Positions 1 to 64,000 of a stretch of 64,000 nt of DNA are shown in pieces; the first letter of the stretch is position 1, and each line of letters opens with the position of its first letter. The notes under the pieces were generated by a model. That model was not told where the DNA came from, made no database searches, and worked only from the letters and a program-made list of their open reading frames with translations. This stretch comes from Closterium sp. NIES-65 (Eukaryota; Streptophyta; Zygnematophyceae; Desmidiales; Closteriaceae). Position numbers and translations under genes: made by a program. The stretch covers positions 2,728,001-2,792,000 of the forward strand of contig CANXME010001453.1 in NCBI GenBank assembly GCA_948144175.1, read 5' to 3'.

Positions 1-3000
1 GTCCGACTCAGGGTCGGCAAGCGCAGGAAGAGAGGACTCAGGAGGAGAAGGCAAAGGGGCACGCAGAGGAGCAGTGGACGGACGCAGAGACATCCGGTGC
101 GTGCCAGGGACAGGAGGAGGACGCTGACGCGAACCGCGACCACTAGCGCGAGCAGCACGAACCGGCGACGCGGGACGAGACGCAGGCTCACGACGCTCAG
201 CAAGACCTCCAGTAGGACCAGTGTAAGGAGAGGGAGCAGGCAGAGGAGAGGAAGGCTCCAACAGTGACTGCGACTGGACAGGCTGTGGACACTCTACCGA
301 AGGAGAAAGACCAAGAACATGCTGTAGGAGCGGAACGAAGTACGGCCGAGGCCGCGCGGCAGCTCCAGACTCAGCAGGAACAGCACCAGCACCCTCAGCG
401 ACAGCACCAGCGCCACCAACACCTCCAGCGGCAGGACCTCCAGCAGCACCAGCAGCAGAACCACAGCCAGGACAGACAGCAGTAGTCTCAGCACCAACAC
501 CCTCAGGCCCACCAGCTCCGGGACCGGCAGCACCAGCACCCTCGACGGTCGACGAAGCTCCAGCTCCAGCAGTACGCCTCCAGCGGCGAGCAAACCACTC
601 GCGCAGCTCCTGTGGAGAGAGGGGCTCCCGGCGAGATGCAGCAGCAGGAGAAACCCCAGGCTCAGCAGCTCCAGACGTAGCACCCCCAGGCTCAGTAGCT
701 CCAGACTCAGCACCTCCAGGCTCAGCAGCTCCAGACTCAGCACCCCCAGACTCAGTAGCTCCAGCTCCAGTAGGACCCGCAGGCCCGGCAGCTCCGGGAC
801 CGGCAGCACCCTCAGCAGGCGAAGAAGCTCCAGCTCCAGCAGCACGCCTCCAGCGGCGAGCAAACCACTCGCGCAGCTCCTGTGGAGAGAGCGGCTCCCG
901 CCGAGACGGAAGAACCGGAGAGCCCCCAGGTCCTGCAGGCGCAGGCTCCGCACCTCCAGGCCCAGCACCCCCAGGCTCAGCAGCTCCTGACGTAGCACCC
1001 TCCGGCTCAGCACCCCCCGGCTCAGCACCCCCAGACTCAGCACCCCCCGGCCTCGCACCCCTAGGCTCAGCACCCCCACGCTCAGCACCCCCAGCAGCAG
1101 CACCCCCAGGCTCAGCAGCCGCAGCAGGACCAGACTCAGCAGCAACCTCGACTGGCTCGACCGTGTCTACATGGGACACACCTGAAGGGGCAAGAACCTG
1201 AGGGGGGAGGGGGTCTACCGGGGGGGGAACTGGTACCAGGAAGTCCGGTGGGGGGGGGAGGGAAGGAGTACGGTAGGGGAAGAGGCGGTAGAAGGGGACT
1301 GACTCGTCGAACGTGACGTCCTGGGAGGACAGAACACGACGAGAGGAGGGGTGGTAGAACTGCCACCCTGGAGCGTCAGGGGGGAAGCCAAGGAAGACAC
1401 AGGGAGCAGCACGGGGGGACAGCTTGTCCACAGACAAGTCGCGGACAAACGCTCGAGATCCCCAGACACGGAACGCAGACGCATCGCCGACCTTCCCCGT
1501 CCACAGTAACACTGGGGACATCGCGGGCCGAGAGACCCTGGGGTGAAGGTTGAGCTGATGCGCCGCGTACCGAACCGCAAACGGCCACAGAAAATGGGGG
1601 GCAGCCGCATGCATCATGGACGTACGAGCGACATCCATGACCATGCCAATGCGGCGCTCAGCAATCCCATTTTGCTGTGGAGAGTCCGGAAGCGTAAAGG
1701 TCTGGCGGATCCCCTGTGCACGACAGTAGTCTCGCAGAAGGCGAGAGGAGAACTCCCCACCTCGGTCAGAGTGCAGACGCAGAACAAGAAAGTCCGAGCC
1801 GAAGCTCCTCCTGAGCTGGAGACGAGCCTCGCGGATCCAGTCGATCAGCACCTCAGTGACAGCACCCTTGGTGCGCAAGGGGAAGACTGAGGTGTAACGC
1901 GAGTAGTCGTCAACCACCAACAGGAAGTAGCGCTCGTGACCCTGCCCACGGACGGGGGCCGGGCCCCACACGTCCATGTGAAGCGTCTGCAGAGGAGCCT
2001 CTGTCGGGGGAAACTGGGAGGAGTGAGGAGCAGCCCTGAGGCGCCCCTCAACACAGGGGACACAGGAAGGTCCTGGTCCCGAAGGAAGGGGAGGGAGAGA
2101 CTGGGGAAGACCAGAGACAAGGACACGGGAAGCCATGCCCCGAAGACGGGGCAAGGAGGGGTGGCCTAGACGGTGGTGCCACAGAAGAGTCTCGTGAGAC
2201 AGGAGGCGACACGAACAGGGGGCAGATTCAGGACCAGACCTGGACGCAGCAGCAAACACCTGACCCGACGCTGCTACCTGACCGGACGCGGGGACAGGAG
2301 GAGACTCAGTGGTCAGGGTGTAGAGGCTCGACCCCGGCCGACGCGAGAACGTGGCCAGGTGCCGGCCTGTGCGTGCGTCCGTGCAGTGGGTCACCCGCTG
2401 ACTCGCAGGAGTGAACTGGTGAACCCCCGCATCCTGTAGGTCTGCACCACTCACCAAGTTCGTCGAGAACGAGAGGAGGTACAGGCCAGACAGGGTGCCC
2501 GAGGGGGCAGCCGGACACGGGAGGACAGTGGAGAAGTGAGCGAGGACAGGACCCCCAGAGGGGTCAGCCAGGGAGACAGCAACCGGCCGACCAAGCGGCG
2601 TGAGTGTGGTGCGGTCCCGAAAGAAGGAGCGAGAAGCCCCAGAGTCAAGTGTAAAGGTGAGGGAGGCCGAAGCCAACGCGGTACCTGAGAGCGCAGCCTC
2701 ACCCGCACCTGAGGAAGCAGACTCACTAGCACCTAGAGCAGCAGCCGCACCTGTACCTGGAGCAGGAGACTCACTAGCACCCAGAGCAGCAGCCTCACCA
2801 GTAGGTAGAGCAGCAGGTCCTATACCTGGGTCAGGCGGGACGCACATGTGACCGGCACTGTCAGCACTAGTAGGCAATGCATACATGGCAGTGAGAATAG
2901 CATCATAGTCAAGAGCATATATATCTACCCTCTGCCTAAGCAACTCCACCCAGTCGGGAAGCTCAGCCTCGTCGCCAAACACGGTACGCCAGGCGTCGCT

Positions 3001-3315
3001 CAGACGGGCGAAGCAGCGGGACTGTGTATGACTATGTGTCCCACAAGGCTGACCCGTCCGAGTACCAGTGCGAATCACGTAAGAGCAGCGAACAGCACTG
3101 AGAGACCCTCCACTCTGAGCGTACCACTCACGAAGCTGGCGAGGCGTGAGAGACACGCGAGAGGGTCGCGGGAGCTGCATCTGGCCGCCACCACGAGTAG
3201 AAGCAGCAGGAGTGGTAGTAGGAGTAGCGTCGCCACCCCTACAGCCCCAACCAGCGTACCACTCACGCAGCTGCTGGGGCGTGAGGGACTCACGCAGGCG
3301 TCGCTGGGGCTGCAT
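1..3315 (-). CDS. Copia polyprotein of element A (partial: late gag, protease, integrase, start of pol)
   Basis: About 1105 codons with no stop, running off the left edge. Order from the N-terminal side: remnant of gag with a Cys/His region (3000-3130), protease with an Asp-Ser-Gly-Ala motif near 2640, pre-integrase H/C motif near 2200, integrase catalytic core (1970-1600), then a long Ala/Gly/Pro linker (1150-300). Compared with element C, roughly the first 260 gag residues are missing: a TAG lies in frame near 3350, and the upstream DNA goes straight into leader repeats. The Met at 3315 is only the first Met after that stop, so a functional gag start has been lost. The remaining frame is clean, and the rest of pol is outside the window. 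Confidence 0.8.
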   Translation of the reverse strand, partial: MQPQRRLRESLTPQQLREWYAGWGCRGGDATPTTTPAASTRGGGQMQLPRPSRVSLTPRQLREWYAQSGGSLSAVRCSYVIRTGTRTGQPCGTHSHTQSRCFARLSDAWRTVFGDEAELPDWVELLRQRVDIYALDYDAILTAMYALPTSADSAGHMCVPPDPGIGPAALPTGEAAALGASESPAPGTGAAAALGASESASSGAGEAALSGTALASASLTFTLDSGASRSFFRDRTTLTPLGRPVAVSLADPSGGPVLAHFSTVLPCPAAPSGTLSGLYLLSFSTNLVSGADLQDAGVHQFTPASQRVTHCTDARTGRHLATFSRRPGSSLYTLTTESPPVPASGQVAASGQVFAAASRSGPESAPCSCRLLSHETLLWHHRLGHPSLPRLRGMASRVLVSGLPQSLPPLPSGPGPSCVPCVEGRLRAAPHSSQFPPTEAPLQTLHMDVWGPAPVRGQGHERYFLLVVDDYSRYTSVFPLRTKGAVTEVLIDWIREARLQLRRSFGSDFLVLRLHSDRGGEFSSRLLRDYCRAQGIRQTFTLPDSPQQNGIAERRIGMVMDVARTSMMHAAAPHFLWPFAVRYAAHQLNLHPRVSRPAMSPVLLWTGKVGDASAFRVWGSRAFVRDLSVDKLSPRAAPCVFLGFPPDAPGWQFYHPSSRRVLSSQDVTFDESVPFYRLFPYRTPSLPPPPDFLVPVPPPVDPLPPQVLAPSGVSHVDTVEPVEVAAESGPAAAAEPGGAAAGGAERGGAEPRGARPGGAESGGAEPGGAEPEGATSGAAEPGGAGPGGAEPAPAGPGGSPVLPSRREPLSPQELREWFARRWRRAAGAGASSPAEGAAGPGAAGPAGPTGAGATESGGAESGAAEPGGAESGATEPGGATSGAAEPGVSPAAASRREPLSPQELREWFARRWRRTAGAGASSTVEGAGAAGPGAGGPEGVGAETTAVCPGCGSAAGAAGGPAAGGVGGAGAVAEGAGAVPAESGAAARPRPYFVPLLQHVLGLSPSVECPQPVQSQSLLEPSSPLPAPSPYTGPTGGLAERREPASRPASPVRAARASGRGSRQRPPPVPGTHRMSLRPSTAPLRAPLPSPPESSLPALADPESD

Positions 3316-3429
3316 CTGGCTCCGCAAGTAGAAGCAGGAGCAGGACTAGCAGCAGGAAGGCAGGCAGCCAGGCAAGCCAAAAGGCAGGCAGGCAGGCAAG
3401 CAGGCGACGCGCAGCGTGCTAGCAGGGCA

Positions 3430-4560
3430 AGAGCTCACCAGTGGTGGGAAGAGTAGGCTCGGCGACTCAGCGGCTCGGCAGCTCGGCGGCTCGACGGCTC
3501 GGGCGACTCGGGCGGCTCGGCGGCAAGGCGGCTCGGCAGCAACTGCAGCTCAGCAGCTCGGTGACTCGGCGGCTCGGCGGCAGGGCGGCTCGGCAGCAAC
3601 TGCAGCTCAGCAGCTCAGCGACCCGGCGGCTCGGCGGCAGGGCGGCTCGGCTGCTGGGCGGCTCGGGTGCAGGGCGGCTCGGCGGTGGGGCGGCTCGGCT
3701 GCTGCAGGTGAGCGGCTCGGCTGCTGCAGTGGGAGATGAAGGAGGAGGAGAAGCAGGGGAGGCCACACACCTGCCACCCCTCTGCTGGCCTCTCAGGTCG
3801 CCTCGACAGGTGACGGGAAAAGGGGGGGGGGTGGTGGGGGCCGGTAGGTGCTGTGGCGGGGCCAGCAGGTGCAGTTGCGGGGCCGGTAGAAGGGGACGGC
3901 AGGAGCCGTCAGGAGGGGACGGCGGGGCCGTCAGGAAGGGACGGCGGGGCCGTCACGAAGGGACGGCGGGGCCGTCAGGAGGCGACCGGGCCGCGACGGG
4001 GGCAGGCGGCGGGGCCGCGTAAGGGCCTGGGCGGGGCCGCGACAGAGCCGTCGGCGGGGCCGCGTGAAAGCCGGGGCGGGGCCGCGTAGAAGCCGGGGCG
4101 GGGCCGCGCGAGAGCAGGCGGCGGGGCCGCGAAGGAGCCGGGGCGGGGCCGCGTGAGAGCAGGTGGCGGGGCCGCGTAAGGGCCTGGGCGGGGCCGCGAC
4201 AAAGCCGTCGGCGGGGCCGCGTGAAAGCCGGGGCGGGGCCGCGTAGAAGCCGGGGCGGGGCCGCGCGAGAGCAGGCGGCGGGGCCGCGAAGGAGCCGGGA
4301 CGGGGCCGCGTGAGAGCAGGCGGCGGGGCCGCGTAAAGGCCGGGGCGGGGCCGCGACAGAGCCGGCTGCGGGGCCGCGTGAGAGCCGGCGACGGGGCCGC
4401 GTAAGGGCCGGCGACGGGGCCCCGTCAGAGAGGGCGGCGGGGCCGCGTCAGTGAAGGCGGCGGGGCCGCAGGGGAAATGACGACCCGAGGGGTCGCTAAA
4501 AAAAAAGTCGCGCCTCGGGGGGCGCTTCGGTGGGCCCAAAAAAACGGTCCGTAGAAGGAC
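3430..4560 (-). repeat. GC-rich tandem repeats in the leader of element A
   Basis: Between the primer-binding site and gag lie two repeat blocks: CGGCTCGG-type units at 3460-3730, and GGGGCCGCG-type units of about 20 bp repeated dozens of times at 3900-4470. There is no convincing coding sequence. The Pro/Arg-rich open frames here are by-products of the repeats. The leader of element C has comparable but not identical arrays. Confidence 0.8.
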
Positions 4561-4573
4561 CCGCTCTATACCA
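4560..4573 (-). other. Primer-binding site of element A
   Basis: Read on the minus strand, TGGTATAGAGCGGG directly follows the LTR. It starts with TGGTAT, complementary to the 3' end of initiator-Met tRNA, the usual copia primer. Confidence 0.75.
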
Positions 4574-4705
4574 TGTGAGAATAAGCGAACAGGAATGAAT
4601 GAACTAGAAGTGAAATGAGTACAAGTAGTAAACCCTAGAATTGTGTACCCCCTATAGGCTAACCCACTGTAGCCTACACAAGCATAACATGTATAATGTT
4701 TGACA
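4574..4705 (-). repeat. 5' LTR of element A (132 bp)
   Basis: Starts TG and ends CA. It contains the stem GGGGTACA...TGTAC around a CTAGGGTT core that is shared by the LTRs of A, C, D, E and F. The other LTR is outside the window. Confidence 0.85.
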
Positions 4706-4710
4706 GTAAC

Positions 4711-5045
4711 TGCTGGAGGTTACGCGAAAGTCAAAGGTCAGCGACCTTTGACCTGACAAGTACAGCGTGACAACAAGGACACACAACTGACTCGCTACAG
4801 AGCAGTTGCCCGAGTCGTCACTGTATTGAACCGCAACAGCAATAGTAAAGCAGTTATAACTGTATCTCTTCACATTCCTTGTACTCTTATATAATCCTGT
4901 ATCTCTTTGCTTTAATCAATCGAATTTGCCCTCACATACTAGCGCAAGGTGGTTCACAATTCTTCACTAAACGCTTCCGCTTTTACATCAGTCCTACCCA
5001 GAGTTCGCCCCTGCAAAGATCCTAAGGGCTTTTCTCAGCCCAACA
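4711..5045 (+). repeat. 5' LTR of element B, right part
   Basis: Matches the last ~340 bp of the 448-bp LTR of element G and ends CCCAACA. The first ~110 bp lie left of the inserted element A, outside the window. Confidence 0.85.
4888..4894 (+). promoter_or_regulatory. Probable TATA box in B LTR
   Basis: TATATAA inside the LTR, about 150 bp before its end. The same site is kept in element G (62627-62633) and in B's 3' LTR. The position suits an LTR promoter. No transcript data. Confidence 0.5.
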
Positions 5046-5059
5046 TGGTATGAGAGCGA
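5046..5059 (+). other. Primer-binding site of element B
   Basis: TGGTATGAGAGCGA abuts the LTR end. It differs by one base from the canonical TGGTATCAGAGC of plant initiator-Met tRNA primers. The first ATG (5050) lies inside this site, so the gag start at 5104 is preferred. Confidence 0.8.
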
Positions 5060-5103
5060 TCAGGGGGAATTCAACTATCAAAACACGTACAACATCAGAA
5101 GAC

Positions 5104-8100
5104 ATGGCTACTCAGAAGGAAAGGAGTTCCTCTATTGGTTCTCCCGGCACTACTCCTACTCCACCTCCTGCCTCTGGCCTACAGACAGAGGAGGGTACGG
5201 CAACAAGACCCAGGGCAACATCCAAAGAGTCTCCTGCGAATCAACCTGCAGGCTTCGACCAAAGCATGATGGAGAAGTTTTTCTCCTTCATGTCCTTCTA
5301 CGAGCAACACCAGCAATCAGTACCTGCGCAGTCACACAACAGCAACAACAACAACAACGACATGACTCCAATGAGCCTTGACGGTTCATCCTACGCACGT
5401 GGAAATCAACAGTAGCAACCTACCTTTGCTCCGTACGAGCCCCAGCGCGGCTCCGTCAGCTTTATGCCACAACCGCAGCCTGCACCCGGACAGGAGAAAC
5501 CACTAGACGCACTTCAAGTTCAGTGGCAGTTCGCGCACGTTTTAAAACTGCAGACGTCAAGGCCTTTCGACGGAAAGGACTTCTTCACCTGGTCGTTCGA
5601 GTTCGAGTTAATGATGGAAGGCGCGCAGATTCTTGGCTTCTTCGACGGATCCCTGCCATACCCAACAAACGGCACACAATACGAGAAGCAGCAGTACACC
5701 TATCAGTCAATGATGGCGTATACGATTCTACTGAGGAACATCACCCCAAACCAGCAGCAGGATATACGGTCTTACCAGGGATATGGTAATTCCGCCGAGC
5801 TCGCATACAACCACTTGAAAAAACTGTACCAAGCAACAGACAGCGTTAATCAGAGTCGGCTAATGGCGTAGTTGACAACAGCGGAAATGAAACCAGGCGA
5901 AAAGGGAATAGCGTATATCAGCCGTTGTCGCGAGCTGCGCGACAAACTCCTTCGATGCAGAGGGTCGATATCTGAAGACGCCTTCGTGACAGTCATCATC
6001 GGCGGCCTCGCCCCTCAATGGCGCGCCACAAAGGCCATTCTCCGAGCTCATGGAAGAATCTCTGAGGGAGCGCTCTGCGCCGAAATACATGCCGAGCAAC
6101 AAGACATGGACCTGCAAGAGGAACGGCACAAGAAGAAAGCATCAGTACCCGAATTCGCGTTTTACACTCAGCAACGCTACAACAACAACAACCGACAACA
6201 ACCAAAGCCCGCACCTCCGTTCAGCCACCTCTGCAAGACGTCAGGACACCCGCGCACACACTGCCCGAACCGACAACAGTCAACACCGTCACAACGACAG
6301 CTTCGACCCTCAAGCAGTCAAGTCGCCTCCACGGAAGCGAACCCCACAAGTCAACTACAGTCCCCAACGACATCACCGACAACACAATCTGCACAAGGAA
6401 CAAGAAACATCGTCAGCTGTATGGCAAGATTGACCGACTCCTGCATCAGCGAGTCACCGCCACACTACTCACCGGAAGAACAACTTGACAACAACACACC
6501 TCGGTGCGAGTCACTTCAACCGAATCCAACGTACGCAGCCATCGCCCAGAGCGAGCCATCCGGGAAAGACACCTGGTTCTTGGACAATTGCTGCGGACAG
6601 CACATGTGCTCTTCAGGACGCTTCGTGCAGCAAGAGTACCAACTCCAACGCGAAGTAGTCATCACCGTCGCCAACAACCAGAACCTGCGCACATGACGAC
6701 AAGGCGTAGTTCAACTTCAGTCAAGAGAGACAAACGTTATACTACAGATGTCAAAGGTTTTAATCGCGGAGGGACTCGGCTACAACTTACTGAGCGTCAG
6801 CCAGTTGATGGCAAAAGGGATTCACCTCGAAGCAGACAGCACCACCCAGGAGTTCAAGTTGTATCACGGGAGAGGAGGACTCTACATCGGCAAGGCAGTC
6901 TTGAAGAACAATGTCTTCGTTCTCGACTTCGTTCCAGACCTCGGCATCGCCGACAGCGACGGCATCGTCACCTTCACATCTTGGACGCATCCACCGGACC
7001 TTTACCCAGACTTCAGCCCCGGCGGCTTCTGGTATTCACACACGATACCTGAAGCAGAAAGAACAAGAGAGTTAGCGACAATTCAACATTCCGCAGCAGC
7101 AGAGAGAACATCGGCAGCAGCAGAGACAACATCGGCAGCAGCAGAGACAACATCGGCAGCAGCAGAGACAACAACGGCAGCAGCAGAGACAACAACGGCA
7201 GCAGCAGAGACAACGTCGGTAGCAGCAGAGACAACAGCGGCAACATCAACACCAATCGCTGGTCCTTCAACGGCACCGATCTTCGCCGACGACACACGAC
7301 CGACACCCGCGCAGCATCTGCACCCAGCACCACGAGAAGTTCATCGAAGCGCCAACTTTACCGCCAGCTTCTATTCCAACTCTGATATGTATCGGCGCTC
7401 ACCCGGACATCGTGCAACCGAAGGAACCTGGCAAGCAAGAATGGGACACCCAAGCAACACGGTGTTAAACAACACGATAAGAGCAGGCGTGTTCGGGAGC
7501 GATGATGACGAGAGCAGGTTGTGCAGCATGACGGCGTGGTCCATTGCTGCACATGTGCTCTATTCCTAACTGACGGCAGAGAACTTCAGCGAGCCCGTGG
7601 AACATGCTTCACCTGTCCCGAAGCTGACTTACCGCATCAACTGTTCGCGTCTCACCACAACCCAAGCGCACCAGCTTACGCGCCACTCAAGAAGGTGTAC
7701 AGCAACATCCTGTACAGCCGCGAGCCTCGACAAAACGCGTACAACTACACCATCACCTTCATCGACGCAGCCAGTCGATACGTCTGGCACCTAAATCTTC
7801 CAAGCAAGGACATGGCCTTCGAAGCCTTCGTCGCCTGGCTTCCAGTAGCAGAACGAGAATCGGGCGTCAAACTAAAAAGCTTCCAGTCAGACGGGGGAGG
7901 AGAATACACCTCACAGAGGTTCAAGAAATACCTGGCAGAGAGAGGAATCAAGCGACTCATCTCTCTTCCCTACGCCCAACAGCAGGGTGTAGCAGAAAGG
8001 ATGAACAGGACCCTCCAGAACACCATGCGCAAGCTGCTACGTGGCATGCACCTGCCCAACCACAAGTGGCCCGAAGCAATGGACCACGCCGTCATGCTAC

Positions 8101-8480
8101 ACAACCTGCTCTCGTCATCATCGCTCCCGAACAACGCATCACCGCATCTGCTGTGGACAGGAAAACTGGGAAGCACAAAAATGTTAAGGGTCTTCGGCTG
8201 CATGGTACAGTACCGGCCTCCATCTGCACGAGCTGGCCGATTCTCACAACTCGCACAGTGGGGACTACATCTCGGCATCGAAAAACGCTACAACGCATGG
8301 AAGATTTTCGACGTCGAGACAAAGGAAACAGTAGCAGCACGTGATGTCATCTTCTACGAAAACCTCACCCTCCGGTATTACCTTGCCAGCTTGCAAGAAA
8401 GAAACCCCGATCGTTCCGATAGTTTTCTTGGCACCCGAGCCTTCGCCTCGGCAGGCGACGAAGCTGACTGGGACGAGCAG
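5104..8480 (+). pseudogene. Element B gag-protease-integrase, inactivated
   Basis: Gag (5104-6200) has a UBN2-like region. A zinc knuckle near 6220 has lost its first Cys: Ser precedes the CKTSGH..C remainder. The protease motif near 6578 reads Asp-Asn-Cys instead of Asp-Ser-Gly. The pre-integrase region (7435-7600) is followed by an integrase core with SDGGGE near 7885 and a GVAERMNR motif near 7990. In-frame stops: TAG 5413 and 5869 (element G has CAG at both), TGA 6694, TAA 7567. A reading-frame change at ~7550 follows a 57-bp inverted copy. A 15-bp unit (Ala-Ala-Glu-Thr-Thr) is repeated at 7090-7245. Element D interrupts the gene after 8480. Confidence 0.85.
7491..7547 (-). repeat. 57-bp inverted copy of downstream integrase sequence
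   Basis: Bases 7491-7547 are the reverse complement of 8076-8132 with one mismatch. The downstream copy is in the expected integrase context. The upstream copy is foreign to the pre-integrase region and is followed by a frame change. Confidence 0.9.
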
Positions 8481-8612
8481 TGTCAGAACATTGTAGCTTA
8501 CTTATTTGTGTAGGCTATAGTGGGGTATCCCATAGGGGGTACAACCCAATTAGGGTTTCATATTTGTACTCACTTCATTCATAGTTCATCCATTCTCGTT
8601 CACTTCTTTTCA
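8481..8612 (+). repeat. 5' LTR of element D
   Basis: TGTCAGAACATTG... ending TTTTCA, 132 bp. It holds GGGGGTACA, TTAGGGTTT (telo-box) and TTTGTAC in the order seen in related LTRs. Confidence 0.95.
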
Positions 8613-8626
8613 TGGTATCGAGCAGG
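8613..8626 (+). other. Primer-binding site of element D
   Basis: TGGTATCGAGCAGG immediately follows the LTR. It resembles the initiator-Met primer complement with one base missing after TGGTATC. Confidence 0.7.
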
Positions 8627-8689
8627 TTCCCCTGTGGGACCTGTGCTTAGGGCCCACCACCTCGAAACGTCTTTTTTCTGCCCTAGCCG

Positions 8690-9460
8690 CTAGCGCACCG
8701 CCCGCCCTCGAACGTGAGCGCCGCCCCTAGCGCCCTAGCGCCCGTCCGTTGCCTGCTCTAGCGCTAGCCGCCCGACGCGCCGCCCACAGCGCTGCCCGAC
8801 GCGCTGCCCTAGCGCCGCCCTAGCGCCGCTCGACGCGCCAGCCTAGCGCCGCCCGACGCGCTGCCCGACGTGCCGCCCTAGCGCCGCCCAACGCGCCGCC
8901 CTAGCGCAGCCCGTCGCGCTGCCCGTGCAGCCGCCCTAGCGCCGCCCGTCGCGCTGCCCAACGCGCCGCCCGTAGCGCCGCCCGCTGCCCACCCTAACGC
9001 CGCCCGTCGCGCTGCCCAACGCGCCGCCCACGCGCCGCCCTAGCGCCGCCCGACGAGCAGCCCGTGCAGCAGCCCGTGTGCCCGCCCGTGCACCCGCCCG
9101 TGTACCCGCCCGTGCACCTACCCGTACACCTACCCGTGCGGCCGCCCGTGCACCCGCCCGTGCACCTACCCGTGCGGCCGCCAGTGCAGCCGCCCGTGAG
9201 CAGCCTGCGAGCCGCCCCAGTCGCCCGTGGGCCGCCTCGGCCGCCCGTGCAGCCGCCCGTGAGCCGCCCGCTCGCCGCCCCAGCCGCCCGTGCAGCTGTC
9301 CACGAGCCGCACCAGCCGCCCGTGCTGCCGCCTGTGAGCCACCCGCGAGCCGCCCACGAGCCGCCCGCGAGACGCCCACGCCGCCCGAGCCGCCCGAGCC
9401 GCCCACGCCGCCCGAGCCGCCCGAGCCGCCCGAGCCGCCCGAGGAGCCGATCTTTTGCTC
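8690..9460 (+). repeat. GC-rich tandem repeats in the leader of element D
   Basis: Degenerate units of the type GCCGCCCGACGCGC/CTAGC (8690-9060) pass into GTGCAGCCGCCC and GAGCCGCCC units (9060-9440). They are probably non-coding. Pro/Arg/Ala-rich open frames on both strands arise from the repeat period. Confidence 0.75.
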
Positions 9461-9568
9461 CTGTGGGGCTCCCACAACTCCTGGGCCAGCGCAGCTGCTG
9501 TACTGCCGTGTTGCTGTGCCGCTGTGCTACCCGACTCTTCCTGCCCGGTGAGACTGTCAGCTGCTACA

Positions 9569-10626
9569 ATGGCCACCCCCAGTGTCCTGACTTTTGACGC
9601 TGAGGGTCGCGCCATTGACTTTGCAGTCTAGATTGAGGACCTGCAACTGTACTTACTGTGCGATGCGATCGATGAGGTTTCTCTCTTTGACTTTGTCTCT
9701 GGCGCTGTCCCTGCCCCTCCTGCTGATGCTGACCCCACTGTTTGCTCCAAGTGGGCCACACGCGATGCTGCTGCACGTCTTGCTGTGCGTCGCCACCTCC
9801 CTTCCTCCGAGCGTGCACACTTTAGTCAGTGCAAGACCACTCAGGCCTTGTACGACGCTGTAGTTGCGCGCTACTCCTCCCCTTCCACTGCTACACTGAG
9901 CCGCCTCATGCTACCGTACCTCTTCCCTGACCTTGCTGCCTTTCCCACAGTCACTGACCTCTTTACCCACCTTCGCACTAGTGACACTCGCTACCGAGCT
10001 GCGCTTCCTGCTGCCTTCCTCTGTGAAACCCCCCTCCCATGTACATCACCCTCTACTTTCTAGTCACCCGTCTCCCTGAGTCCCTTCGTGCTGTTAGGGA
10101 CCAGTTTCTCTCTGTCTGTCCCACCACCCTCACTGTCGACCTCCTCGAAAAGTCCCTGCTAGCGGCCGAGAAGAGCATAGTCGCTGTAGGGGCCTCTCGT
10201 GGTGACCCGCGCACCCCCATCTTTGAGGGGTGTTCTCCTTCCCCTCTGTTACCCTCTGTCGCCTCTGCTGTTGCGGCCGACCTCGTTGGTTTAGAGTCGG
10301 TCGGTGCGGCGTCTGCCCCCAGCGGTAGGCGCCGCTCTGGCAGGAGCAAGGGGGGCAAGGGAGCGGGTGGAGCTAGCGGGGGCGGTGGCGGAGGAGGTGG
10401 GGGCGGCGGGGGGAGTGGGGGTGGCGGTGGGGGTGGAGCCGGGAGTGGAGGTACTGGTGGCGGCAGTGGAGGCGGAGGTGGCAGCGGAGGTGGTGGCGGA
10501 GGTGGCAGTGGGAGCGGCGGGGGCGAGGGTAGCGGTGGCGGCGGTGGCGGCGGAGGCGGAGGTGGCGGTGGTGGAGGTGGTCGGAGTGGCTCGTCCCAGC
10601 GGGGCAGCACTGGGGGTGGTCAGCGC

Positions 10627-10661
<35 letters not shown>

Positions 10662-13600
10662 GCAGGAGCAGCGCTCTCGCGACGTCCCCGCCCCTCAGCA
10701 GCTCCGTGAGTGGTACTCGCAGCGTCAGCGTGGTGGGGCGTTCGGTCCCTGCAACTACGTCCTTCGCACCGGCGACCGCGCGGGTGAGCAGTGTGGGGGC
10801 ACCCACACCGCTCGTCGCTGCTTTGCCCGCTTGACCGACGCTTGGCGCCAGCAGTTTCCGGAGGCCTCTGAGATCCACCGCTGGGGAGAGCTGTCTAGGG
10901 CTGGTGTAGCTGTTTTTTTATCTTGACTTTGATGCTATCCTTGCTGCCATGTATGCTGTGAATGTTAGTGATGATGGTGACTGTTACCGGTGTTTCCCGC
11001 CCGACCCGGGCATTGGTACTGCTGCGTCAGGTGCCAGTGAGGCTGCTGCTTTAGGTGCCAGTGCGTCTGTGCTCTCAGGTACTGGTGAGTCTGCCCTCTC
11101 AGGTACTGTGTCGGCTTCTGCCTCTCACACCTTCACCCTTGACTCTGGGGCGTCTCGCTCCTTCTTTCGGGACCGCACCACTCTCACGCCGCTTAGTCGG
11201 CCTGTTGCAGTGTCCCTGGCTGACCCCTCTGGGGGTCCTGTCCTGTCTCGTTTCTCCACAGTCCTCCCGTGTCCGGCGGCTCCCTCTGGCACCGTGGCTG
11301 GTCTTTACCTCCCCTCGTTCTCTACGAACCTGGTGAGTGGTGCTGACCTACAGGATGTGGGTGTCCACCAGTTCACTCCTGCTCGTCAGCGGGTGACACA
11401 CTGCACAGAGGCTAGCACAGGTCGCCACCTAGCTACGTTTACACGTCAGCTAGGGTCGAGCCTGTACACACTGACCACTACTTCTCCTCCCGGTGCTGAG
11501 TCTGGTAGAGTCCCTTCGTCTGGTCAGGTGTTTGCTGCAGCGTCCAGGTGTGGTCCTGAGTCTGCCCCCTGTTCGTGTCGCCGTCTGTCTCACGAGACTC
11601 TCCTCTGGCACCACCGCCTTGGCCACCCCTCTCTGCTTCGGCTCCGAGGCATGGCCTCCCGTCTTCTTGTGTCTGGTCTCCCCCGGTCCCTCCCTCCCCT
11701 TCCTCAGGGCCATGGCCCTGCCTGTGTCCCCTATGTCGAGGGGCGCCTGCGTGCTGCCCCTCACTCCTCCCAGTTTCCTCCGACAGAGGCTCCGTTGTAG
11801 AAACTTCACATGGACGTGTGGGGCCCTGCCCGCGTCCGTGGACTCGGTCACGAGCGCTACTTCCTGTTGGTGGTTGACGACTACTCGCGTTACACCACAG
11901 TCTTCCCCTTGCGCAGCAAGGGTGATGTCACTGAGGTGCTGATCGACTGGATCCGCGCAGCTCGTCTCCAGCTCAGGCAGAGCTTTGGCTCCGACTTTCC
12001 TGTGTTGCGTCTGCACTCGGACAGAGGCGGAGAGTTCTCCTCTGGCCTTCTGCGTGCCTTCTGTCGTGCGCGGGGGATCCGCCAGACCTTCACGCTTCCG
12101 GACTCACCGCAGCAAAATGGGATTGCAGAGCGCCGCATTGGCATGGTCATGGACGTCGCTCGTACGTCTATGATGCATGCGGCTGCCCCCCATTTTCTGT
12201 GGCCGTTTGCGGTCAGGTACGCGGCGCATCAGATCAACCTCCACCCCAGGGTCTCCAGGCCGGAGACCTCCCCAGCCCTGCTGTGGACGGGGAAGGTTGG
12301 CGATGCGTCGGCGTTCCGGGTCTGGGGATCTCGGGCGTTTGTCCGCGACTTGTCTGCGGACAAGCTGTCCCCTCGCGCTGCTCCCTGCGTCTTCCTGAGG
12401 TTCCCCCCCGACGCCCCTGGGTGGCAGTTCTACCACCCCACCTCTCGACGTGTTCTGTCCTCCCAGGACGTCACGTTCGACGAGTCGGTACCCTACTACC
12501 GCCTCTTCCCCAACCGCACTCCGTCCCTCCCCCCGCCCCCGCTCTTCTTGGTACCAGGTCCCCCCTCGGTAGACCCCCTCCCCCCTCAGGGTCCTGCCCC
12601 TTCAGGTGTGTCCCAGGTAGACGCGGTCGAGCCTGTCAAGGTCACTGGTGACTCTGGTGCTGCTGCGGGAGCTGAGCCTAGGGGTGCTGAGCCTGGGGGT
12701 GCGGAGTCTGGGGGTGCTGAGCCTGGAGGTGCTGAGCCTGGGGGTGCTGAGCTTGGGGGTGCTGAGCCTGGGGGTACTGAGTCTGGGGGTGCTGAGCCTG
12801 GGGGTGCTGAGTCTGGGGGTGCTGAGCCTGGGGGTGCTGAGCCTGGGGGTGCTGAGACTGGGGGTGCTCCGCCTGGAGGTGCTTTGCCTAAGGGTGCTGA
12901 GCCTGGAGGTTCTTCGCCTGGTGGTTCTTTGCCTGGAGGTGCTTCGTCTCGCCGAGAGCCACTCTCCCCACAGGAGCTGCGTGAGTGGTTTGCCTAGCGC
13001 TGGAGGCGTGCTGCTGGTGCTGGAGGTTCTTCGGCTGCAGAGGGTGCTGCTGCCAAGAGTCCCGGAGGTGCTCGTGCTGTGGGTGCTTGAGCTGCTAGGC
13101 CTGAGGGTTCTCCTGGAGCTGGTGCTGCTGAGGGTGTTAGCGCTGGAGGTGCTGCTGAAGGTGCTGCTGGAGCGGGTACTCCTGCTGGAGGTACTGGTGC
13201 TCTCCCTACTGTTTCTGGCGTCGCCACGCGGCCTCGACCGTACTTCGTTCCGCTCCTGCAGCAGGTTCTTGGTCTTACGCCTTCTCTTGGTCCTCCTCCG
13301 CCTCCCTTCGAGGGTCCACAGCCTGTCCAGTCCCAGTCACAGCTACAGCCTGCCTCCCCTTTGCCTGCTCCTTCTCCCTACGCTGGTCCGACTAGAGGTC
13401 TTACTGAGCGTCGTGAGCCTGCGTCTCGTCCTGCGTCGCCTGTTCGTCCTGCACGCACTAGTGGTCGCAGTTCGCGTCAGCATCCTCCTCCTGTCCCTGG
13501 CACGCACCGTATGTCTCTGCGTCCGTCCACTGCTACTCTGCGTGCCCCTTTGCCTTCTCCTCCTGAGTCCTCTCTTCCTGCTCTTGCCGACCCAGAGTCG

Positions 13601-15494
13601 GACTCTCTTCGTGCTGCCAGTCCCACTGTCACGCGTCTCCTTGCTACTGCTGTCACTGACCCTTCCTTCGAGTCTTCTGCTGATCTGCCCTTGTCACTGA
13701 GTTTGTCGACTTTGCTGCGCGCTGTCGTCTTGACTACGCTGCTAGTCTTGTCGCTGAGTCTGAGTCTGTCTGTCCTCCGTCCGTCGGGGGTGAGTGTGCC
13801 CTAGGCACGGACGTCCTTAAGGACAAGCAGGAGGAGTTCCAGTGTCTGGCCGCCGCTTCACCTCATCTCGCGTCTGTACTGCTCGCCCCTGAGGGAGACC
13901 CGGATGCACTAGACATCCCGACTCCGCGCTCTTACGCGGAGGCGATAGAGGGTCCCTACTCCTCTCAGTGGCAGGCAGCTATGGATGCAGAGATGGCTTC
14001 CTGGAAGTCCACAGGCACCTACGTTGACGCTGTTCCCCCTCCTGGGGCGAACATCGTCAGTCGCATGTGGATCTTCAGGGTGAAGCGGCCGCCGGGTTCT
14101 CCGCCTGTCTTCAAGGCGCGTTACGTGGCTCGTGGCTTCAGTCAGCGGCAGGGAGTTGACTACTTTCAGACCTTCTCCCCAACCCCGAAGATGACCACTC
14201 TTTGGGTACTGCTGCACGTTGCTGCTCACCGTGACTACGAGCTGCACTCTCTCGACTTCAGCACTGCTTTCTTGCAGGGCAGCCTCCACGACGAGATCTG
14301 GCTGCGTCGCCCACCTGGCTTCTCTGGGTCTTCCCTCCTGGTACCCAGTGGAGTCTCCGGCGTCCAGTTTACGGTCTCCGCCAGGCGCCACGTGAGTGGC
14401 ACGACACATTGAGGACTACGCTTGCGGCACTTGGGTTTGCTCCTTCTACTGCCGACCCGTCGCTGTTTCTGCGCACCGACACCTCTTTGCCGCCGTTCTA
14501 CATCCTCGTGTACGTCGACGACTTGGTCTTTGCCACAGCTGACACTGCTGGACTCGCCTACGTGAAGCCCGAGCTGCAGAAGAGGTACACGTGCACTGAC
14601 CTGGGTGAACTGCGCAGCTACCTTGGCTTGCAGATCACCCGGGACAGAGCACGCCGCACCATTACCCTGACTCAGTCACACATGGTGCAGCAGGTCCTTC
14701 AGCACTTCGGCTTCACGTACTCCTCGCCTCAGGCCACTCCTCTGCGTACTCGCCACTCGCTCTCAGCTCTGCCTTCGGATGAGTCCGTAGAGTCGAGTGG
14801 CCCGTATGCAGAGCTTGTTGGCTGCCTCATGTACCTGATGACCTGCACACGACCTGACCTTGCATACCCTCTCAGCATTCTCGCACGCTATGTTGCTCCT
14901 GGGAGACACCGACCAGAGCACATGGCTGCAGCGAAGAGGGTGTTGCGCTACTTGTGCAGTACGTCGGGCATGGGGCTAGTGCTTTGAGGGCGGATTCCAG
15001 TGGTCCTCACTGGGCACGCGGACGCTTCTTGGGCTGGCGACCAGGCTACGTAGCGGTCGTCACAGGGTTACACCTTCGTCCTTGGTTCCGGCTCTGTTTC
15101 GTGGCGGGCTACTCGCTCGTCTTCTGTTCTCGGCTCCAGTTGTGAGGCTGAGATCTACGCCGGGGCTATGGCTGCTCAGGAGCTTCGCTGGCTCACCTAC
15201 CTGCTGACCGACCTTGGAGAGCCGCCTCGTTCTCCTCCAGTCCTGTACGTAGACAACAAGGCCATGCTGGCCTTGTGTCGAGAGCAGCAACTGGAGCACA
15301 GGACAAAGCACATTGCTCTCCGCTATTTTCTTGCTCGTGAGCTACAGCAGTGTGGACAGTTGCGACTTGCGTACGTGGCCTCTGAGGCCAACACTGCTGA
15401 TGTTTTCACCAAGGCACTTGCGCCTTGTGATCATCAGCGTTGCTGCACGCAGCTAGGTCTTGTGCCTGTCTTGCCTCACTTGCTCACTTCTTGA
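9569..15494 (+). pseudogene. Element D gag-pol polyprotein, broken
   Basis: Homologous over its length to the intact C polyprotein. Order: gag start at 9569, Gly-rich linker (10370-10590), Cys/His region (~10750-10830), protease DSGAS (~11140), pre-integrase HHRLGH (~11615), integrase (11810-12200), Ala/Gly/Pro linker, RT with YVDD (~14515), RNase H (15000-15450), natural TGA at 15492. Nonsense codons: TAG 9629 (C has TGG), TAG 11798 (C has CAG), TAG 12995, TGA 13088, TGA 14985, TAG 15051 (C has CAG). Frameshifts near 10030, 10915 (within a T run), 13680 and 14330. It cannot make pol. Confidence 0.88.
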
Positions 15495-15706
15495 CCTTAC
15501 TTGTACCTTGACCTATATATACTCTTGCTCTTGCTTACTTGACTCTTGTATATCTCTATATATGATCTTGCATGTGAACTGGCCTTGTGGCCCTTGAACT
15601 TGTGCTCGGAATGTGTGGTAACTTTGTGATCCACCCTGAGCTTTGCTTTGCTTTGCTTGACTGGTCTTGTGACCCCTTGTTCTCCCCCAATTTGCCTATG
15701 GGGGTG

Positions 15707-15838
15707 TGTCCGAACATTGTAGCTTACTTATTTGTGTAGGCTACAGTGGGGTATCCCATAGGGGGTACAACCCAATTAGGGTTTCATATTTGTACTCACT
15801 TCATTCATAGTTCATCCATTCTCGTTCACTTCTTTTCA
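15707..15838 (+). repeat. 3' LTR of element D
   Basis: 132 bp, two substitutions from the 5' LTR (positions 5 and 38). Flanked on the right by AGCAG and preceded by a polypurine tract. Confidence 0.95.
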
Positions 15839-15843
15839 AGCAG

Positions 15844-17127
15844 AACGTGGAAGGAGCCTCGGAAGAAGCCGGACCTCTCCCCTAGTGCTCCGTCAACGTG
15901 CCAATGGACCACGAAAACCCACGCGAAAGCATCAACGCCGAAACCTATTACCATTTCGCCGACAACGGTTACGTTACACCTGCACAAGTCAACACCGACG
16001 AAGCAGAACGCTTAGGACCCAACTTCGCACCTGATCCAGAAGCGGGAGACGAAGCTGTTTATCCCGCGAACATGTCACTCCCCCGCTACACACAGAGTGG
16101 ACTCCAGATACTCGGGCTCGTCACCGCAGTCCACGGCATGGCCATTCCTAAGGAGCCTGCCACAGTTCAGCAGGCTCTGGGGGGGGAGCATAAGGAAAAA
16201 TGGCGCGAAGCCATGGACAGGGAATTAAGGGCATTAGAGGAGCGCAACACCTGGAAAGTCGTCCCTATCAGTGTGGCGCGGAACAAAACGATTCTCTATG
16301 GAAAGGGGGTTTTCCGAGTGAAAACAAAAGCACACGGCACCATCGACAAATTCAAAGCACGCTGGGTCATACGTGGCTTCGACCAAGAACACGGACACGA
16401 CTTCACCGAGACATTTGCTCCGGTCAGAAGACATACCTCACTGCGAATCCTCCTCGCGATCGCCGCCATGAAGAAGAAGAAGTTGGGACAAATCGACGTC
16501 GCGAACGCATTTCTCTACGCACCTGTCGACGCAGAAATCTTCGTCGAGTTACCGCACGGCTCCAACGGAGAGCCTAACCAAGTCTGTTAGCTGCTGAAGT
16601 CGCTCTACGGGATCAAGCAGGCTCCGAGACTGTGGCAACAATACCTGCACGCTCGCCTCATTCGCATCGGCTTTAAGCAACTACCGCACGATCAGGGCAT
16701 GTACCGACTTACGAAAGGCACCGATTACATCCTACTAATCGTCTATGTAGACGATCTGCTCTACATCGGCTTGACTGATGGTGTCACAACCTGGTTCGAA
16801 GGGGAGCTGCAGCAAGACCTCACACTCACGGTCTCATCTACCGTCACTCAGTACCTCGGGCTCAACATCCAGGAAGAGGAAGACGCGATCTATCTCAGCG
16901 CAGCGAAATATGCCGACACCATCGCCCAGCGCTTCGCACTCACACCGACCGTCATCTCCACGCCGTACCGCTACACGACAGGAAACATCAAGGGAGGCTC
17001 TACTCTACTCAAGCCCGCCGGCACACGCGACTACCAGAGGAAGCTAGGATGCCTCCTCTTCGCAGCCGTCACCTGCCGCCCGGACCTATCATACTCTGCA
17101 AGCCAGCTCGCCACCTACCTCAAGAAG
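15844..17127 (+). pseudogene. Element B pol continuation (reverse transcriptase), truncated
   Basis: Resumes in the integrase-side reading frame right after the D target duplication. Contains the RT: FKARWVIRGF near 16350, the DVANAF motif near 16500, YGIKQAPR near 16605 and YVDD near 16747, then the CRPDLSYS region near 17075. In-frame stops: TAG 15883 and TAG 16588. B sequence ends at 17127, where it meets the stop codon of element C read from the opposite strand. RNase H and the end of B pol are gone. Confidence 0.85.
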
Positions 17128-20100
17128 TCAAGAGGAGAGCAAGTGAGGCAAGACAGGCACAAGACCCAGCTGGGTGCAAAAGCGCTGATGGTCACAAGGC
17201 GCGAGTGCCTTGGTGAACACATCAGCAGTGTTGGCCTCAGAGGCCACGTACGCAAGTCGCAACTGACCACGCTGCTGCAGCTCACGAGCAAGGAAGTAGC
17301 GGAGAGCAATGTGTTTCGTTCTGTGCTCCAAGCGCTGCTCTCGACACAAGGCCAGCATGGCCTTGTTGTCTACGTAAAGCACTAGAGGAGAACGAGGCGG
17401 CTCTCCAAGGTCGGTCAGCAGGTAGGTGAGCCAGCGAAGCTCCTGTGCAGCCATGGCCCCGGCGTAGATCTCAGCCTCACAACTGGAGCCGAGAACCGAA
17501 GACGAGCGAGTAGACCGCCACGAGACAGAGCCGGAACCAAGGCTGAAGGTGTAACCCTGTGACGACCGCTGCGTAGCCTGGTCGTCAGCCCAAGAAGCGT
17601 CCGCGTGGCCGGTAAGGACCACTGGACTCCGCCCTCCAAGCACTAGCCCCATGCCTGACGTACTCCACAGGTAGCGCAATACCCTCTTCGCTGCAGCCAT
17701 GTGCTCTGGTCTGTGTCTCCCAGGAGCAACATAGCGTGCAAGAATGCTCAGAGGGTATGCAAGGTCAGGTCGTGTGCAGGTCATCAGGTACATGAGGCAG
17801 CCAACAAGCTCTGCATACGGACCACTCGACTCTACGGACTCATCCGAAGGCAGAGCTGAGAGTGAGTGGCGAGTAGGCAGAGGAGTGGCCTGAGGGGAGG
17901 AGTACGTGAAGCCGAAGCGCTGAAGGACCTGCTGCACCATGTGTGACTGAGTCAAGGTAATGGTGCGGCGTGCTCTGTCCCGAGTGATCTGCAAGCCAAG
18001 GTAGCTGCGTAGTTCACCCAGGTCTGTGCACGTGTGTCTCTTCAGCAGCTCGGACTTCACGTAGGCGAGTCCAGCAGTGTCCGCTGTGGCAAAGACCAAG
18101 TCGTCAACGTACACGAGGATGTAGAACGGCGGCAGGGAAGTGTCGGTGCGAAGAAACAGCGACGGGTCAGCAGTAGAAGGAGCAAACCCAAGGGCCGCAA
18201 GCGTAGTCCTCAGTGTGTCGTGCCACTCACGCGGTGCCTGGCGGAGACCGTAGACTGGCCGTCGGAGGCTCCACTGGGTGCCAAGAGGGAAAGTCCCAGT
18301 GAAGCCAGGTGGACGGCGAAGCCAGATCTCCTCGTGCAGGCTACCCTGCAAGAACGCAGTGCTGAAGTCGAGAGAGTGAAGCTCGTAGTCGCGCTGAGCG
18401 GCTATGTGCAGCAGCACCCGAAGAGTAGTCATCTTCGGGGTGGGAGAGAAGGTCTGAAAGTAGTCAACTCCCTGCCGCCGCTGACTGAAGCCACGAGCGA
18501 CGTACCGTGCCTTGAAGACAGGTGGAGAGCCCGGCGGCCGCTTCACCCTGAAGATCCACATGCCACTGACGATGTTCGCCCCGGGAGGGGGAACCGCGTC
18601 AACGTAGGTGCCTGTGGACTTCCAGGAAGCCATCTCTGCATCCATAGCTGCCTGCCACTGAGAGGAGTAGGGACCCTCTACGGCCTCCGCGTAAGAACGC
18701 GGAGTCAGGATGTCTAGTGCATCCGGGTCTCCCTCAGGGGCAAGCAGTACAGACGCGAGATGAGGTGAAGCAGCCGCTAGACACTGTAACTCCTCCTGCC
18801 TGTCCTCTAGGACGTCCGTGCCAAGAGCACACTCACCCCCGACGGACGGAGGACAGACAGACGCAGACTCAGCAACAAGACTAGCAGCGTAGTCGAGACG
18901 ACAGCGAGCAGCAAAGTCGACGAGCTCAGCGACTAGAGCAGACGCAGCAGTGGACGCAAAAGAGGGGTCAGTGACGACAGTAGCAAGCAGACGCGTGACA
19001 GTAGGACTGGCAGCACGAAGAGAGTCCGACTCAGGGTCGGCAAGCGCAGGAAGAGAGGACTCAGGAGGAGAAGGCAAAGGGGCACGCAGAGGAGCAGTGG
19101 ACGGACGCAGAGACATCCGGTGCGTGCCAGGGACAGGAGGAGGACGCTGACGCGAACTGCGACCACTAGCGTGAGCAGCACGAACAGGCGACACGGGATG
19201 AGACGCAGGCTCACGACGCTCAGCAAGACCTCCAGTAGGACCAGTGTAAGGAGAGGGAGCAGGCAGTGGAGAGGAAGGCTCCAGTAGGGACTGCGACTGG
19301 ACAGGCGGTGGACCCTCCACCGGAGGAGAAAGACCAAGAACCTGCTGCAGGAGCGGAACGAAGTACGGCCGAGGCCGCGCGGCAGCTCCAGACTCAGCAG
19401 GGACAGCACCAGCACCCTCAGCGACAGCACCAGCGCCACCCACACCTCCAGCGGCAGGACCGACAGCAGTAGGCGCAGCACCAACGCCCTCAGCAGCTCC
19501 GGCTCCAGGAGGACCCGCAGGTCCAGCAGCTCCGGGACCGGCAGCACCCGCACCCTCGACGGTCAAAGAAGCTCCAGCTCCAGCTCCAGCAGCACCTCCA
19601 GACTCAGCAGCACGCCTCCAGCGGCGAGCGAACCACTCGCGCAGCTCCTGTGGAGAGAGGGGCTCTTGGCGAGACGCAGCGATAGGAGAAACCCCAGGCT
19701 CAACAGCTCCAGACGCAGCACCCCCAGGCTCAGTAGCTCCCAGCTCAGCACCCCCAGGCTCAGCAGCTCCCGACCCAGCACCCCCAGACCCAGCACCTCC
19801 AGGCACAGCACCCCCCGGCTCAGCACCCCCAGGCTCCGCACCCTCCGCAGTAGCACCCTCAGGCCCAGCACCCCCAGCAGTAGCACCCCCAGGCTCAGCA
19901 CCCCCGCGCACAGCACCCCAAGAGTCAGCACCCCCAGGCTCAGCACCCGCAGCAGCACCAGAGTCACCAGTAACCTCGACCGGGTCAACGGCGTCTACTT
20001 GGGACACACCTGAGGGGGCAGGAACCTGAGGGGGGAGGGGGTCTACCGGAGGGGGAACCGGCACAAGGAAGTCCGGGGGAGGTGGGAGGGAAGGAGTGCG

Positions 20101-23037
20101 GTAGGGGAAGAGATGGTAGAAGGGGACTGACTCGTCGAACGTGACGTCCTGGGAGGACAGAACACGACGAGAGGAGGGGTGGTAAAACTGCCACCCTGGG
20201 GCGTCAGTGGGGAAGCCAAGGAAGACACAGGGAGCGGCACGAGGGGACAGCTTGTCCGCAGACAAGTCGCAGACAAACGCCCGAGATCCCCAGACACGGA
20301 ACACAGACGCATCGCCAACCTTCCCCGTCCACAGCAAGGCTGGGGACATCACAAGCCGAGAGACCCGGGGGTGAAGGTTGAGCTGATGCGCCGCGTACCT
20401 CACCGCAAACGGCCACAGAAAATGGGGGGCAGCCGCATGCATCATGGACGTACGAGCGACATCCATGACCATGCCAATGCGGCGCTCAGCAATCCCATTT
20501 TGCTGTGGTGAGTCCGGAAGCGTGAAGGTCTGGCGGATCCCCCGTGCACGACAGTAGTCTCGCAGAAGGCGAGAAGAGAACTCTCCGCCTCTGTCCGAGT
20601 GCAGACGCAGAACAGGGAAGTCAGAGCCGAAGCTCTTCCTGAGCTGGAGACGAGCCTCGCGGATCCAGTCGATCAGCACCTCAGTGACCGCACCCTTGCC
20701 GCGCAAGGGGAGGACTGTGGTGTAACGCGAGTAGTCGTCAACCACCAACAGGAAGTAGCGCTCGTGACCCTGCCCACGGACGGGGGCTGGGCCCCACACA
20801 TCCATGTGAAGCGTCTGCAGGGGAGCCTCTGTCGGGGGGAAGTGGGAGGAGTGAGGAGTAGCCCGGAGGCGACCCTCGACACAGGGGACACAGGAAGGTC
20901 CTGGCCCGGAGGGGAGAGGAGGGAGAGACTGGGGAAGACCAGAGACAAGGACACGGGAAGCCATGCTCCGAAGACGGGGCAAGGAGGGGTGGCCAAGACG
21001 GTGGTGCCACAGGAGAGTCTCGTGAGACAGGAGGCGACAAGAACAGGGGGCAGACTCAGGACCTGACCGGGACGCAGCAGCAAGCACCTGACCAGACGCA
21101 GCCACCTGACCAGACACAGAGACAGGAGGAGACTCAACGGTCAGGGTGTAGAGACTCGACCCCGGCCGACGCGAGAACGTGGCCAGGTGTCGGCCTGTGC
21201 GTGCCTCCGTGCAGTGGGTCACCCGCTGACTCGCAGGAATGAACTGGTGAAACCCCACATCCTGCAGGTCCGCGCCACTCACCAAGTTCGTAGAGAACGA
21301 GGGAAGGTACAGACCAGACAGGGTGCCCGAAGGGGCAGCCGGACACGGGAGGACAGTGGAGAAGTGAGACAGGACAGGACCCCCAGAGGGGTCAGCAAGG
21401 GAGACTGCAACCGGCCGGTCGAGCGGCGTAAGGGTAGTGCGGTCTCGAAAGAAGGAGCGAGAAGCCCCGGAGTCAAGTGTGAAAGTGAGGGAGGACGAGG
21501 ACGACGCAGTACCTGAGAGCGCAGTCTCACCAGTACCTGAGAGCGCAGACGCACTGGCACCTAGAGCAGCAGCCTCACAAGCACCTAGCGCAGCAGTACC
21601 AATGCCCGGGTCGGGCTGGAAACACCGGTAACCCTCATTCTCCTCACTATAAGTCACAGCATACATAGCAGCAAGGATAGCATCAAAATCAAGATCAAAG
21701 ATCGCTACACCAGCCCTAAGAAGCTCATCCCAGCGAGGGATCTCAGTAGCCCCAGGGAACTGCTGACGCCAAGCGTCCGTCAGGCGGCCAAAGCAGCGCT
21801 GGGCAGCGTGGGCACCCCCACACTGCTCACCCGCGCGGTCGCCGGAACGAAGAACGTAGGTGCAGGGACCAGTACCCCCACCCCTCTGACGCCCAGCGTA
21901 CCACTCACGAAGCTGCTGAGGCGAAGGGATGTCCCGCGAGCGCAGCTGCTGCTGCCGCTGCGAGCGCTGGCCACCACCACCGCTGCTACGCTGCTGGGTA
22001 CCACCCCGACCAGCTCCACCTCCTCCACCACCACTGCCTCCTCCGCTGCCGCCTCCACCGCCTCCACCTCCGCCGCCTCCACCTCCGCCGCTGCCTCCAC
22101 CACCACCGCTGGCACCACTACCACCGTCTCCGCCGCTGCTGCCACCACCACCACCACCACCCCCGCCACTAGTCCCGCCGCCACCCCCACTCCCTCCGCC
22201 GCCACCGCCGCCACCGCCACCGCCCCCTCCAGCTCCACCCGCGCCCTTGCCCCCCTTGCCCTTGCTGGAGCGACGTCTCCCACTAGGGGCAGACGCCGCG
22301 CCGACCGACTCAAGACCAAGCAGGTCGGCAGCAGCAGCAGAGGCAACAGAGGGCAGCAAGGGGGAAGGAGAGCACCCCTCAAAGATGGGGGTGCGAGGGT
22401 CACCACGAGAAGCACCTACAGCAACTATGCTCTTCTCCGCTGCGAGGAGGGCCTTCTCGAGGAGGTCGACGGTGAGGGTGGTGGGACAGACTGCGAGAAA
22501 GTGGTCCCTGACGACGCGAAGGGAGTCAGGGAGGCGCGTGACTACGTAGTAGAGAGCGATGTACATGGGGGGTGGGTTCTTAGCGCAGAACTCAGCAGGA
22601 AGGGCGGCGCGGTAGCGAGTGTCACTAGTGCGGAGGTGCGTAATGAGATCAGCGACAGTGGGAAAGGCAGAGAGGTCAGGAAAGAGGTAGGGAAGCATGA
22701 GGCGGCTCAGTGCAGCAGTGGCAGGGGAGGAGTAGCGCGCAACTACAGCGTCGTACAAGGTCTGAGCACTCTTGTACTGACTAAAGTGCGCACACTCAGA
22801 GGTAGGGAGGTGGCGACGCACAGCAAGACGTGCAGCAGCATCGCGAGTGGCCCACTGAGAGCGGACAGTGGGATCAGCATCAGCAGCAGGAGTAGGAGAG
22901 GCGCCAGAGGTGAGGTCAAAGAGAGAAAGGCCGTCAGCCCTGTCGCACTGTAAGAACAGCTGCAGGTCGTCTAACCAGACCTCAAAATCAATGGCGCGAC
23001 CCTCAGCGTCAAAAGCTAGGACACTAGGGGTAGCCAT
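17128..23037 (-). CDS. Full-length copia gag-pol polyprotein (1969 aa)
   Basis: Single uninterrupted frame from ATG 23037. An upstream GTG in frame is ignored because MATPSVL aligns with the starts in D and F. Rough residues: gag 1-260; Gly/Ser linker ~265-340; Cys/His nucleic-acid-binding region ~390-420; protease DSGAS ~520; pre-integrase HHRLGH with CVPC ~690-740; integrase triad Asp ~766, Asp ~814 (HSDRGGE), Glu ~850 (GIAERR); Ala/Gly/Pro linker ~1000-1200; RT ~1500-1730 with YVDD ~1644; RNase H ~1805-1930. It would package and copy element RNA and integrate the cDNA. All catalytic motifs look intact. It is the best reference for scoring mutations in A and D. Confidence 0.93.
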   Translation of the reverse strand: MATPSVLAFDAEGRAIDFEVWLDDLQLFLQCDRADGLSLFDLTSGASPTPAADADPTVRSQWATRDAAARLAVRRHLPTSECAHFSQYKSAQTLYDAVVARYSSPATAALSRLMLPYLFPDLSAFPTVADLITHLRTSDTRYRAALPAEFCAKNPPPMYIALYYVVTRLPDSLRVVRDHFLAVCPTTLTVDLLEKALLAAEKSIVAVGASRGDPRTPIFEGCSPSPLLPSVASAAAADLLGLESVGAASAPSGRRRSSKGKGGKGAGGAGGGGGGGGGGGGGSGGGGGTSGGGGGGGGGSSGGDGGSGASGGGGGSGGGGGGGGGGGGGGSGGGSGGGGGGAGRGGTQQRSSGGGGQRSQRQQQLRSRDIPSPQQLREWYAGRQRGGGTGPCTYVLRSGDRAGEQCGGAHAAQRCFGRLTDAWRQQFPGATEIPRWDELLRAGVAIFDLDFDAILAAMYAVTYSEENEGYRCFQPDPGIGTAALGACEAAALGASASALSGTGETALSGTASSSSSLTFTLDSGASRSFFRDRTTLTPLDRPVAVSLADPSGGPVLSHFSTVLPCPAAPSGTLSGLYLPSFSTNLVSGADLQDVGFHQFIPASQRVTHCTEARTGRHLATFSRRPGSSLYTLTVESPPVSVSGQVAASGQVLAAASRSGPESAPCSCRLLSHETLLWHHRLGHPSLPRLRSMASRVLVSGLPQSLPPLPSGPGPSCVPCVEGRLRATPHSSHFPPTEAPLQTLHMDVWGPAPVRGQGHERYFLLVVDDYSRYTTVLPLRGKGAVTEVLIDWIREARLQLRKSFGSDFPVLRLHSDRGGEFSSRLLRDYCRARGIRQTFTLPDSPQQNGIAERRIGMVMDVARTSMMHAAAPHFLWPFAVRYAAHQLNLHPRVSRLVMSPALLWTGKVGDASVFRVWGSRAFVCDLSADKLSPRAAPCVFLGFPTDAPGWQFYHPSSRRVLSSQDVTFDESVPFYHLFPYRTPSLPPPPDFLVPVPPPVDPLPPQVPAPSGVSQVDAVDPVEVTGDSGAAAGAEPGGADSWGAVRGGAEPGGATAGGAGPEGATAEGAEPGGAEPGGAVPGGAGSGGAGSGAAEPGGAELGATEPGGAASGAVEPGVSPIAASRQEPLSPQELREWFARRWRRAAESGGAAGAGAGASLTVEGAGAAGPGAAGPAGPPGAGAAEGVGAAPTAVGPAAGGVGGAGAVAEGAGAVPAESGAAARPRPYFVPLLQQVLGLSPPVEGPPPVQSQSLLEPSSPLPAPSPYTGPTGGLAERREPASHPVSPVRAAHASGRSSRQRPPPVPGTHRMSLRPSTAPLRAPLPSPPESSLPALADPESDSLRAASPTVTRLLATVVTDPSFASTAASALVAELVDFAARCRLDYAASLVAESASVCPPSVGGECALGTDVLEDRQEELQCLAAASPHLASVLLAPEGDPDALDILTPRSYAEAVEGPYSSQWQAAMDAEMASWKSTGTYVDAVPPPGANIVSGMWIFRVKRPPGSPPVFKARYVARGFSQRRQGVDYFQTFSPTPKMTTLRVLLHIAAQRDYELHSLDFSTAFLQGSLHEEIWLRRPPGFTGTFPLGTQWSLRRPVYGLRQAPREWHDTLRTTLAALGFAPSTADPSLFLRTDTSLPPFYILVYVDDLVFATADTAGLAYVKSELLKRHTCTDLGELRSYLGLQITRDRARRTITLTQSHMVQQVLQRFGFTYSSPQATPLPTRHSLSALPSDESVESSGPYAELVGCLMYLMTCTRPDLAYPLSILARYVAPGRHRPEHMAAAKRVLRYLWSTSGMGLVLGGRSPVVLTGHADASWADDQATQRSSQGYTFSLGSGSVSWRSTRSSSVLGSSCEAEIYAGAMAAQELRWLTYLLTDLGEPPRSPLVLYVDNKAMLALCREQRLEHRTKHIALRYFLARELQQRGQLRLAYVASEANTADVFTKALAPCDHQRFCTQLGLVPVLPHLLSS

Positions 23038-23119
23038 GACGACGACAGCAAAGCAGTGCAAGCAGTAGGGGAAGAGCACGCAGTGACAGTGCGACTGTGC
23101 TCACCAGGCAGGGCAGGCC

Positions 23120-23720
23120 AGGAAACTCTGCAGAAGGGCGGCTCGGCGACTCAGTGACTCGGCTGCTGGGCGGCTCGGCTCCCGGGCGGCTCGGCGGCAG
23201 GGCGGCTCGGGTGCAGGGCGGCTCGGCGCCTGGGCGGCTCGGCGGCAGGGCGGCTCGGGTGCAGGGCGGCTCGGCTCCCGGGCTGCTCGGCGGTAGGGCG
23301 GCTCGGGTGCAGGGCGGCTCGGCTCCCGGGCGGCTCGGCGGCAGGGCGGCTCGGGTGCAGGACGGGGCCGGGACAGGGGACGGCGGGGCCGTCAGGGTGC
23401 AGCGGCGGGGCCGGCAGGGTGCAGCGGTGGGGCCGTGACAGGGGACGGCGGGGCCGTCAGGGTGCAGCGGCGGGGCCGGCAGGGTGCAGCGGCGGGGCCG
23501 GGACAGGGGACGGCGGGGCCGTCAGGGTGCAGCGGCGGGGCCGACTGGTGCAGTGGCTGGGCCGTCAGGGTGCAGCGGCGGGGCCGTGACAGGGGACGGC
23601 GGGGCCGTGACAGGGGACGGCGGGGCCGTTAGGGTGCAGCGGCGGGGCCGACAGAGGTGCAGCGGCGGGGCCGGCAGGGTGCAGCGGCGGGGCCGGGAGT
23701 AGGACGGCGGGGCCGTCAGG
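23120..23720 (-). repeat. GC-rich tandem repeats in the leader of element C
   Basis: Block 1 (23120-23360): GGGCGGCTCGG units of about 18-20 bp, several grouped into a ~60-bp higher-order unit. Block 2 (23360-23720): units built on GTGCAGCGGCGGGGCCG and GACAGGGGACGGCGGGGCC. No coding signal is convincing. Confidence 0.8.
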
Positions 23721-24008
23721 TGACGGGGCCCGCTGCAGCGACAAAGAGGCCGCGCGGCCGGCGTGAGGGCGGCGCGGCGCGGCAGAGCCGAGAGGGCGGC
23801 GCGGCGCGGCCGTAAGGCCAGCGCGACGTGAGGCCCGGGCCGCGCGCGCGAAAAAAAAGGAGTCGCGCGCGCGACTCTCGGGGCGCCACAAGGGCAGCGC
23901 GACAAGCACTAGGGGGGAGCGCGCCTCGGGGAGAATAGGGCGCGCTCCGGGCAGGAAAAAAAAAAAATCGTGGGTGGGCCCTTAAAAAAAAACGGTCCTT
24001 AGGAGGGA

Positions 24009-24022
24009 CCCGCTCTATACCA
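24009..24022 (-). other. Primer-binding site of element C
   Basis: On the minus strand TGGTATAGAGCGGG follows the LTR, identical to element A. Confidence 0.75.
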
Positions 24023-24152
24023 TGTGAAAAGAATGAACAGGAATGAAATGACTAAGTCAGAGTTGGGTACAAATACAACCCTAGAAAGCTGTACCCCATA
24101 TGTGCTACCCCACTATAGCCTACAAACATGCATCAGCTATAATAATCTGACA
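24023..24152 (-). repeat. 5' LTR of element C (130 bp)
   Basis: TG...CA ends, similar to the LTR of element A but with many substitutions. Contains the GGGGTACA / CTAGGGTT / TTTGTACCC module. Confidence 0.88.
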
Positions 24153-24408
24153 ACTCGCTACAGAGCAGTTGCCCAATTCGTCATTGTATCGAACCGCAAC
24201 AGCAACAGTAAAGCAGTTATAACTGTATCTCTTCACATTCCTTGTACTCTTATATAATCCTGTATCTCTTTGCTTTAATCAATCGACTTTGCCCTCACAT
24301 ACTAGCGCAAGGTGGTTCACAATTCTTCACTAATCGCTTCCGCTATTACATCAGTCCTACCCAGAGTTCACCCCTGCAAATATCCTAAGGGCTTTTCTTA
24401 GCCCAACA
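24153..24408 (+). repeat. 3' LTR of element B, right part
   Basis: 256 bp aligned without a length change to 4790-5045, ending CCCAACA. The first part of this LTR was lost left of element C. Confidence 0.88.
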
Positions 24409-25311
24409 GAAATACCACGTGTGGCTACATGCACGCCGCACTAGCAGACGTGTGGCTGTGATAAATACCCATTGAATGTTTCATGATGACATGTACCAAT
24501 TTTGTAATTGGATGTATTTTGGACTCAGCTCACTGAGCTTTATCGAATCCAGGTGAATTCAATCCTCGATTGTTTTCGTAGGCTGACAGACAAATGACGG
24601 CCATCACGCCTGAATGTGTTTACTCTTTTCAGGTCAAAGATACAGATGGATGTCAGATTGTTTAGAGTCAATCGATGCGGTACACCATGGTTGTCTGGCT
24701 GGCTCCTCTCCTTTTCGAACCTCATTGCACATGGCACACTGAAGGATTGCAGGTGTTCGTTTAGCTACGGTCCAAAGCGGTACATACTAGACCCCGCTCT
24801 GTACTGTACGAAACCCTACTGAACCGCACTGAGCGATTACTGATAGTTGATCGCCAGCCTCCTTCCTGCCAGTCAAGGAATCTCGCTCTGCAGGCGAACT
24901 GCACGGCAGCCTGGATGCCGAGCCTGTCGTCGCTGCTGTGTAACGATGGTGGCGATGCCGATGTTGTCGATAGCGACGGACGCAGCACTGATGGTGATAA
25001 CACTGCGACATTTAACGAATGTCACCCGAACAGAAATGACTGTCAATCTTGATCGAGCATTTGGGGGGTGAAGGATTACTCGAGAGTCAGTCATGAGTAA
25101 CAGTACGCAGCCGTGGAGCCAGCAGATAGGCGTTTTGAAGTCTCTGGGTTCGCCAGCCTCCTCATATCTCCGCGGCTCGTAGCTAAATTGGTTCGAATCG
25201 AGTGAAGTGCCGTCTTAGAACAGCGCTCGAAAAAACTATTTCGCTTGTGGTCGCCCGAATTTGGATTAGGGTTGAAAGGTAGGCGGACGAAAGGAGTTTC
25301 CTGGGGGAAGT
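24409..25311. other. Upstream flank of the GRAS gene, no gene seen
   Basis: About 900 bp of non-repetitive, lower-GC sequence between the retroelement nest and the GRAS start codon. It probably contains the promoter and 5' UTR. I see no conserved ORF and no clear TATA box close to the ATG. GAAAT at 24409-24413 may be B's target-site copy. Confidence 0.4.
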
Positions 25312-28300
25312 ATGGAGGAGGATTTCCTGCTAGATCAGCGTCGTTTTGGCGGAGATTCGAGCCAAGATTCGGCTGGACATTTTGGCCGCGGGTGTGAGAT
25401 CGAAGGCTTCGATATCATCAACACCGATACAGATTGCTACGAACCAGTTTCTCTTATTGCATCTGAAACTGTTAACGAAGAAGGGCAGCCACGTGGTGAG
25501 CTCACAAGCGTACCATCTGACGTGGCAAACCCAAGTGTTATGATGATTGGTGACGTGGAAATCCCGTTGGTGATTCCTCCAGGCTCGTCAGCTGACTCTC
25601 CCCTCAGTGGATGCGATTTAGAAGCCATTCTTGACACGTCACCAACTGACATCGATACCCTGATTGACACGTCACCATCCCCAGCAGCTCTTAGTTTTCC
25701 CTCTCCACCTAATCCTCCTTTTCAGTCATTTATCCCATCGGAGATTGAGAGGATTGAGAGGACCACACAAATCCCGTTTTACGAAAGAAATCCTCCTGAT
25801 ACAGCAGTACCGGAGAAGCTTCCTTCCAGAATTAAGAAGCTTCCATTCGGTTCTACGAACCTTCCCAGGGACACGTCACCTCCTGGCAAGATTCGCAGGG
25901 GCGATCTGACCACTCGCCTGGCGTCAATAATCCGTGAAATCTCTACCAAGCCTCGGCCGGCGGCTCGGCCCATGCCAGGCAACCGAGCCACGCAATCAAG
26001 CTCGAATAAAGGCTTGGTATCAGGCCCAGAAAGTGGTAACTCAGACACGGAATACAGTGAAGTTCAGGCAAAGGGGATGGATGATGTCGGCGTTGCACCT
26101 GACCAGACGACCATGCTTGAAAAACCAAGCATGGGTTCGGGTGTGAGAGCAGGTCAAGGGGAAGCAAGGGGGGTAGCAGAGGGGGTAGTAGTAGGAGGGG
26201 GAGGCTTACCAGCAGCTAGGGGTGATGTGCAAGGGGGGGTTGGGACAGGTACGGCATTGGAGTTGGTGGGTGTGCTGCAGAGCCTGTCTAGTGGGCTTGA
26301 ACGGTTGAAGGAGCTGCAGGGGGTGATGGAGGAGCAGCAGAGGCAGCAGCAGCAGCTGATGCTGCTGCAACAGCGGCAGCAGATGCAGATGCAGCAGGAA
26401 CAGCCGATTCAGCAGCAGCAGCAAACGCAGTGGCAACACCAGCAGCCGATTCAGCATGACCAGCAGCAGCAGCAGCAGCAGCAGCATCAGCAGCAGCAGC
26501 AGCAGACACACTGGCAGCTGCAGACAATACAGCAGCAGCGGCAGCAGGGGAACGAGCACAGGACTTTGCAGCTGGTGCAGTCAAGAGCACCACTGCAGGG
26601 GCGATTGCAGCTTCAGCAGCAGCAGCAAGGTTCCGTCCCACTCCACCAGCTTCAGACCCAGCACGTTCAACTTGTAACTCAAGACACCCTAGCCTCCCGA
26701 CTCCGCCACCATCCACCCGGCCTCACCCTCTCCTCACATCCCCCAACTTCCTCCATTTCCCCACCTTCTCACGCCCCCTCCACTCAAAACCCACCCCTCA
26801 CCACCGCTCTCCACCTCCGCCCAAACCTTCAATTCGACTTCTCCATCTTCGCAGAGTCATCCCTCCGTTGCGTGGGCGTCCCCTCACAGTCCAGCAGGGA
26901 GGAGGAGAGGGAGCGGCGCCTGCGGCAACACGTGTTGGCGCTAGCAGAGGCGCACGCAGTGGGGGACTGGGCGCTGGTGCGGAGGTGGGGGAAGAAGGTG
27001 CGGGGGGAGGCGAGTGCGGAGGGGGATGTGGTGCAGCGCGTGGCATGGTACATGCTGCAGGCTCTGGAGGCGAGGGCGGATGGCACTGCTGTTGTCAAGT
27101 GGCGAGCACCTATTGAGTTCCAAGTGAAGGTGAGAAGGTGGGGTGTTGGTTGGTGAGGGGAGGGTGGCAGCGCATGGCATGGTACATGCTGCAGGCTCTG
27201 GAGGCGAGGGCGGATGGCACTGCTGTTGTCAAGTGGCGAGCACCTATTGAGTTCCAAGTGAAGGTGAGAAGGTGGGGTGTTGGTTGGTGAGGGGAGGGTG
27301 GCAGCGCATGGCATGGTACATGCTGCAGGCTCTGAAGGCGAGGGCGGACGGCACTGCTGCTATCAAGTGGCGAGCACCCATCGAGTTCCAAGTCAAGGTG
27401 GGGCTGGGAGATGGGTTTCTGTGGAGCTGGCTTTTGGTGTGGTCCCGGCTTTTGGTGTGGTCCCGGCTTTTGGTGTGGTCCTGGCTTTTGGTGTGGTCCC
27501 GGCTTTTGGTGTGGTCCTGGCTTTTGGGTTGATTCTTGGTGTGCAGTGAGCGTTATGCTGGAATGTATGTTGGATTGAACGCCAGTAATGTGGCTCGTAC
27601 AACGTCTGGATGGTAGGGGATATGAAAGCATATCCTCAAATAGGTGTATTGGAACTTGGGGAAATATACGGTACCCTAACCTCAACACTCAACATCCACT
27701 CAAGCTCTATCGCTTACTCTCTCCCATTCGACCCCCCGTCCTACTTGCCCCCCTACAAGTGCTTCTATAGGTAGAGATTGTGTCATCGAATCTAGACACC
27801 TATTATATTTTTTCGTTTCACTATACTGACGGGAAATGTATGATATGTCATTCCAAGGAGGACATTTGAAGGTGAAAGGTCACAGCTTGGAGCAACTTGT
27901 AAACACCGTGTCAGGCACTGATACTTCTATGCCAAATCAGTAGAATCAGCTGTCAGTGGCACAGATTTTCTTCTTTATGCCAAGACATGGTGGAAATTTT
28001 GAACTTCATATTTTCTACAAAGGCAAGAGGATTTTTTTAGATGAGTACAAGATCTTGAAATTTGGTGGTCGATTCAGTAAGTTTTTCCATGTAATTTTAA
28101 AGCCTCGGGAGTTTTCGCTGTCGTATGCATTCTTGATTAAATTTGAGATCAATCTTGGTGGGACGAGAGCAAGAGAACTTGATATGACAGCGAGAACTCT
28201 CGATGCTTTAAAATCTTATTATAGAACCCACTAAACTGACCACCATATCTCAAGATCATGTACTCGCCTAGAAGATCTTGCCTTTGTAGCTAATATAGAG

Positions 28301-31300
28301 TCTCAAACATCCACCATGTTTTGGCGTACGGAAGTAAGCATGTGTTGACGGCTTATTGTACTGGTATTGCGTTCACCCGCTGCTCAAAGCCATGGTCTTT
28401 CACCTTTGATAGGTCCTCCTTGGAATGACATTTCATACATTTACCGTTAATATAGTAAAATGAGCAAAGGTAGCATAGTCTGTTTCTGAGTTCACAATCA
28501 CTTATACAGTCCATATCAATGAAATCACTGGCAGGGGGGGCAGGAATTTTCGAAACTCACCTCCAACAATAGGAAATCGAGTTGCAAAATTTGTTGCTAA
28601 GGACGGGAAGCTTGTAGCTTTGAGGCTCGAATCTACAGTGTCTCACTCTTCTTCCCTCCTTCTCTTTCCATCTCTCGCCCATTTGCCCAAGCCCTTTGTT
28701 TCTTACGCTCTCAGCCTCCCATCATCTTCCCCTTTCTCCCACGCACAGTCTGTGCCAGATGCGGTGGCTGCAGTGGGCTATCCGGACAGGACTACTGACC
28801 AACATTGTATGGTAGATCAACGGTCAAGTCTTGAGACACCACTCTGGAGGCACCTCAACACCCCTCTCGGCCTGGACTATCTCTCCTTTCCCTCTCGCAC
28901 TTGCACAAAGAGCGCAGCAGATTTGCTAGCTAGCATCAGTAGGTCACTCCCATGAGAGACCATCGTGTGATTCGACTCTCGAGGCACCTCAGAACACATC
29001 CTATCGCTCTCCACCACTCTTTACCTCCCACAGTGTGCAGCAGATGTGATAACAGCAGTGGGTTACTCCTATGAGATGAGACCAACATGGTGTGCAGGAT
29101 CAACTCTCGAGGCAAGCACCTCAAAACACCTCCCTCTATCCCTTTTTCCTCTCTTACACAGAGCGCAATAGATGTGATGGCAGCAATGGGGCGCTCGTAC
29201 GAGACCAGTATCGTGTGGATCAACTTCTAAACCCCCTCATAACACCTCCCTGTCTCTCTCAACCGCTCTTCACCACACACAGTCTGCAGAAGATATGATG
29301 GCAGCAGTGGGCCACTCCCATGAGACAAGCATCGTGTGGATCAACTTTGCCTTTGCTGCTCTCCTCCATGAGGTGCCTCGTGCTCTCTGCACCACTGCCA
29401 CATGCACGGCACCACTAGCAACACCATCTGCACCTCCAACAGCAGCAGCAGCAGCAGCAGCACCACCACCACCACCACCACCACCACAAGCAGCAGCAAC
29501 AACAGCTGCAGCAATGTCACTTTCCCCGCGCCGCATTCACGTGGTGATGTTTGGCATCATCGGTGCGCCTCAGTGGGCTTCCCTCCTCTGTCGCATCGCC
29601 ACTGCCTGTGGCTTCCCTGCTGCTGCCGCCTCTGCTGCTGCTGCTGGTGCTGCTTCTGCTTCTGCCTCTTCTGCATCTGCTCATGCTCCTCCTTCCTCTG
29701 CTGCTCCCACCCTTGCTGCGGCCACTGCCACCACGATTGCTGCCAGTCCAGGAACCAGCACCACAGCGAGTGAGCCTGGCAGCAGCAGTCGCAGCAGCGG
29801 AAGAGGCACCTGTACCATGTGTGGAGGAAGGCAAAGGAGCAGTAGCAGCATCAGTGGCAGTGGCAGTGGCAGTGGCAGTGGTGGAAGGGGGGTAGGTACA
29901 GGTAAATGCAGCAGTTGTACTCCTTTGGAGTCTGCTGCTGCTGCTCATGCTGTCCTGTTTTCAGGACGGGAAAGGAAAGTTGCAAAGAAAAGGTTTACGG
30001 CACAGCAGCAGCAGCCGCATGAGGAGGAAAATACTCGTTCTCAACATCATCACAAGCAGCGACAGCAGCAGCAGCAGCACCCCCATCCGACCCCACCCCT
30101 CTCCATCCGCGTGACAGGCATCAACGGCGGCACAGTGCAGCTCGACTCTGCCCTCGACGCCTCCACCTTCGGCCACCAGTTCTTCGGGCAGCTCGCAAAA
30201 GTTTTGGGGCTGCCCTTGACGTTTGAGATGGTGGATGTGCCTCTGGAGTCGCTGCATCCAGGCATGGTGAAGGTTCATCCGGGGGAGGAGGTGGTGGTGG
30301 TCTCCCTCTGGACGCTCATGCTCTTTCCAGATGACTCGGTTCTCCGGCACAACCCACGAGATGCCGTGCTCAAGGTGCGATGTGGTGTTTATGTTGAGAG
30401 GTTAAGGGGTGCAGGTGAGACAGAAGTTGGATAGCTTGCAAAAAACGAGGTGGTGGTTGTGGCATGCTCCCTCTGGTCGCTCATGCTCTTTTTGAGTCGG
30501 CTCAAAACATGACTCGCTCTTCATCTCTCTCCCTGTTTTGAGTCGGCTCAAAACATGACCCGCTCTTCATCTCTCACCCTGTTTTGAGTCGGCTCAAAAC
30601 ACGACCCCCTCTTCATCTCTCACCCTGTTTTGAGTCGGCTAAAAACACGACCCCCTCTTCATCTCTCACCCTGTTTTGAGTCGGCTCAAAACACGACCCC
30701 CTCTTCATCTCTCACCCTGTTTTGAGTCGGCTCAAAACACGACCCCCTCTTCATCTCTCCCCTGTTTTGAGTTGGCTCAAAACACGACCGCCTCTTCATC
30801 TCTCACCCTGTTTTGAGTCGGCTCAAAACACGACCCGCTCTTCATCTCTCACCCTGTTTTGAGTCGGCTCAAAACACGACCCCCTCTTCATCTCTCACCC
30901 TGTTTTGAGTCGGCTCAAAACACGACCCCCTCTTCATCTCTCGCCCTGTTTTGAGTCGGCTCAAAACACAACCCCCTCTTCATCTCTCGCCCTGTTTTGA
31001 GTCGGCTCAAAACACGACCCCCTCTTCATCTCTCCCCTGTTTTGAGTCGGCTCAAAACACGACCCCCTCTTCATCTCTCACCCTGTTTTGAGTCAGCTCA
31101 AAACACGACCCCCTCTTCATCTCTCTCCCTCCCTATCCTTCTCCACCGTACCCTGTCCTCCAGTGGATCCAGGCACTCAAGCAACGCCTGGGGCTGCCAG
31201 CAGAGGTTGTTTCTGTCTCCTCTCAAAACCCTTCCATTCCCTTCCACCCAAACCCCTACAAACCCCTCCAGTGGATCCAGGCACTCAAGCCCCGCCTGGG

Positions 31301-31838
31301 GCTGCTAGCAGAGGTTGACGCAGCCCTCAACAGCCCCTTCTCCCCTTCCCTTCCCTTCCATTCAATCCCAACCCCGACAAACCCCTCCAAACCCCTCCAG
31401 TGGATCCAAGCCCTCAAGCCCCGCCTTGTCCTCCTAGCAGAGGTCGACGCGGCCCTCAATGGCCCCTTCTTCCTCGCCCGCGTCCGCGAAATCTTCCGCA
31501 CCATGCTTGCTTTCATCTCAGCCGTCCATGCCACCATGCCCGATTCCGCGATCTCGCCCGTCCGTTTCATCTGGGAGGGGCTGATGTTCCGCGAGCTCAT
31601 CAACTGCGTCGGATGCGAGGGGATCCAACGGCTGATACGCGCCGAGAGGCTGGAGCAGTGGGAGGAGCGGATGGGGAGGTTAGGGTTTGAGGAGGTGGGG
31701 CTGGGGAGGGAAGCATTGGCTGCTATGAGGGAGACTACGGAGGGGAGGGATGGGAGATTTGAAGTGGTGTCGGTGGGGGGTGCAGCGAGGCTCATGTGGA
31801 AAGGACAGCCGGTGCTGGCTGTGTCTGCTTGGAGGTGA
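25312..31838 (+). CDS. GRAS-domain protein, three exons (about 1115 aa)
   Basis: Predicted exons 25312-27129, 29283-30374 and 31401-31838, all phase 0, with GT-AG borders. GRAS proteins are plant nuclear transcriptional regulators. Exon 1 (606 aa) has a long low-complexity N-terminus with a Gln-rich tract (~338-445), then leucine heptad repeat I (~515-606: QRVAWYMLQALEAR). Exon 2 has the VHIID-like core at ~689 (IHVVMFGIIGAPQW, with Met in place of the usual Asp), a ~190-residue Ala/Ser/His/Gln insertion, then the RVTGI motif of heptad repeat II. Exon 3 carries PFYRE-like sequence and the SAW end (WKGQPVLAVSAWR, TGA). Exon borders are repeated in tandem. Donor choice in exon 1 is uncertain because three copies exist. 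The family call is firm. The subfamily is not recognised. Confidence 0.85.
27035..27400 (+). repeat. 134-bp tandem triplication of the exon 1 end and its splice donor
   Basis: Copies anchored at 27041, 27175 and 27309. The first two are near identical. The third carries substitutions and ends AAGGTGGGG instead of AAGGTGAGA. Each copy holds the last ~30 codons of exon 1 plus a GT donor. The unit is not a multiple of three, so joining copies would change the frame. Confidence 0.92.
27424..27532 (+). repeat. 18-bp tandem repeat in GRAS intron 1
   Basis: About six copies of CTTTTGGTGTGGTCCYGG, with C/T variation near the end of the unit. Confidence 0.85.
27813..28464. repeat. ~650-bp foldback (inverted-repeat) element in GRAS intron 1
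   Basis: The left arm 27813-28127 is closely matched by the reverse complement of 28181-28464, with a loop of about 53 bp. Arms share long stretches such as GTCATTCCAAGGAGGAC, differing by scattered substitutions and a few indels. It may be a foldback/MITE insertion or a source of hairpin RNA. No target duplication was identified. A 92-codon open frame across it has no recognisable product. Confidence 0.85.
28749..29282 (+). repeat. Four decayed tandem copies of the GRAS exon 2 start
   Basis: Copies begin near 28749, 28912, 29033 and 29162, and the exon itself at 29283. Each is preceded by an AG-ended pyrimidine-rich tract and carries versions of SAEDMMAAVGHSHETSIVWIN. Copies 1-4 hold stops or frame changes soon after. 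Spacing is 121-163 bp. Confidence 0.88.
30489..31130 (+). repeat. 46-bp palindromic minisatellite in GRAS intron 2
   Basis: About 14 head-to-tail copies. Each holds the inverted repeat TTTTGAG-TCGG-CTCAAAA followed by a pyrimidine-rich CCCCTCTTCATCTCTC stretch. Copies differ by single bases, and two lack two bases. Confidence 0.93.
31164..31400 (+). repeat. Two decayed tandem copies of the GRAS exon 3 start
   Basis: Copies start at 31164 and 31272, with the exon at 31401. Each opens with CCAG|TGGATCCA and a version of the codons for WIQALKPRL..LLAE, and the intron tract CCAAACCCCTCCAG is repeated too. Only the third copy stays open into the conserved domain. Confidence 0.9.
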
Positions 31839-31891
31839 TTGGTGCATGTGAGGGAGGGAGGTGATGGTGCAAGCCAGGGCCGTCACTCGTG

Positions 31892-31919
31892 TCTCAAATG
31901 TTGCACATTGATGTGATAG
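31892..31919 (+). repeat. 5' LTR of element E, first 28 bp
   Basis: TCTCAAATG... matches TGTCAAATG... of the 3' LTR, and is interrupted after GATAG by element H. It continues at 35342-35443. Confidence 0.9.
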
Positions 31920-32157
31920 TGTTAAGATACTAGCGTTTAGAGGGCTTAGGAGCCATAGCTAGTGAGAGTCTTAGTAGCTTAGGTTTAGTTGAGTTCGAGG
32001 GTGAGGAGAGTGTCGAGAGAATTGTGAAGGAGAATGAGGGCTTCACTATAGGTTTGCAGAAACATATAGCAAAGTAACAAAGAAGGTGCACCACCAGACA
32101 AAGTTTATAATAACTACAGTAACTACAGCTACAGGCAGTTACAGATATATTCTGACA
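31920..32157 (-). repeat. 3' LTR of element H
   Basis: 238 bp. Unrelated in sequence to the short LTRs of A, C, D, E and F. Confidence 0.93.
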
Positions 32158-32524
32158 CTCCCCCATAACTGCCTGCAGCAGAAGCTAATGCAGAGACACC
32201 CCCTGAAGGGGTACACCAAGCGCAGCAGAAGGAGAGGGCAAGTGAGGAGGAGGGACTATATGAGGAGAAGCTGCTGGCTCCAAGGTGGCTGCTTCCTAGA
32301 ACCTTCCTCAGTCCTCCAACTCCCCCTTCCACACTCCTTGACAACCCTAGCACCTCTCCCCCAGCTCCCCCACACCCTCACACCCACCCCCCCCCCCAGC
32401 GGCAGCTGCAGCAGTGGGAGAGAAAGGAGGAGGAGGGGAAGGGGATCACACACACCCATCACCCCCATACCCGCCACCCCCATAGCCTCCGTTCCACGGC
32501 TGCACGCGCAGCAAGGAGACGAAG

Positions 32525-32548
32525 AAGGGGGGGGGGGGGGGGGGGGGG
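32525..32548 (+). repeat. Poly-G run
   Basis: About 20 consecutive G on the + strand inside element H. The exact length may be a sequencing or assembly approximation. Confidence 0.8.
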
Positions 32549-32559
32549 CAGGGGCGACA

Positions 32560-33110
32560 GAGCAGAACAGAGCGCACGAGGGCGCAGGCAGAGCAGAGCG
32601 CACAAGGGCGCGGGCAGCAGCAGGGCGCACGAGGGCGCGGGCAGCAGCAGAGCGCACGAGGGCGCAGGCAGAGCAGAGCGCACAAGGGCGCGGGCAGCAG
32701 CAGGGCGCACGAGGGCGCGGGCAGCAGCAGAGCGCACGAGGGCGCAGGCAGAGCAGAGTGCACAAGGGCGCGGGCAGCAGCAGGGCGCACGAGGGCGCGG
32801 GCAGCAGCAGAGCGCACGAGGGCGCAGGCAGAGCAGAGCGCACAAGGGCGCGGGCAGCAGCAGGGCGCACGAGGGCGCGGGCAGCAGCAGAGCGCACGAG
32901 GGCGCAGGCAGAGCAGAGCGCAGAAGGGCGTGGGCAGCAGCAGGGCGCACGAGGGCGCGGGCAGCAGCAGGGCGCACGAGGGCGCGGGCAGCAGCAGGGC
33001 GCACGAGGGCGCGGGCAGCAGCAGAGCGCACGAGGGCGCAGGCAGAGCAGAGCGCACAAGGGCGCGGGCAGCAGCAGGGCGCACGAGGGCGCGGGCAGCA
33101 GCAGACGGCA
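32560..33110. repeat. Tandem repeat block 1 of element H
   Basis: Units of about 27 bp of the form GCGCACGAGGGCGCGGGCAG, with a higher-order period of about 80 bp. Confidence 0.88.
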
Positions 33111-33990
33111 ACGGGCGGCACAGGCACGGGCAGCAACGGGCGGCAACAGGCAGCACAGGCACGGGCAGCAACGGGCGGCAACAGGCAGCACAGGCACGGG
33201 CAGCAACGGGCAGCACAGGCACGGGCAGCAACGGGCGGCAACGGGCAGCACAGGCATGGGCAGCAACAGGCAGCAACAGGCAGCACAGGCACAGGCAGCA
33301 ACAGGCAGCAACGGGCAGCACAGGCACGGGCAGCAACAGGCAACAACGGGCAACACAAGCACGGGCAACACAAGCACGGGCAGCAACGGGCAGCACAGGC
33401 ACGGGCAGCAACGGGCAGCACGGGCACGGGCAGCAACAGGCAGCAACAAGCAGCACAGGCACGGGCAGCAACGGGCGGCAACGGGCAGCACAGGCACGGG
33501 CAGCAACGGGCGGCAACAGGCAGCACAGGCACGGGCAGCAACAGGCAGCAACAGGCAGCACAGGCACAGGCAGCAACAGGCAGCAGCGGGCAGCACAGGC
33601 ACGGGCAGCAACGGGCGGCAACGGGCAGCACAGGCACGGGCAGCAACGGGCGGCAACGGGCAGCACAGGCACGGGCAGCAACGGGCGGCAACAGGCAGCA
33701 CAGGCGCGGGCAGCAACAGGCAGCACAGGCACGGGCAGCAACGGGCAGCAACGGGCAGCACAGGCACGGGCAGCAACGGACAGCAACGGGCAGCACGGGC
33801 ACAGGCAGCAACAGGCAGCAACAAGCAGCACAGGCACGGGCAGCAATAGGCAGCAACAAGCAGCACAGGCCCGGGCAGCAACGGGCGGCAACGGGCAGCA
33901 CAGGCACGGGCAGCAACGGGCGGCAACAGGCAGCACAGGCACAGGCAGCAACAGGCAGCATAGGCACAGACAGCAACAGGCAGTACAGGC
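33110..33990. repeat. Tandem repeat block 2 of element H
   Basis: Units of GGCAGCAACGGGCAGCACAG type, irregularly mixed (A/G variants), over ~880 bp. The period is close to a multiple of three, which yields long Cys/Ala/Pro- or Gly/Gln-rich open frames in several phases. Confidence 0.88.
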
Positions 33991-34029
33991 ACGGGCAGCC
34001 GTACCGAGTCCAGGAGCAGCGGTGCATAC

Positions 34030-34530
34030 AGCTGTGGGGTCGGCGCCGTGGGCTGCTGCTGGGGCGGCTGCTCCAGGCGCTGGGGCGGCTGCTCCAGGCG
34101 CTGCTGCTGCTGGGGCGGCCGCTGCAGTGGCGACGGCTCCAGGGGCTGCTGCTGTTGGGGCGGCGGCTCCAGGGGCTGCTGCTGCTAGGGTGGCTGCTCC
34201 AGGCGGTGCTGCTGCTGGGGCGGCTGCTCCAGACGCTGCTGCTGCTGGGGCGGCCGCTGCAGTGGCGGCAGCTTCAGAGGCTGCTGCTGTTGGGGCGGCG
34301 GCTCCAGGGGCTGCTGCGGCTGGGGCGGCTGCTCCAGGCGCTGCTGCTGCTGGGGCGGCGGCTCAAGGGGCTGCTGCTGCTGGGGCGGCTGCTCCAGGCG
34401 CTGCTGCTGCTGGGGCGGCCGCTGCAGTGGCGGCGGCTCCAGGGGCTGCTGCTGTTGGGGCGGCGGCTCCAGGGGCTGCTGCTGCTGGGGCGGCTGCTCC
34501 AGGGGCTGTTGCTGAGGTGCAGGGGCGGCG
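34030..34530. repeat. Tandem repeat block 3 of element H
   Basis: GCTGCTGCTGGGGCGGCTGC-type units, 27-30 bp, about 17 copies. Confidence 0.85.
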
Positions 34531-35098
34531 CTGGTGCAAGATAGGCCCGCGCTCGGCTGCAACGCTGGCGCGGGCGCAGGTGAGGCAGAGGCGGTGGCCA
34601 GGGGGGAGGGCGCCGCGACGAGTAGGAACGGCGCCCAAGGGGTGCCGCTACGAGTAGGGGCGACGCCCCAGGGGCGCCGCGACGAGAAGGGGCGGCGTCC
34701 AGGGGGCGCCGCGACGAGCAGTGGCGACGCCCCGCGGGTCCCGGCGTGGCGACACGACGAGCAAGGCGACGCCGTGCGGGTCCTGCAGGGGCGTCGCGAC
34801 GAGCAGGAGCGGCGACGCCCGGGTCCCGCAGGTGCGTCGCGACGAGCATGAGCGGCGCCTCGCAGAGCGCCGCGAAGTGGAGGGTACGGGCGGGCAAAAC
34901 AGGCCCGCCCGTGGACGTGAGGCAGGCGCGCATGCGGCGTGAGGGCAGGCCACGCGCGGGGCAGGAAGACGCCGCGCGCCCAGGGCGCACGGCGGGCAGA
35001 AAATCGCCGTGCGCCTCTGCCGCGCACCCGAGGCGCACGGCAAGACGATAGGCAGCGGAAGCAGGAAGGCAGCAGAAACGTACCTGCTCTGAATACCA

Positions 35099-35336
35099 TG
35101 TTAAGATACTAGCGTTTAGAGGGCTTAGGAGCCATAGCTAGTGAGAGTCTTAGTAGCTTAGGTTTAGTTGAGTTCGAGGGTGAGGAGAGTGTCGAGAGAA
35201 TTGTGAAGGAGAATGAGGGCTTCACTATAGGTTTGCAAGAACATATAGCGAAGTAACAAAGAAGGTGCACCACCAAACAAAGTTTATAATAACTACAGTA
35301 ACTACAGCTACAGGCAGTTACAGATATATTCTGACA
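35099..35336 (-). repeat. 5' LTR of element H
   Basis: 238 bp, followed on its right by GATAG, the target duplication inside E's LTR. Confidence 0.93.
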
Positions 35337-35341
35337 GATAG

Positions 35342-35443
35342 GCCGTAGTGAGTTGCACTCTAGGGGGGTACAGCTTCTAGGGTTGCTTATTTGTACCCCA
35401 TTCGTTTCTATTCCTTACATTCCGTTGCATTCCTATTCTAAGA
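35342..35443 (+). repeat. 5' LTR of element E, remaining 102 bp
   Basis: Continues E's LTR after the H insertion. Holds GGGGGGTACA, CTAGGGTT and TTTGTACCCC. Confidence 0.9.
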
Positions 35444-35457
35444 TGGTATCACGAGTA
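35444..35457 (+). other. Primer-binding site of element E
   Basis: TGGTATCACGAGTA directly after the LTR, an initiator-Met-type primer site with one inserted base. Confidence 0.7.
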
Positions 35458-35489
35458 GGTTAGATCCTCGTTCGTTTTTAGCTAGCCTC

Positions 35490-36040
35490 CGCGCCCTACG
35501 CGCCCTCCGTGCTCTCGCGCCCTCCGCGCCCTCCGCGCTCTCTCCTCGCGCCTAGCCCGCGCCCTCCCGCGCTGTCCAGTCTGTCGCGCGCCCTCCTTAG
35601 ACCTCCGCGCGCCCTCCAAACCCGTCGTGCGCCCTCCTTAGACCGCCGCGCGCCCTCCTCAACCGTCGCGCGCCCTCCTCAACCGTTGCGCGCCCTCCTT
35701 AGACCGTCGTGCGCCCTCCTTAGACCGTCGCGTGCGCCCTCCTTAGACCGTCGTGCGCTTACCGCACACCTGCGTGCACTTACCACACACCTGCGTGCGC
35801 TTACCGCACGCCTGCGTGCACTTACCGCATCACTCTGTGTGCGCTTCTCGCACACCTGCGCGTGCTTTCCGCACACCTGCGTGCACTTACCACACACCGC
35901 GTGCACTCACCGCACACCTGCGTGCACTTACTGCACACATGCGTACACTCACCGCACACCTGCGTGCGCTTCCCGCACACTTGCGTACACTTACCGCATC
36001 ACTCTGTGCGCTTACTGCATCTCTCTTACCTTCACCTGTG
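35490..36040 (+). repeat. Leader repeats of element E
   Basis: CGCGCCCTCC units (35490-35750) and then GCGTGCACTTACCGCACACCT units of about 21 bp (35750-36000). Probably untranslated leader. Confidence 0.75.
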
Positions 36041-36260
36041 CACCGGTCTCACACCATTCATACTGCTCTTGGCTCCCGGCTCAGCGGCTGGCAGCCGCTC
36101 TTCCCTCCGGTAGCGCCACCTAGGTTCGGTTAGAGCCCCGCCCCACGACTATTTTCTCGCCGACTGTCTCTCGTCGGTTTCCCCGCTGGCGTCCCTAGCC
36201 CTCCGTAGTTTTCCTCCTCGTTCTTAGCTCCGCCTCCGCCGTGCTCCAGTCGCCTCTAGC

Positions 36261-39200
36261 ATGGGCTCCGCTATGGAGGCCCGTCGCCTCCGTTTCGATG
36301 CTGAGGGACGCCCGATCGAGTTCGGTACCTGGCAGCGCCAGACCACGCGCTTCCTCACCAGCCAGCGACAGGACGGCGCCACTCTGTGGGCTCACGCGTC
36401 TGGTGCCCTACAGGCCCCCCCGTCCCTCGCCGCCCTGCCTACCACCCCGGAGCCGACCCCTACGGCCCAGGCGGAGTACGACCGTCGGGTCCCGGCCAGG
36501 GACGTGTGGCTCTCGCGTGACGCTGCCGCCGCTCTCACACTGTCGGAGCTTCTCCCCCCGACTGAGGCCGCCCACTTTGACCAGGTGGAGACAGCCCAGG
36601 GGGTGTGGGATGCTATTGTTGCCCGCTACTCCACCCCCTCCTCTGCCTCCCTCAGTCGCCTCCTCATGCCGTTTGTGTTTCCCGACCTAGGCTTGTTTGC
36701 GACTGTTTTCGATCTCGTGACTCACCTCCGCTCGCTTGACGCCGGTTTCCGTGCTGCCTATACCGACGCACAGCTCCTTGTTGCTCCCCCCCCCATGTGG
36801 CTCACTGTGCACTGGTTAGTCACCCGCCTCCCTGACCGCCTTGCCACTGCCCGCGACGCGCTTCTTCAGAAGCACCCCACTGAGCTCACTATCGACCTCC
36901 TAGCGACTGCTCTAGGGACCATCGAGAGCAGTCTCCTCACCGTTGCCTCCGCCACTGATGCGGTGGCCCCCCGTCTCTTTGCGGGGTGTGCCGCCCCTCA
37001 GCTTCCCACTTTCACCGCTACCCGCGCTTCTGCTGCTGTGTCGGTCTCTGAGGACACCGCTTGCGTTTCTGCCGCAGACTGGCAGAAACAGGGCAAGAGT
37101 GGCAAGAAGGGCGGGAAGGGGGGAGGTGGAGGCGGTGGAGGCGGCGGTGGAGGTGGCGGTGGAGGTGGGAGCGCCGGTGGTGGCGAAGGCGGCGGCGGCG
37201 GCGGTGCACCTAGGGGAGGGGGGCTTGGAGGAGGTGCTGGACAGACAGGCCCACCCACAGGTGGTGGCCCGACCGGTGGGGGCGTTCCCCCCCAGCAGCA
37301 GCAGCCACAGCAGCACCAGCAAGCGCCGCAGCAGTTCCAGCAGTGGGGGCCCCCGCTGCAGTGGGGTCTGCAGCAGCACTGGGGTCCCCCGCCGCAGTGG
37401 GGTCCGGGAGGCCCTGGGAGCACCAGCCGCAGCAGCAGTACTTCCAGCTGGGCCCCTCGTCCCCCTCGCCGTGACGCTGGCCCGTGCACCCACTGGTGCG
37501 TCACCGGGCCGGGTAGCCCCTGTCTCTGTGGTCGCGACGACCACTCTGCCGCGCGGTGCTTCCGCCGCCTCGACGACCTCTACCGGGCTTGTTGGGGCCC
37601 TCTGGCGGTCACGCCTCGCTGGTCTCGTCTGTTAACCCGTAAGATTGATGTATTTGCTAAGTCCATGGACGATGCGCGTCAGCATGCTTTGTATGTTGAT
37701 GCTGACTTTAGTGCTGATGGATCTGGGTGCTCACGTGTTCGTCGGTTAGCCTGCTTGCCTCCTGCTAGTGTAGCCTTGTGCCTGTCTAGCTTAGGTGCTT
37801 GTGTTGCTGCTCTAGGTGCTTGTGTAGCGACTGGGTCGGGTGACCCACCGGCTGAGGCCTCTCTTTCGTTCACGCTGGACTCGGGCGCGTCTCAGTGCTT
37901 CTTCCGCGACCACACGACCCTTACGCCAGTGCTCACACCTGTGTCGGTGGCTCTGGCTGATCCTACCTCTGGACCAGCCGTCGCGCGTAGCTCCACCACC
38001 CTCCCGTGCCCTGTGGTCCCCTCTAGTGTCCTGCGTGGCCTCCACATCCCCTCGTTCACTCGGAACTTGGTGGGTGTTGGATACCTCCAGGACAGGGGGA
38101 TCACAGTTACCTTCGTGGGGGGTGGGCGGACTGCAATCTGTACTGACGCTACCACATGTGCGGTTCTGGCCACGTTCACCAGGGAGCCCCGCTCCGGTCT
38201 CTACGTTCTCCACACCGAGCGCTTCCCGGTCGCGTCCTCCCCTCAGGTCGTTGCGTCCCCTTCGGCCCAGGTCTCCAGTCGTGTCGCTGTGTCCAGTCCA
38301 GTCGCCGCGTCTTGCTCCTGTCGCTCTCTCGCCCACCGCACCGTCCTGTGGCACCACCGTCTTGGCCACCCGTCGATCCCTCGCCTTCGTGGCATGCTCA
38401 GTCAGGGACTCGTCACAGGTCTCCCACGCACCTTCCCGTCGCTCCCTCTCTTGCTTGCCCCTCCTTGCTCTCCTTGCGTCGCTGGTCGCTTATGCGCCAC
38501 TCCCCACTCCTCCTCCCTTCGTCCGGCCACCGCTCCCTTCGAGACTCTCCACTTGGACGTCTGGGGCCCTGCCCCGACGCAGGGGTCTGGGAGGGAGCGT
38601 TAATTTCTGGTGGTCGTCGACGACTTCTCCGGGTACACCACAGTGTTCCCTCTTGCGAAGAAGTCTGAGGTGACTGCTACGGTGATCAGGTGGCTTCTAG
38701 CCACTGAGGGCACTCGAGGTCGTCGAGTCAGTTGTCTCCACTCCGACCGTGGGGGCGAGTTTCGCTCCGGCATTCTCGGCGGATTTTGCGGCGAACAGGG
38801 CATCACCCAGTCCTGGACACTGCCTGAGTCCCCACAGCAGAATGGGGTTGCTGAGCGCCGCATAGGCTTGGTCATGGACATCGCCCGCACGTCCATGATC
38901 CATGCCCGTGCGCCCCATTTTCTGTGGCCTCACGCGGTTCGCTACGCCGCACTCCAGCTGAACCTCCAGCCGCGTGTCTCGCGGCCCGAGGCTTCACCGA
39001 CCAGTCTTTGGACTGGTTCCCCTGGTGTCGGGTCGGCCTTTTGAGTCTGGGGCTGCCTTGCGCTTGTTCGCAACACCTCCGCGGACAAGCTCTCGACACG
39101 CGCCGTCCCCTGCGTCTTCCTTGGTTTCCCAGTGGACTCTGCCGACTGGTCTTTTTACCACCCTCCCCTCCACCAGTTCCTAGACTCCCGTGACGTCCGG

Positions 39201-42155
39201 TTTGACGAGTCCGTGTCCTACTACACCCGGTACCCCTGTCGAGGTCTCCCGGTACCCCCTCCCCCTCTTTTCCTCGCACCCTCTCCTCCTCCTGCTCCCG
39301 CTCCTCCGGTACCCCCGCCCCCCCCTGGTCCTGCCCCGTCTGGTGTGTCCCACGCTACCCCTCTCCCCTCGGTCGCGCGTCAGGTAGTGTCTCCCTCCCC
39401 GCAGTCCTCCTCACAGTCCCCTCAGCAGCCTTCGGCACTTCCGCGATAGGTTACTGTGGACTCTGTTGGTGTTGGAGCTGGAGGTGCAGCCGCTGGGGGT
39501 GCTCGCTCGCGGGGTACTGGAGCTGGAGGTGCTGGCGCAGGTGGCGCTAGCTCTGGGGGTGCTGGAGCTGGGGGTGCTGGCGCAGGTGGCGCTAGTTCTG
39601 GGGGTGCTGGAGTTGGAGGTCCTAGCACTGGCGGTGCTGATCCTGGGGGTGCTGAGTCTGAGGAGGCTGGAGCTGGAGACCCTGGTTCTGCGGAGTCCAC
39701 TCCGCCTCCCCACCGCCACGACACGCGTCTCCAGGCTGCCCGTCGGCGTGAGCGTGAGGAGCAGGAGCGGTTGGAGAGGGAGCGGCATGAGCTGCGGATG
39801 CTGGACCTTCTGGAGCAGCAGCAGGAGCAGCAGCGGCAGCAGCAGCAGCAGCCGCCGCCGCAGCTGCAGCAGCAGCAGCCGCAGCCGTCGCCGCAGCCGC
39901 AACAGCGGCAGCCGCAGCCGCCCCCGCAGCTTCCTCTAGAGCGGCAGTTGTTCCCACCTGTGAGTGGCCTGCGGGCCCTTGGCCTTTCCTCCTCTTCTTC
40001 TGTCCGCTCCCCGTCTCCTCCTGTGTTTGTTCCTCCATTGCCTCCTCCTGACGACCGTCCGGCGGTCTAATCTTCTCCTCCTCCTCAGTCTCCTCCTCCT
40101 TCTGTCCGTCGCAACTTGATCACACGTTGTCCTCCGCGTGCTCGTCACTCGTCCCCTGTTACTGACCTCCACACTGCCCTCCTTTGTTCGTCTCGTCGTC
40201 GTTCTCCTTCTCATGTGTCCGTTCTCCCGTCTCCTCCTCCGTCCTTTGTCACAGCCCCCCCCACTCCTATCTCTGACTACTACCGCGCTGTTCGTCCTGT
40301 TGCCGCACGTGTCCTCGCCACTCTTGTCACCGACTCTCGTTTCCCTCCGTCGTCTGCCTCGGCTCTCACTGCCGCTGTCGCTGAGTTTGCTGCCGCCAGT
40401 CGCCTTGACTACGCCACCCGTGTGGTGCCAGCTCCTCCCTACCGTCCTCTGTCTGTCGGGGGTGGGTTTGCCCTTGGCTGTGACGTCCTAGAGGACAGAG
40501 AGTCTGAGCTGGAGTACTGGGCAACCGCTTCTCCCTCTGTGTGTGCCATGCTACTCTCCCCTGAGGGAGACCCCGACGCCCTTGACATACCGACTCCTCG
40601 CACTTATCGCGAGGCAGTGTCAGGGGCGTGGGCCTCTCAGTGGAAAGCGGCTATGGACTCAGAGTTGGCATCTTGGAGGTCCACAGGCACCTACGTCGAC
40701 GCAGTTCCCCCTCCCAGGGCGAACGTAGTCGATGGCATGTGGCTCTTCAAGGTGAAGCGGCCGCCTGGAGCACCGCCGGTGTTCAAGGCGCGCTACGTGG
40801 CTAGGGGCTTCAGTCGGCGTGAGGGAGTTGACTTCTTCCAGACCTTCGCCCCGACCCCAAAGATGACTACTCTTCGGGTGTTACTCCACATAGCAGCGCA
40901 GCGAGACTACGAGCTGCACTCCCTCGACTTCTCCACTGCGTTCCTCCAGGGCCGACTGCACGAGGAGATCTGGCTGCGTCGTCCTCCTGGCTTCACTGAC
41001 ACCTTCCCACCTGGGACCCAGTGGAGCCTGAGGCGACCAGTCTACGGTCTCCGACAGTCGCCTCGTGAGTGGCACGACACTCTTCGCTCCACACTTCGTG
41101 ACCTTGGGTTCAGCCTGTCCTCCGCCGACCCGTCGCTGTTTGTTCGAGCGGGTTCTACTCCTTTCTTTATCCTTGTCTACGTCGACGACTTGGTGTTTGC
41201 CACAGCAGACAGGGCACCCCTGGCTCAGGTGAAGTCCAAACTGCAGAAGAGACACAAGTGCACTGACCTGGGTGAGCTGCAGCGTTACCTTGGCTTGCAG
41301 ATCACCCAGGACAGAGTCGCTCGCACCATCACACTGACGCAGTCACACATGGTGCAGCAGGTCCTTCGGCGGTTCGACTTCCAGTTCTCCACCACACAGC
41401 CCACTCCTCTTGCTGTTGACCACAGACTCACGGGCCCCTTTCCTGACGAGCCCTTTGAGTCCAGTGGACCCTACGCAGAGCTGGTGGGCTGCCTCATGTA
41501 CCTGATGACTTGTACTCGACCGGACCTCGCCTTTCCCCTCAGCATCCTTTCTCGCTTTGTTGCGACTGGGAGACACCGCCCCGTCCACTGGACAGCTGCT
41601 GTGAGGGTGGCAAAGTACCTGGCGACTACATCAGGCATGGGGCTTGTGCTTGGAGGGACTCAGCCAGTGGTGTTGACTGGTCACTGTGACTCTTCCTACG
41701 CTGACGACGTGGAGACTCAGCGCTCGAGTCAGGGTTACTGCTTCAGTCTGGGAGCTGGTGCTGTGTCGTGGAGGTCTACACGGTCGTCGTCTGTGGCTAC
41801 TTCCAGTGCAGAGGCAGAGATCTACGCGGGTGCCATGGCGGCACAGGAGCTTCGCTGGTTGACCTTCTTGCTCGCAGACCTTGGTGAGCGGCCTCGCTCT
41901 GCTCCGACCTTGTACGCTGACAACAAGGCCATGATCCTCCTGTGTCGAGAGCCTCGACTGGAGAGCAGAGTGAAGCATATTGACATGAGGTACTTCCTCC
42001 TGCGAGAGCTGCAGCGACGCGGTCAGGCACGCCTGGACTTTGTGGCCTCAGAGGCCAACACTGCAGACGTCTTCACCAAGGCCTTGGCGCTTGGTGATCA
42101 CCACAGGTTGTGTGTGCAGTTGGGGCTTGTTGAGGTAGGCCCTCGGTTACTGTAG
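36261..42155 (+). pseudogene. Element E gag-pol polyprotein with four nonsense codons, no frameshift
   Basis: One frame of 1965 codons, closed only by TAA 38601, TGA 39042, TAG 39447 and TAA 40068 before the natural TAG at 42153. Order: gag 36261-37080, Gly linker 37110-37260, Gln/Pro region, CTHWC...CLCGRDDHSAARC zinc-binding-like region near 37480-37560, protease DSGAS near 37880, HHRLGH near 38355, integrase 38560-38880 (HSDRGGE, GVAERR), Gln-rich linker 39800-39950, RT with YVDD near 41180, RNase H 41670-42110. Element F is the closest relative in the window. Confidence 0.9.
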
Positions 42156-42361
42156 TCCTGCTGCTTGCTCTGCTCGTTGTGCTTTGTATTTATATCCTAG
42201 TGAACTCTTGAACTGGCCTTGTGGCCGCTTGCTTGCGCTCGGAATTTGTGTGGTGTCCTTGATATCCACCCTGAGCTTGCCTTGTTTCTTGCTTTGACTG
42301 GTCTTGTGACCGTTTGTTCACCTTACTTGCTTTGATGCCCCTCACTTAGCCTATGGGGGTG

Positions 42362-42491
42362 TGTCAAATGTTGCACATTGATGTGATAGGTCGCAGTGAG
42401 TTGCACTCTAGGGGGGTACAGCTTCTAGGGTTGCTTATTTGTACCCCATTCGTTTCTATTCCTCACATTCCGTTGCATTCCTATTCTAAGA
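42362..42491 (+). repeat. 3' LTR of element E
   Basis: 130 bp, preceded by the polypurine tract and followed by TCGTG. Confidence 0.94.
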
Positions 42492-42496
42492 TCGTG

Positions 42497-43197
42497 TCAC
42501 ATGTCGGCTGAGCTAAATGTTGAAGCCTTTTCATTAGCTGATGTGTGTTTTCCATGGTGGGTTCAGGGAGGTTTGCTCGAAATGAATGAATGATGTGAAA
42601 ACATCCTGCATTGTGTTTCTTTCTTCATTCTAATTATTACTTACTGATGAGTCACCAACACACGTTAATCTCCTTCACATGTGCAGATGTCCATCGAAAA
42701 TATATCATCTAACATTTGTCAACGTTGACAACTGTATATTCGGTGTTTTGTATCGAGTTCCTCTCGGGGAAGCACTCTTGAGGAGCCAGCAACGGTTCTT
42801 TACTTTCGGCTACCCAATCCCAAGGTCGTGTTATGGTTCCCGTCCGCCATTTTGCGGGAGGATAGACTTCCTCCTCAGCCTCTTGGTAACCTGACGAAGG
42901 AAGGTAGTGGAAAGAACTCTCGAGCGCTCGACCGAGGATTACGGCGTGAAGACCTTTTTGCCTGACCGTGACTGTACGCAGTAACGAGTCACGCGATTTT
43001 ATCAATGCGTGCTTGCCATTGGTCCTGTTTGCGCTCGTCTAGAATCTGTAGCGGTGTAGCAAGCGAGTAGCGGAGTATAGAAGGCATCAGTCTCACGACA
43101 AGGAATTGCGAGGAGTGCTTCTTCTTTTCTAACTGAACGATCAATTCGGCTAGCAGCTAGGCATCAAGCTATCGTAACGCGACAGGAACTTACGACG
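42497..43197. other. Intergenic stretch between E and the PPP4R2 gene
   Basis: About 700 bp of ordinary-composition DNA. The left part is the original sequence downstream of the GRAS gene, displaced 10.6 kb by E. The right part should hold the PPP4R2 promoter. No ORF or repeat is supported. Confidence 0.4.
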
Positions 43198-46100
43198 ATG
43201 GCCGTGTCGTCTCTGCCGGCCGCAGCGGCGCTTACGGCGTTTCGGAACCGGTGCGTGACGCGTCGGGATGGGATGTACATTCTTGTAATAATGTTGCGGT
43301 TACTATGTTTCGTGATATCGAGTACATAGCCATGCGTGTCGCACTGACCTTACGCACTGAGCTCATTTCTGAGTCCACTCAATTCATACATAGCCATGAC
43401 CTTACGAACTGAGTGCACTGAGTGTTGAACAAGGCAGTCGTGCGTAGGTGCAGTGCCAAGCCGCTCCTTAAATAACTGCTTAGACCGAGCGAGTCACCGG
43501 GTATTTTGTCCAAGCACTGATAAGTTTTTGGAGTCAACCCAAAAGTAGTCTCCGAGTTTTCTAATTCAAATCCTCCTGTTCGCCGTCTCGTCACCCGTTA
43601 CTTGGCAAGCCACCTGGCGACAGAGAGTTATCAGACTATCAGAGCCGATTACGGAAATCTCGCATCCTGCATCAGAGCCCTTGCACTTTTCATCGGTCCA
43701 TTCACTGGCAGATCGCCTGGCGACAAAGGGAGCGGAGGGAGAATTCTATCGGCTATCCGATAGCGGAGCTGACTGCGTGAAGACTTCTCAGACACCACAT
43801 CCCTCTCGGCTGTCCACTTCCCAGTTCTCCCATTCTCCGTCCCTTTCGTTACCTGCAGGTCGCCAGGCGAGAGGGAGCTGTCCCCCGAGCTCAAGGCAAT
43901 TCTGGAGGTCACTGCCGTCACAGGCACCGTCTGGTGGGTGGCAGGTTCTGTCTTCTAATTGACGGATTTTGCTAGCTGTGACACATATTCTGTTTGCTGG
44001 GTGATTGCCCGGGAGTCGGGTTCCGTTTGGTGGTTATCGAAGCCTGAAGGGTGAGTTGCTGGAAAGAAGGTGTTATATGAGTTCAAGGCAATATTTGGAG
44101 TCACTTTGCTGTGGCACCATTTGCTAGATAATTCCGTTTATTGTCTGACGGAATCTGTTACTTTGGTGACGGGTCCATGTTGCTCCTATCGAAACCTGAC
44201 CAGTCAATTGGTACTGAGATGTGTGTGGGCGGAGTGATTGATGCTGTTAGATGAATGACGGAGTCTGTCTGGTGAGCGACGGAATCTGATTGGTGGAGGA
44301 TGGATTCTGTCTGCTAAATGACTGGATTACGAGATGGATGGCGGAATCTGCTGGTTGATAACAATGCGTTACTTTCAGCTCCAGCAAATTCTCCCTCCAT
44401 GAACTCCGTCCCCTGGCCACCTTCACTTACCCCTCCTCCCCTCCTCCTCTCAAAGTTCCTCCTCCTTCATCTGGTCTGGTTCTTCCCCACAACCCCCCTC
44501 CCACATCCCCCCCCCTCGCCGGTTGATGTGTAGGCATGACTGGGAGTCCGTGAGAGAGCTGCTGGGGTTCACAATCTCTCAGGTATGGCTGCAGGGACCC
44601 TACTTGCAAAATGCATCATCTACTACATGTTTCGATCCTGCTGCTTAAGCTTTCAACAATACTGCTGCCCTTCTTCGCTATGAGTTTGGATGCTGGGGTT
44701 CACAATTTCTCAGGTATGGCTGCAGGGACGAAATCTGCAGCACGTGACTGTCACATCACACTGCATTACATCGTGCTATTACACCATTTTACACGTTGTG
44801 GTTTCAAGTACATCGTTCACCAGAAACAGATTGCAATGCACACGTTTAAATGCGTCATCTGCAAATTCTGTTTGTTCTTCGAACCAGGTACTGCAGGGGT
44901 GTGGTGTGGAGGACGGTGTGAAACGGAGGGGGAAAAGGAGGGCGGAAAGGTGTATATCACGGGAGCTGGTGGCACTGCCTGTGTTAAACAGTGTTGTGCC
45001 ACTGAAAGCGTCTCACCTCCCCTCACTATCTCTAATGTATCTCCACTCTCTCCCAATCTCCCCTGCCACTTGTCAGGTCCTCAAGTACAGGACAGAGTGC
45101 GTGGCAGGGGTTACAGAGCGCGTGGCAGGGGTGGGTGGGTCCCACTCGCCCACTAGACTCCACAATGTGTGCCCCTCCGCAATGCTAGAAGGACCCTCCT
45201 TGCTGGCCTCGCCCCTCCCATGCCCCCCTGCCGCCCCTCAGGTCCTGGAGGAGTACGAGACAGAGCGCGTGGCAGGGGTGGTTCCGCCTCGCTCTGTAAA
45301 GCTCGTGGCAGGCATGATTCAGGCTAGAGATCTCCTCCCTGTCGTTGTGTTGCCCCTCCCACCCTCCACCCGCCACCCCTCAGGTGCTGGAGGAGTACGA
45401 GACAGAGCGCGTGGCAGGGGTGGGTCCGCCTCGCCCGCTGCCGTCAGGGGAGACGTTTGCGGAGCTGAGTGAACGCATTCTCTCCTGTACGTGTACTCAC
45501 TCTCCTTGTGTTTGCTTATGCACTTTGACATGGTACCACTATGCATGCATCATGCATGTGCGCTGCTATGATAAAGGCCTTGTCTCACTCTCCCGTCTCC
45601 TCCCTCCCTCCCTCCACCAACTCCTTCAGCACGGTCCTGGATGCAGTTCCTAAACACAGAGAGGAGGCGACCCTCGTCTTTGCTTCATCTGTCGTCCCTC
45701 TCCGTTTCTCCCTTCTCCCTTCTTTCCCCCCTCTCCCCTGCTCCCCTACCGCCCTTCTCACCCCTACCCCCCTCTTCCCTTTCCCTCTCTCTCACCTCTT
45801 CCCCCTCTTCCCCCCTCTTCCGTCTCTCCCCCCTCCCGTCTCCCGTCTGTGCCTTTCGTCCATCCCCACAGACAGATTTTGACACGTTAGCAGATGGGTC
45901 TGTGTTTTTGCTCCCTTCACCATTCAGTGCATTTGTGTGTGTAGCGCCCCTCCTCTCTGCTTTGCTCTCCCCTGATCCCCCCCTCTCCGTCCCCCCACTC
46001 TTTCACCACAGACCTTGAGGCATTTTTGAGAATACTCAGAAGCTGTATTGGTGCGACTTTTGAGAATTCTCAAAAGTCGCTCTTGCCTGATCCCCCCCTC

Positions 46101-47801
46101 TCCGTTCCCCCACTGTTTCAACACAGACCTTGAGGCATTCACAGACGGGCCACCTTTCACCATTCAGCGCATCTGTGAGGTTTGTGCTTGTACTGTCCCT
46201 GCTGCAAATTCACCTGTTTTTCCTCCTGATGCAGATTCACCTATTTCTTAACTTTCCTACAAATCCACCTCTTTTTTTCTCTTGGCTGTCTCCCAGGTGC
46301 TTCTCAATCCCCGAGCCACCTACACAAATCTCAACCGTGTTGCCTTTGCTCTTGAGAAGGTCCGTCTGCCTCGACCCATCCCACTGTTCGCACTCTCTTT
46401 TCTTCCTGAGTTGACTTTTGATCGACTCAAAAGTCAACTCAAAAGTCAACTCGACCCAACCCACTGTTTCCACCCACTGTTCGCACTCTCTTGTCTTCCC
46501 CTTCTCGTCCCCGACCTGCCTATTGCACTGGGATTTCTGCTCGTGCACCCTTCTCCTCCATTCGTGCTTTTTTGCACCGACAGTGCCTGCTCCTCTTTCG
46601 CCCATCCCTCCCCCAACACCCCACATCTCCTCAACTTTCCCTCTCACTGCCCCTTTGTCCCTCCCTCCCTCCCTCTCTCTCCCTCTCCCTCCTTCCCTTT
46701 CTTTCCCTCCCCCCTCCCCTCTGCAGCTGCTCCTAGTGACCTCCTCCGCCCCTCCCCCTACAGCCCCGTTCCCCGCCCTCCCCCTCCCCCCCCTCCCACC
46801 TCCACCGCCTCTACCGCACCTCCCCCTCCTCCTCCTCCCCCTCCTCCCTCCCTCCTCCCTCCCAAACCTCCCCACCGCCCTCAAAGCCCCAGCTTCCGAA
46901 CCAGGGAGGCAGGGCGAGGCAAGAGGGGGGAGCAGCAGGACAGGCGGGGGGGGGTGGCGAGGGGGGTGGAGGGAAGGGGGATGAGGAGGGAGGGGAGGGG
47001 GGAAATGCAGCAATGGAGACGGACGAGAGGGGGGCTGGCAGGCCAGGTTCCCCGGACATCGCCCCACACTCGCCTGAATTTGCGGGGTTCTTTCGAGAGG
47101 TGGTGGTGGAAGAAGCTGCGATGGAACTGGGTGGGGCTGGTGGGGGCAGTGGGGGTGGTGGGGCGGGTGTTGGGACGGTGGAGGGTGGGGCTAGGAGCAG
47201 GGGAGGAGCCCGGGATGAGGGGGTGGGTAGTGGCACTGCTGGTGGTAGTGGTGGGAGCAGCGGTGGGAGTGGCGGTGGCGAGGGAAGTGGTGGGGGCGAT
47301 GCGGGCAGCAGGGGGAGAGGAGCGAGTGTTGGTAGGGAGGGTGGGGTGGAAGCGGGGAGGATGGATGAGGGAAAGGAGGATGGGGAGAAGGAGGAGAGGG
47401 GTGGGTCTGGAAGGGGTGCTGGGGAGAAGGGCGAAGGTGGGAATGAGAGAGTGAGGGAGGGAGGGGACGAGGAGATGGAGGAGGAGGAGGAGGCGAGCAA
47501 GTGGTTGGTGGATAATCCCCCTCCTGTTGCCTTTGGACCCGTGTCACCCACGAGGGAGGAAAGCAGGGAGGGGAGGAGGGAGGAGGGGAGGGAGGAAGAG
47601 AAGGGGGAGGAGGAGATGAAGGGGGAAGGAGGGGGTGACATGAAGGTGGAAAGGGGGGGTGATATTCGAGTGGAGTGTGAGGAGAAGGCAGTAGAGGGGG
47701 AGGAGGATGGGGATGGTGGGAGTGGGGAGGGAGAGGACTTGGCGGGACAAGGGCAGGGGAAGGAGGGAGGGGAGGGTGAGCAGATGAGTGTAGATGGATG
47801 A
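43198..47801 (+). CDS. PPP4R2: Protein phosphatase 4 regulatory subunit 2-like protein
   Basis: Predicted exons 43198-43250, 43859-43933, 44534-44582, 45384-45486, 46127-46179, 46298-46360 and ~46764-47801; phases agree at every join. PPP4R2 is the scaffold/regulatory subunit of the PP4 phosphatase (DNA repair, nuclear functions). Conserved segments: LSPELKAILEVTAVTG (exon 2), WHDWESVRELL (exons 2-3), VLEEYE (exon 4), DGPPFTIQRICE (exon 5), LLNPRATYTNLN and ALEK (exon 6). The last exon encodes a Gly- and Glu-rich acidic tail, as expected for the family. Its start is uncertain: an upstream acceptor at 46727 would add LLLVTSS, which fits the family, but leads into another frame. Predicted length is about 477 aa. 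Most exons have decayed tandem copies in the adjoining introns. Confidence 0.78.
43596..43858 (+). repeat. Decayed copies of PPP4R2 exon 2 start
   Basis: Two upstream copies, at about 43601 and 43711, carry versions of GGCAG(G/A)TCGCC(A/T)GGCGA(C/G)A and the following GAG codons. The exon itself starts at 43859. A diverged copy of the exon's end (GAGTTCAAGGCAATATTTGGAG) lies downstream at about 44079. Confidence 0.75.
44678..44713 (+). repeat. Decayed copy of PPP4R2 exon 3 end
   Basis: GCTGGGGTTCACAATTTCTCAG|GTATGGCTGCAGGGAC repeats the exon 3 end and donor region at 44561-44597 with a single-base change in the exon part. Confidence 0.85.
44888..45383 (+). repeat. Three decayed copies of PPP4R2 exon 4
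   Basis: Starts at about 44888, 45077 and 45242, with the exon at 45384. The 45242 copy keeps GTCCTGGAGGAGTACGAGAC and most of the exon, then diverges after CCGCCTCGC. The older copies are progressively worse. Each follows a CAG acceptor. Confidence 0.88.
45872..46126 (+). repeat. Two decayed copies of PPP4R2 exon 5
   Basis: Copies start near 45872 and 46012, with the exon at 46127. The 45872 copy still reads like ..TTCACCATTCAGTGCATTTGTG. The 46012 copy begins ACCTTGAGGCATT, identical to the exon. The intron tract GATCCCCCCCTCTCCGT is copied along with it. Confidence 0.87.
46053..46080. repeat. 28-bp perfect palindrome in PPP4R2 intron 5'
   Basis: Two 14-base arms with no spacer, centred on GAATTC; each arm contains CTTTTGAG. 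Intron (or ghost-exon) location just before exon 5. Confidence 0.9.
46409..46452. repeat. Interrupted palindrome in PPP4R2 intron after exon 6
   Basis: GAGTTGACTTTTGA, a five-base spacer, then TCAAAAGTCAACTC; an 11-12-base piece of the right arm is repeated once more. Confidence 0.85.
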
Positions 47802-48970
47802 GTGTAGATGGGGAGGGCGATGTGGAGAGGGATGGTACAGTCTGAATCTAGCCGATAAACATGGAATAGCTCATTCATTCAAACATATGAACAAATCATC
47901 CATTCAATGTGTTTCCACTTTGTTGATATTGCAGACAAGAAATGTTGTGGCTGGCAATGGGGGATCTTATTTAATGACCAGAGGTGTTAGCTACTTGATC
48001 AAATTATGGTTGTGGTGCAAAAGTTGTTACCTTATTGTCAATAGCATCAATCAAATGAGACCCATCTTTGTCCGCAAATTACTACACTGCATATTTTACC
48101 CACGCTTCAGCACGGGTAAAGTGTTTACAAAAGTTTCACATCACTCACACCGCCTAGTCAGCACGAGTGACGTGCCAGCTACCGGATCCACTTTCTGGCG
48201 TGTCTCACCACCCTTATGACGCGGAGATTGTACTTCGGGTTCCGAGCCTCGCATGCTGTCCAGCAAAGCAAACAACGCAGCAAAAGTAACTTCAGCTATT
48301 CGTTAATCTCCAGCTTTGTAGGAATACGAACCAAAAACATCTGCCTCGGTGAGGAGACCCGAGCCAAACAGAATATCCACTTTTCGTTTTTCACTCTCGA
48401 CGAACCTGTCTTGTGCTCACATGCAATCATGAATGCACCCAGCCTTCGAACCTAGCCTGTAGTTTGGCGTTTGGGCTGGCTGTTGCTGAACTTTCATATT
48501 TGCCCGGAATTTCATTACATCAGGCTCATTGCTTCAAGCATTGCGTGTAATTAATAGTTCTTCTGCGCACATAAATCATCATTGAAGGTTCAGCCGTTTT
48601 GTTTTGCCTTTTTACAATGGCAGCTCTACAGTTTCGGCTTTGACACCTCCCCTAGCTTTGACACAACCAGACCTGCTCCAACCTCTCTCTTCTTCTGGGT
48701 CTCTATTTCCACCAACTCATCTACATTTTATTTTTAGCTTGAGTCCTGACATAAAGACCCCCTCGTTGTTAGCTGCTCTCCTTACCACCGCTTTTCAGTT
48801 ACACCTGACGCTCAGACACTCGGTGTTGTTTTTCTGTTCGTCTTTCCTGGCAGCCACACGACCTCGTCCCCGTTAGCGAACTTGCTGTCTGGTTGATTAG
48901 CGCTTACCACATTTTTTAGTTCCCGTTCTAGACTATTGTGGGTGATTGCTTGTCATTCCTGAATCTGCTC
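47802..48970. other. Intergenic stretch, no gene seen
   Basis: About 1.2 kb between the PPP4R2 stop and the next gene. It would contain the 3' UTR of the first and the promoter of the second. Composition is lower-GC than the genes. No conserved frame or repeat. Confidence 0.4.
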
Positions 48971-50156
48971 ATGGGGAGCCAAGCCCTACCGTTGTGCGGT
49001 TTCACGCGATCGCTTGTTCCTGCGAGATTAGACTCGGCCAATATCGATTCCAATGCATCAAGAACGACTCAACAACAGGGTAGAGTAGTTTGTATGCTTT
49101 CGAGTGACGGCACTTTCCCTCCAAGGAACAAACCCAAGTCGCTCGAGCTCCCCCGAGCCGTCGCACATGGCTTCCATCCTTCCTCCCACGTAAGCAGCAG
49201 CTTTCTCATCATTATATAACTGGTAAAAAACTCTCGGATGCGTGACCCTAGTAAATATGCATCGTCGTTATCAATTCGCCTGACATTGTTGCCCTGTTCA
49301 ACCTTTGTTTTTCCGGAACAAACTCTCGTTTATATGTTGCTAATACTCTCCCTAACTTCTCATCATCGTAATCATTCCGCAGGATCTGAATGAGGAGGAG
49401 AAGCAGCGGCTGATTGCGGAGGAGATTGTGAAGATCGAGCAGCAGACTAGAGCGAGGGAGGAGCAATTGAAGCGGGCTGCTCTTAAAGCCCACTTGGACC
49501 ACGAGCTTCGGTTCGGCAAGATAATGTTCTCTCAGGTGCGTTCTAACTTGCGTTTTGTGTTAACCTGCTCTGTCACTGCGCATATGTTGATGACATTTCA
49601 CGCGTTTCTACTTGATCCGGTCTGATTTACGACGTACTCACGATGCTGCTATGCTTACTTGCTTTGTTTTGTTCCCTCCGTGTTAATTTCGACGCAACAG
49701 GAGAAATACACTACGGCCATTGCGCATTTCGACAAAGTACTCGACCAATCAGAGGACGACACGTATCACCACGGCGAGGCCTCCCTCCAGAAAGCCGCGT
49801 GCCTCGATAAGCTCGGCTCGCACGACGAAGCGCGTCGTCTGTACAAATCCCTCTGCCATTTCCGCGGCGCGGACCACCACATCAAGAGACGCGCCGCGCA
49901 AGCTTTATTCGAAGGCGATTCGCACAATCCTTCGAAGCAGCGGCAGAAGGAGCAGGCTCAGAACGATAGGCCGTCGCTACTAGATGACTACATGTACAAA
50001 ATGTTTCTCACGGGCTTTGGAAATTACACGTTGAGTGGGAGAAAGCAGGAGGAGTCGCGACAGGAGCGGATGCTGATGCAGGCACTGCCCTGGATGCTGG
50101 TGCTCATGGCGCCTGCTATGGTCGTAGGGCTGATGCTGGCCAAGGGAGGAGAGTGA
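48971..50156 (+). CDS. TPR-like protein with C-terminal membrane helix, probably plastid-targeted (275 aa)
   Basis: Exons 48971-49189, 49383-49535 and 49701-50156, phase 0 at both joins, GT-AG borders. The start ATG 48971 gives a Ser/Arg-rich, acid-poor N-terminus that looks like a transit peptide (~1-55). Residues ~74-124 form a charged helix (DLNEEEKQRL...). Residues ~125-195 resemble tetratricopeptide repeats (YTTAIAHFDKVL, GEASLQKAACLDKLG, DEARRLYKSL). Residues ~250-272 are hydrophobic (MLVLMAPAMVVGLML), ending in a short tail. The product would be a membrane-anchored, helical-repeat protein, likely of the thylakoid or envelope. The precise family member is not recognised. A decayed copy of its last exon follows at 50228. 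Confidence 0.75.
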
Positions 50157-50227
50157 TTATGGTGAAGGGGGAGGGTGACTTTGGCTAAGGGTCCCGCCTC
50201 CTGAGTATGTGTGCCTAAGGTGGAAAG

Positions 50228-50395
50228 GGATGGTAATTACGGGGTTGAGTGGCTGTGGCTACGAGCGGATGCTGTTGCGAGAGCAATGCTGCTGGAGCAA
50301 TGCTGCTGCTGGCTCTCCCATGGATGCTGGTGCTTATGGCGCCTGCAATGTTGTTGGCCTGGTGCTGGCGAAGGGGGGTGGTGAAGAAGCCATGT
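50228..50395 (+). repeat. Decayed tandem copy of the last exon of the TPR-like gene
   Basis: GGTAATTAC..GGTTGAGTGG, GAGCGGATGCTG, CCATGGATGCTGGTGCTTATGGCGCCTGC and GGTGCTGGCGAAGG repeat, in order, elements of 50020-50150 about 209 bp upstream, including the membrane-helix codons. It is frame-broken and beyond the stop codon. Confidence 0.88.
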
Positions 50396-50881
50396 GGAAA
50401 CGGGGAAGGAGGTGGGGTGTGACTTATGGAAACAAGGATACGGTGTGAGTGATTTAGGTCGTTTCTTTTTTGCTCTGTGTGCAGTCATGTTGGTGCTGGT
50501 TCCGGCAGTGTTGCTGCTGACTGGTTTACCTGCTCACCTTTCATTAGCATTCGAAGTTTGCTGCTTTGTGTATTATGTGTGTCAGCGTGCTGGTTTGCCA
50601 CAATTGTAGATAATTGGTTACGATTTTAAAGAAGGAAATGGTGATATGCTTATCCTTTCATGCTGTTAGTCCCTGTTCACCTGGGTTTGCCACGTACGGT
50701 AGATTGTTTGCTTTGATCTGCTTTTCATTATCACCGTAGTGAAAATATTTCAATGTTTCTTTTTTCCGTGAAACCCATGGTGGTACGTATAAAATGGTGT
50801 AAAGATTGGTGGAACATTGGTGTACCATAAAGAAAATGTTCCTGGGCAAGGAAAACCGGCACACCTAGTGCGACAAATGAG

Positions 50882-50885
<4 letters not shown>

Positions 50886-50915
<30 letters not shown>
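50886..50915 (+). repeat. T30 homopolymer
   Basis: Thirty T on the + strand (A30 on the minus strand). It could be the tail of a retrotransposed sequence or simple slippage. No target duplication was found. Confidence 0.9.
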
Positions 50916-50916
<1 letters not shown>

Positions 50917-51148
50917 AAACTGCCAAAAAGAACCCAAATGCAGCACACATAAAACCCCCACTCAAGATACCCAATCAAAACGCCCAGTCAAGACCAGGGC
51001 TCACTTTATCATGGTAATTTTTTTGTCTGAATTTCTGGATCACATTTTTACTGGTTCATCTGATGCCGTAGACATGCTGTTTAGTTTCGTCTGGTTTTTT
51101 TAGAGAAGCTTTTTCTATTCATCTGATTTCTCAGACAGCCTTATACAG

Positions 51149-51197
51149 TGTCAAAATGAGGAATGATGATGCCATTGATGTTGGTTGGGGTACATAT
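51149..51197 (-). repeat. 49-bp terminal LTR fragment of element F
   Basis: Identical to the first 49 bp (+ strand view) of the full LTRs, i.e. the LTR 3' end in element sense. Directly preceded by the target copy TACAG. Confidence 0.93.
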
Positions 51198-51598
51198 CAT
51201 AAATTGCCCTACAATAATATTTACATGCTCATCACAAAAGCAGCACCCGCAATATGTTCACCCCACGGAACTTCAATCTAATAAACGGCATTCAGAACTC
51301 CCTCCCAAACCAACATAGATTTCCCCTTATGAAGCACGCATAACATGCCCCCCTTCCTTCTTTAAGAAGTACCACATGCATCAACAGTTCCAATACAAAC
51401 ACCAGCGGCCATTCATTTGCTACCAGCAGACCCAGTCGCGTATCCATCACCAGCAGCTACAAGAATGATCATCACCAGGTCTCTAATGCTGCTGAATATC
51501 CCTGTTTCACCTGACGCTATCACCCTCACCACGTTGTCTTCATTAACCATAATACCTACCTTGGCATTTTCCTTCCCTCCTTCTCCACCCCCCCACTC
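51198..51598 (-). other. Non-element segment enclosed between LTR sequences of F
   Basis: On the minus strand it has ~50 codons of ordinary, non-repetitive composition (from about 51570 to a TGA near 51415, reading ..ENAKVGIMVNEDNVVRV.. and ..SSIRDLVMIILVAAG..), followed by ~215 bp of AT-richer sequence like a 3' UTR. It looks like the 3' end of a host transcript. I cannot name the gene. Confidence 0.55.
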
Positions 51599-51708
51599 TG
51601 TCAAAATGAGGAATGATGATGCCATTGATGTTGGTTGGGGTACATATAACAAACCCTAACTTCTGTACCCCCTAAGACAAACCTCACTACAGGCTACAAC
51701 ATTTGACA
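51599..51708 (-). repeat. 3' LTR of element F (complete)
   Basis: 110 bp, same as 58796-58905. Contains AAACCCTAAC (telo-box) between GGGGTACA and TGTACCCC. Confidence 0.94.
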
Positions 51709-51913
51709 CACCCCCATAGCCTAAGTGAGGGGTGTCTAGCAAAATAAAAAAAAGAGTACGGTCACAAGACCAGTCCAAAAGAAAACAAAGCTCAGGGTGG
51801 ATCACAACGTCACCACACTCTCTGAGCACAAGCAACAGTGGCCACAAGGCCAGTCCAAGAGATCACAAGTAGATATAGCAAGAGTACAGATGAAGCAGGC
51901 AATAAACTCAAGC

Positions 51914-54900
51914 CTACACATGACTAGAACCTGTGTCAACAAGGCCTAACTGCACACAACACCTCTGGTGGTCACGAGGCGGAAGCGCCTTGGTGAAGAT
52001 GTCTGCAGTGTTGGCCTCGGACTCCACAAACTCGAAGCGAGCCTGTCCACGTCTCTGCAACTCTCGCAGAAGAAAGTACCTGACGTGAATGTGCTTCACT
52101 CTGCTCTCCAGTCGCGGCTCACGACAGAGGAGGATCGACGCCTTGTTGTCAGTGAACAAGGTCGGTGCAGAGCTCGGCCGCTCACCAAGGTCGGCGAGCA
52201 AGAAGGTCAACCAACGCAACTCCTATGCCGCCATGGCACCAGCGTAAATCTCAGCCTCAGCTGTAGAGGTCGAGACAGAAGAGGAGCGCGTGGAACGCCA
52301 GGAAACAGCTCCAGTACCCAGATTGAAACAGTACCCCTGAGTAGACCTGTGAGTCTCAGCGTCGTCAGCGTAAGAGGAGTCACAGTGACCAGTGAGTACG
52401 ACAGACTGCTGCCCTCCAAGAACTAGCCCCACGCCTGATGTAGTCGCTAGGTACTTCGCCACCCTCACAGCTGCCGTCCAGTGAACAGGACGGTGTCTCC
52501 CTGGCGCAACAAAGCGCGCAAGGATGCTGAGAGGGAAGGCGAGGTCCGGGCGAGTACAAGTCATCAGGTACATGAGGCAACCCACAAGCTCTGCGTAGGG
52601 ACCACTAGGCTCAAACGGCTCGTCAGGAAAGGGACCAGTGAGTCTGTGGTCAACAGCGAGAGGTGTGCGCTGTACGGTGGAGTGCTGAAGCCCGAACCGC
52701 TGAAGGACCTGCTGCACCATGTGTGACTGTGAGAGTGTAATGGTGCGAGCGGCTCTGTCCCTGGTGATCTGCAGGCCAAGGTAGTGGCGCAGCTCACCAA
52801 GATCAGTGCACGTGTGTCTCTTCTGCAGTTCGGACTTCACGTCTGCCAAAGCAACCCTGTCCGGAGTGGCGAAAACGAGGTCGTCGACGTAGACCAAAAC
52901 AAAGAACGGTGTGGAGCCACGACGAACGAACAGCGACGGGTCGGCAGAAGACGGCTTGAACCCAAGGTCAGAGAGGGTAGAACGCAGAGTGTCGTGCCAC
53001 TCACGAGGGGCCTGGCGAAGACCGTAAACAGGTCGCCTCAGCCTCCACTGGGTCCCAGGAGGGAAGGTGCCAGTGAAGGCCGAGGGACGACGCAACCAGA
53101 CCTCCTCGTATAGGCTGCCCTGAAGGAAAGCAGTGGAGAAGTCGAGAGAGTGTAACTCGTAGTCTCTCTGTGCTGCTACGTGTAGTAACACCCGAAGAGT
53201 GGTCATCTTCGGGGTAGGTGCGAAGGTCTGAAAGAAGTCAACTCCCTCGCGCTGACTGAAACCTCTAGCCACGTAGCGCGCCTTGAAGACCGGGGGAGAT
53301 CCCGGTGGCCGCTTCACCCTGTAGATCCACATGCCGTCGACTACGTTCGCCCCAGGGGGGGGAACCTCATCGACGTAGGTGCCTGTGGATCTGTAGGAGG
53401 CCATCTCTGCGTCCATGGCAGCTCTCCACTGAGAGGCCCAAGGCCCTGACACTGCCTCAGCGTAAGTGCGAGGAGTCGGAATGTCAAGGGCGTCGGGGTC
53501 ACCCTCAGGGGCGAGGAGCATGGCACAGAGATGAGGGGAAGCGGCCGCCAGGAACTCTAGCTCAAACTGCCTGTCCTCTAGGGCGTCACAGCCAAGGGCA
53601 GACACACCCCCGACGGCCAGAGGACTGGTAGGAGGAGCAGCCACAAGCGTGGTGGCGTAGTCAAGGCGGCGGGTAGAGGCAAAGTCAGTAACTGCGGCAG
53701 TAAGAGCGGACACAGAGGACACAGAGGCACGAGGGTGAGTAACAAGAGAGGCGAGAACACGAGAGAGAACAGGACGGTACGTGCGGTAGTAGTCAGTGAC
53801 AGGAGTAGGGAGCGACACAGTGAGGGCCGACTCAGGAGGAGACGGAAGCACAGACTGAGACGGACGAGGTGGACTAGAAAGAAGGAAGGCAGTACGAAGG
53901 TCAGTGAAGGGAACAGGAGACGAGGGACGAGCACGAGGGGAGCGACGAGTAGCCCAAGAACGAGACGGAGGAGGAGAGGACAAAGGCGGAGAACTGGGGA
54001 AAACAACGGGGGAGGAGTCAGGAGGAGGAAACGTGGGACCGTAGACAGGAGGAGAGGCGGAGGAGGGAGGAGAAGGGGAGGGGAGACCAAGGATCCGAAG
54101 ACCCGAGACAGGAGGAGGAAGTGGCTGCTGCTGCTGCGGCTGCGACTGCTGCTGCTGCGGACGCGGCTGCTGCTGGGACTGCTGCTCCTGCGGGTCCAGC
54201 TGCTGCTGCTGCTGCTGCTGCTCCTGCGGCTCCAGCTGCTGCTGCTGCTCCTCCAGCCGCTGTAACTCCCTCTCCTCTCTCTCCAACGCCAGCTGCTCGT
54301 CACGGGCACGGCGAACACGAGCCTGGTGCCTAGTCGGGTAGGGGTGGGGGGGCGGAGTAGTGTCCGAAGCAGCGGTAGCTCCAGAGTCCACCCCCGAAGA
54401 ACCAGGCGCACCACCCCCAGAGGCAGCACTAACACCAGCTCCAGACCCAGGCTCACCAGAACCCGAAGGAGGCGCACTCTCACCCCCAGTGTCCGCGCGA
54501 CCAGCACCAGCTCCCGGACGACAAGAGTCCTCTGCACCCACCGGGTCAGCTCCAACTCCAGAACCAGAAACTCCAGCTCCAACTCCAGCTCCAACCCCAA
54601 CACCCCCAGAACCAGAAACTCCAGTGCCAACTCCAGCTCCAACTCCAGCTCCAACTCCAGCTCCAACTCCACCACCCCCAGAACCAGAAACCGGTACAGG
54701 AACAGGCGCAGCACCAACCTCTCGAGAGCTAGCACCTGCGGCACGCTGCGAGGAGGACTGTGGGGAGGGAGGCTATACTGGAGAGGCTACCGAAGGAGGA
54801 GGGGTAGCCTGGGACACACCCGACGGGGCTGGACCAGGGGGGGGAGGCTGTACCGGGGGAACAGGAGGGGGAGCGGCAGTCAGGAAGAGGGGGGGAGGAG

Positions 54901-57900
54901 GAACCTGGAGACCTCGACTGGGGTACCTGACGTAGTACGGAGTGGACTCCTCGAAACGGACGTCACGGGAGTCAAAGAACCGGTGAGAGGGAGGGTGGTA
55001 AAAGGTGAAGTCAGAGGAGTCCTCAGGGAAACCAAGGAAGACACTGGGGACGGCACGAGGCGAGAGCTTGTCCGCGGAGGTGTCGCGGACAAGAGCCAAG
55101 CACCCCCAGACACGAAACCGCGACGCAACACCAGGGGACCCTGTCCAAAGACTGGTCGGTGAAACCTCTGGTCGAGAGACACGTGGCCAGAGGTTCAGCT
55201 GGTGCGCGGCGTACCTGACCGCGTAGGGCCACAGAAAATGGGGGGCACAGGCGTGAGTCAGGGAGGTGCGGGCGATCTCCATGACCAGGCCTATGCGGCG
55301 CTCAGCAACCCCATTCTGCTGTGGGGACTCTGGAAGCGTCCAGGACTGACGAATGCCCTGCTCGCGACAGAATCCAGCGAGAATGCCGGAGCGAAACTCA
55401 CCCCCACGGTCGGAGTGGAGGCAGCTGACACGACGACCACGAGTGTCCTCGGTGGTGAGCAACCACCTGATCAGCGTAGAAGTCACCTCAGACTTCTTCG
55501 CCAGAGGAAACACTGTGGTGTAGCGGGAGAAGTCGTCAACGACCACCAGAAAGTAGCGCTCACGCTCAGGGCCTAGACGAGGGGCGGGGCCCCAGACGTC
55601 CAAGTGAAGCGTCTCAAAAGGCTCGGTGGCCGGACGAAGGGAGGAGGAGTGAGGGGCGGCGCGCAACCGACCCTCGACGCAGGGACCACACGGCGGCGCA
55701 AGCGAAGGCGGCAGCGACGGCAAGACACGTGGGAGGCCTAGGACAAGACGCTGACTAGACATAGCGCGCAGACGAGGAAGGGACGGGTGCCCCATCCGGT
55801 GGTGCCACAGAACGGTGGGGTGGGCAAGCGACCGGCAGGAGCACGACGCAGCGACTGGAGCAGACGTAGGAACCTGACACGACACAGACACCTGGGGGGA
55901 CGAAGCAACCTGGTGAGACGCGGGGACCCGAACGGGGGGGGGAACCGGGGGCAGTGGCAGTAGGGGCGGCTGCTGGTGCGACCGCTGGTGCAGCTGCTGC
56001 TGCTGCTGCTGCTGCTGCTGCGGCTGCGGCTGCTGCTGCTGCTGCGGCTGCTGCTGCGGCGCACGCGGGCCAGTGCGAAGAGTGTAGAGACCTGAGCCCG
56101 GCTCAGCACTAAAGGTAGCAAGAGGCTGGTAAGAGTCTCCGTCAACACACACCGCAGTCTCTCCAGAAGGCTCAAACCACACACCCACGTGCTGACTCAC
56201 GAAGGGTCGCACGCCCACCAAGTTCCGGGAGAACGAGGGGACGTGAAACCCAGTGAGAGACCCGGAGGGAGCAGCAGGACACGGTAAAGTGGTAGTGTGA
56301 CGTGCAGTGACTGGTCCCGTAGTGGGATCAGCCAAAGCCACAGAAACAGGCGCAGGAAGTGGTGTAAGTGTCGTGCTGTCCCGGAAGAAGCAGTGTGAGG
56401 CTCCAGAGTCCAGCGTGAACGACAGCGAAGCGTCCTCTGAGGTAGTCGCTGGTCTAGAGTCTACACAAGAACCTACACTAGCAACAGGCAACTAAGCAAG
56501 ACTAGCACCTAAGCTAACAACACCAGAGTAAACAGAGTCAGAAACACTAGAGTCAACAACAGCATACATAGCATGAGGAGCACCAATCAGATCAACTAAC
56601 TGCTCAGCAGACATGCCCCACAGAGCGGAGCCGTAGCGCTGAACCAGAGGAAGCCAGTCAAGAGCAGGACCGCCAACCCCGTAGGCCAACCGGACCGTGT
56701 CAGTGAGCTGAGCAAAGCACTGACCAGGGGGGTGAAAGCGGCCACAAGGGTGGCCCCGACGAGGACCTGTCAGAACCTGATAGGTGCAGGGAGGGTAAGA
56801 AGCACCGCGCTGGGGCTGACGCAGCCCCGACCCCGGAGCCAGCTGCTGACGCTGCTGCTGCTGAGGCTGGCGGGAGGAAAGGGGCTGCTGCTGCTGCTGA
56901 AGGTGCTGCTGACGCTGAGCCTGGTACCACGCCGCTGCTCCACCTAGCGGGGTCGGCAGTACAGGAGGGGACTGACGAGCTCGGGGGTCGCCGCCACCAG
57001 CAGGCGCAGTGGAGTCACCAGCCGCTGCACGAGGGGTCTCTCCAGACGCTGCACTCCCACCACCGCCAGTCGCAACAGCACCCCCACTACCTCCGCTACC
57101 TCCACCTCCACCTCCACCAGAACTACCTTTCTTGCCCCCCTTGCCGCGGGACCGCGACGCAGTCGTAACAGCAGCCGCAGTCGCGTCAGTAGCGGCAGTG
57201 GCGAGAGAGGCAGTGAAGGTGGGCAACTGCGGGACTGTGCACCCGTGGAAGAGTGGGGGGGACACAGTACGAGAGGCGGCAGCTACCGAGCGAAGGTTGC
57301 TCTCGACGTTCTTGAGTGCAGACTCAAGGACCTCGATAGTCAGCTCACTAGGGTGCTTCAGCAGAAGCGCGTCACGAACGGAGGCTAGGCGGTCAGGGAG
57401 GCTAGTGGCGATGAAATAGACAATAATCGCCATGGGGGGAGGAAGCAGTGCAAGCTGTGCCTCAGTGCAAGCAGCGCGGTAACTAGCGTCGAGCGAGCGG
57501 AGGTGAGCGATCAAGTCAGCAGAGCGCTCAAACGAGGCGAGATCAGGAAACAGGAACGGGAGGAAAAGACGGCCAAGAGAGACAGTAGCGGGAGAAGAGT
57601 AGCGGGCCTTAATCGCAGTGAGGTACGCAGCAGCGGTGCGAACCTGAGTAAAGTGGACCTCCTCAGACTCAGGGAGGAGGCTGCTGAGTGCGATGCAGGC
57701 CGCAGCGTCACGCGACGTCCAAGCCGTCCGGTCAGCGCGCTGACGGGCAAAGCGAGCCGTAGCAGCGTCGTGAGGGGCAGAGCCTAAAGCTGTAGGCTCG
57801 GGGGGCTCGGGGAGGTCACCAGTAGCGTGCGACCAGAGGGTCTCGCCCCCCTGGACCTGACTCTCTAACAGACGGCGAGCGCGAAGAAGCCAGACGGAAA

Positions 57901-57952
57901 AGTCAAGTGGTCTACCGTCAGCGTCGAAACGAAGAACTCGCGGAGTCGCCAT
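51914..57952 (-). pseudogene. Element F gag-pol polyprotein with three amber codons, no frameshift
   Basis: One frame of 2013 codons from ATG 57952, interrupted only by TAG at 56492-56494, 54773-54775 and 52223-52225 (the last is CAG in C, D and E), and ending with TAG at 51914. Rough residues: gag 1-260, Gly/Ser linker ~265-310, Gln region ~340-375, Cys/His region ~385-430, protease DSGAS ~514, pre-integrase HHRMGH ~715, integrase ~790-900, RT with YVDD ~1689, RNase H ~1850-1995. Every other catalytic motif appears intact. Confidence 0.9.
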
Positions 57953-58029
57953 AGCGAGAACTAACGCGAACGAACAGGCGAGTAACAACCGGGGAGAAGA
58001 GGCAAATTAGGGTTCAGGTGGGAAGGGGA

Positions 58030-58680
58030 CTCAGTCGCAGCGGAAGAGCGGGCTAGGGCGACGGGCCAGGGCGTAGGGTAGGGCGTCGGGCTAGGGCGTA
58101 GGGTAGGGCGACGGGCCAGGGCGTAGGGTAGGGCGACGGGCCAGGGCGTAGGGTAGGGCGACGGGCCAGGGCGTAGGGTAGGGCGACGGGCCAGGGCGTA
58201 GGGTAGGGCGACGGGCCAGGGCGTAGGGTAGGGCGGCGGGCCAGGGCGTAGGGTAGGGCGACGGGCCAGGGCGTAGGGTAGGGCGACGGGCCAGGGCGTA
58301 GGGTAGGGCGATGGGCCAGGGCGTAGGGACGAGACAGGGCGACGCGACGGGGCAGGGCGGCGCGATGGGGCAGGGTGACGGGACGGGGCAGGGCGACGCG
58401 ACGGGGCAGGGCGACGCGACGGGGCAGGGTGACGGGACGGGGCAGGGCGACGCGACGGGGCAGGGCGACGGGACGGGGCAGGGCGACGCGACGGGACAGG
58501 GCGACGGGACGGGGGGGAAAGGGCGGGCACGACGTGACGGGGGGAACGGGCGCGACGCGACGGGGGGAAAGAGCGCTAGGCGACGGGGGGAAAGGGCGCG
58601 ACGCGACGGGGGGGGGGAAAGGGCGCTAGGCGACGGGGAGAAAGGGCGCTAAGCGACGGGGGAGAGGGCGCTAGGCTCGG
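58030..58680 (-). repeat. Leader repeats of element F
   Basis: 58060-58330: about ten copies of a 25-bp unit GGGCCAGGGCGTAGGGTAGG plus CGACG. 58330-58660: GACGGGGCAGGGCGACGC-type 18-bp units, then GACGGGGGGAAAGGGCGC units. Confidence 0.9.
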
Positions 58681-58781
58681 TACTAGGCGCGGTAACAACG
58701 GAACCGGTACGAACGAGAGGTAGGATCAGGCTCGGGAGGGACGAACGGAGAACGGAGGAACGGGATCCCACAGGATCCTAA

Positions 58782-58795
58782 CCTAGCTGATACCA
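58782..58795 (-). other. Primer-binding site of element F
   Basis: On the minus strand TGGTATCAGCTAGG follows the LTR. The first ten bases agree with the canonical initiator-Met primer site. Confidence 0.75.
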
Positions 58796-58905
58796 TGTCA
58801 AAATGAGGAATGATGATGCCATTGATGTTGGTTGGGGTACATATAACAAACCCTAACTTCTGTACCCCCTAAGACAAACCTCACTACAGGCTACAACATT
58901 TGACA
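58796..58905 (-). repeat. 5' LTR of element F
   Basis: 110 bp, TG...CA, followed by TACAG. Confidence 0.95.
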
Positions 58906-58910
58906 TACAG

Positions 58911-59112
58911 TTCGTCTGAGATTGCAGATATCGAGTCTTTTTCGACTGAAGGCAAAACTCTCAAAATAAGCATTCTACAAGATTCGAACTAGAAACCTCA
59001 ATCTTCACTGCTCCATATTCTACTGAATTAGAGCTGTTCGTCAGTTATACTTGGTTTTTACCATCATATATAAGAGTACATTGCTTGCTAGCTTTATATC
59101 TTCTCAGAGAAG
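58911..59112. other. Short intergenic stretch between F and the DNA transposon
   Basis: About 200 bp, AT-richer. Nothing recognisable. Confidence 0.4.
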
Positions 59113-59114
59113 TA

Positions 59115-59140
59115 CCGTATCACCCCGGATATAAGCGCCA
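59115..59140 (+). repeat. Left TIR of the pogo-like transposon
   Basis: Pairs with 62182-62207 in inverse orientation. Differences are a few transitions. Confidence 0.9.
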
Positions 59141-59671
59141 TGGCGCTTATAATAAAATCGATTTTTTTAAGGGTGGCGCTTGTAATTGAATAATGGCCAT
59201 AAGCGGCGGCGCTTATATAATGGTAAAAATAAATTTGCATAATTTAGGCATCAAATCGAAGCCCGTATTAAGGCGAACAAGACTGTGTAACATGCGCATG
59301 GCATCATGTTTGGAAACACGCCGAAAACAGACGCGCTTCGGTTTCCAACCGCACAAAGCCCGTCCAGGAGCAGCTCACCTGCCAGCGCTGATGCGAAACT
59401 TGCCTAGCGGCCCAATCAGGCTTTCGTGTGCTGGGTGGCAGCAGAATCCTCACCCGATCCATCTAGAAGCGGCCATCATGCCCTGCCAGCGCAGCATCGT
59501 GCGTGGCGCTAAACCCTCCTCTCCGGGTTCAGACAGGGGACACCCGTCTCTCCTCGACGAGGACCCCGTGGCGCTAGCCAGAAGGGGTCCCTTTGAATCC
59601 TTCATTTGTTCATTGCTTCTTTCAGTTTTTCGTTCTTGGTTCTTGATGTCTCCCGCCATGCTGCGGAAGCT

Positions 59672-61958
59672 ATGGCGGAATTCACCGGAGTTCACTTCTT
59701 GTTCAAGAAGAAGCCTCCACGGAGGCCCGCGTTTAGAGTAGACGAAGACGGATGGTACTCCCGCGTCCCACCATCTCCACCTAAGCCACCACAGCCTCCT
59801 GCGCCTCCTGCGCCTCCTGCGCCTCCTGCTCCTCCTTCGCCTCCTGCACCTCCTGAGCCTCCTGTTCCTCCGACTCCTCCGTGCTTGCATAGTGTTGCGC
59901 CTCCGCTACACGCTGGATCAACGCCCGTGCTGATGCTGCTGCTCCCATCGTCGTTTGACGAGTACCTCTCCAAACCCGAGTCTAAGAAGCCGCAAGATGA
60001 GTGGGTGGAAGTGGAGCACGTTCCTGGTTCACGGTGGGGACAGCCTGACGACTGCCCGTGGGACGAATCGCAAGTCGGCGCCGACGATGATGTTGAAGCC
60101 GAAGCTGACGCTGACAAAGAGGAAGCGAGCGGCACTGTCGGCGGTGAGTATGGCACGGAAGCGAGCGGCGGGGGCGGCGCCGAGGGCGGCTCCGCTGAAG
60201 ATGTTTTTCCCGAAGGCGTTCCCGGCGACGATGCCGATGACGGCGTGGAGTACTGGTCACGCGACGAGCTTCCCGAGACCCTGCCGATACCTTCCTATCC
60301 CCCGATGAATCGCAAGCGACCCCACCCCTCTTCCCAGAACCGTGATGCCCGCCCCCCCTCTCCCAGGCACAAGCTCACTGAGCACAAGAGGCAAGGTTAC
60401 ACCGCCGCGGAGAAGTTGAAGTGGGTTGCCAGGCTTGCTGTGGCAACGTCGGTGCGCGCTTTGGCTCGCGAGAGCGGAATCCACCCCAAGTGCCTCACGA
60501 ACTGGAAGCGGGCGGCGGAGTTCCTCAAAGACGTGCACTCCGCTCGGAAACGCATGCACGGCCGCGGTCGGGCGTCGTGGTATCGGCCTATGGAGTTGAA
60601 AGTGTACGAGAAGCTTCTCGAGTGGCGCCGCAAGGGAACCGCCGTATCAGTCGGCCGCCTGCAGGAGTGGTCGCGGGAATACATGAAGCTGCTGTACCCG
60701 GACAAGCCCTGGAAAGGGAGCCAGAGGTGGTCGGAGCGCTTTCGGCGACGATGGAACCTGAGTGTCCGCATGAAGACCCGGGTTGCCCAGAAAACCCAGT
60801 CGCGTAAGAGTTACCCCATGTACTTTGCCGTGTTAATGTTTACTTGTTTTACCGGTACTAACACCCGCCATCTGTGACCGTCCTGCCTTCCACCTCCCTT
60901 CAGATGTCGCGGAGCAGTGCAGAAGCTTCTGGAAGTTCGTGCGTGGCATGCGTCGTGAGCGCGGCATCGACACCGCATGGATCATCAACGCGGACCAGAC
61001 GCCGCTCTGGCTGGAGATGCCCGCCACCACCACCGTGGATGAATCGGGTGTTCGCTCGGTGCCTATCAGGAGCGCGGGGTATCAGAAGCAGCGTGTGACG
61101 GTGATGTTGGCGTGTACGGCGGACGGACGGAAGCTGAAGCCGTGGGTGTACTTCAAGCGCAAGACCGTGCCAAAGGGCAATTTCCCACCCGGTACGTCAA
61201 TTGGTGCACTGCTCGTTAACTGCGGTTTGTTCAGACTGCGAATTCTAACTGCTTCTCTTGTTTCCTGCAGATGTGGTCGTGGCTGCACACGAGAACGGGT
61301 GGATGGACTCCGCGGGTGTCGTCCGCTGGCTTGAGGAGGGCGTCAAGCCCTTCTTGAAGCCCAGGTTCGGTAGATGCGCCAAGAGCTCGATGCTGGTGCT
61401 CGACTCTTACCGCGGTCACCTCACCCAGGAAGTGAAGGACAAGCTTCGCGAGATGAACTGCGTGCCGGCAATCATCCCGTCGGGCTGTACGGCGGAGGTT
61501 CAGCCCCTGGATGTCTCCATCAACAAGAGCTTCAAAGCGTCGGTCCGCCAGCAGTACCAGCGGTGGTTTGAGGCAGAAGGGCAAGAGCAGCTGACGACAG
61601 CAGGTATGGAATGAGCGCGTTGTTGTGTTTCAACCCCCCTTCCTTTTGCTTACCGTATGTATTGTTGGATTAACGGGATTCCATCGTTCTCCCGTTATTT
61701 TCAGGGAACTTGAAGAAGCCTCCTCCGGAGGTCGTCCTGAGGTGGATATCTCAGGCCTGGAAGTCAGTGCCTGCCGAGCTGATAAAGCGTGCCTTCCTCA
61801 CCTGTGGCATCAGCAACGCGCTCGACGGCAGTGAGGACGGCCTCGCCATGGCGCACAGGCGGAGCCAGCTGATGGCGGAAGTGGACGTCGACGATGACAT
61901 CATCGCTGATGGGTTTTTTGGCAACAACTGCCAGGAGCCCGAATCTGACGAAGACTAG
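59672..61958 (+). CDS. pogo-like transposase, four exons (668 aa)
   Basis: Exons 59672-60803, 60904-61191, 61271-61603 and 61705-61958; phases 1, 1, 1 agree and borders are GT-AG. The N-terminal third is low complexity: a Pro-Pro-Ala/Pro tract (~30-75), then an acidic region. A helix-turn-helix DNA-binding region follows (~240-290: YTAAEKLKWVARLAV, SVRALARESGIHPKCLTNWKR), with a second CENP-B-type region (~305-375). The DDE nuclease shows INADQTPLW (exon 2), VLDSYRGHL (exon 3) and EVQPLDVSINKSFK (exon 3), giving an Asp-Asp-Asp triad as in pogo relatives. The acidic C-terminus ends ..ESDED. The product would bind the TIRs and cut and paste the element. It could be functional. Confidence 0.87.
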
Positions 61959-62181
61959 ACTAGTTAGCTAGAATTAGTGTTGCTAGACCTGCTGTTTCAG
62001 GTCTCTGATGTTGTAGCTGCTGTCATGATATTGTTATGAATGTGATTTCAATGTAAAACCAGCTAAGTAGTCGAATGGTGGCGCTTATAATAAGTACACA
62101 AATCTCAGGGGGGGCGCTTCTAATCGAGGTCCGGCCATAAGCGCCATGCTCCAGATAGAGGCGCCAGCGCCTATAATCGGA

Positions 62182-62207
62182 CGGCGCCTATATCCGGGGC
62201 GATACGG
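62182..62207 (-). repeat. Right TIR of the pogo-like transposon
   Basis: Inverse partner of 59115-59140, followed by TA. Confidence 0.9.
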
Positions 62208-62209
62208 TA

Positions 62210-62338
62210 TTTAGGATTCGTCTGAAAAGCTAGACAAGGTTACAGTTTTCGTCTGACAATCAGACAAGGAGCCAGGACCCGGTCTTGACATCAGACGGGT
62301 CATTTTACTAAAGTTAGCCCTGGTCAAGACACCCCATC
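62210..62338. other. Short stretch between the transposon and element G
   Basis: About 130 bp, with two TTCGTCTGA motifs and AGACAAGG repeats. No gene. CCATC at 62334-62338 may be G's target copy, with the partner beyond the window. Confidence 0.35.
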
Positions 62339-62786
62339 TGTTGGAAACAATGGAACTTAAACGCTTCAGCAGTGTCAAAACATTGCACCAGAAGCGAGGC
62401 AACCTACACCGAAGCACCTGCGAGTCAACCCTCGGAGGTTGAATCGGCTGCAGGAAGTTACGCGAAAGTCAAAGGTCGCTGACCCTTGACCTGACAAGAA
62501 CAGCACGACAGTTAAGGACACACAACTGACTCGTTACAGAGCAGTTGCCCGAGTCGCACTGTATCGAACCGCAACAGCAACAGTAAAAGTAGTTATAACC
62601 GTATCTCTTCATATTCCCTGTATTATTATATAAGCTTGTATCCTTTCACTATAATTCAATCTACTTTGCTCTCACACACTAGTGCAAGGTCGGTTCACAA
62701 AGCTTCATTAAACGCTTCCGCTATTACAAAGTATCCTACCCAGAGTTATCCTCTGTAAAGATCCTTAGGGCCTTTTCAGCCCAACA
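62339..62786 (+). repeat. 5' LTR of element G (448 bp)
   Basis: TGTTGGAAAC...CCCAACA. Its last ~340 bp align with 4711-5045. Confidence 0.88.
62627..62633 (+). promoter_or_regulatory. Probable TATA box in G LTR
   Basis: TATATAA at the position equivalent to 4888-4894 in element B. Conservation between diverged copies supports a role. Confidence 0.5.
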
Positions 62787-62800
62787 TGGTATGAGAGCAT
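62787..62800 (+). other. Primer-binding site of element G
   Basis: TGGTATGAGAGCAT next to the LTR, the same variant as in B. Confidence 0.8.
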
Positions 62801-62838
62801 ACAGGGGAAACTCTACCTTTTCAAGATCATTACAAGAC

Positions 62839-64000
62839 ATGGCAACAAACAAGGAAAGGAGCTCCCCTAATGGCTCCTCGGGCACTACTCCTACTCCACC
62901 GCCAGCCTCTGGCCTGCAGACAGAGGAAGGCACGGCAGCAAGACCAAGGGGAACGTCAACCGAGACCCCCACGAACCATCCTTCTGACTTTGATCAGAGC
63001 ATGATGGAGAAATTCTTCTCCTTCATGTCCTTCTACGAGCAACACCAGCAGTCAGGACCTGCACAGACACACAACAGCAACAACGGAGCGACACCCATGA
63101 GCCTTGATGGGTCGTCATATGCGCGAGGGAATCAACAGCAGCAACCCACCTTCGCCCCGTACGAGCGCGGGTCGATCAGCTTCCTGCCTCAACCTCCACC
63201 TGCGCAAGACAAACCAATGGACGCATTACAAGTTCAGTCGCAATTCGCGCATGTCTTGAAACTGCAAACATCAAGACCTTTTGACGGAAAGGACTTCTTC
63301 ACCTAGTCCTTTGAATTCGAGCTAATGATGGAGGGCGCGCAGATACTCGGTTTCTTCGACGGATCCCTGCAGTATCCAGCAAACGGCACACAGTATGAGA
63401 AGCAGCAGTATACGTATCAATCGATGATGGCGTATACTATTCTACTGAGAAACATCACACCAACTCAGCAGCAGAACATTCGCTCTTACCGGACCTTCGG
63501 CAACTCAGCGGAACTCGCGTATGGCCATCTGAAGAACCTGTATCAAGCAACAGACAGTGTAAACCAGAGCAGGTTAATGGCGCAGTTGACAACAGTTGAA
63601 ATGAAACCAGGAGAAAAGGGGTTGGCGTATATCAGCCGATGTCGCGAATTGCGCGACAAGCTTCTTCGATGCGGAGGATCAATCTCTGAAGACGCCTTCG
63701 TAACAGTCATCATCGGTGGCCTCGGTCCTCAGTGGCGCGCCACCAAAGCAATTCTTCGAGCCCACGGAAGAATTTCTGAAGCAGCACTCTGCGCCGAAAT
63801 ACACGCCGAGCAGCAGGACATGGATCTGCAAGAAGAACGACACAAACGAAAGACGACAACGTCAGAATTCGCTTTCCATACTCAGTGACGACACAACAAC
63901 TACAACAACCGACAGCGGCAGCCGAAGCCAGTACCTCCGTTTTGTCACATCTCCAAGACATCAGGGCACCCACGCACGCACTGCCCGAATCGACAACAGT
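62839..64000 (+). pseudogene. Element G gag, interrupted, continuing past the window
   Basis: Start chosen at ATG 62839 (MATNKERSS), matching B's 5104. Stops in frame: TAG 63304 (B has TGG) and TGA 63886 (B has CAA). The zinc knuckle at 63940-63985 reads CHISKTSGHPRTHC, so its second Cys is Ser, while B has lost the first Cys instead. Together they show the family's ancestral CCHC motif. Protease and pol lie outside the window. Confidence 0.85.

Follow-up and report, generated by a model that had tools for sequence, protein, structure and literature searches.

In Closterium sp. NIES-65, stretches of about 20-160 bp within genes have been directly duplicated, and many of these duplications cross exon-intron borders. 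The reading that we favor, with about even confidence, is that these duplications come from error-prone repair of staggered breaks and survive because splicing would hide them. The origin of new introns and exons is a long-standing question, and few cases have been caught in the act. Here, one Closterium genome provides many copies of splice borders of graded age, together with near-identical and distant paralogous loci for comparison.

Gene models and genomic context

The window is a stretch of 64,000 nucleotides (C1450:2728001-2792000) from the NIES-65 assembly (label G000; 874,075,685 bases in 2400 contigs). The models of its GRAS, PPP4R2, and TPR genes were all built by hand (Table 1), and protein searches with the three genes returned mainly Closterium proteins. 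The starts of GRAS exons 2 and 3 are the same in proteins P0013 and P0014 as in our model; the 3' end of the PPP4R2 model is uncertain. In P0008 from Closterium Yama58-4, PPP4R2 and TPR form one fused annotated protein, which is probably a model error.

Contig C1584 carries the three genes in a second assembled copy, with 98.9-99.75% identity over the genes. An assembly artefact was rejected, as C1450 and C1584 both contain the same GRAS exon-1 array and the alignments exceed those of dinucleotide shuffles.

Table 1. Genes, copy families, and palindrome sites (window coordinates unless stated otherwise)
Feature	Position	Strand	Remarks
GRAS gene	exons 25312-27129, 29283-30374, 31401-31839	+	Pfam PF03514; joins match NIES-53 P0014 and NIES-54 P0013
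GRAS exon-1-end family	27033-27166, 27167-27300, 27301-27424	+	134-bp unit of exon sequence, GT donor, and intron flank
GRAS exon-2-start family	28708-28821, 28845-28977, 28987-29105, 29114-29226, functional 29216-29347	+	
GRAS exon-2-tail family	30285-30332, truncated copy 30447-30491	+	copy in the paralogue includes the donor
46-bp minisatellite	30490..31130	+	palindrome TTTTGAGTCGGCTCAAAA or near variant in 14 units
GRAS exon-3-start family	31111-31207, 31229-31344, functional 31353-31473	+	one common open frame
PPP4R2 gene	43198..47802; exons 43198-43249, 43859-43933, 44534-44582, 45384-45486, 46127-46179, 46297-46359, 46727 onward	+	Pfam PF09184
PPP4R2 exon-2 family	43560-43655, 43689-43733 (weak), functional 43813-43982, 44079-44170	+	
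PPP4R2 exon-3-end family	44560-44598, 44691-44729	+	38/39 identical, not abutting
PPP4R2 exon-4-start family	45050-45154, 45184-45292, functional 45323-45439	+	
PPP4R2 exon-5 family	45815-45961, 45964-46024, functional 46068-46203	+	
Palindromes between two PPP4R2 exon-5-acceptor copies	46051-46082, 46024-46041	+	first with one mismatch (perfect 46053-46080), second imperfect
PPP4R2 direct copies	46370-46406, 46450-46499	+	flank palindrome 46407-46441
TPR gene	exons 48971-49189, 49384-49535, 49702-50157	+	Pfam TPR_19; P0001 96%
TPR terminal-exon family	50049-50184, downstream copy 50281-50429	+	first includes the stop codon
HPAT-type glycosyltransferase gene	C1450 downstream of the window, stretches L020-L021		Pfam PF23452

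Duplicated splice borders in the window

The 20 splice borders of the three genes, each with 60 bp on either side, were compared by local alignment with 900 bp on each side and with 300 dinucleotide shuffles. Border-crossing copies were found at nine borders (p<0.01), three of four in GRAS and six of twelve in PPP4R2, and at none of the four TPR borders. The copied borders are donor 1 and acceptors 2 and 3 of GRAS, and acceptor 2, donors 2 and 3, acceptors 4 and 5, and donor 5 of PPP4R2. At two other PPP4R2 borders, copies lie nearby without crossing the border. The first-pass annotation had claimed that all three host genes carry copies of their own exons, which is true of GRAS and PPP4R2 borders, but in TPR only the region of the stop codon is duplicated. 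Similarly, the proposed unit of an exon part, its splice site, and an intron flank describes the border copies in GRAS and PPP4R2 but not the terminal TPR copy, which is genuine and spans the stop codon instead of a splice site. Nearby direct copies composed of exon sequence, a splice site, and an intron flank bear the mark of internal tandem duplication.

Alignment against shuffled controls reproduced the reported three copies of the GRAS exon-1 end, five of the exon-2 start, and three of the exon-3 start, as well as two of the PPP4R2 exon-3 end and three of exon 5. Two counts were only partly recovered. Among the three copies claimed for the PPP4R2 exon-2 start, the upstream one is significant (p 0.0024) but the weak one in Table 1 fails the test, and for exon 4 three copies stand but a fourth (44903-44942) scores 22, less than the average of 27.9 given by shuffles of this border. 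On the other hand, two copies were absent from the original list: the GRAS exon-2-tail family, whose truncated copy ends where the 46-bp minisatellite starts, and the downstream copy of the PPP4R2 exon-2 end (p 2e-5).

The spacing of neighbouring copies, originally given as 108-209 bp, measured 103-162 bp in most families; it was 190 bp at the end of PPP4R2 exon 2 and reached about 230-240 bp in TPR. Copies abut, with unit length equal to spacing, in the GRAS exon-1, exon-2-start, and exon-3-start families. Non-abutting copies are found in the PPP4R2 exon-3-end family (39 bp at 131-bp spacing) and in the families split by palindromes. In the acceptor families (45050-45439 and 29216-31473), the intron-side edge of a copy is often about 46-61 bp before the AG, and branch-point distance or tract composition may be the cause.

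The suggested rule that one copy per family stays open and the rest decay did not survive the analysis. All three GRAS exon-3-start copies share an open frame (31092-31835), and copies 2 and 3 of the exon-1 array are readable as in-frame 69-nt exons. By eye, the AG is retained in all four extra copies of the GRAS exon-2 start. Several window copies are not decayed, and several have lost their splice site.

Predicted use of the copies

In the GRAS proteins P0013, P0015, and P0017, extra copies are taken as coding. The predicted protein P0017 from NIES-64 uses 27195-27263 and 27329-27397 as two in-frame 69-nt exons. P0015, predicted from NIES-65, has an in-frame intron at 27153-27291 that is about one repeat in length and leads from the tail of one copy to the next. 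Over the exon-1 array, each of these proteins differs from the window in one residue. The exon-1 peptide is present in three copies in NIES-54 P0013 and in one copy in NIES-53 P0014. The predicted proteins from nearly identical loci disagree on the splicing of the exon-1 array.

We consider it highly improbable that the extra copies are functional, serving as cassette exons or alternative splice sites under selection. The in-frame options in P0017 and P0015 and the common frame of the GRAS exon-3 copies are what such a role would produce, but the conflict between predictions from nearly identical loci and the loss of splice sites from several copies are not. PPP4R2 also argues against it, as P0007 (NIES-65) and P0008 use exons 2-5 identically and both skip the extra copies; P0007 reads through intron 6, including the palindrome and its flanking copies. 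The Closterium annotation combined Augustus with transcript assemblies (PMC10407611), and therefore a gene model is no RNA proof. Caution is warranted for automatic gene models in these close relatives of land plants, which can absorb copies as exons.

Excess of copies at borders

The distribution of local copies was assessed in 100-bp tiles of the window (p<1e-3). Matches were obtained for 16/32 border tiles, 50/115 intron tiles, 9/91 exon tiles, 2/15 exon-end tiles, 6/82 spacer tiles, and 172/943 tiles of TE or low-complexity DNA. The 18-bp and 46-bp minisatellites account for 16 of the 50 intron matches. In the arbitrarily placed stretches L022 and L023, 49/198 and 77/198 tiles matched, with spacings that look like those of minisatellites, which argues against any claim that tile matches occur only in genes.

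Seven of the 12 families in the window gene spans cross a border, compared with a mean of 1.41 under random placement (P 5e-5). A possible but doubtful explanation is that there is only random tandem duplication, by slippage or unequal crossing-over, with purifying selection, and that palindromes have no role. No targeting is needed here: borders would stand out because border duplications are protein-neutral and one copy is conserved. We simulated such a filter with duplications placed uniformly, those inside exons selected against, and the exon copy decaying more slowly. Border and whole-exon families then made up 24-30% of the total, or 14-18% if border events were half tolerated. In a post hoc grouping of few events, the observed 7/12 exceeds this share (P 0.035), as does the 7/10 obtained without the two minisatellites (P 0.0096), and random duplication is further contradicted by the lack of tile matches in Copia-type pol stretches (0/79) and in three spacers (0/60), a fourth spacer having 4/30. 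It agrees with the abundance of tandem arrays (133 TRF rows in the window) and with the identity of GRAS exon-1-end copies 1 and 2 over 120/120 bp, which would be expected if unequal exchange or conversion had occurred recently. The exon parts of copies are slightly better conserved than the intron parts (744/883 vs 491/632 positions; higher in 9 of 15 copies). The splicing filter accounts for part of the border excess, and not clearly for all of it.

Recurrence outside the window

The pattern is not limited to the three window genes. In the HPAT-type glycosyltransferase gene, border-spanning copies are present at 12 of 20 borders, a proportion that also counts against random duplication alone, and partial copies at four of the other eight. 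GT or AG is retained in 20 of the 25 border-spanning copies. The stretch L019-L021 was chosen by position alone; the gene was then singled out by its dense tile matches (125/198 in L020, compared with 11/198 in L019) and therefore is not a random gene.

Another example is a GRAS paralogue, present in two copies with 75.9-76.3% identity to the window GRAS over the largest aligned piece. All three of its tested borders, donor 1, acceptor 2, and donor 2, have border-spanning copies. The donor-1 unit is 162 bp in the paralogue and 134 bp in the window gene, and acceptor 2 has three copies compared with five. At donor 2, the copy in the paralogue retains the donor, whereas the window copy is truncated and ends at the palindrome array. 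Exon 3 was not found in the paralogue stretches examined, and the paralogue thus may be broken. In the donor-1 tree, the functional and extra copies of the paralogue group together (support 0.75), apart from the three window copies. In the acceptor-2 tree, one extra copy of the paralogue groups with two extra copies from the window (support 0.97). Thus, some duplications look older than the paralogue split, and others newer. In P0016, the NIES-65 protein of the GRAS paralogue, the first GRAS unit contains a local near-repeat QVRWRHFKHQVRWRQFMRQ, with none at the like place in P0018-P0020; possibly, this is another exon-border copy absorbed by the gene model.

The idea of a standing process that amplifies exon borders can therefore be retained as far as recurrent local duplication is concerned, given the HPAT-type gene and the GRAS paralogue. 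An aim at borders is not established, since splicing may render border duplications harmless and a conserved exon keeps copies recognizable.

A palindrome family at copy edges

A palindrome with the core TTTTGAG-N4-CTCAAAA is present in 30,327 exact copies genome-wide, and the reversed pattern in four. The centre is self-complementary in 27 of 47 distinct sites, often TCGA, AATT, GCGC, or ACGT. The arms covary outside the core: the first outer position is complementary in 74% of cases vs 36% with shuffled partners. Outer positions 2, 4, and 5 show a similar excess, and positions 3, 6, and 7 show none.

The window contains palindromes at 30490-31103, 46024-46082, and 46407-46441; at copy edges, PPP4R2 has two palindrome sites and GRAS has an array. 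Counted locally with up to two mismatches in the core, palindromes number 18 in the three gene spans (12,320 bp; 14 are units of one array), 18 in the 20 kb of L020-L021, 1, 2, and 10 in L025, L026, and L027, respectively, and 1 in 40 kb around the paralogue. None are present in the remaining 50,512 bp of the window examined or in L019, L022, L023, L024, and L028. The core is frequent in sampled genes and missing from most sampled transposon-rich DNA.

Flanking duplications often stop at palindrome edges, which counts against random duplication. Compared with random positions in the same loci, duplications whose edges both lie 12 bp or less from the palindrome were seen at 6/15 sites in the HPAT-type gene (28/300 controls), 3/8 in L025-L027 (57/900), 11/24 in 12 other distinct loci (69/720), and 10/16 in the window (31/300), the last being mostly the GRAS array. 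The 12 loci were picked for their resemblance to window palindromes and derive from 20 places plus L034. With near-identical loci unmerged, these places give 33 sites, of which 29 have a flanking duplication at p<1e-3 (200/330 controls) and 19 have both edges within 15 bp (51/330). The four first-listed exact core places on contig C6 all have a flanking duplication (79/400 controls), three of them with both edges within 12 bp (26/400); the same loci have another site that contains a mismatch and is just under the threshold. Control positions had any duplication in 142/300, 195/900, 342/720, and 200/330 cases. DNA near palindromes is thus itself rich in duplications, and the palindrome signal lies in the edge position.

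The window and the HPAT-type gene together have 40 copy junctions, of which 8 hold a palindrome; its absence from the other 32 is in line with random duplication. The HPAT-type gene contributes 6 of 29 (2.06 at random, P 0.008), whereas the window value of 2/11 is not above chance (0.81, P 0.19). Palindromes mark a minority of visible events: either only some events involve them, or palindromes decay.

The palindrome could also be a mobile element whose staggered cuts of tens of bp produce long and variable target-site duplications. Its inverted repeats in many copies are typical of MITEs and introners, and in several cases the copies touch the palindrome on both sides (49 bp in L046, 85 bp in L051, 21 bp in L056, and 46370-46499 in the window). 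However, no fixed-length short target-site duplication was detected at the sampled palindromes. A transposase usually gives a target-site duplication of fixed length. Here, the aligned duplications extend over about 21-94 bp (flanks of 120-150 bp compared), sites L040 and L042 have none, and the outer arms vary between sites yet remain partly complementary. We therefore regard a mobile element as unlikely.

Origin and fate of the duplications

In the favored scenario of faulty break repair, palindromes would fold into hairpins, which would either induce staggered breaks or cap them. When the overhangs are filled in, the segment between the nicks would be duplicated, and a palindrome might or might not stay behind at the junction. 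Duplications inside exons would mostly be eliminated by selection. A duplication across a single splice site could spare the protein, since splicing can still use one site of the pair. The unused copy would then decay within the intron, staying recognizable longer thanks to the conserved exon that it matches, and from time to time a copy would likely turn into a cassette exon or new intron. Faulty break repair thus likely keeps supplying spare splice sites, a possible source of new introns. Against this scenario stand the majority of junctions that show no palindrome, the border share above the prediction of the splicing filter, and TPR, where no splice border is copied.

A stronger proposal, which we make tentatively, is that the palindrome family, with its tens of thousands of copies, drives the evolution of gene structure, each event copying 20-100 bp of the flanking gene, borders included. 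If this is true, genes constantly hold spare donors, acceptors, and half-exons that feed new introns and cassette exons. The palindrome might also serve as a trackable marker of duplication events.

Related processes are known from other systems. In the potato RdRp gene, a short tandem duplication over an intron-exon boundary, splice signals included, resulted in a new intron (PMC4974935). The Closterium duplications likewise cross the boundary and carry splice signals. Unlike this single event in one gene, they comprise seven families in two window genes, plus more in a neighbour and a paralogue, and any splicing at them is a prediction. Duplication of an AGGT segment as a source of introns was proposed in the Rogers model and by Hellsten et al., 2011 (both cited in PMC4974935). 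The predicted P0015 intron resembles this model in being about one repeat in length, with ends from two copies of the same sequence. It differs in that the Closterium unit contains a pre-existing splice border.

Repair of adjacent nicks gives tandem duplications in mouse cells, and plant work is cited in the same paper (PMC5730883). The Closterium direct duplications are similarly tens of bp long; the mouse products were made with Cas9 nickases, whereas break repair in Closterium is deduced from scars. Short palindromes were described as mutation hotspots, with breaks as the proposed route, in a green algal plastome (PMC7043297). As in these chlamydomonadalean repeats, many short palindromes in Closterium lie in non-coding DNA and are tied to local indels. 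Unlike the organelle repeats, they belong to a nuclear assembly, with 30,327 copies of one core, and at sampled sites their flanking direct copies measure about 21-94 bp. Amoebophrya introners also combine inverted repeats with direct repeats and are spread in gene introns, but there the direct repeats measure 3-5 nt, and the intron is the element itself (PMC7789003).

The Closterium genome paper reports variation in gene copy number, and its available text mentions neither exon-border copies nor palindromes; six assembled strains with transcriptomes have been published (PMC10407611). Among literature titles, with most subscription papers outside coverage, none describes exon duplication across borders on this scale, or a palindrome family of this kind, in the nuclear genome of a streptophyte.

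Other repeats in the window

Rfam and tRNA scans of the window gave zero matches. GRAS intron 1 contains an imperfect, foldback-like inverted repeat of about 650 bp (66%) at 27813-28463. A 31-bp pair (31889-31919 and 42359-42389, 30/31 identical) brackets a stretch with Copia-type pol. Its first member is located about 50 bp beyond the stop codon of GRAS, a stop past which P0015 from NIES-65 continues. The spacer after TPR contains a direct repeat, with copies at 51108-51197 and 51564-51647, about 450 bp apart.
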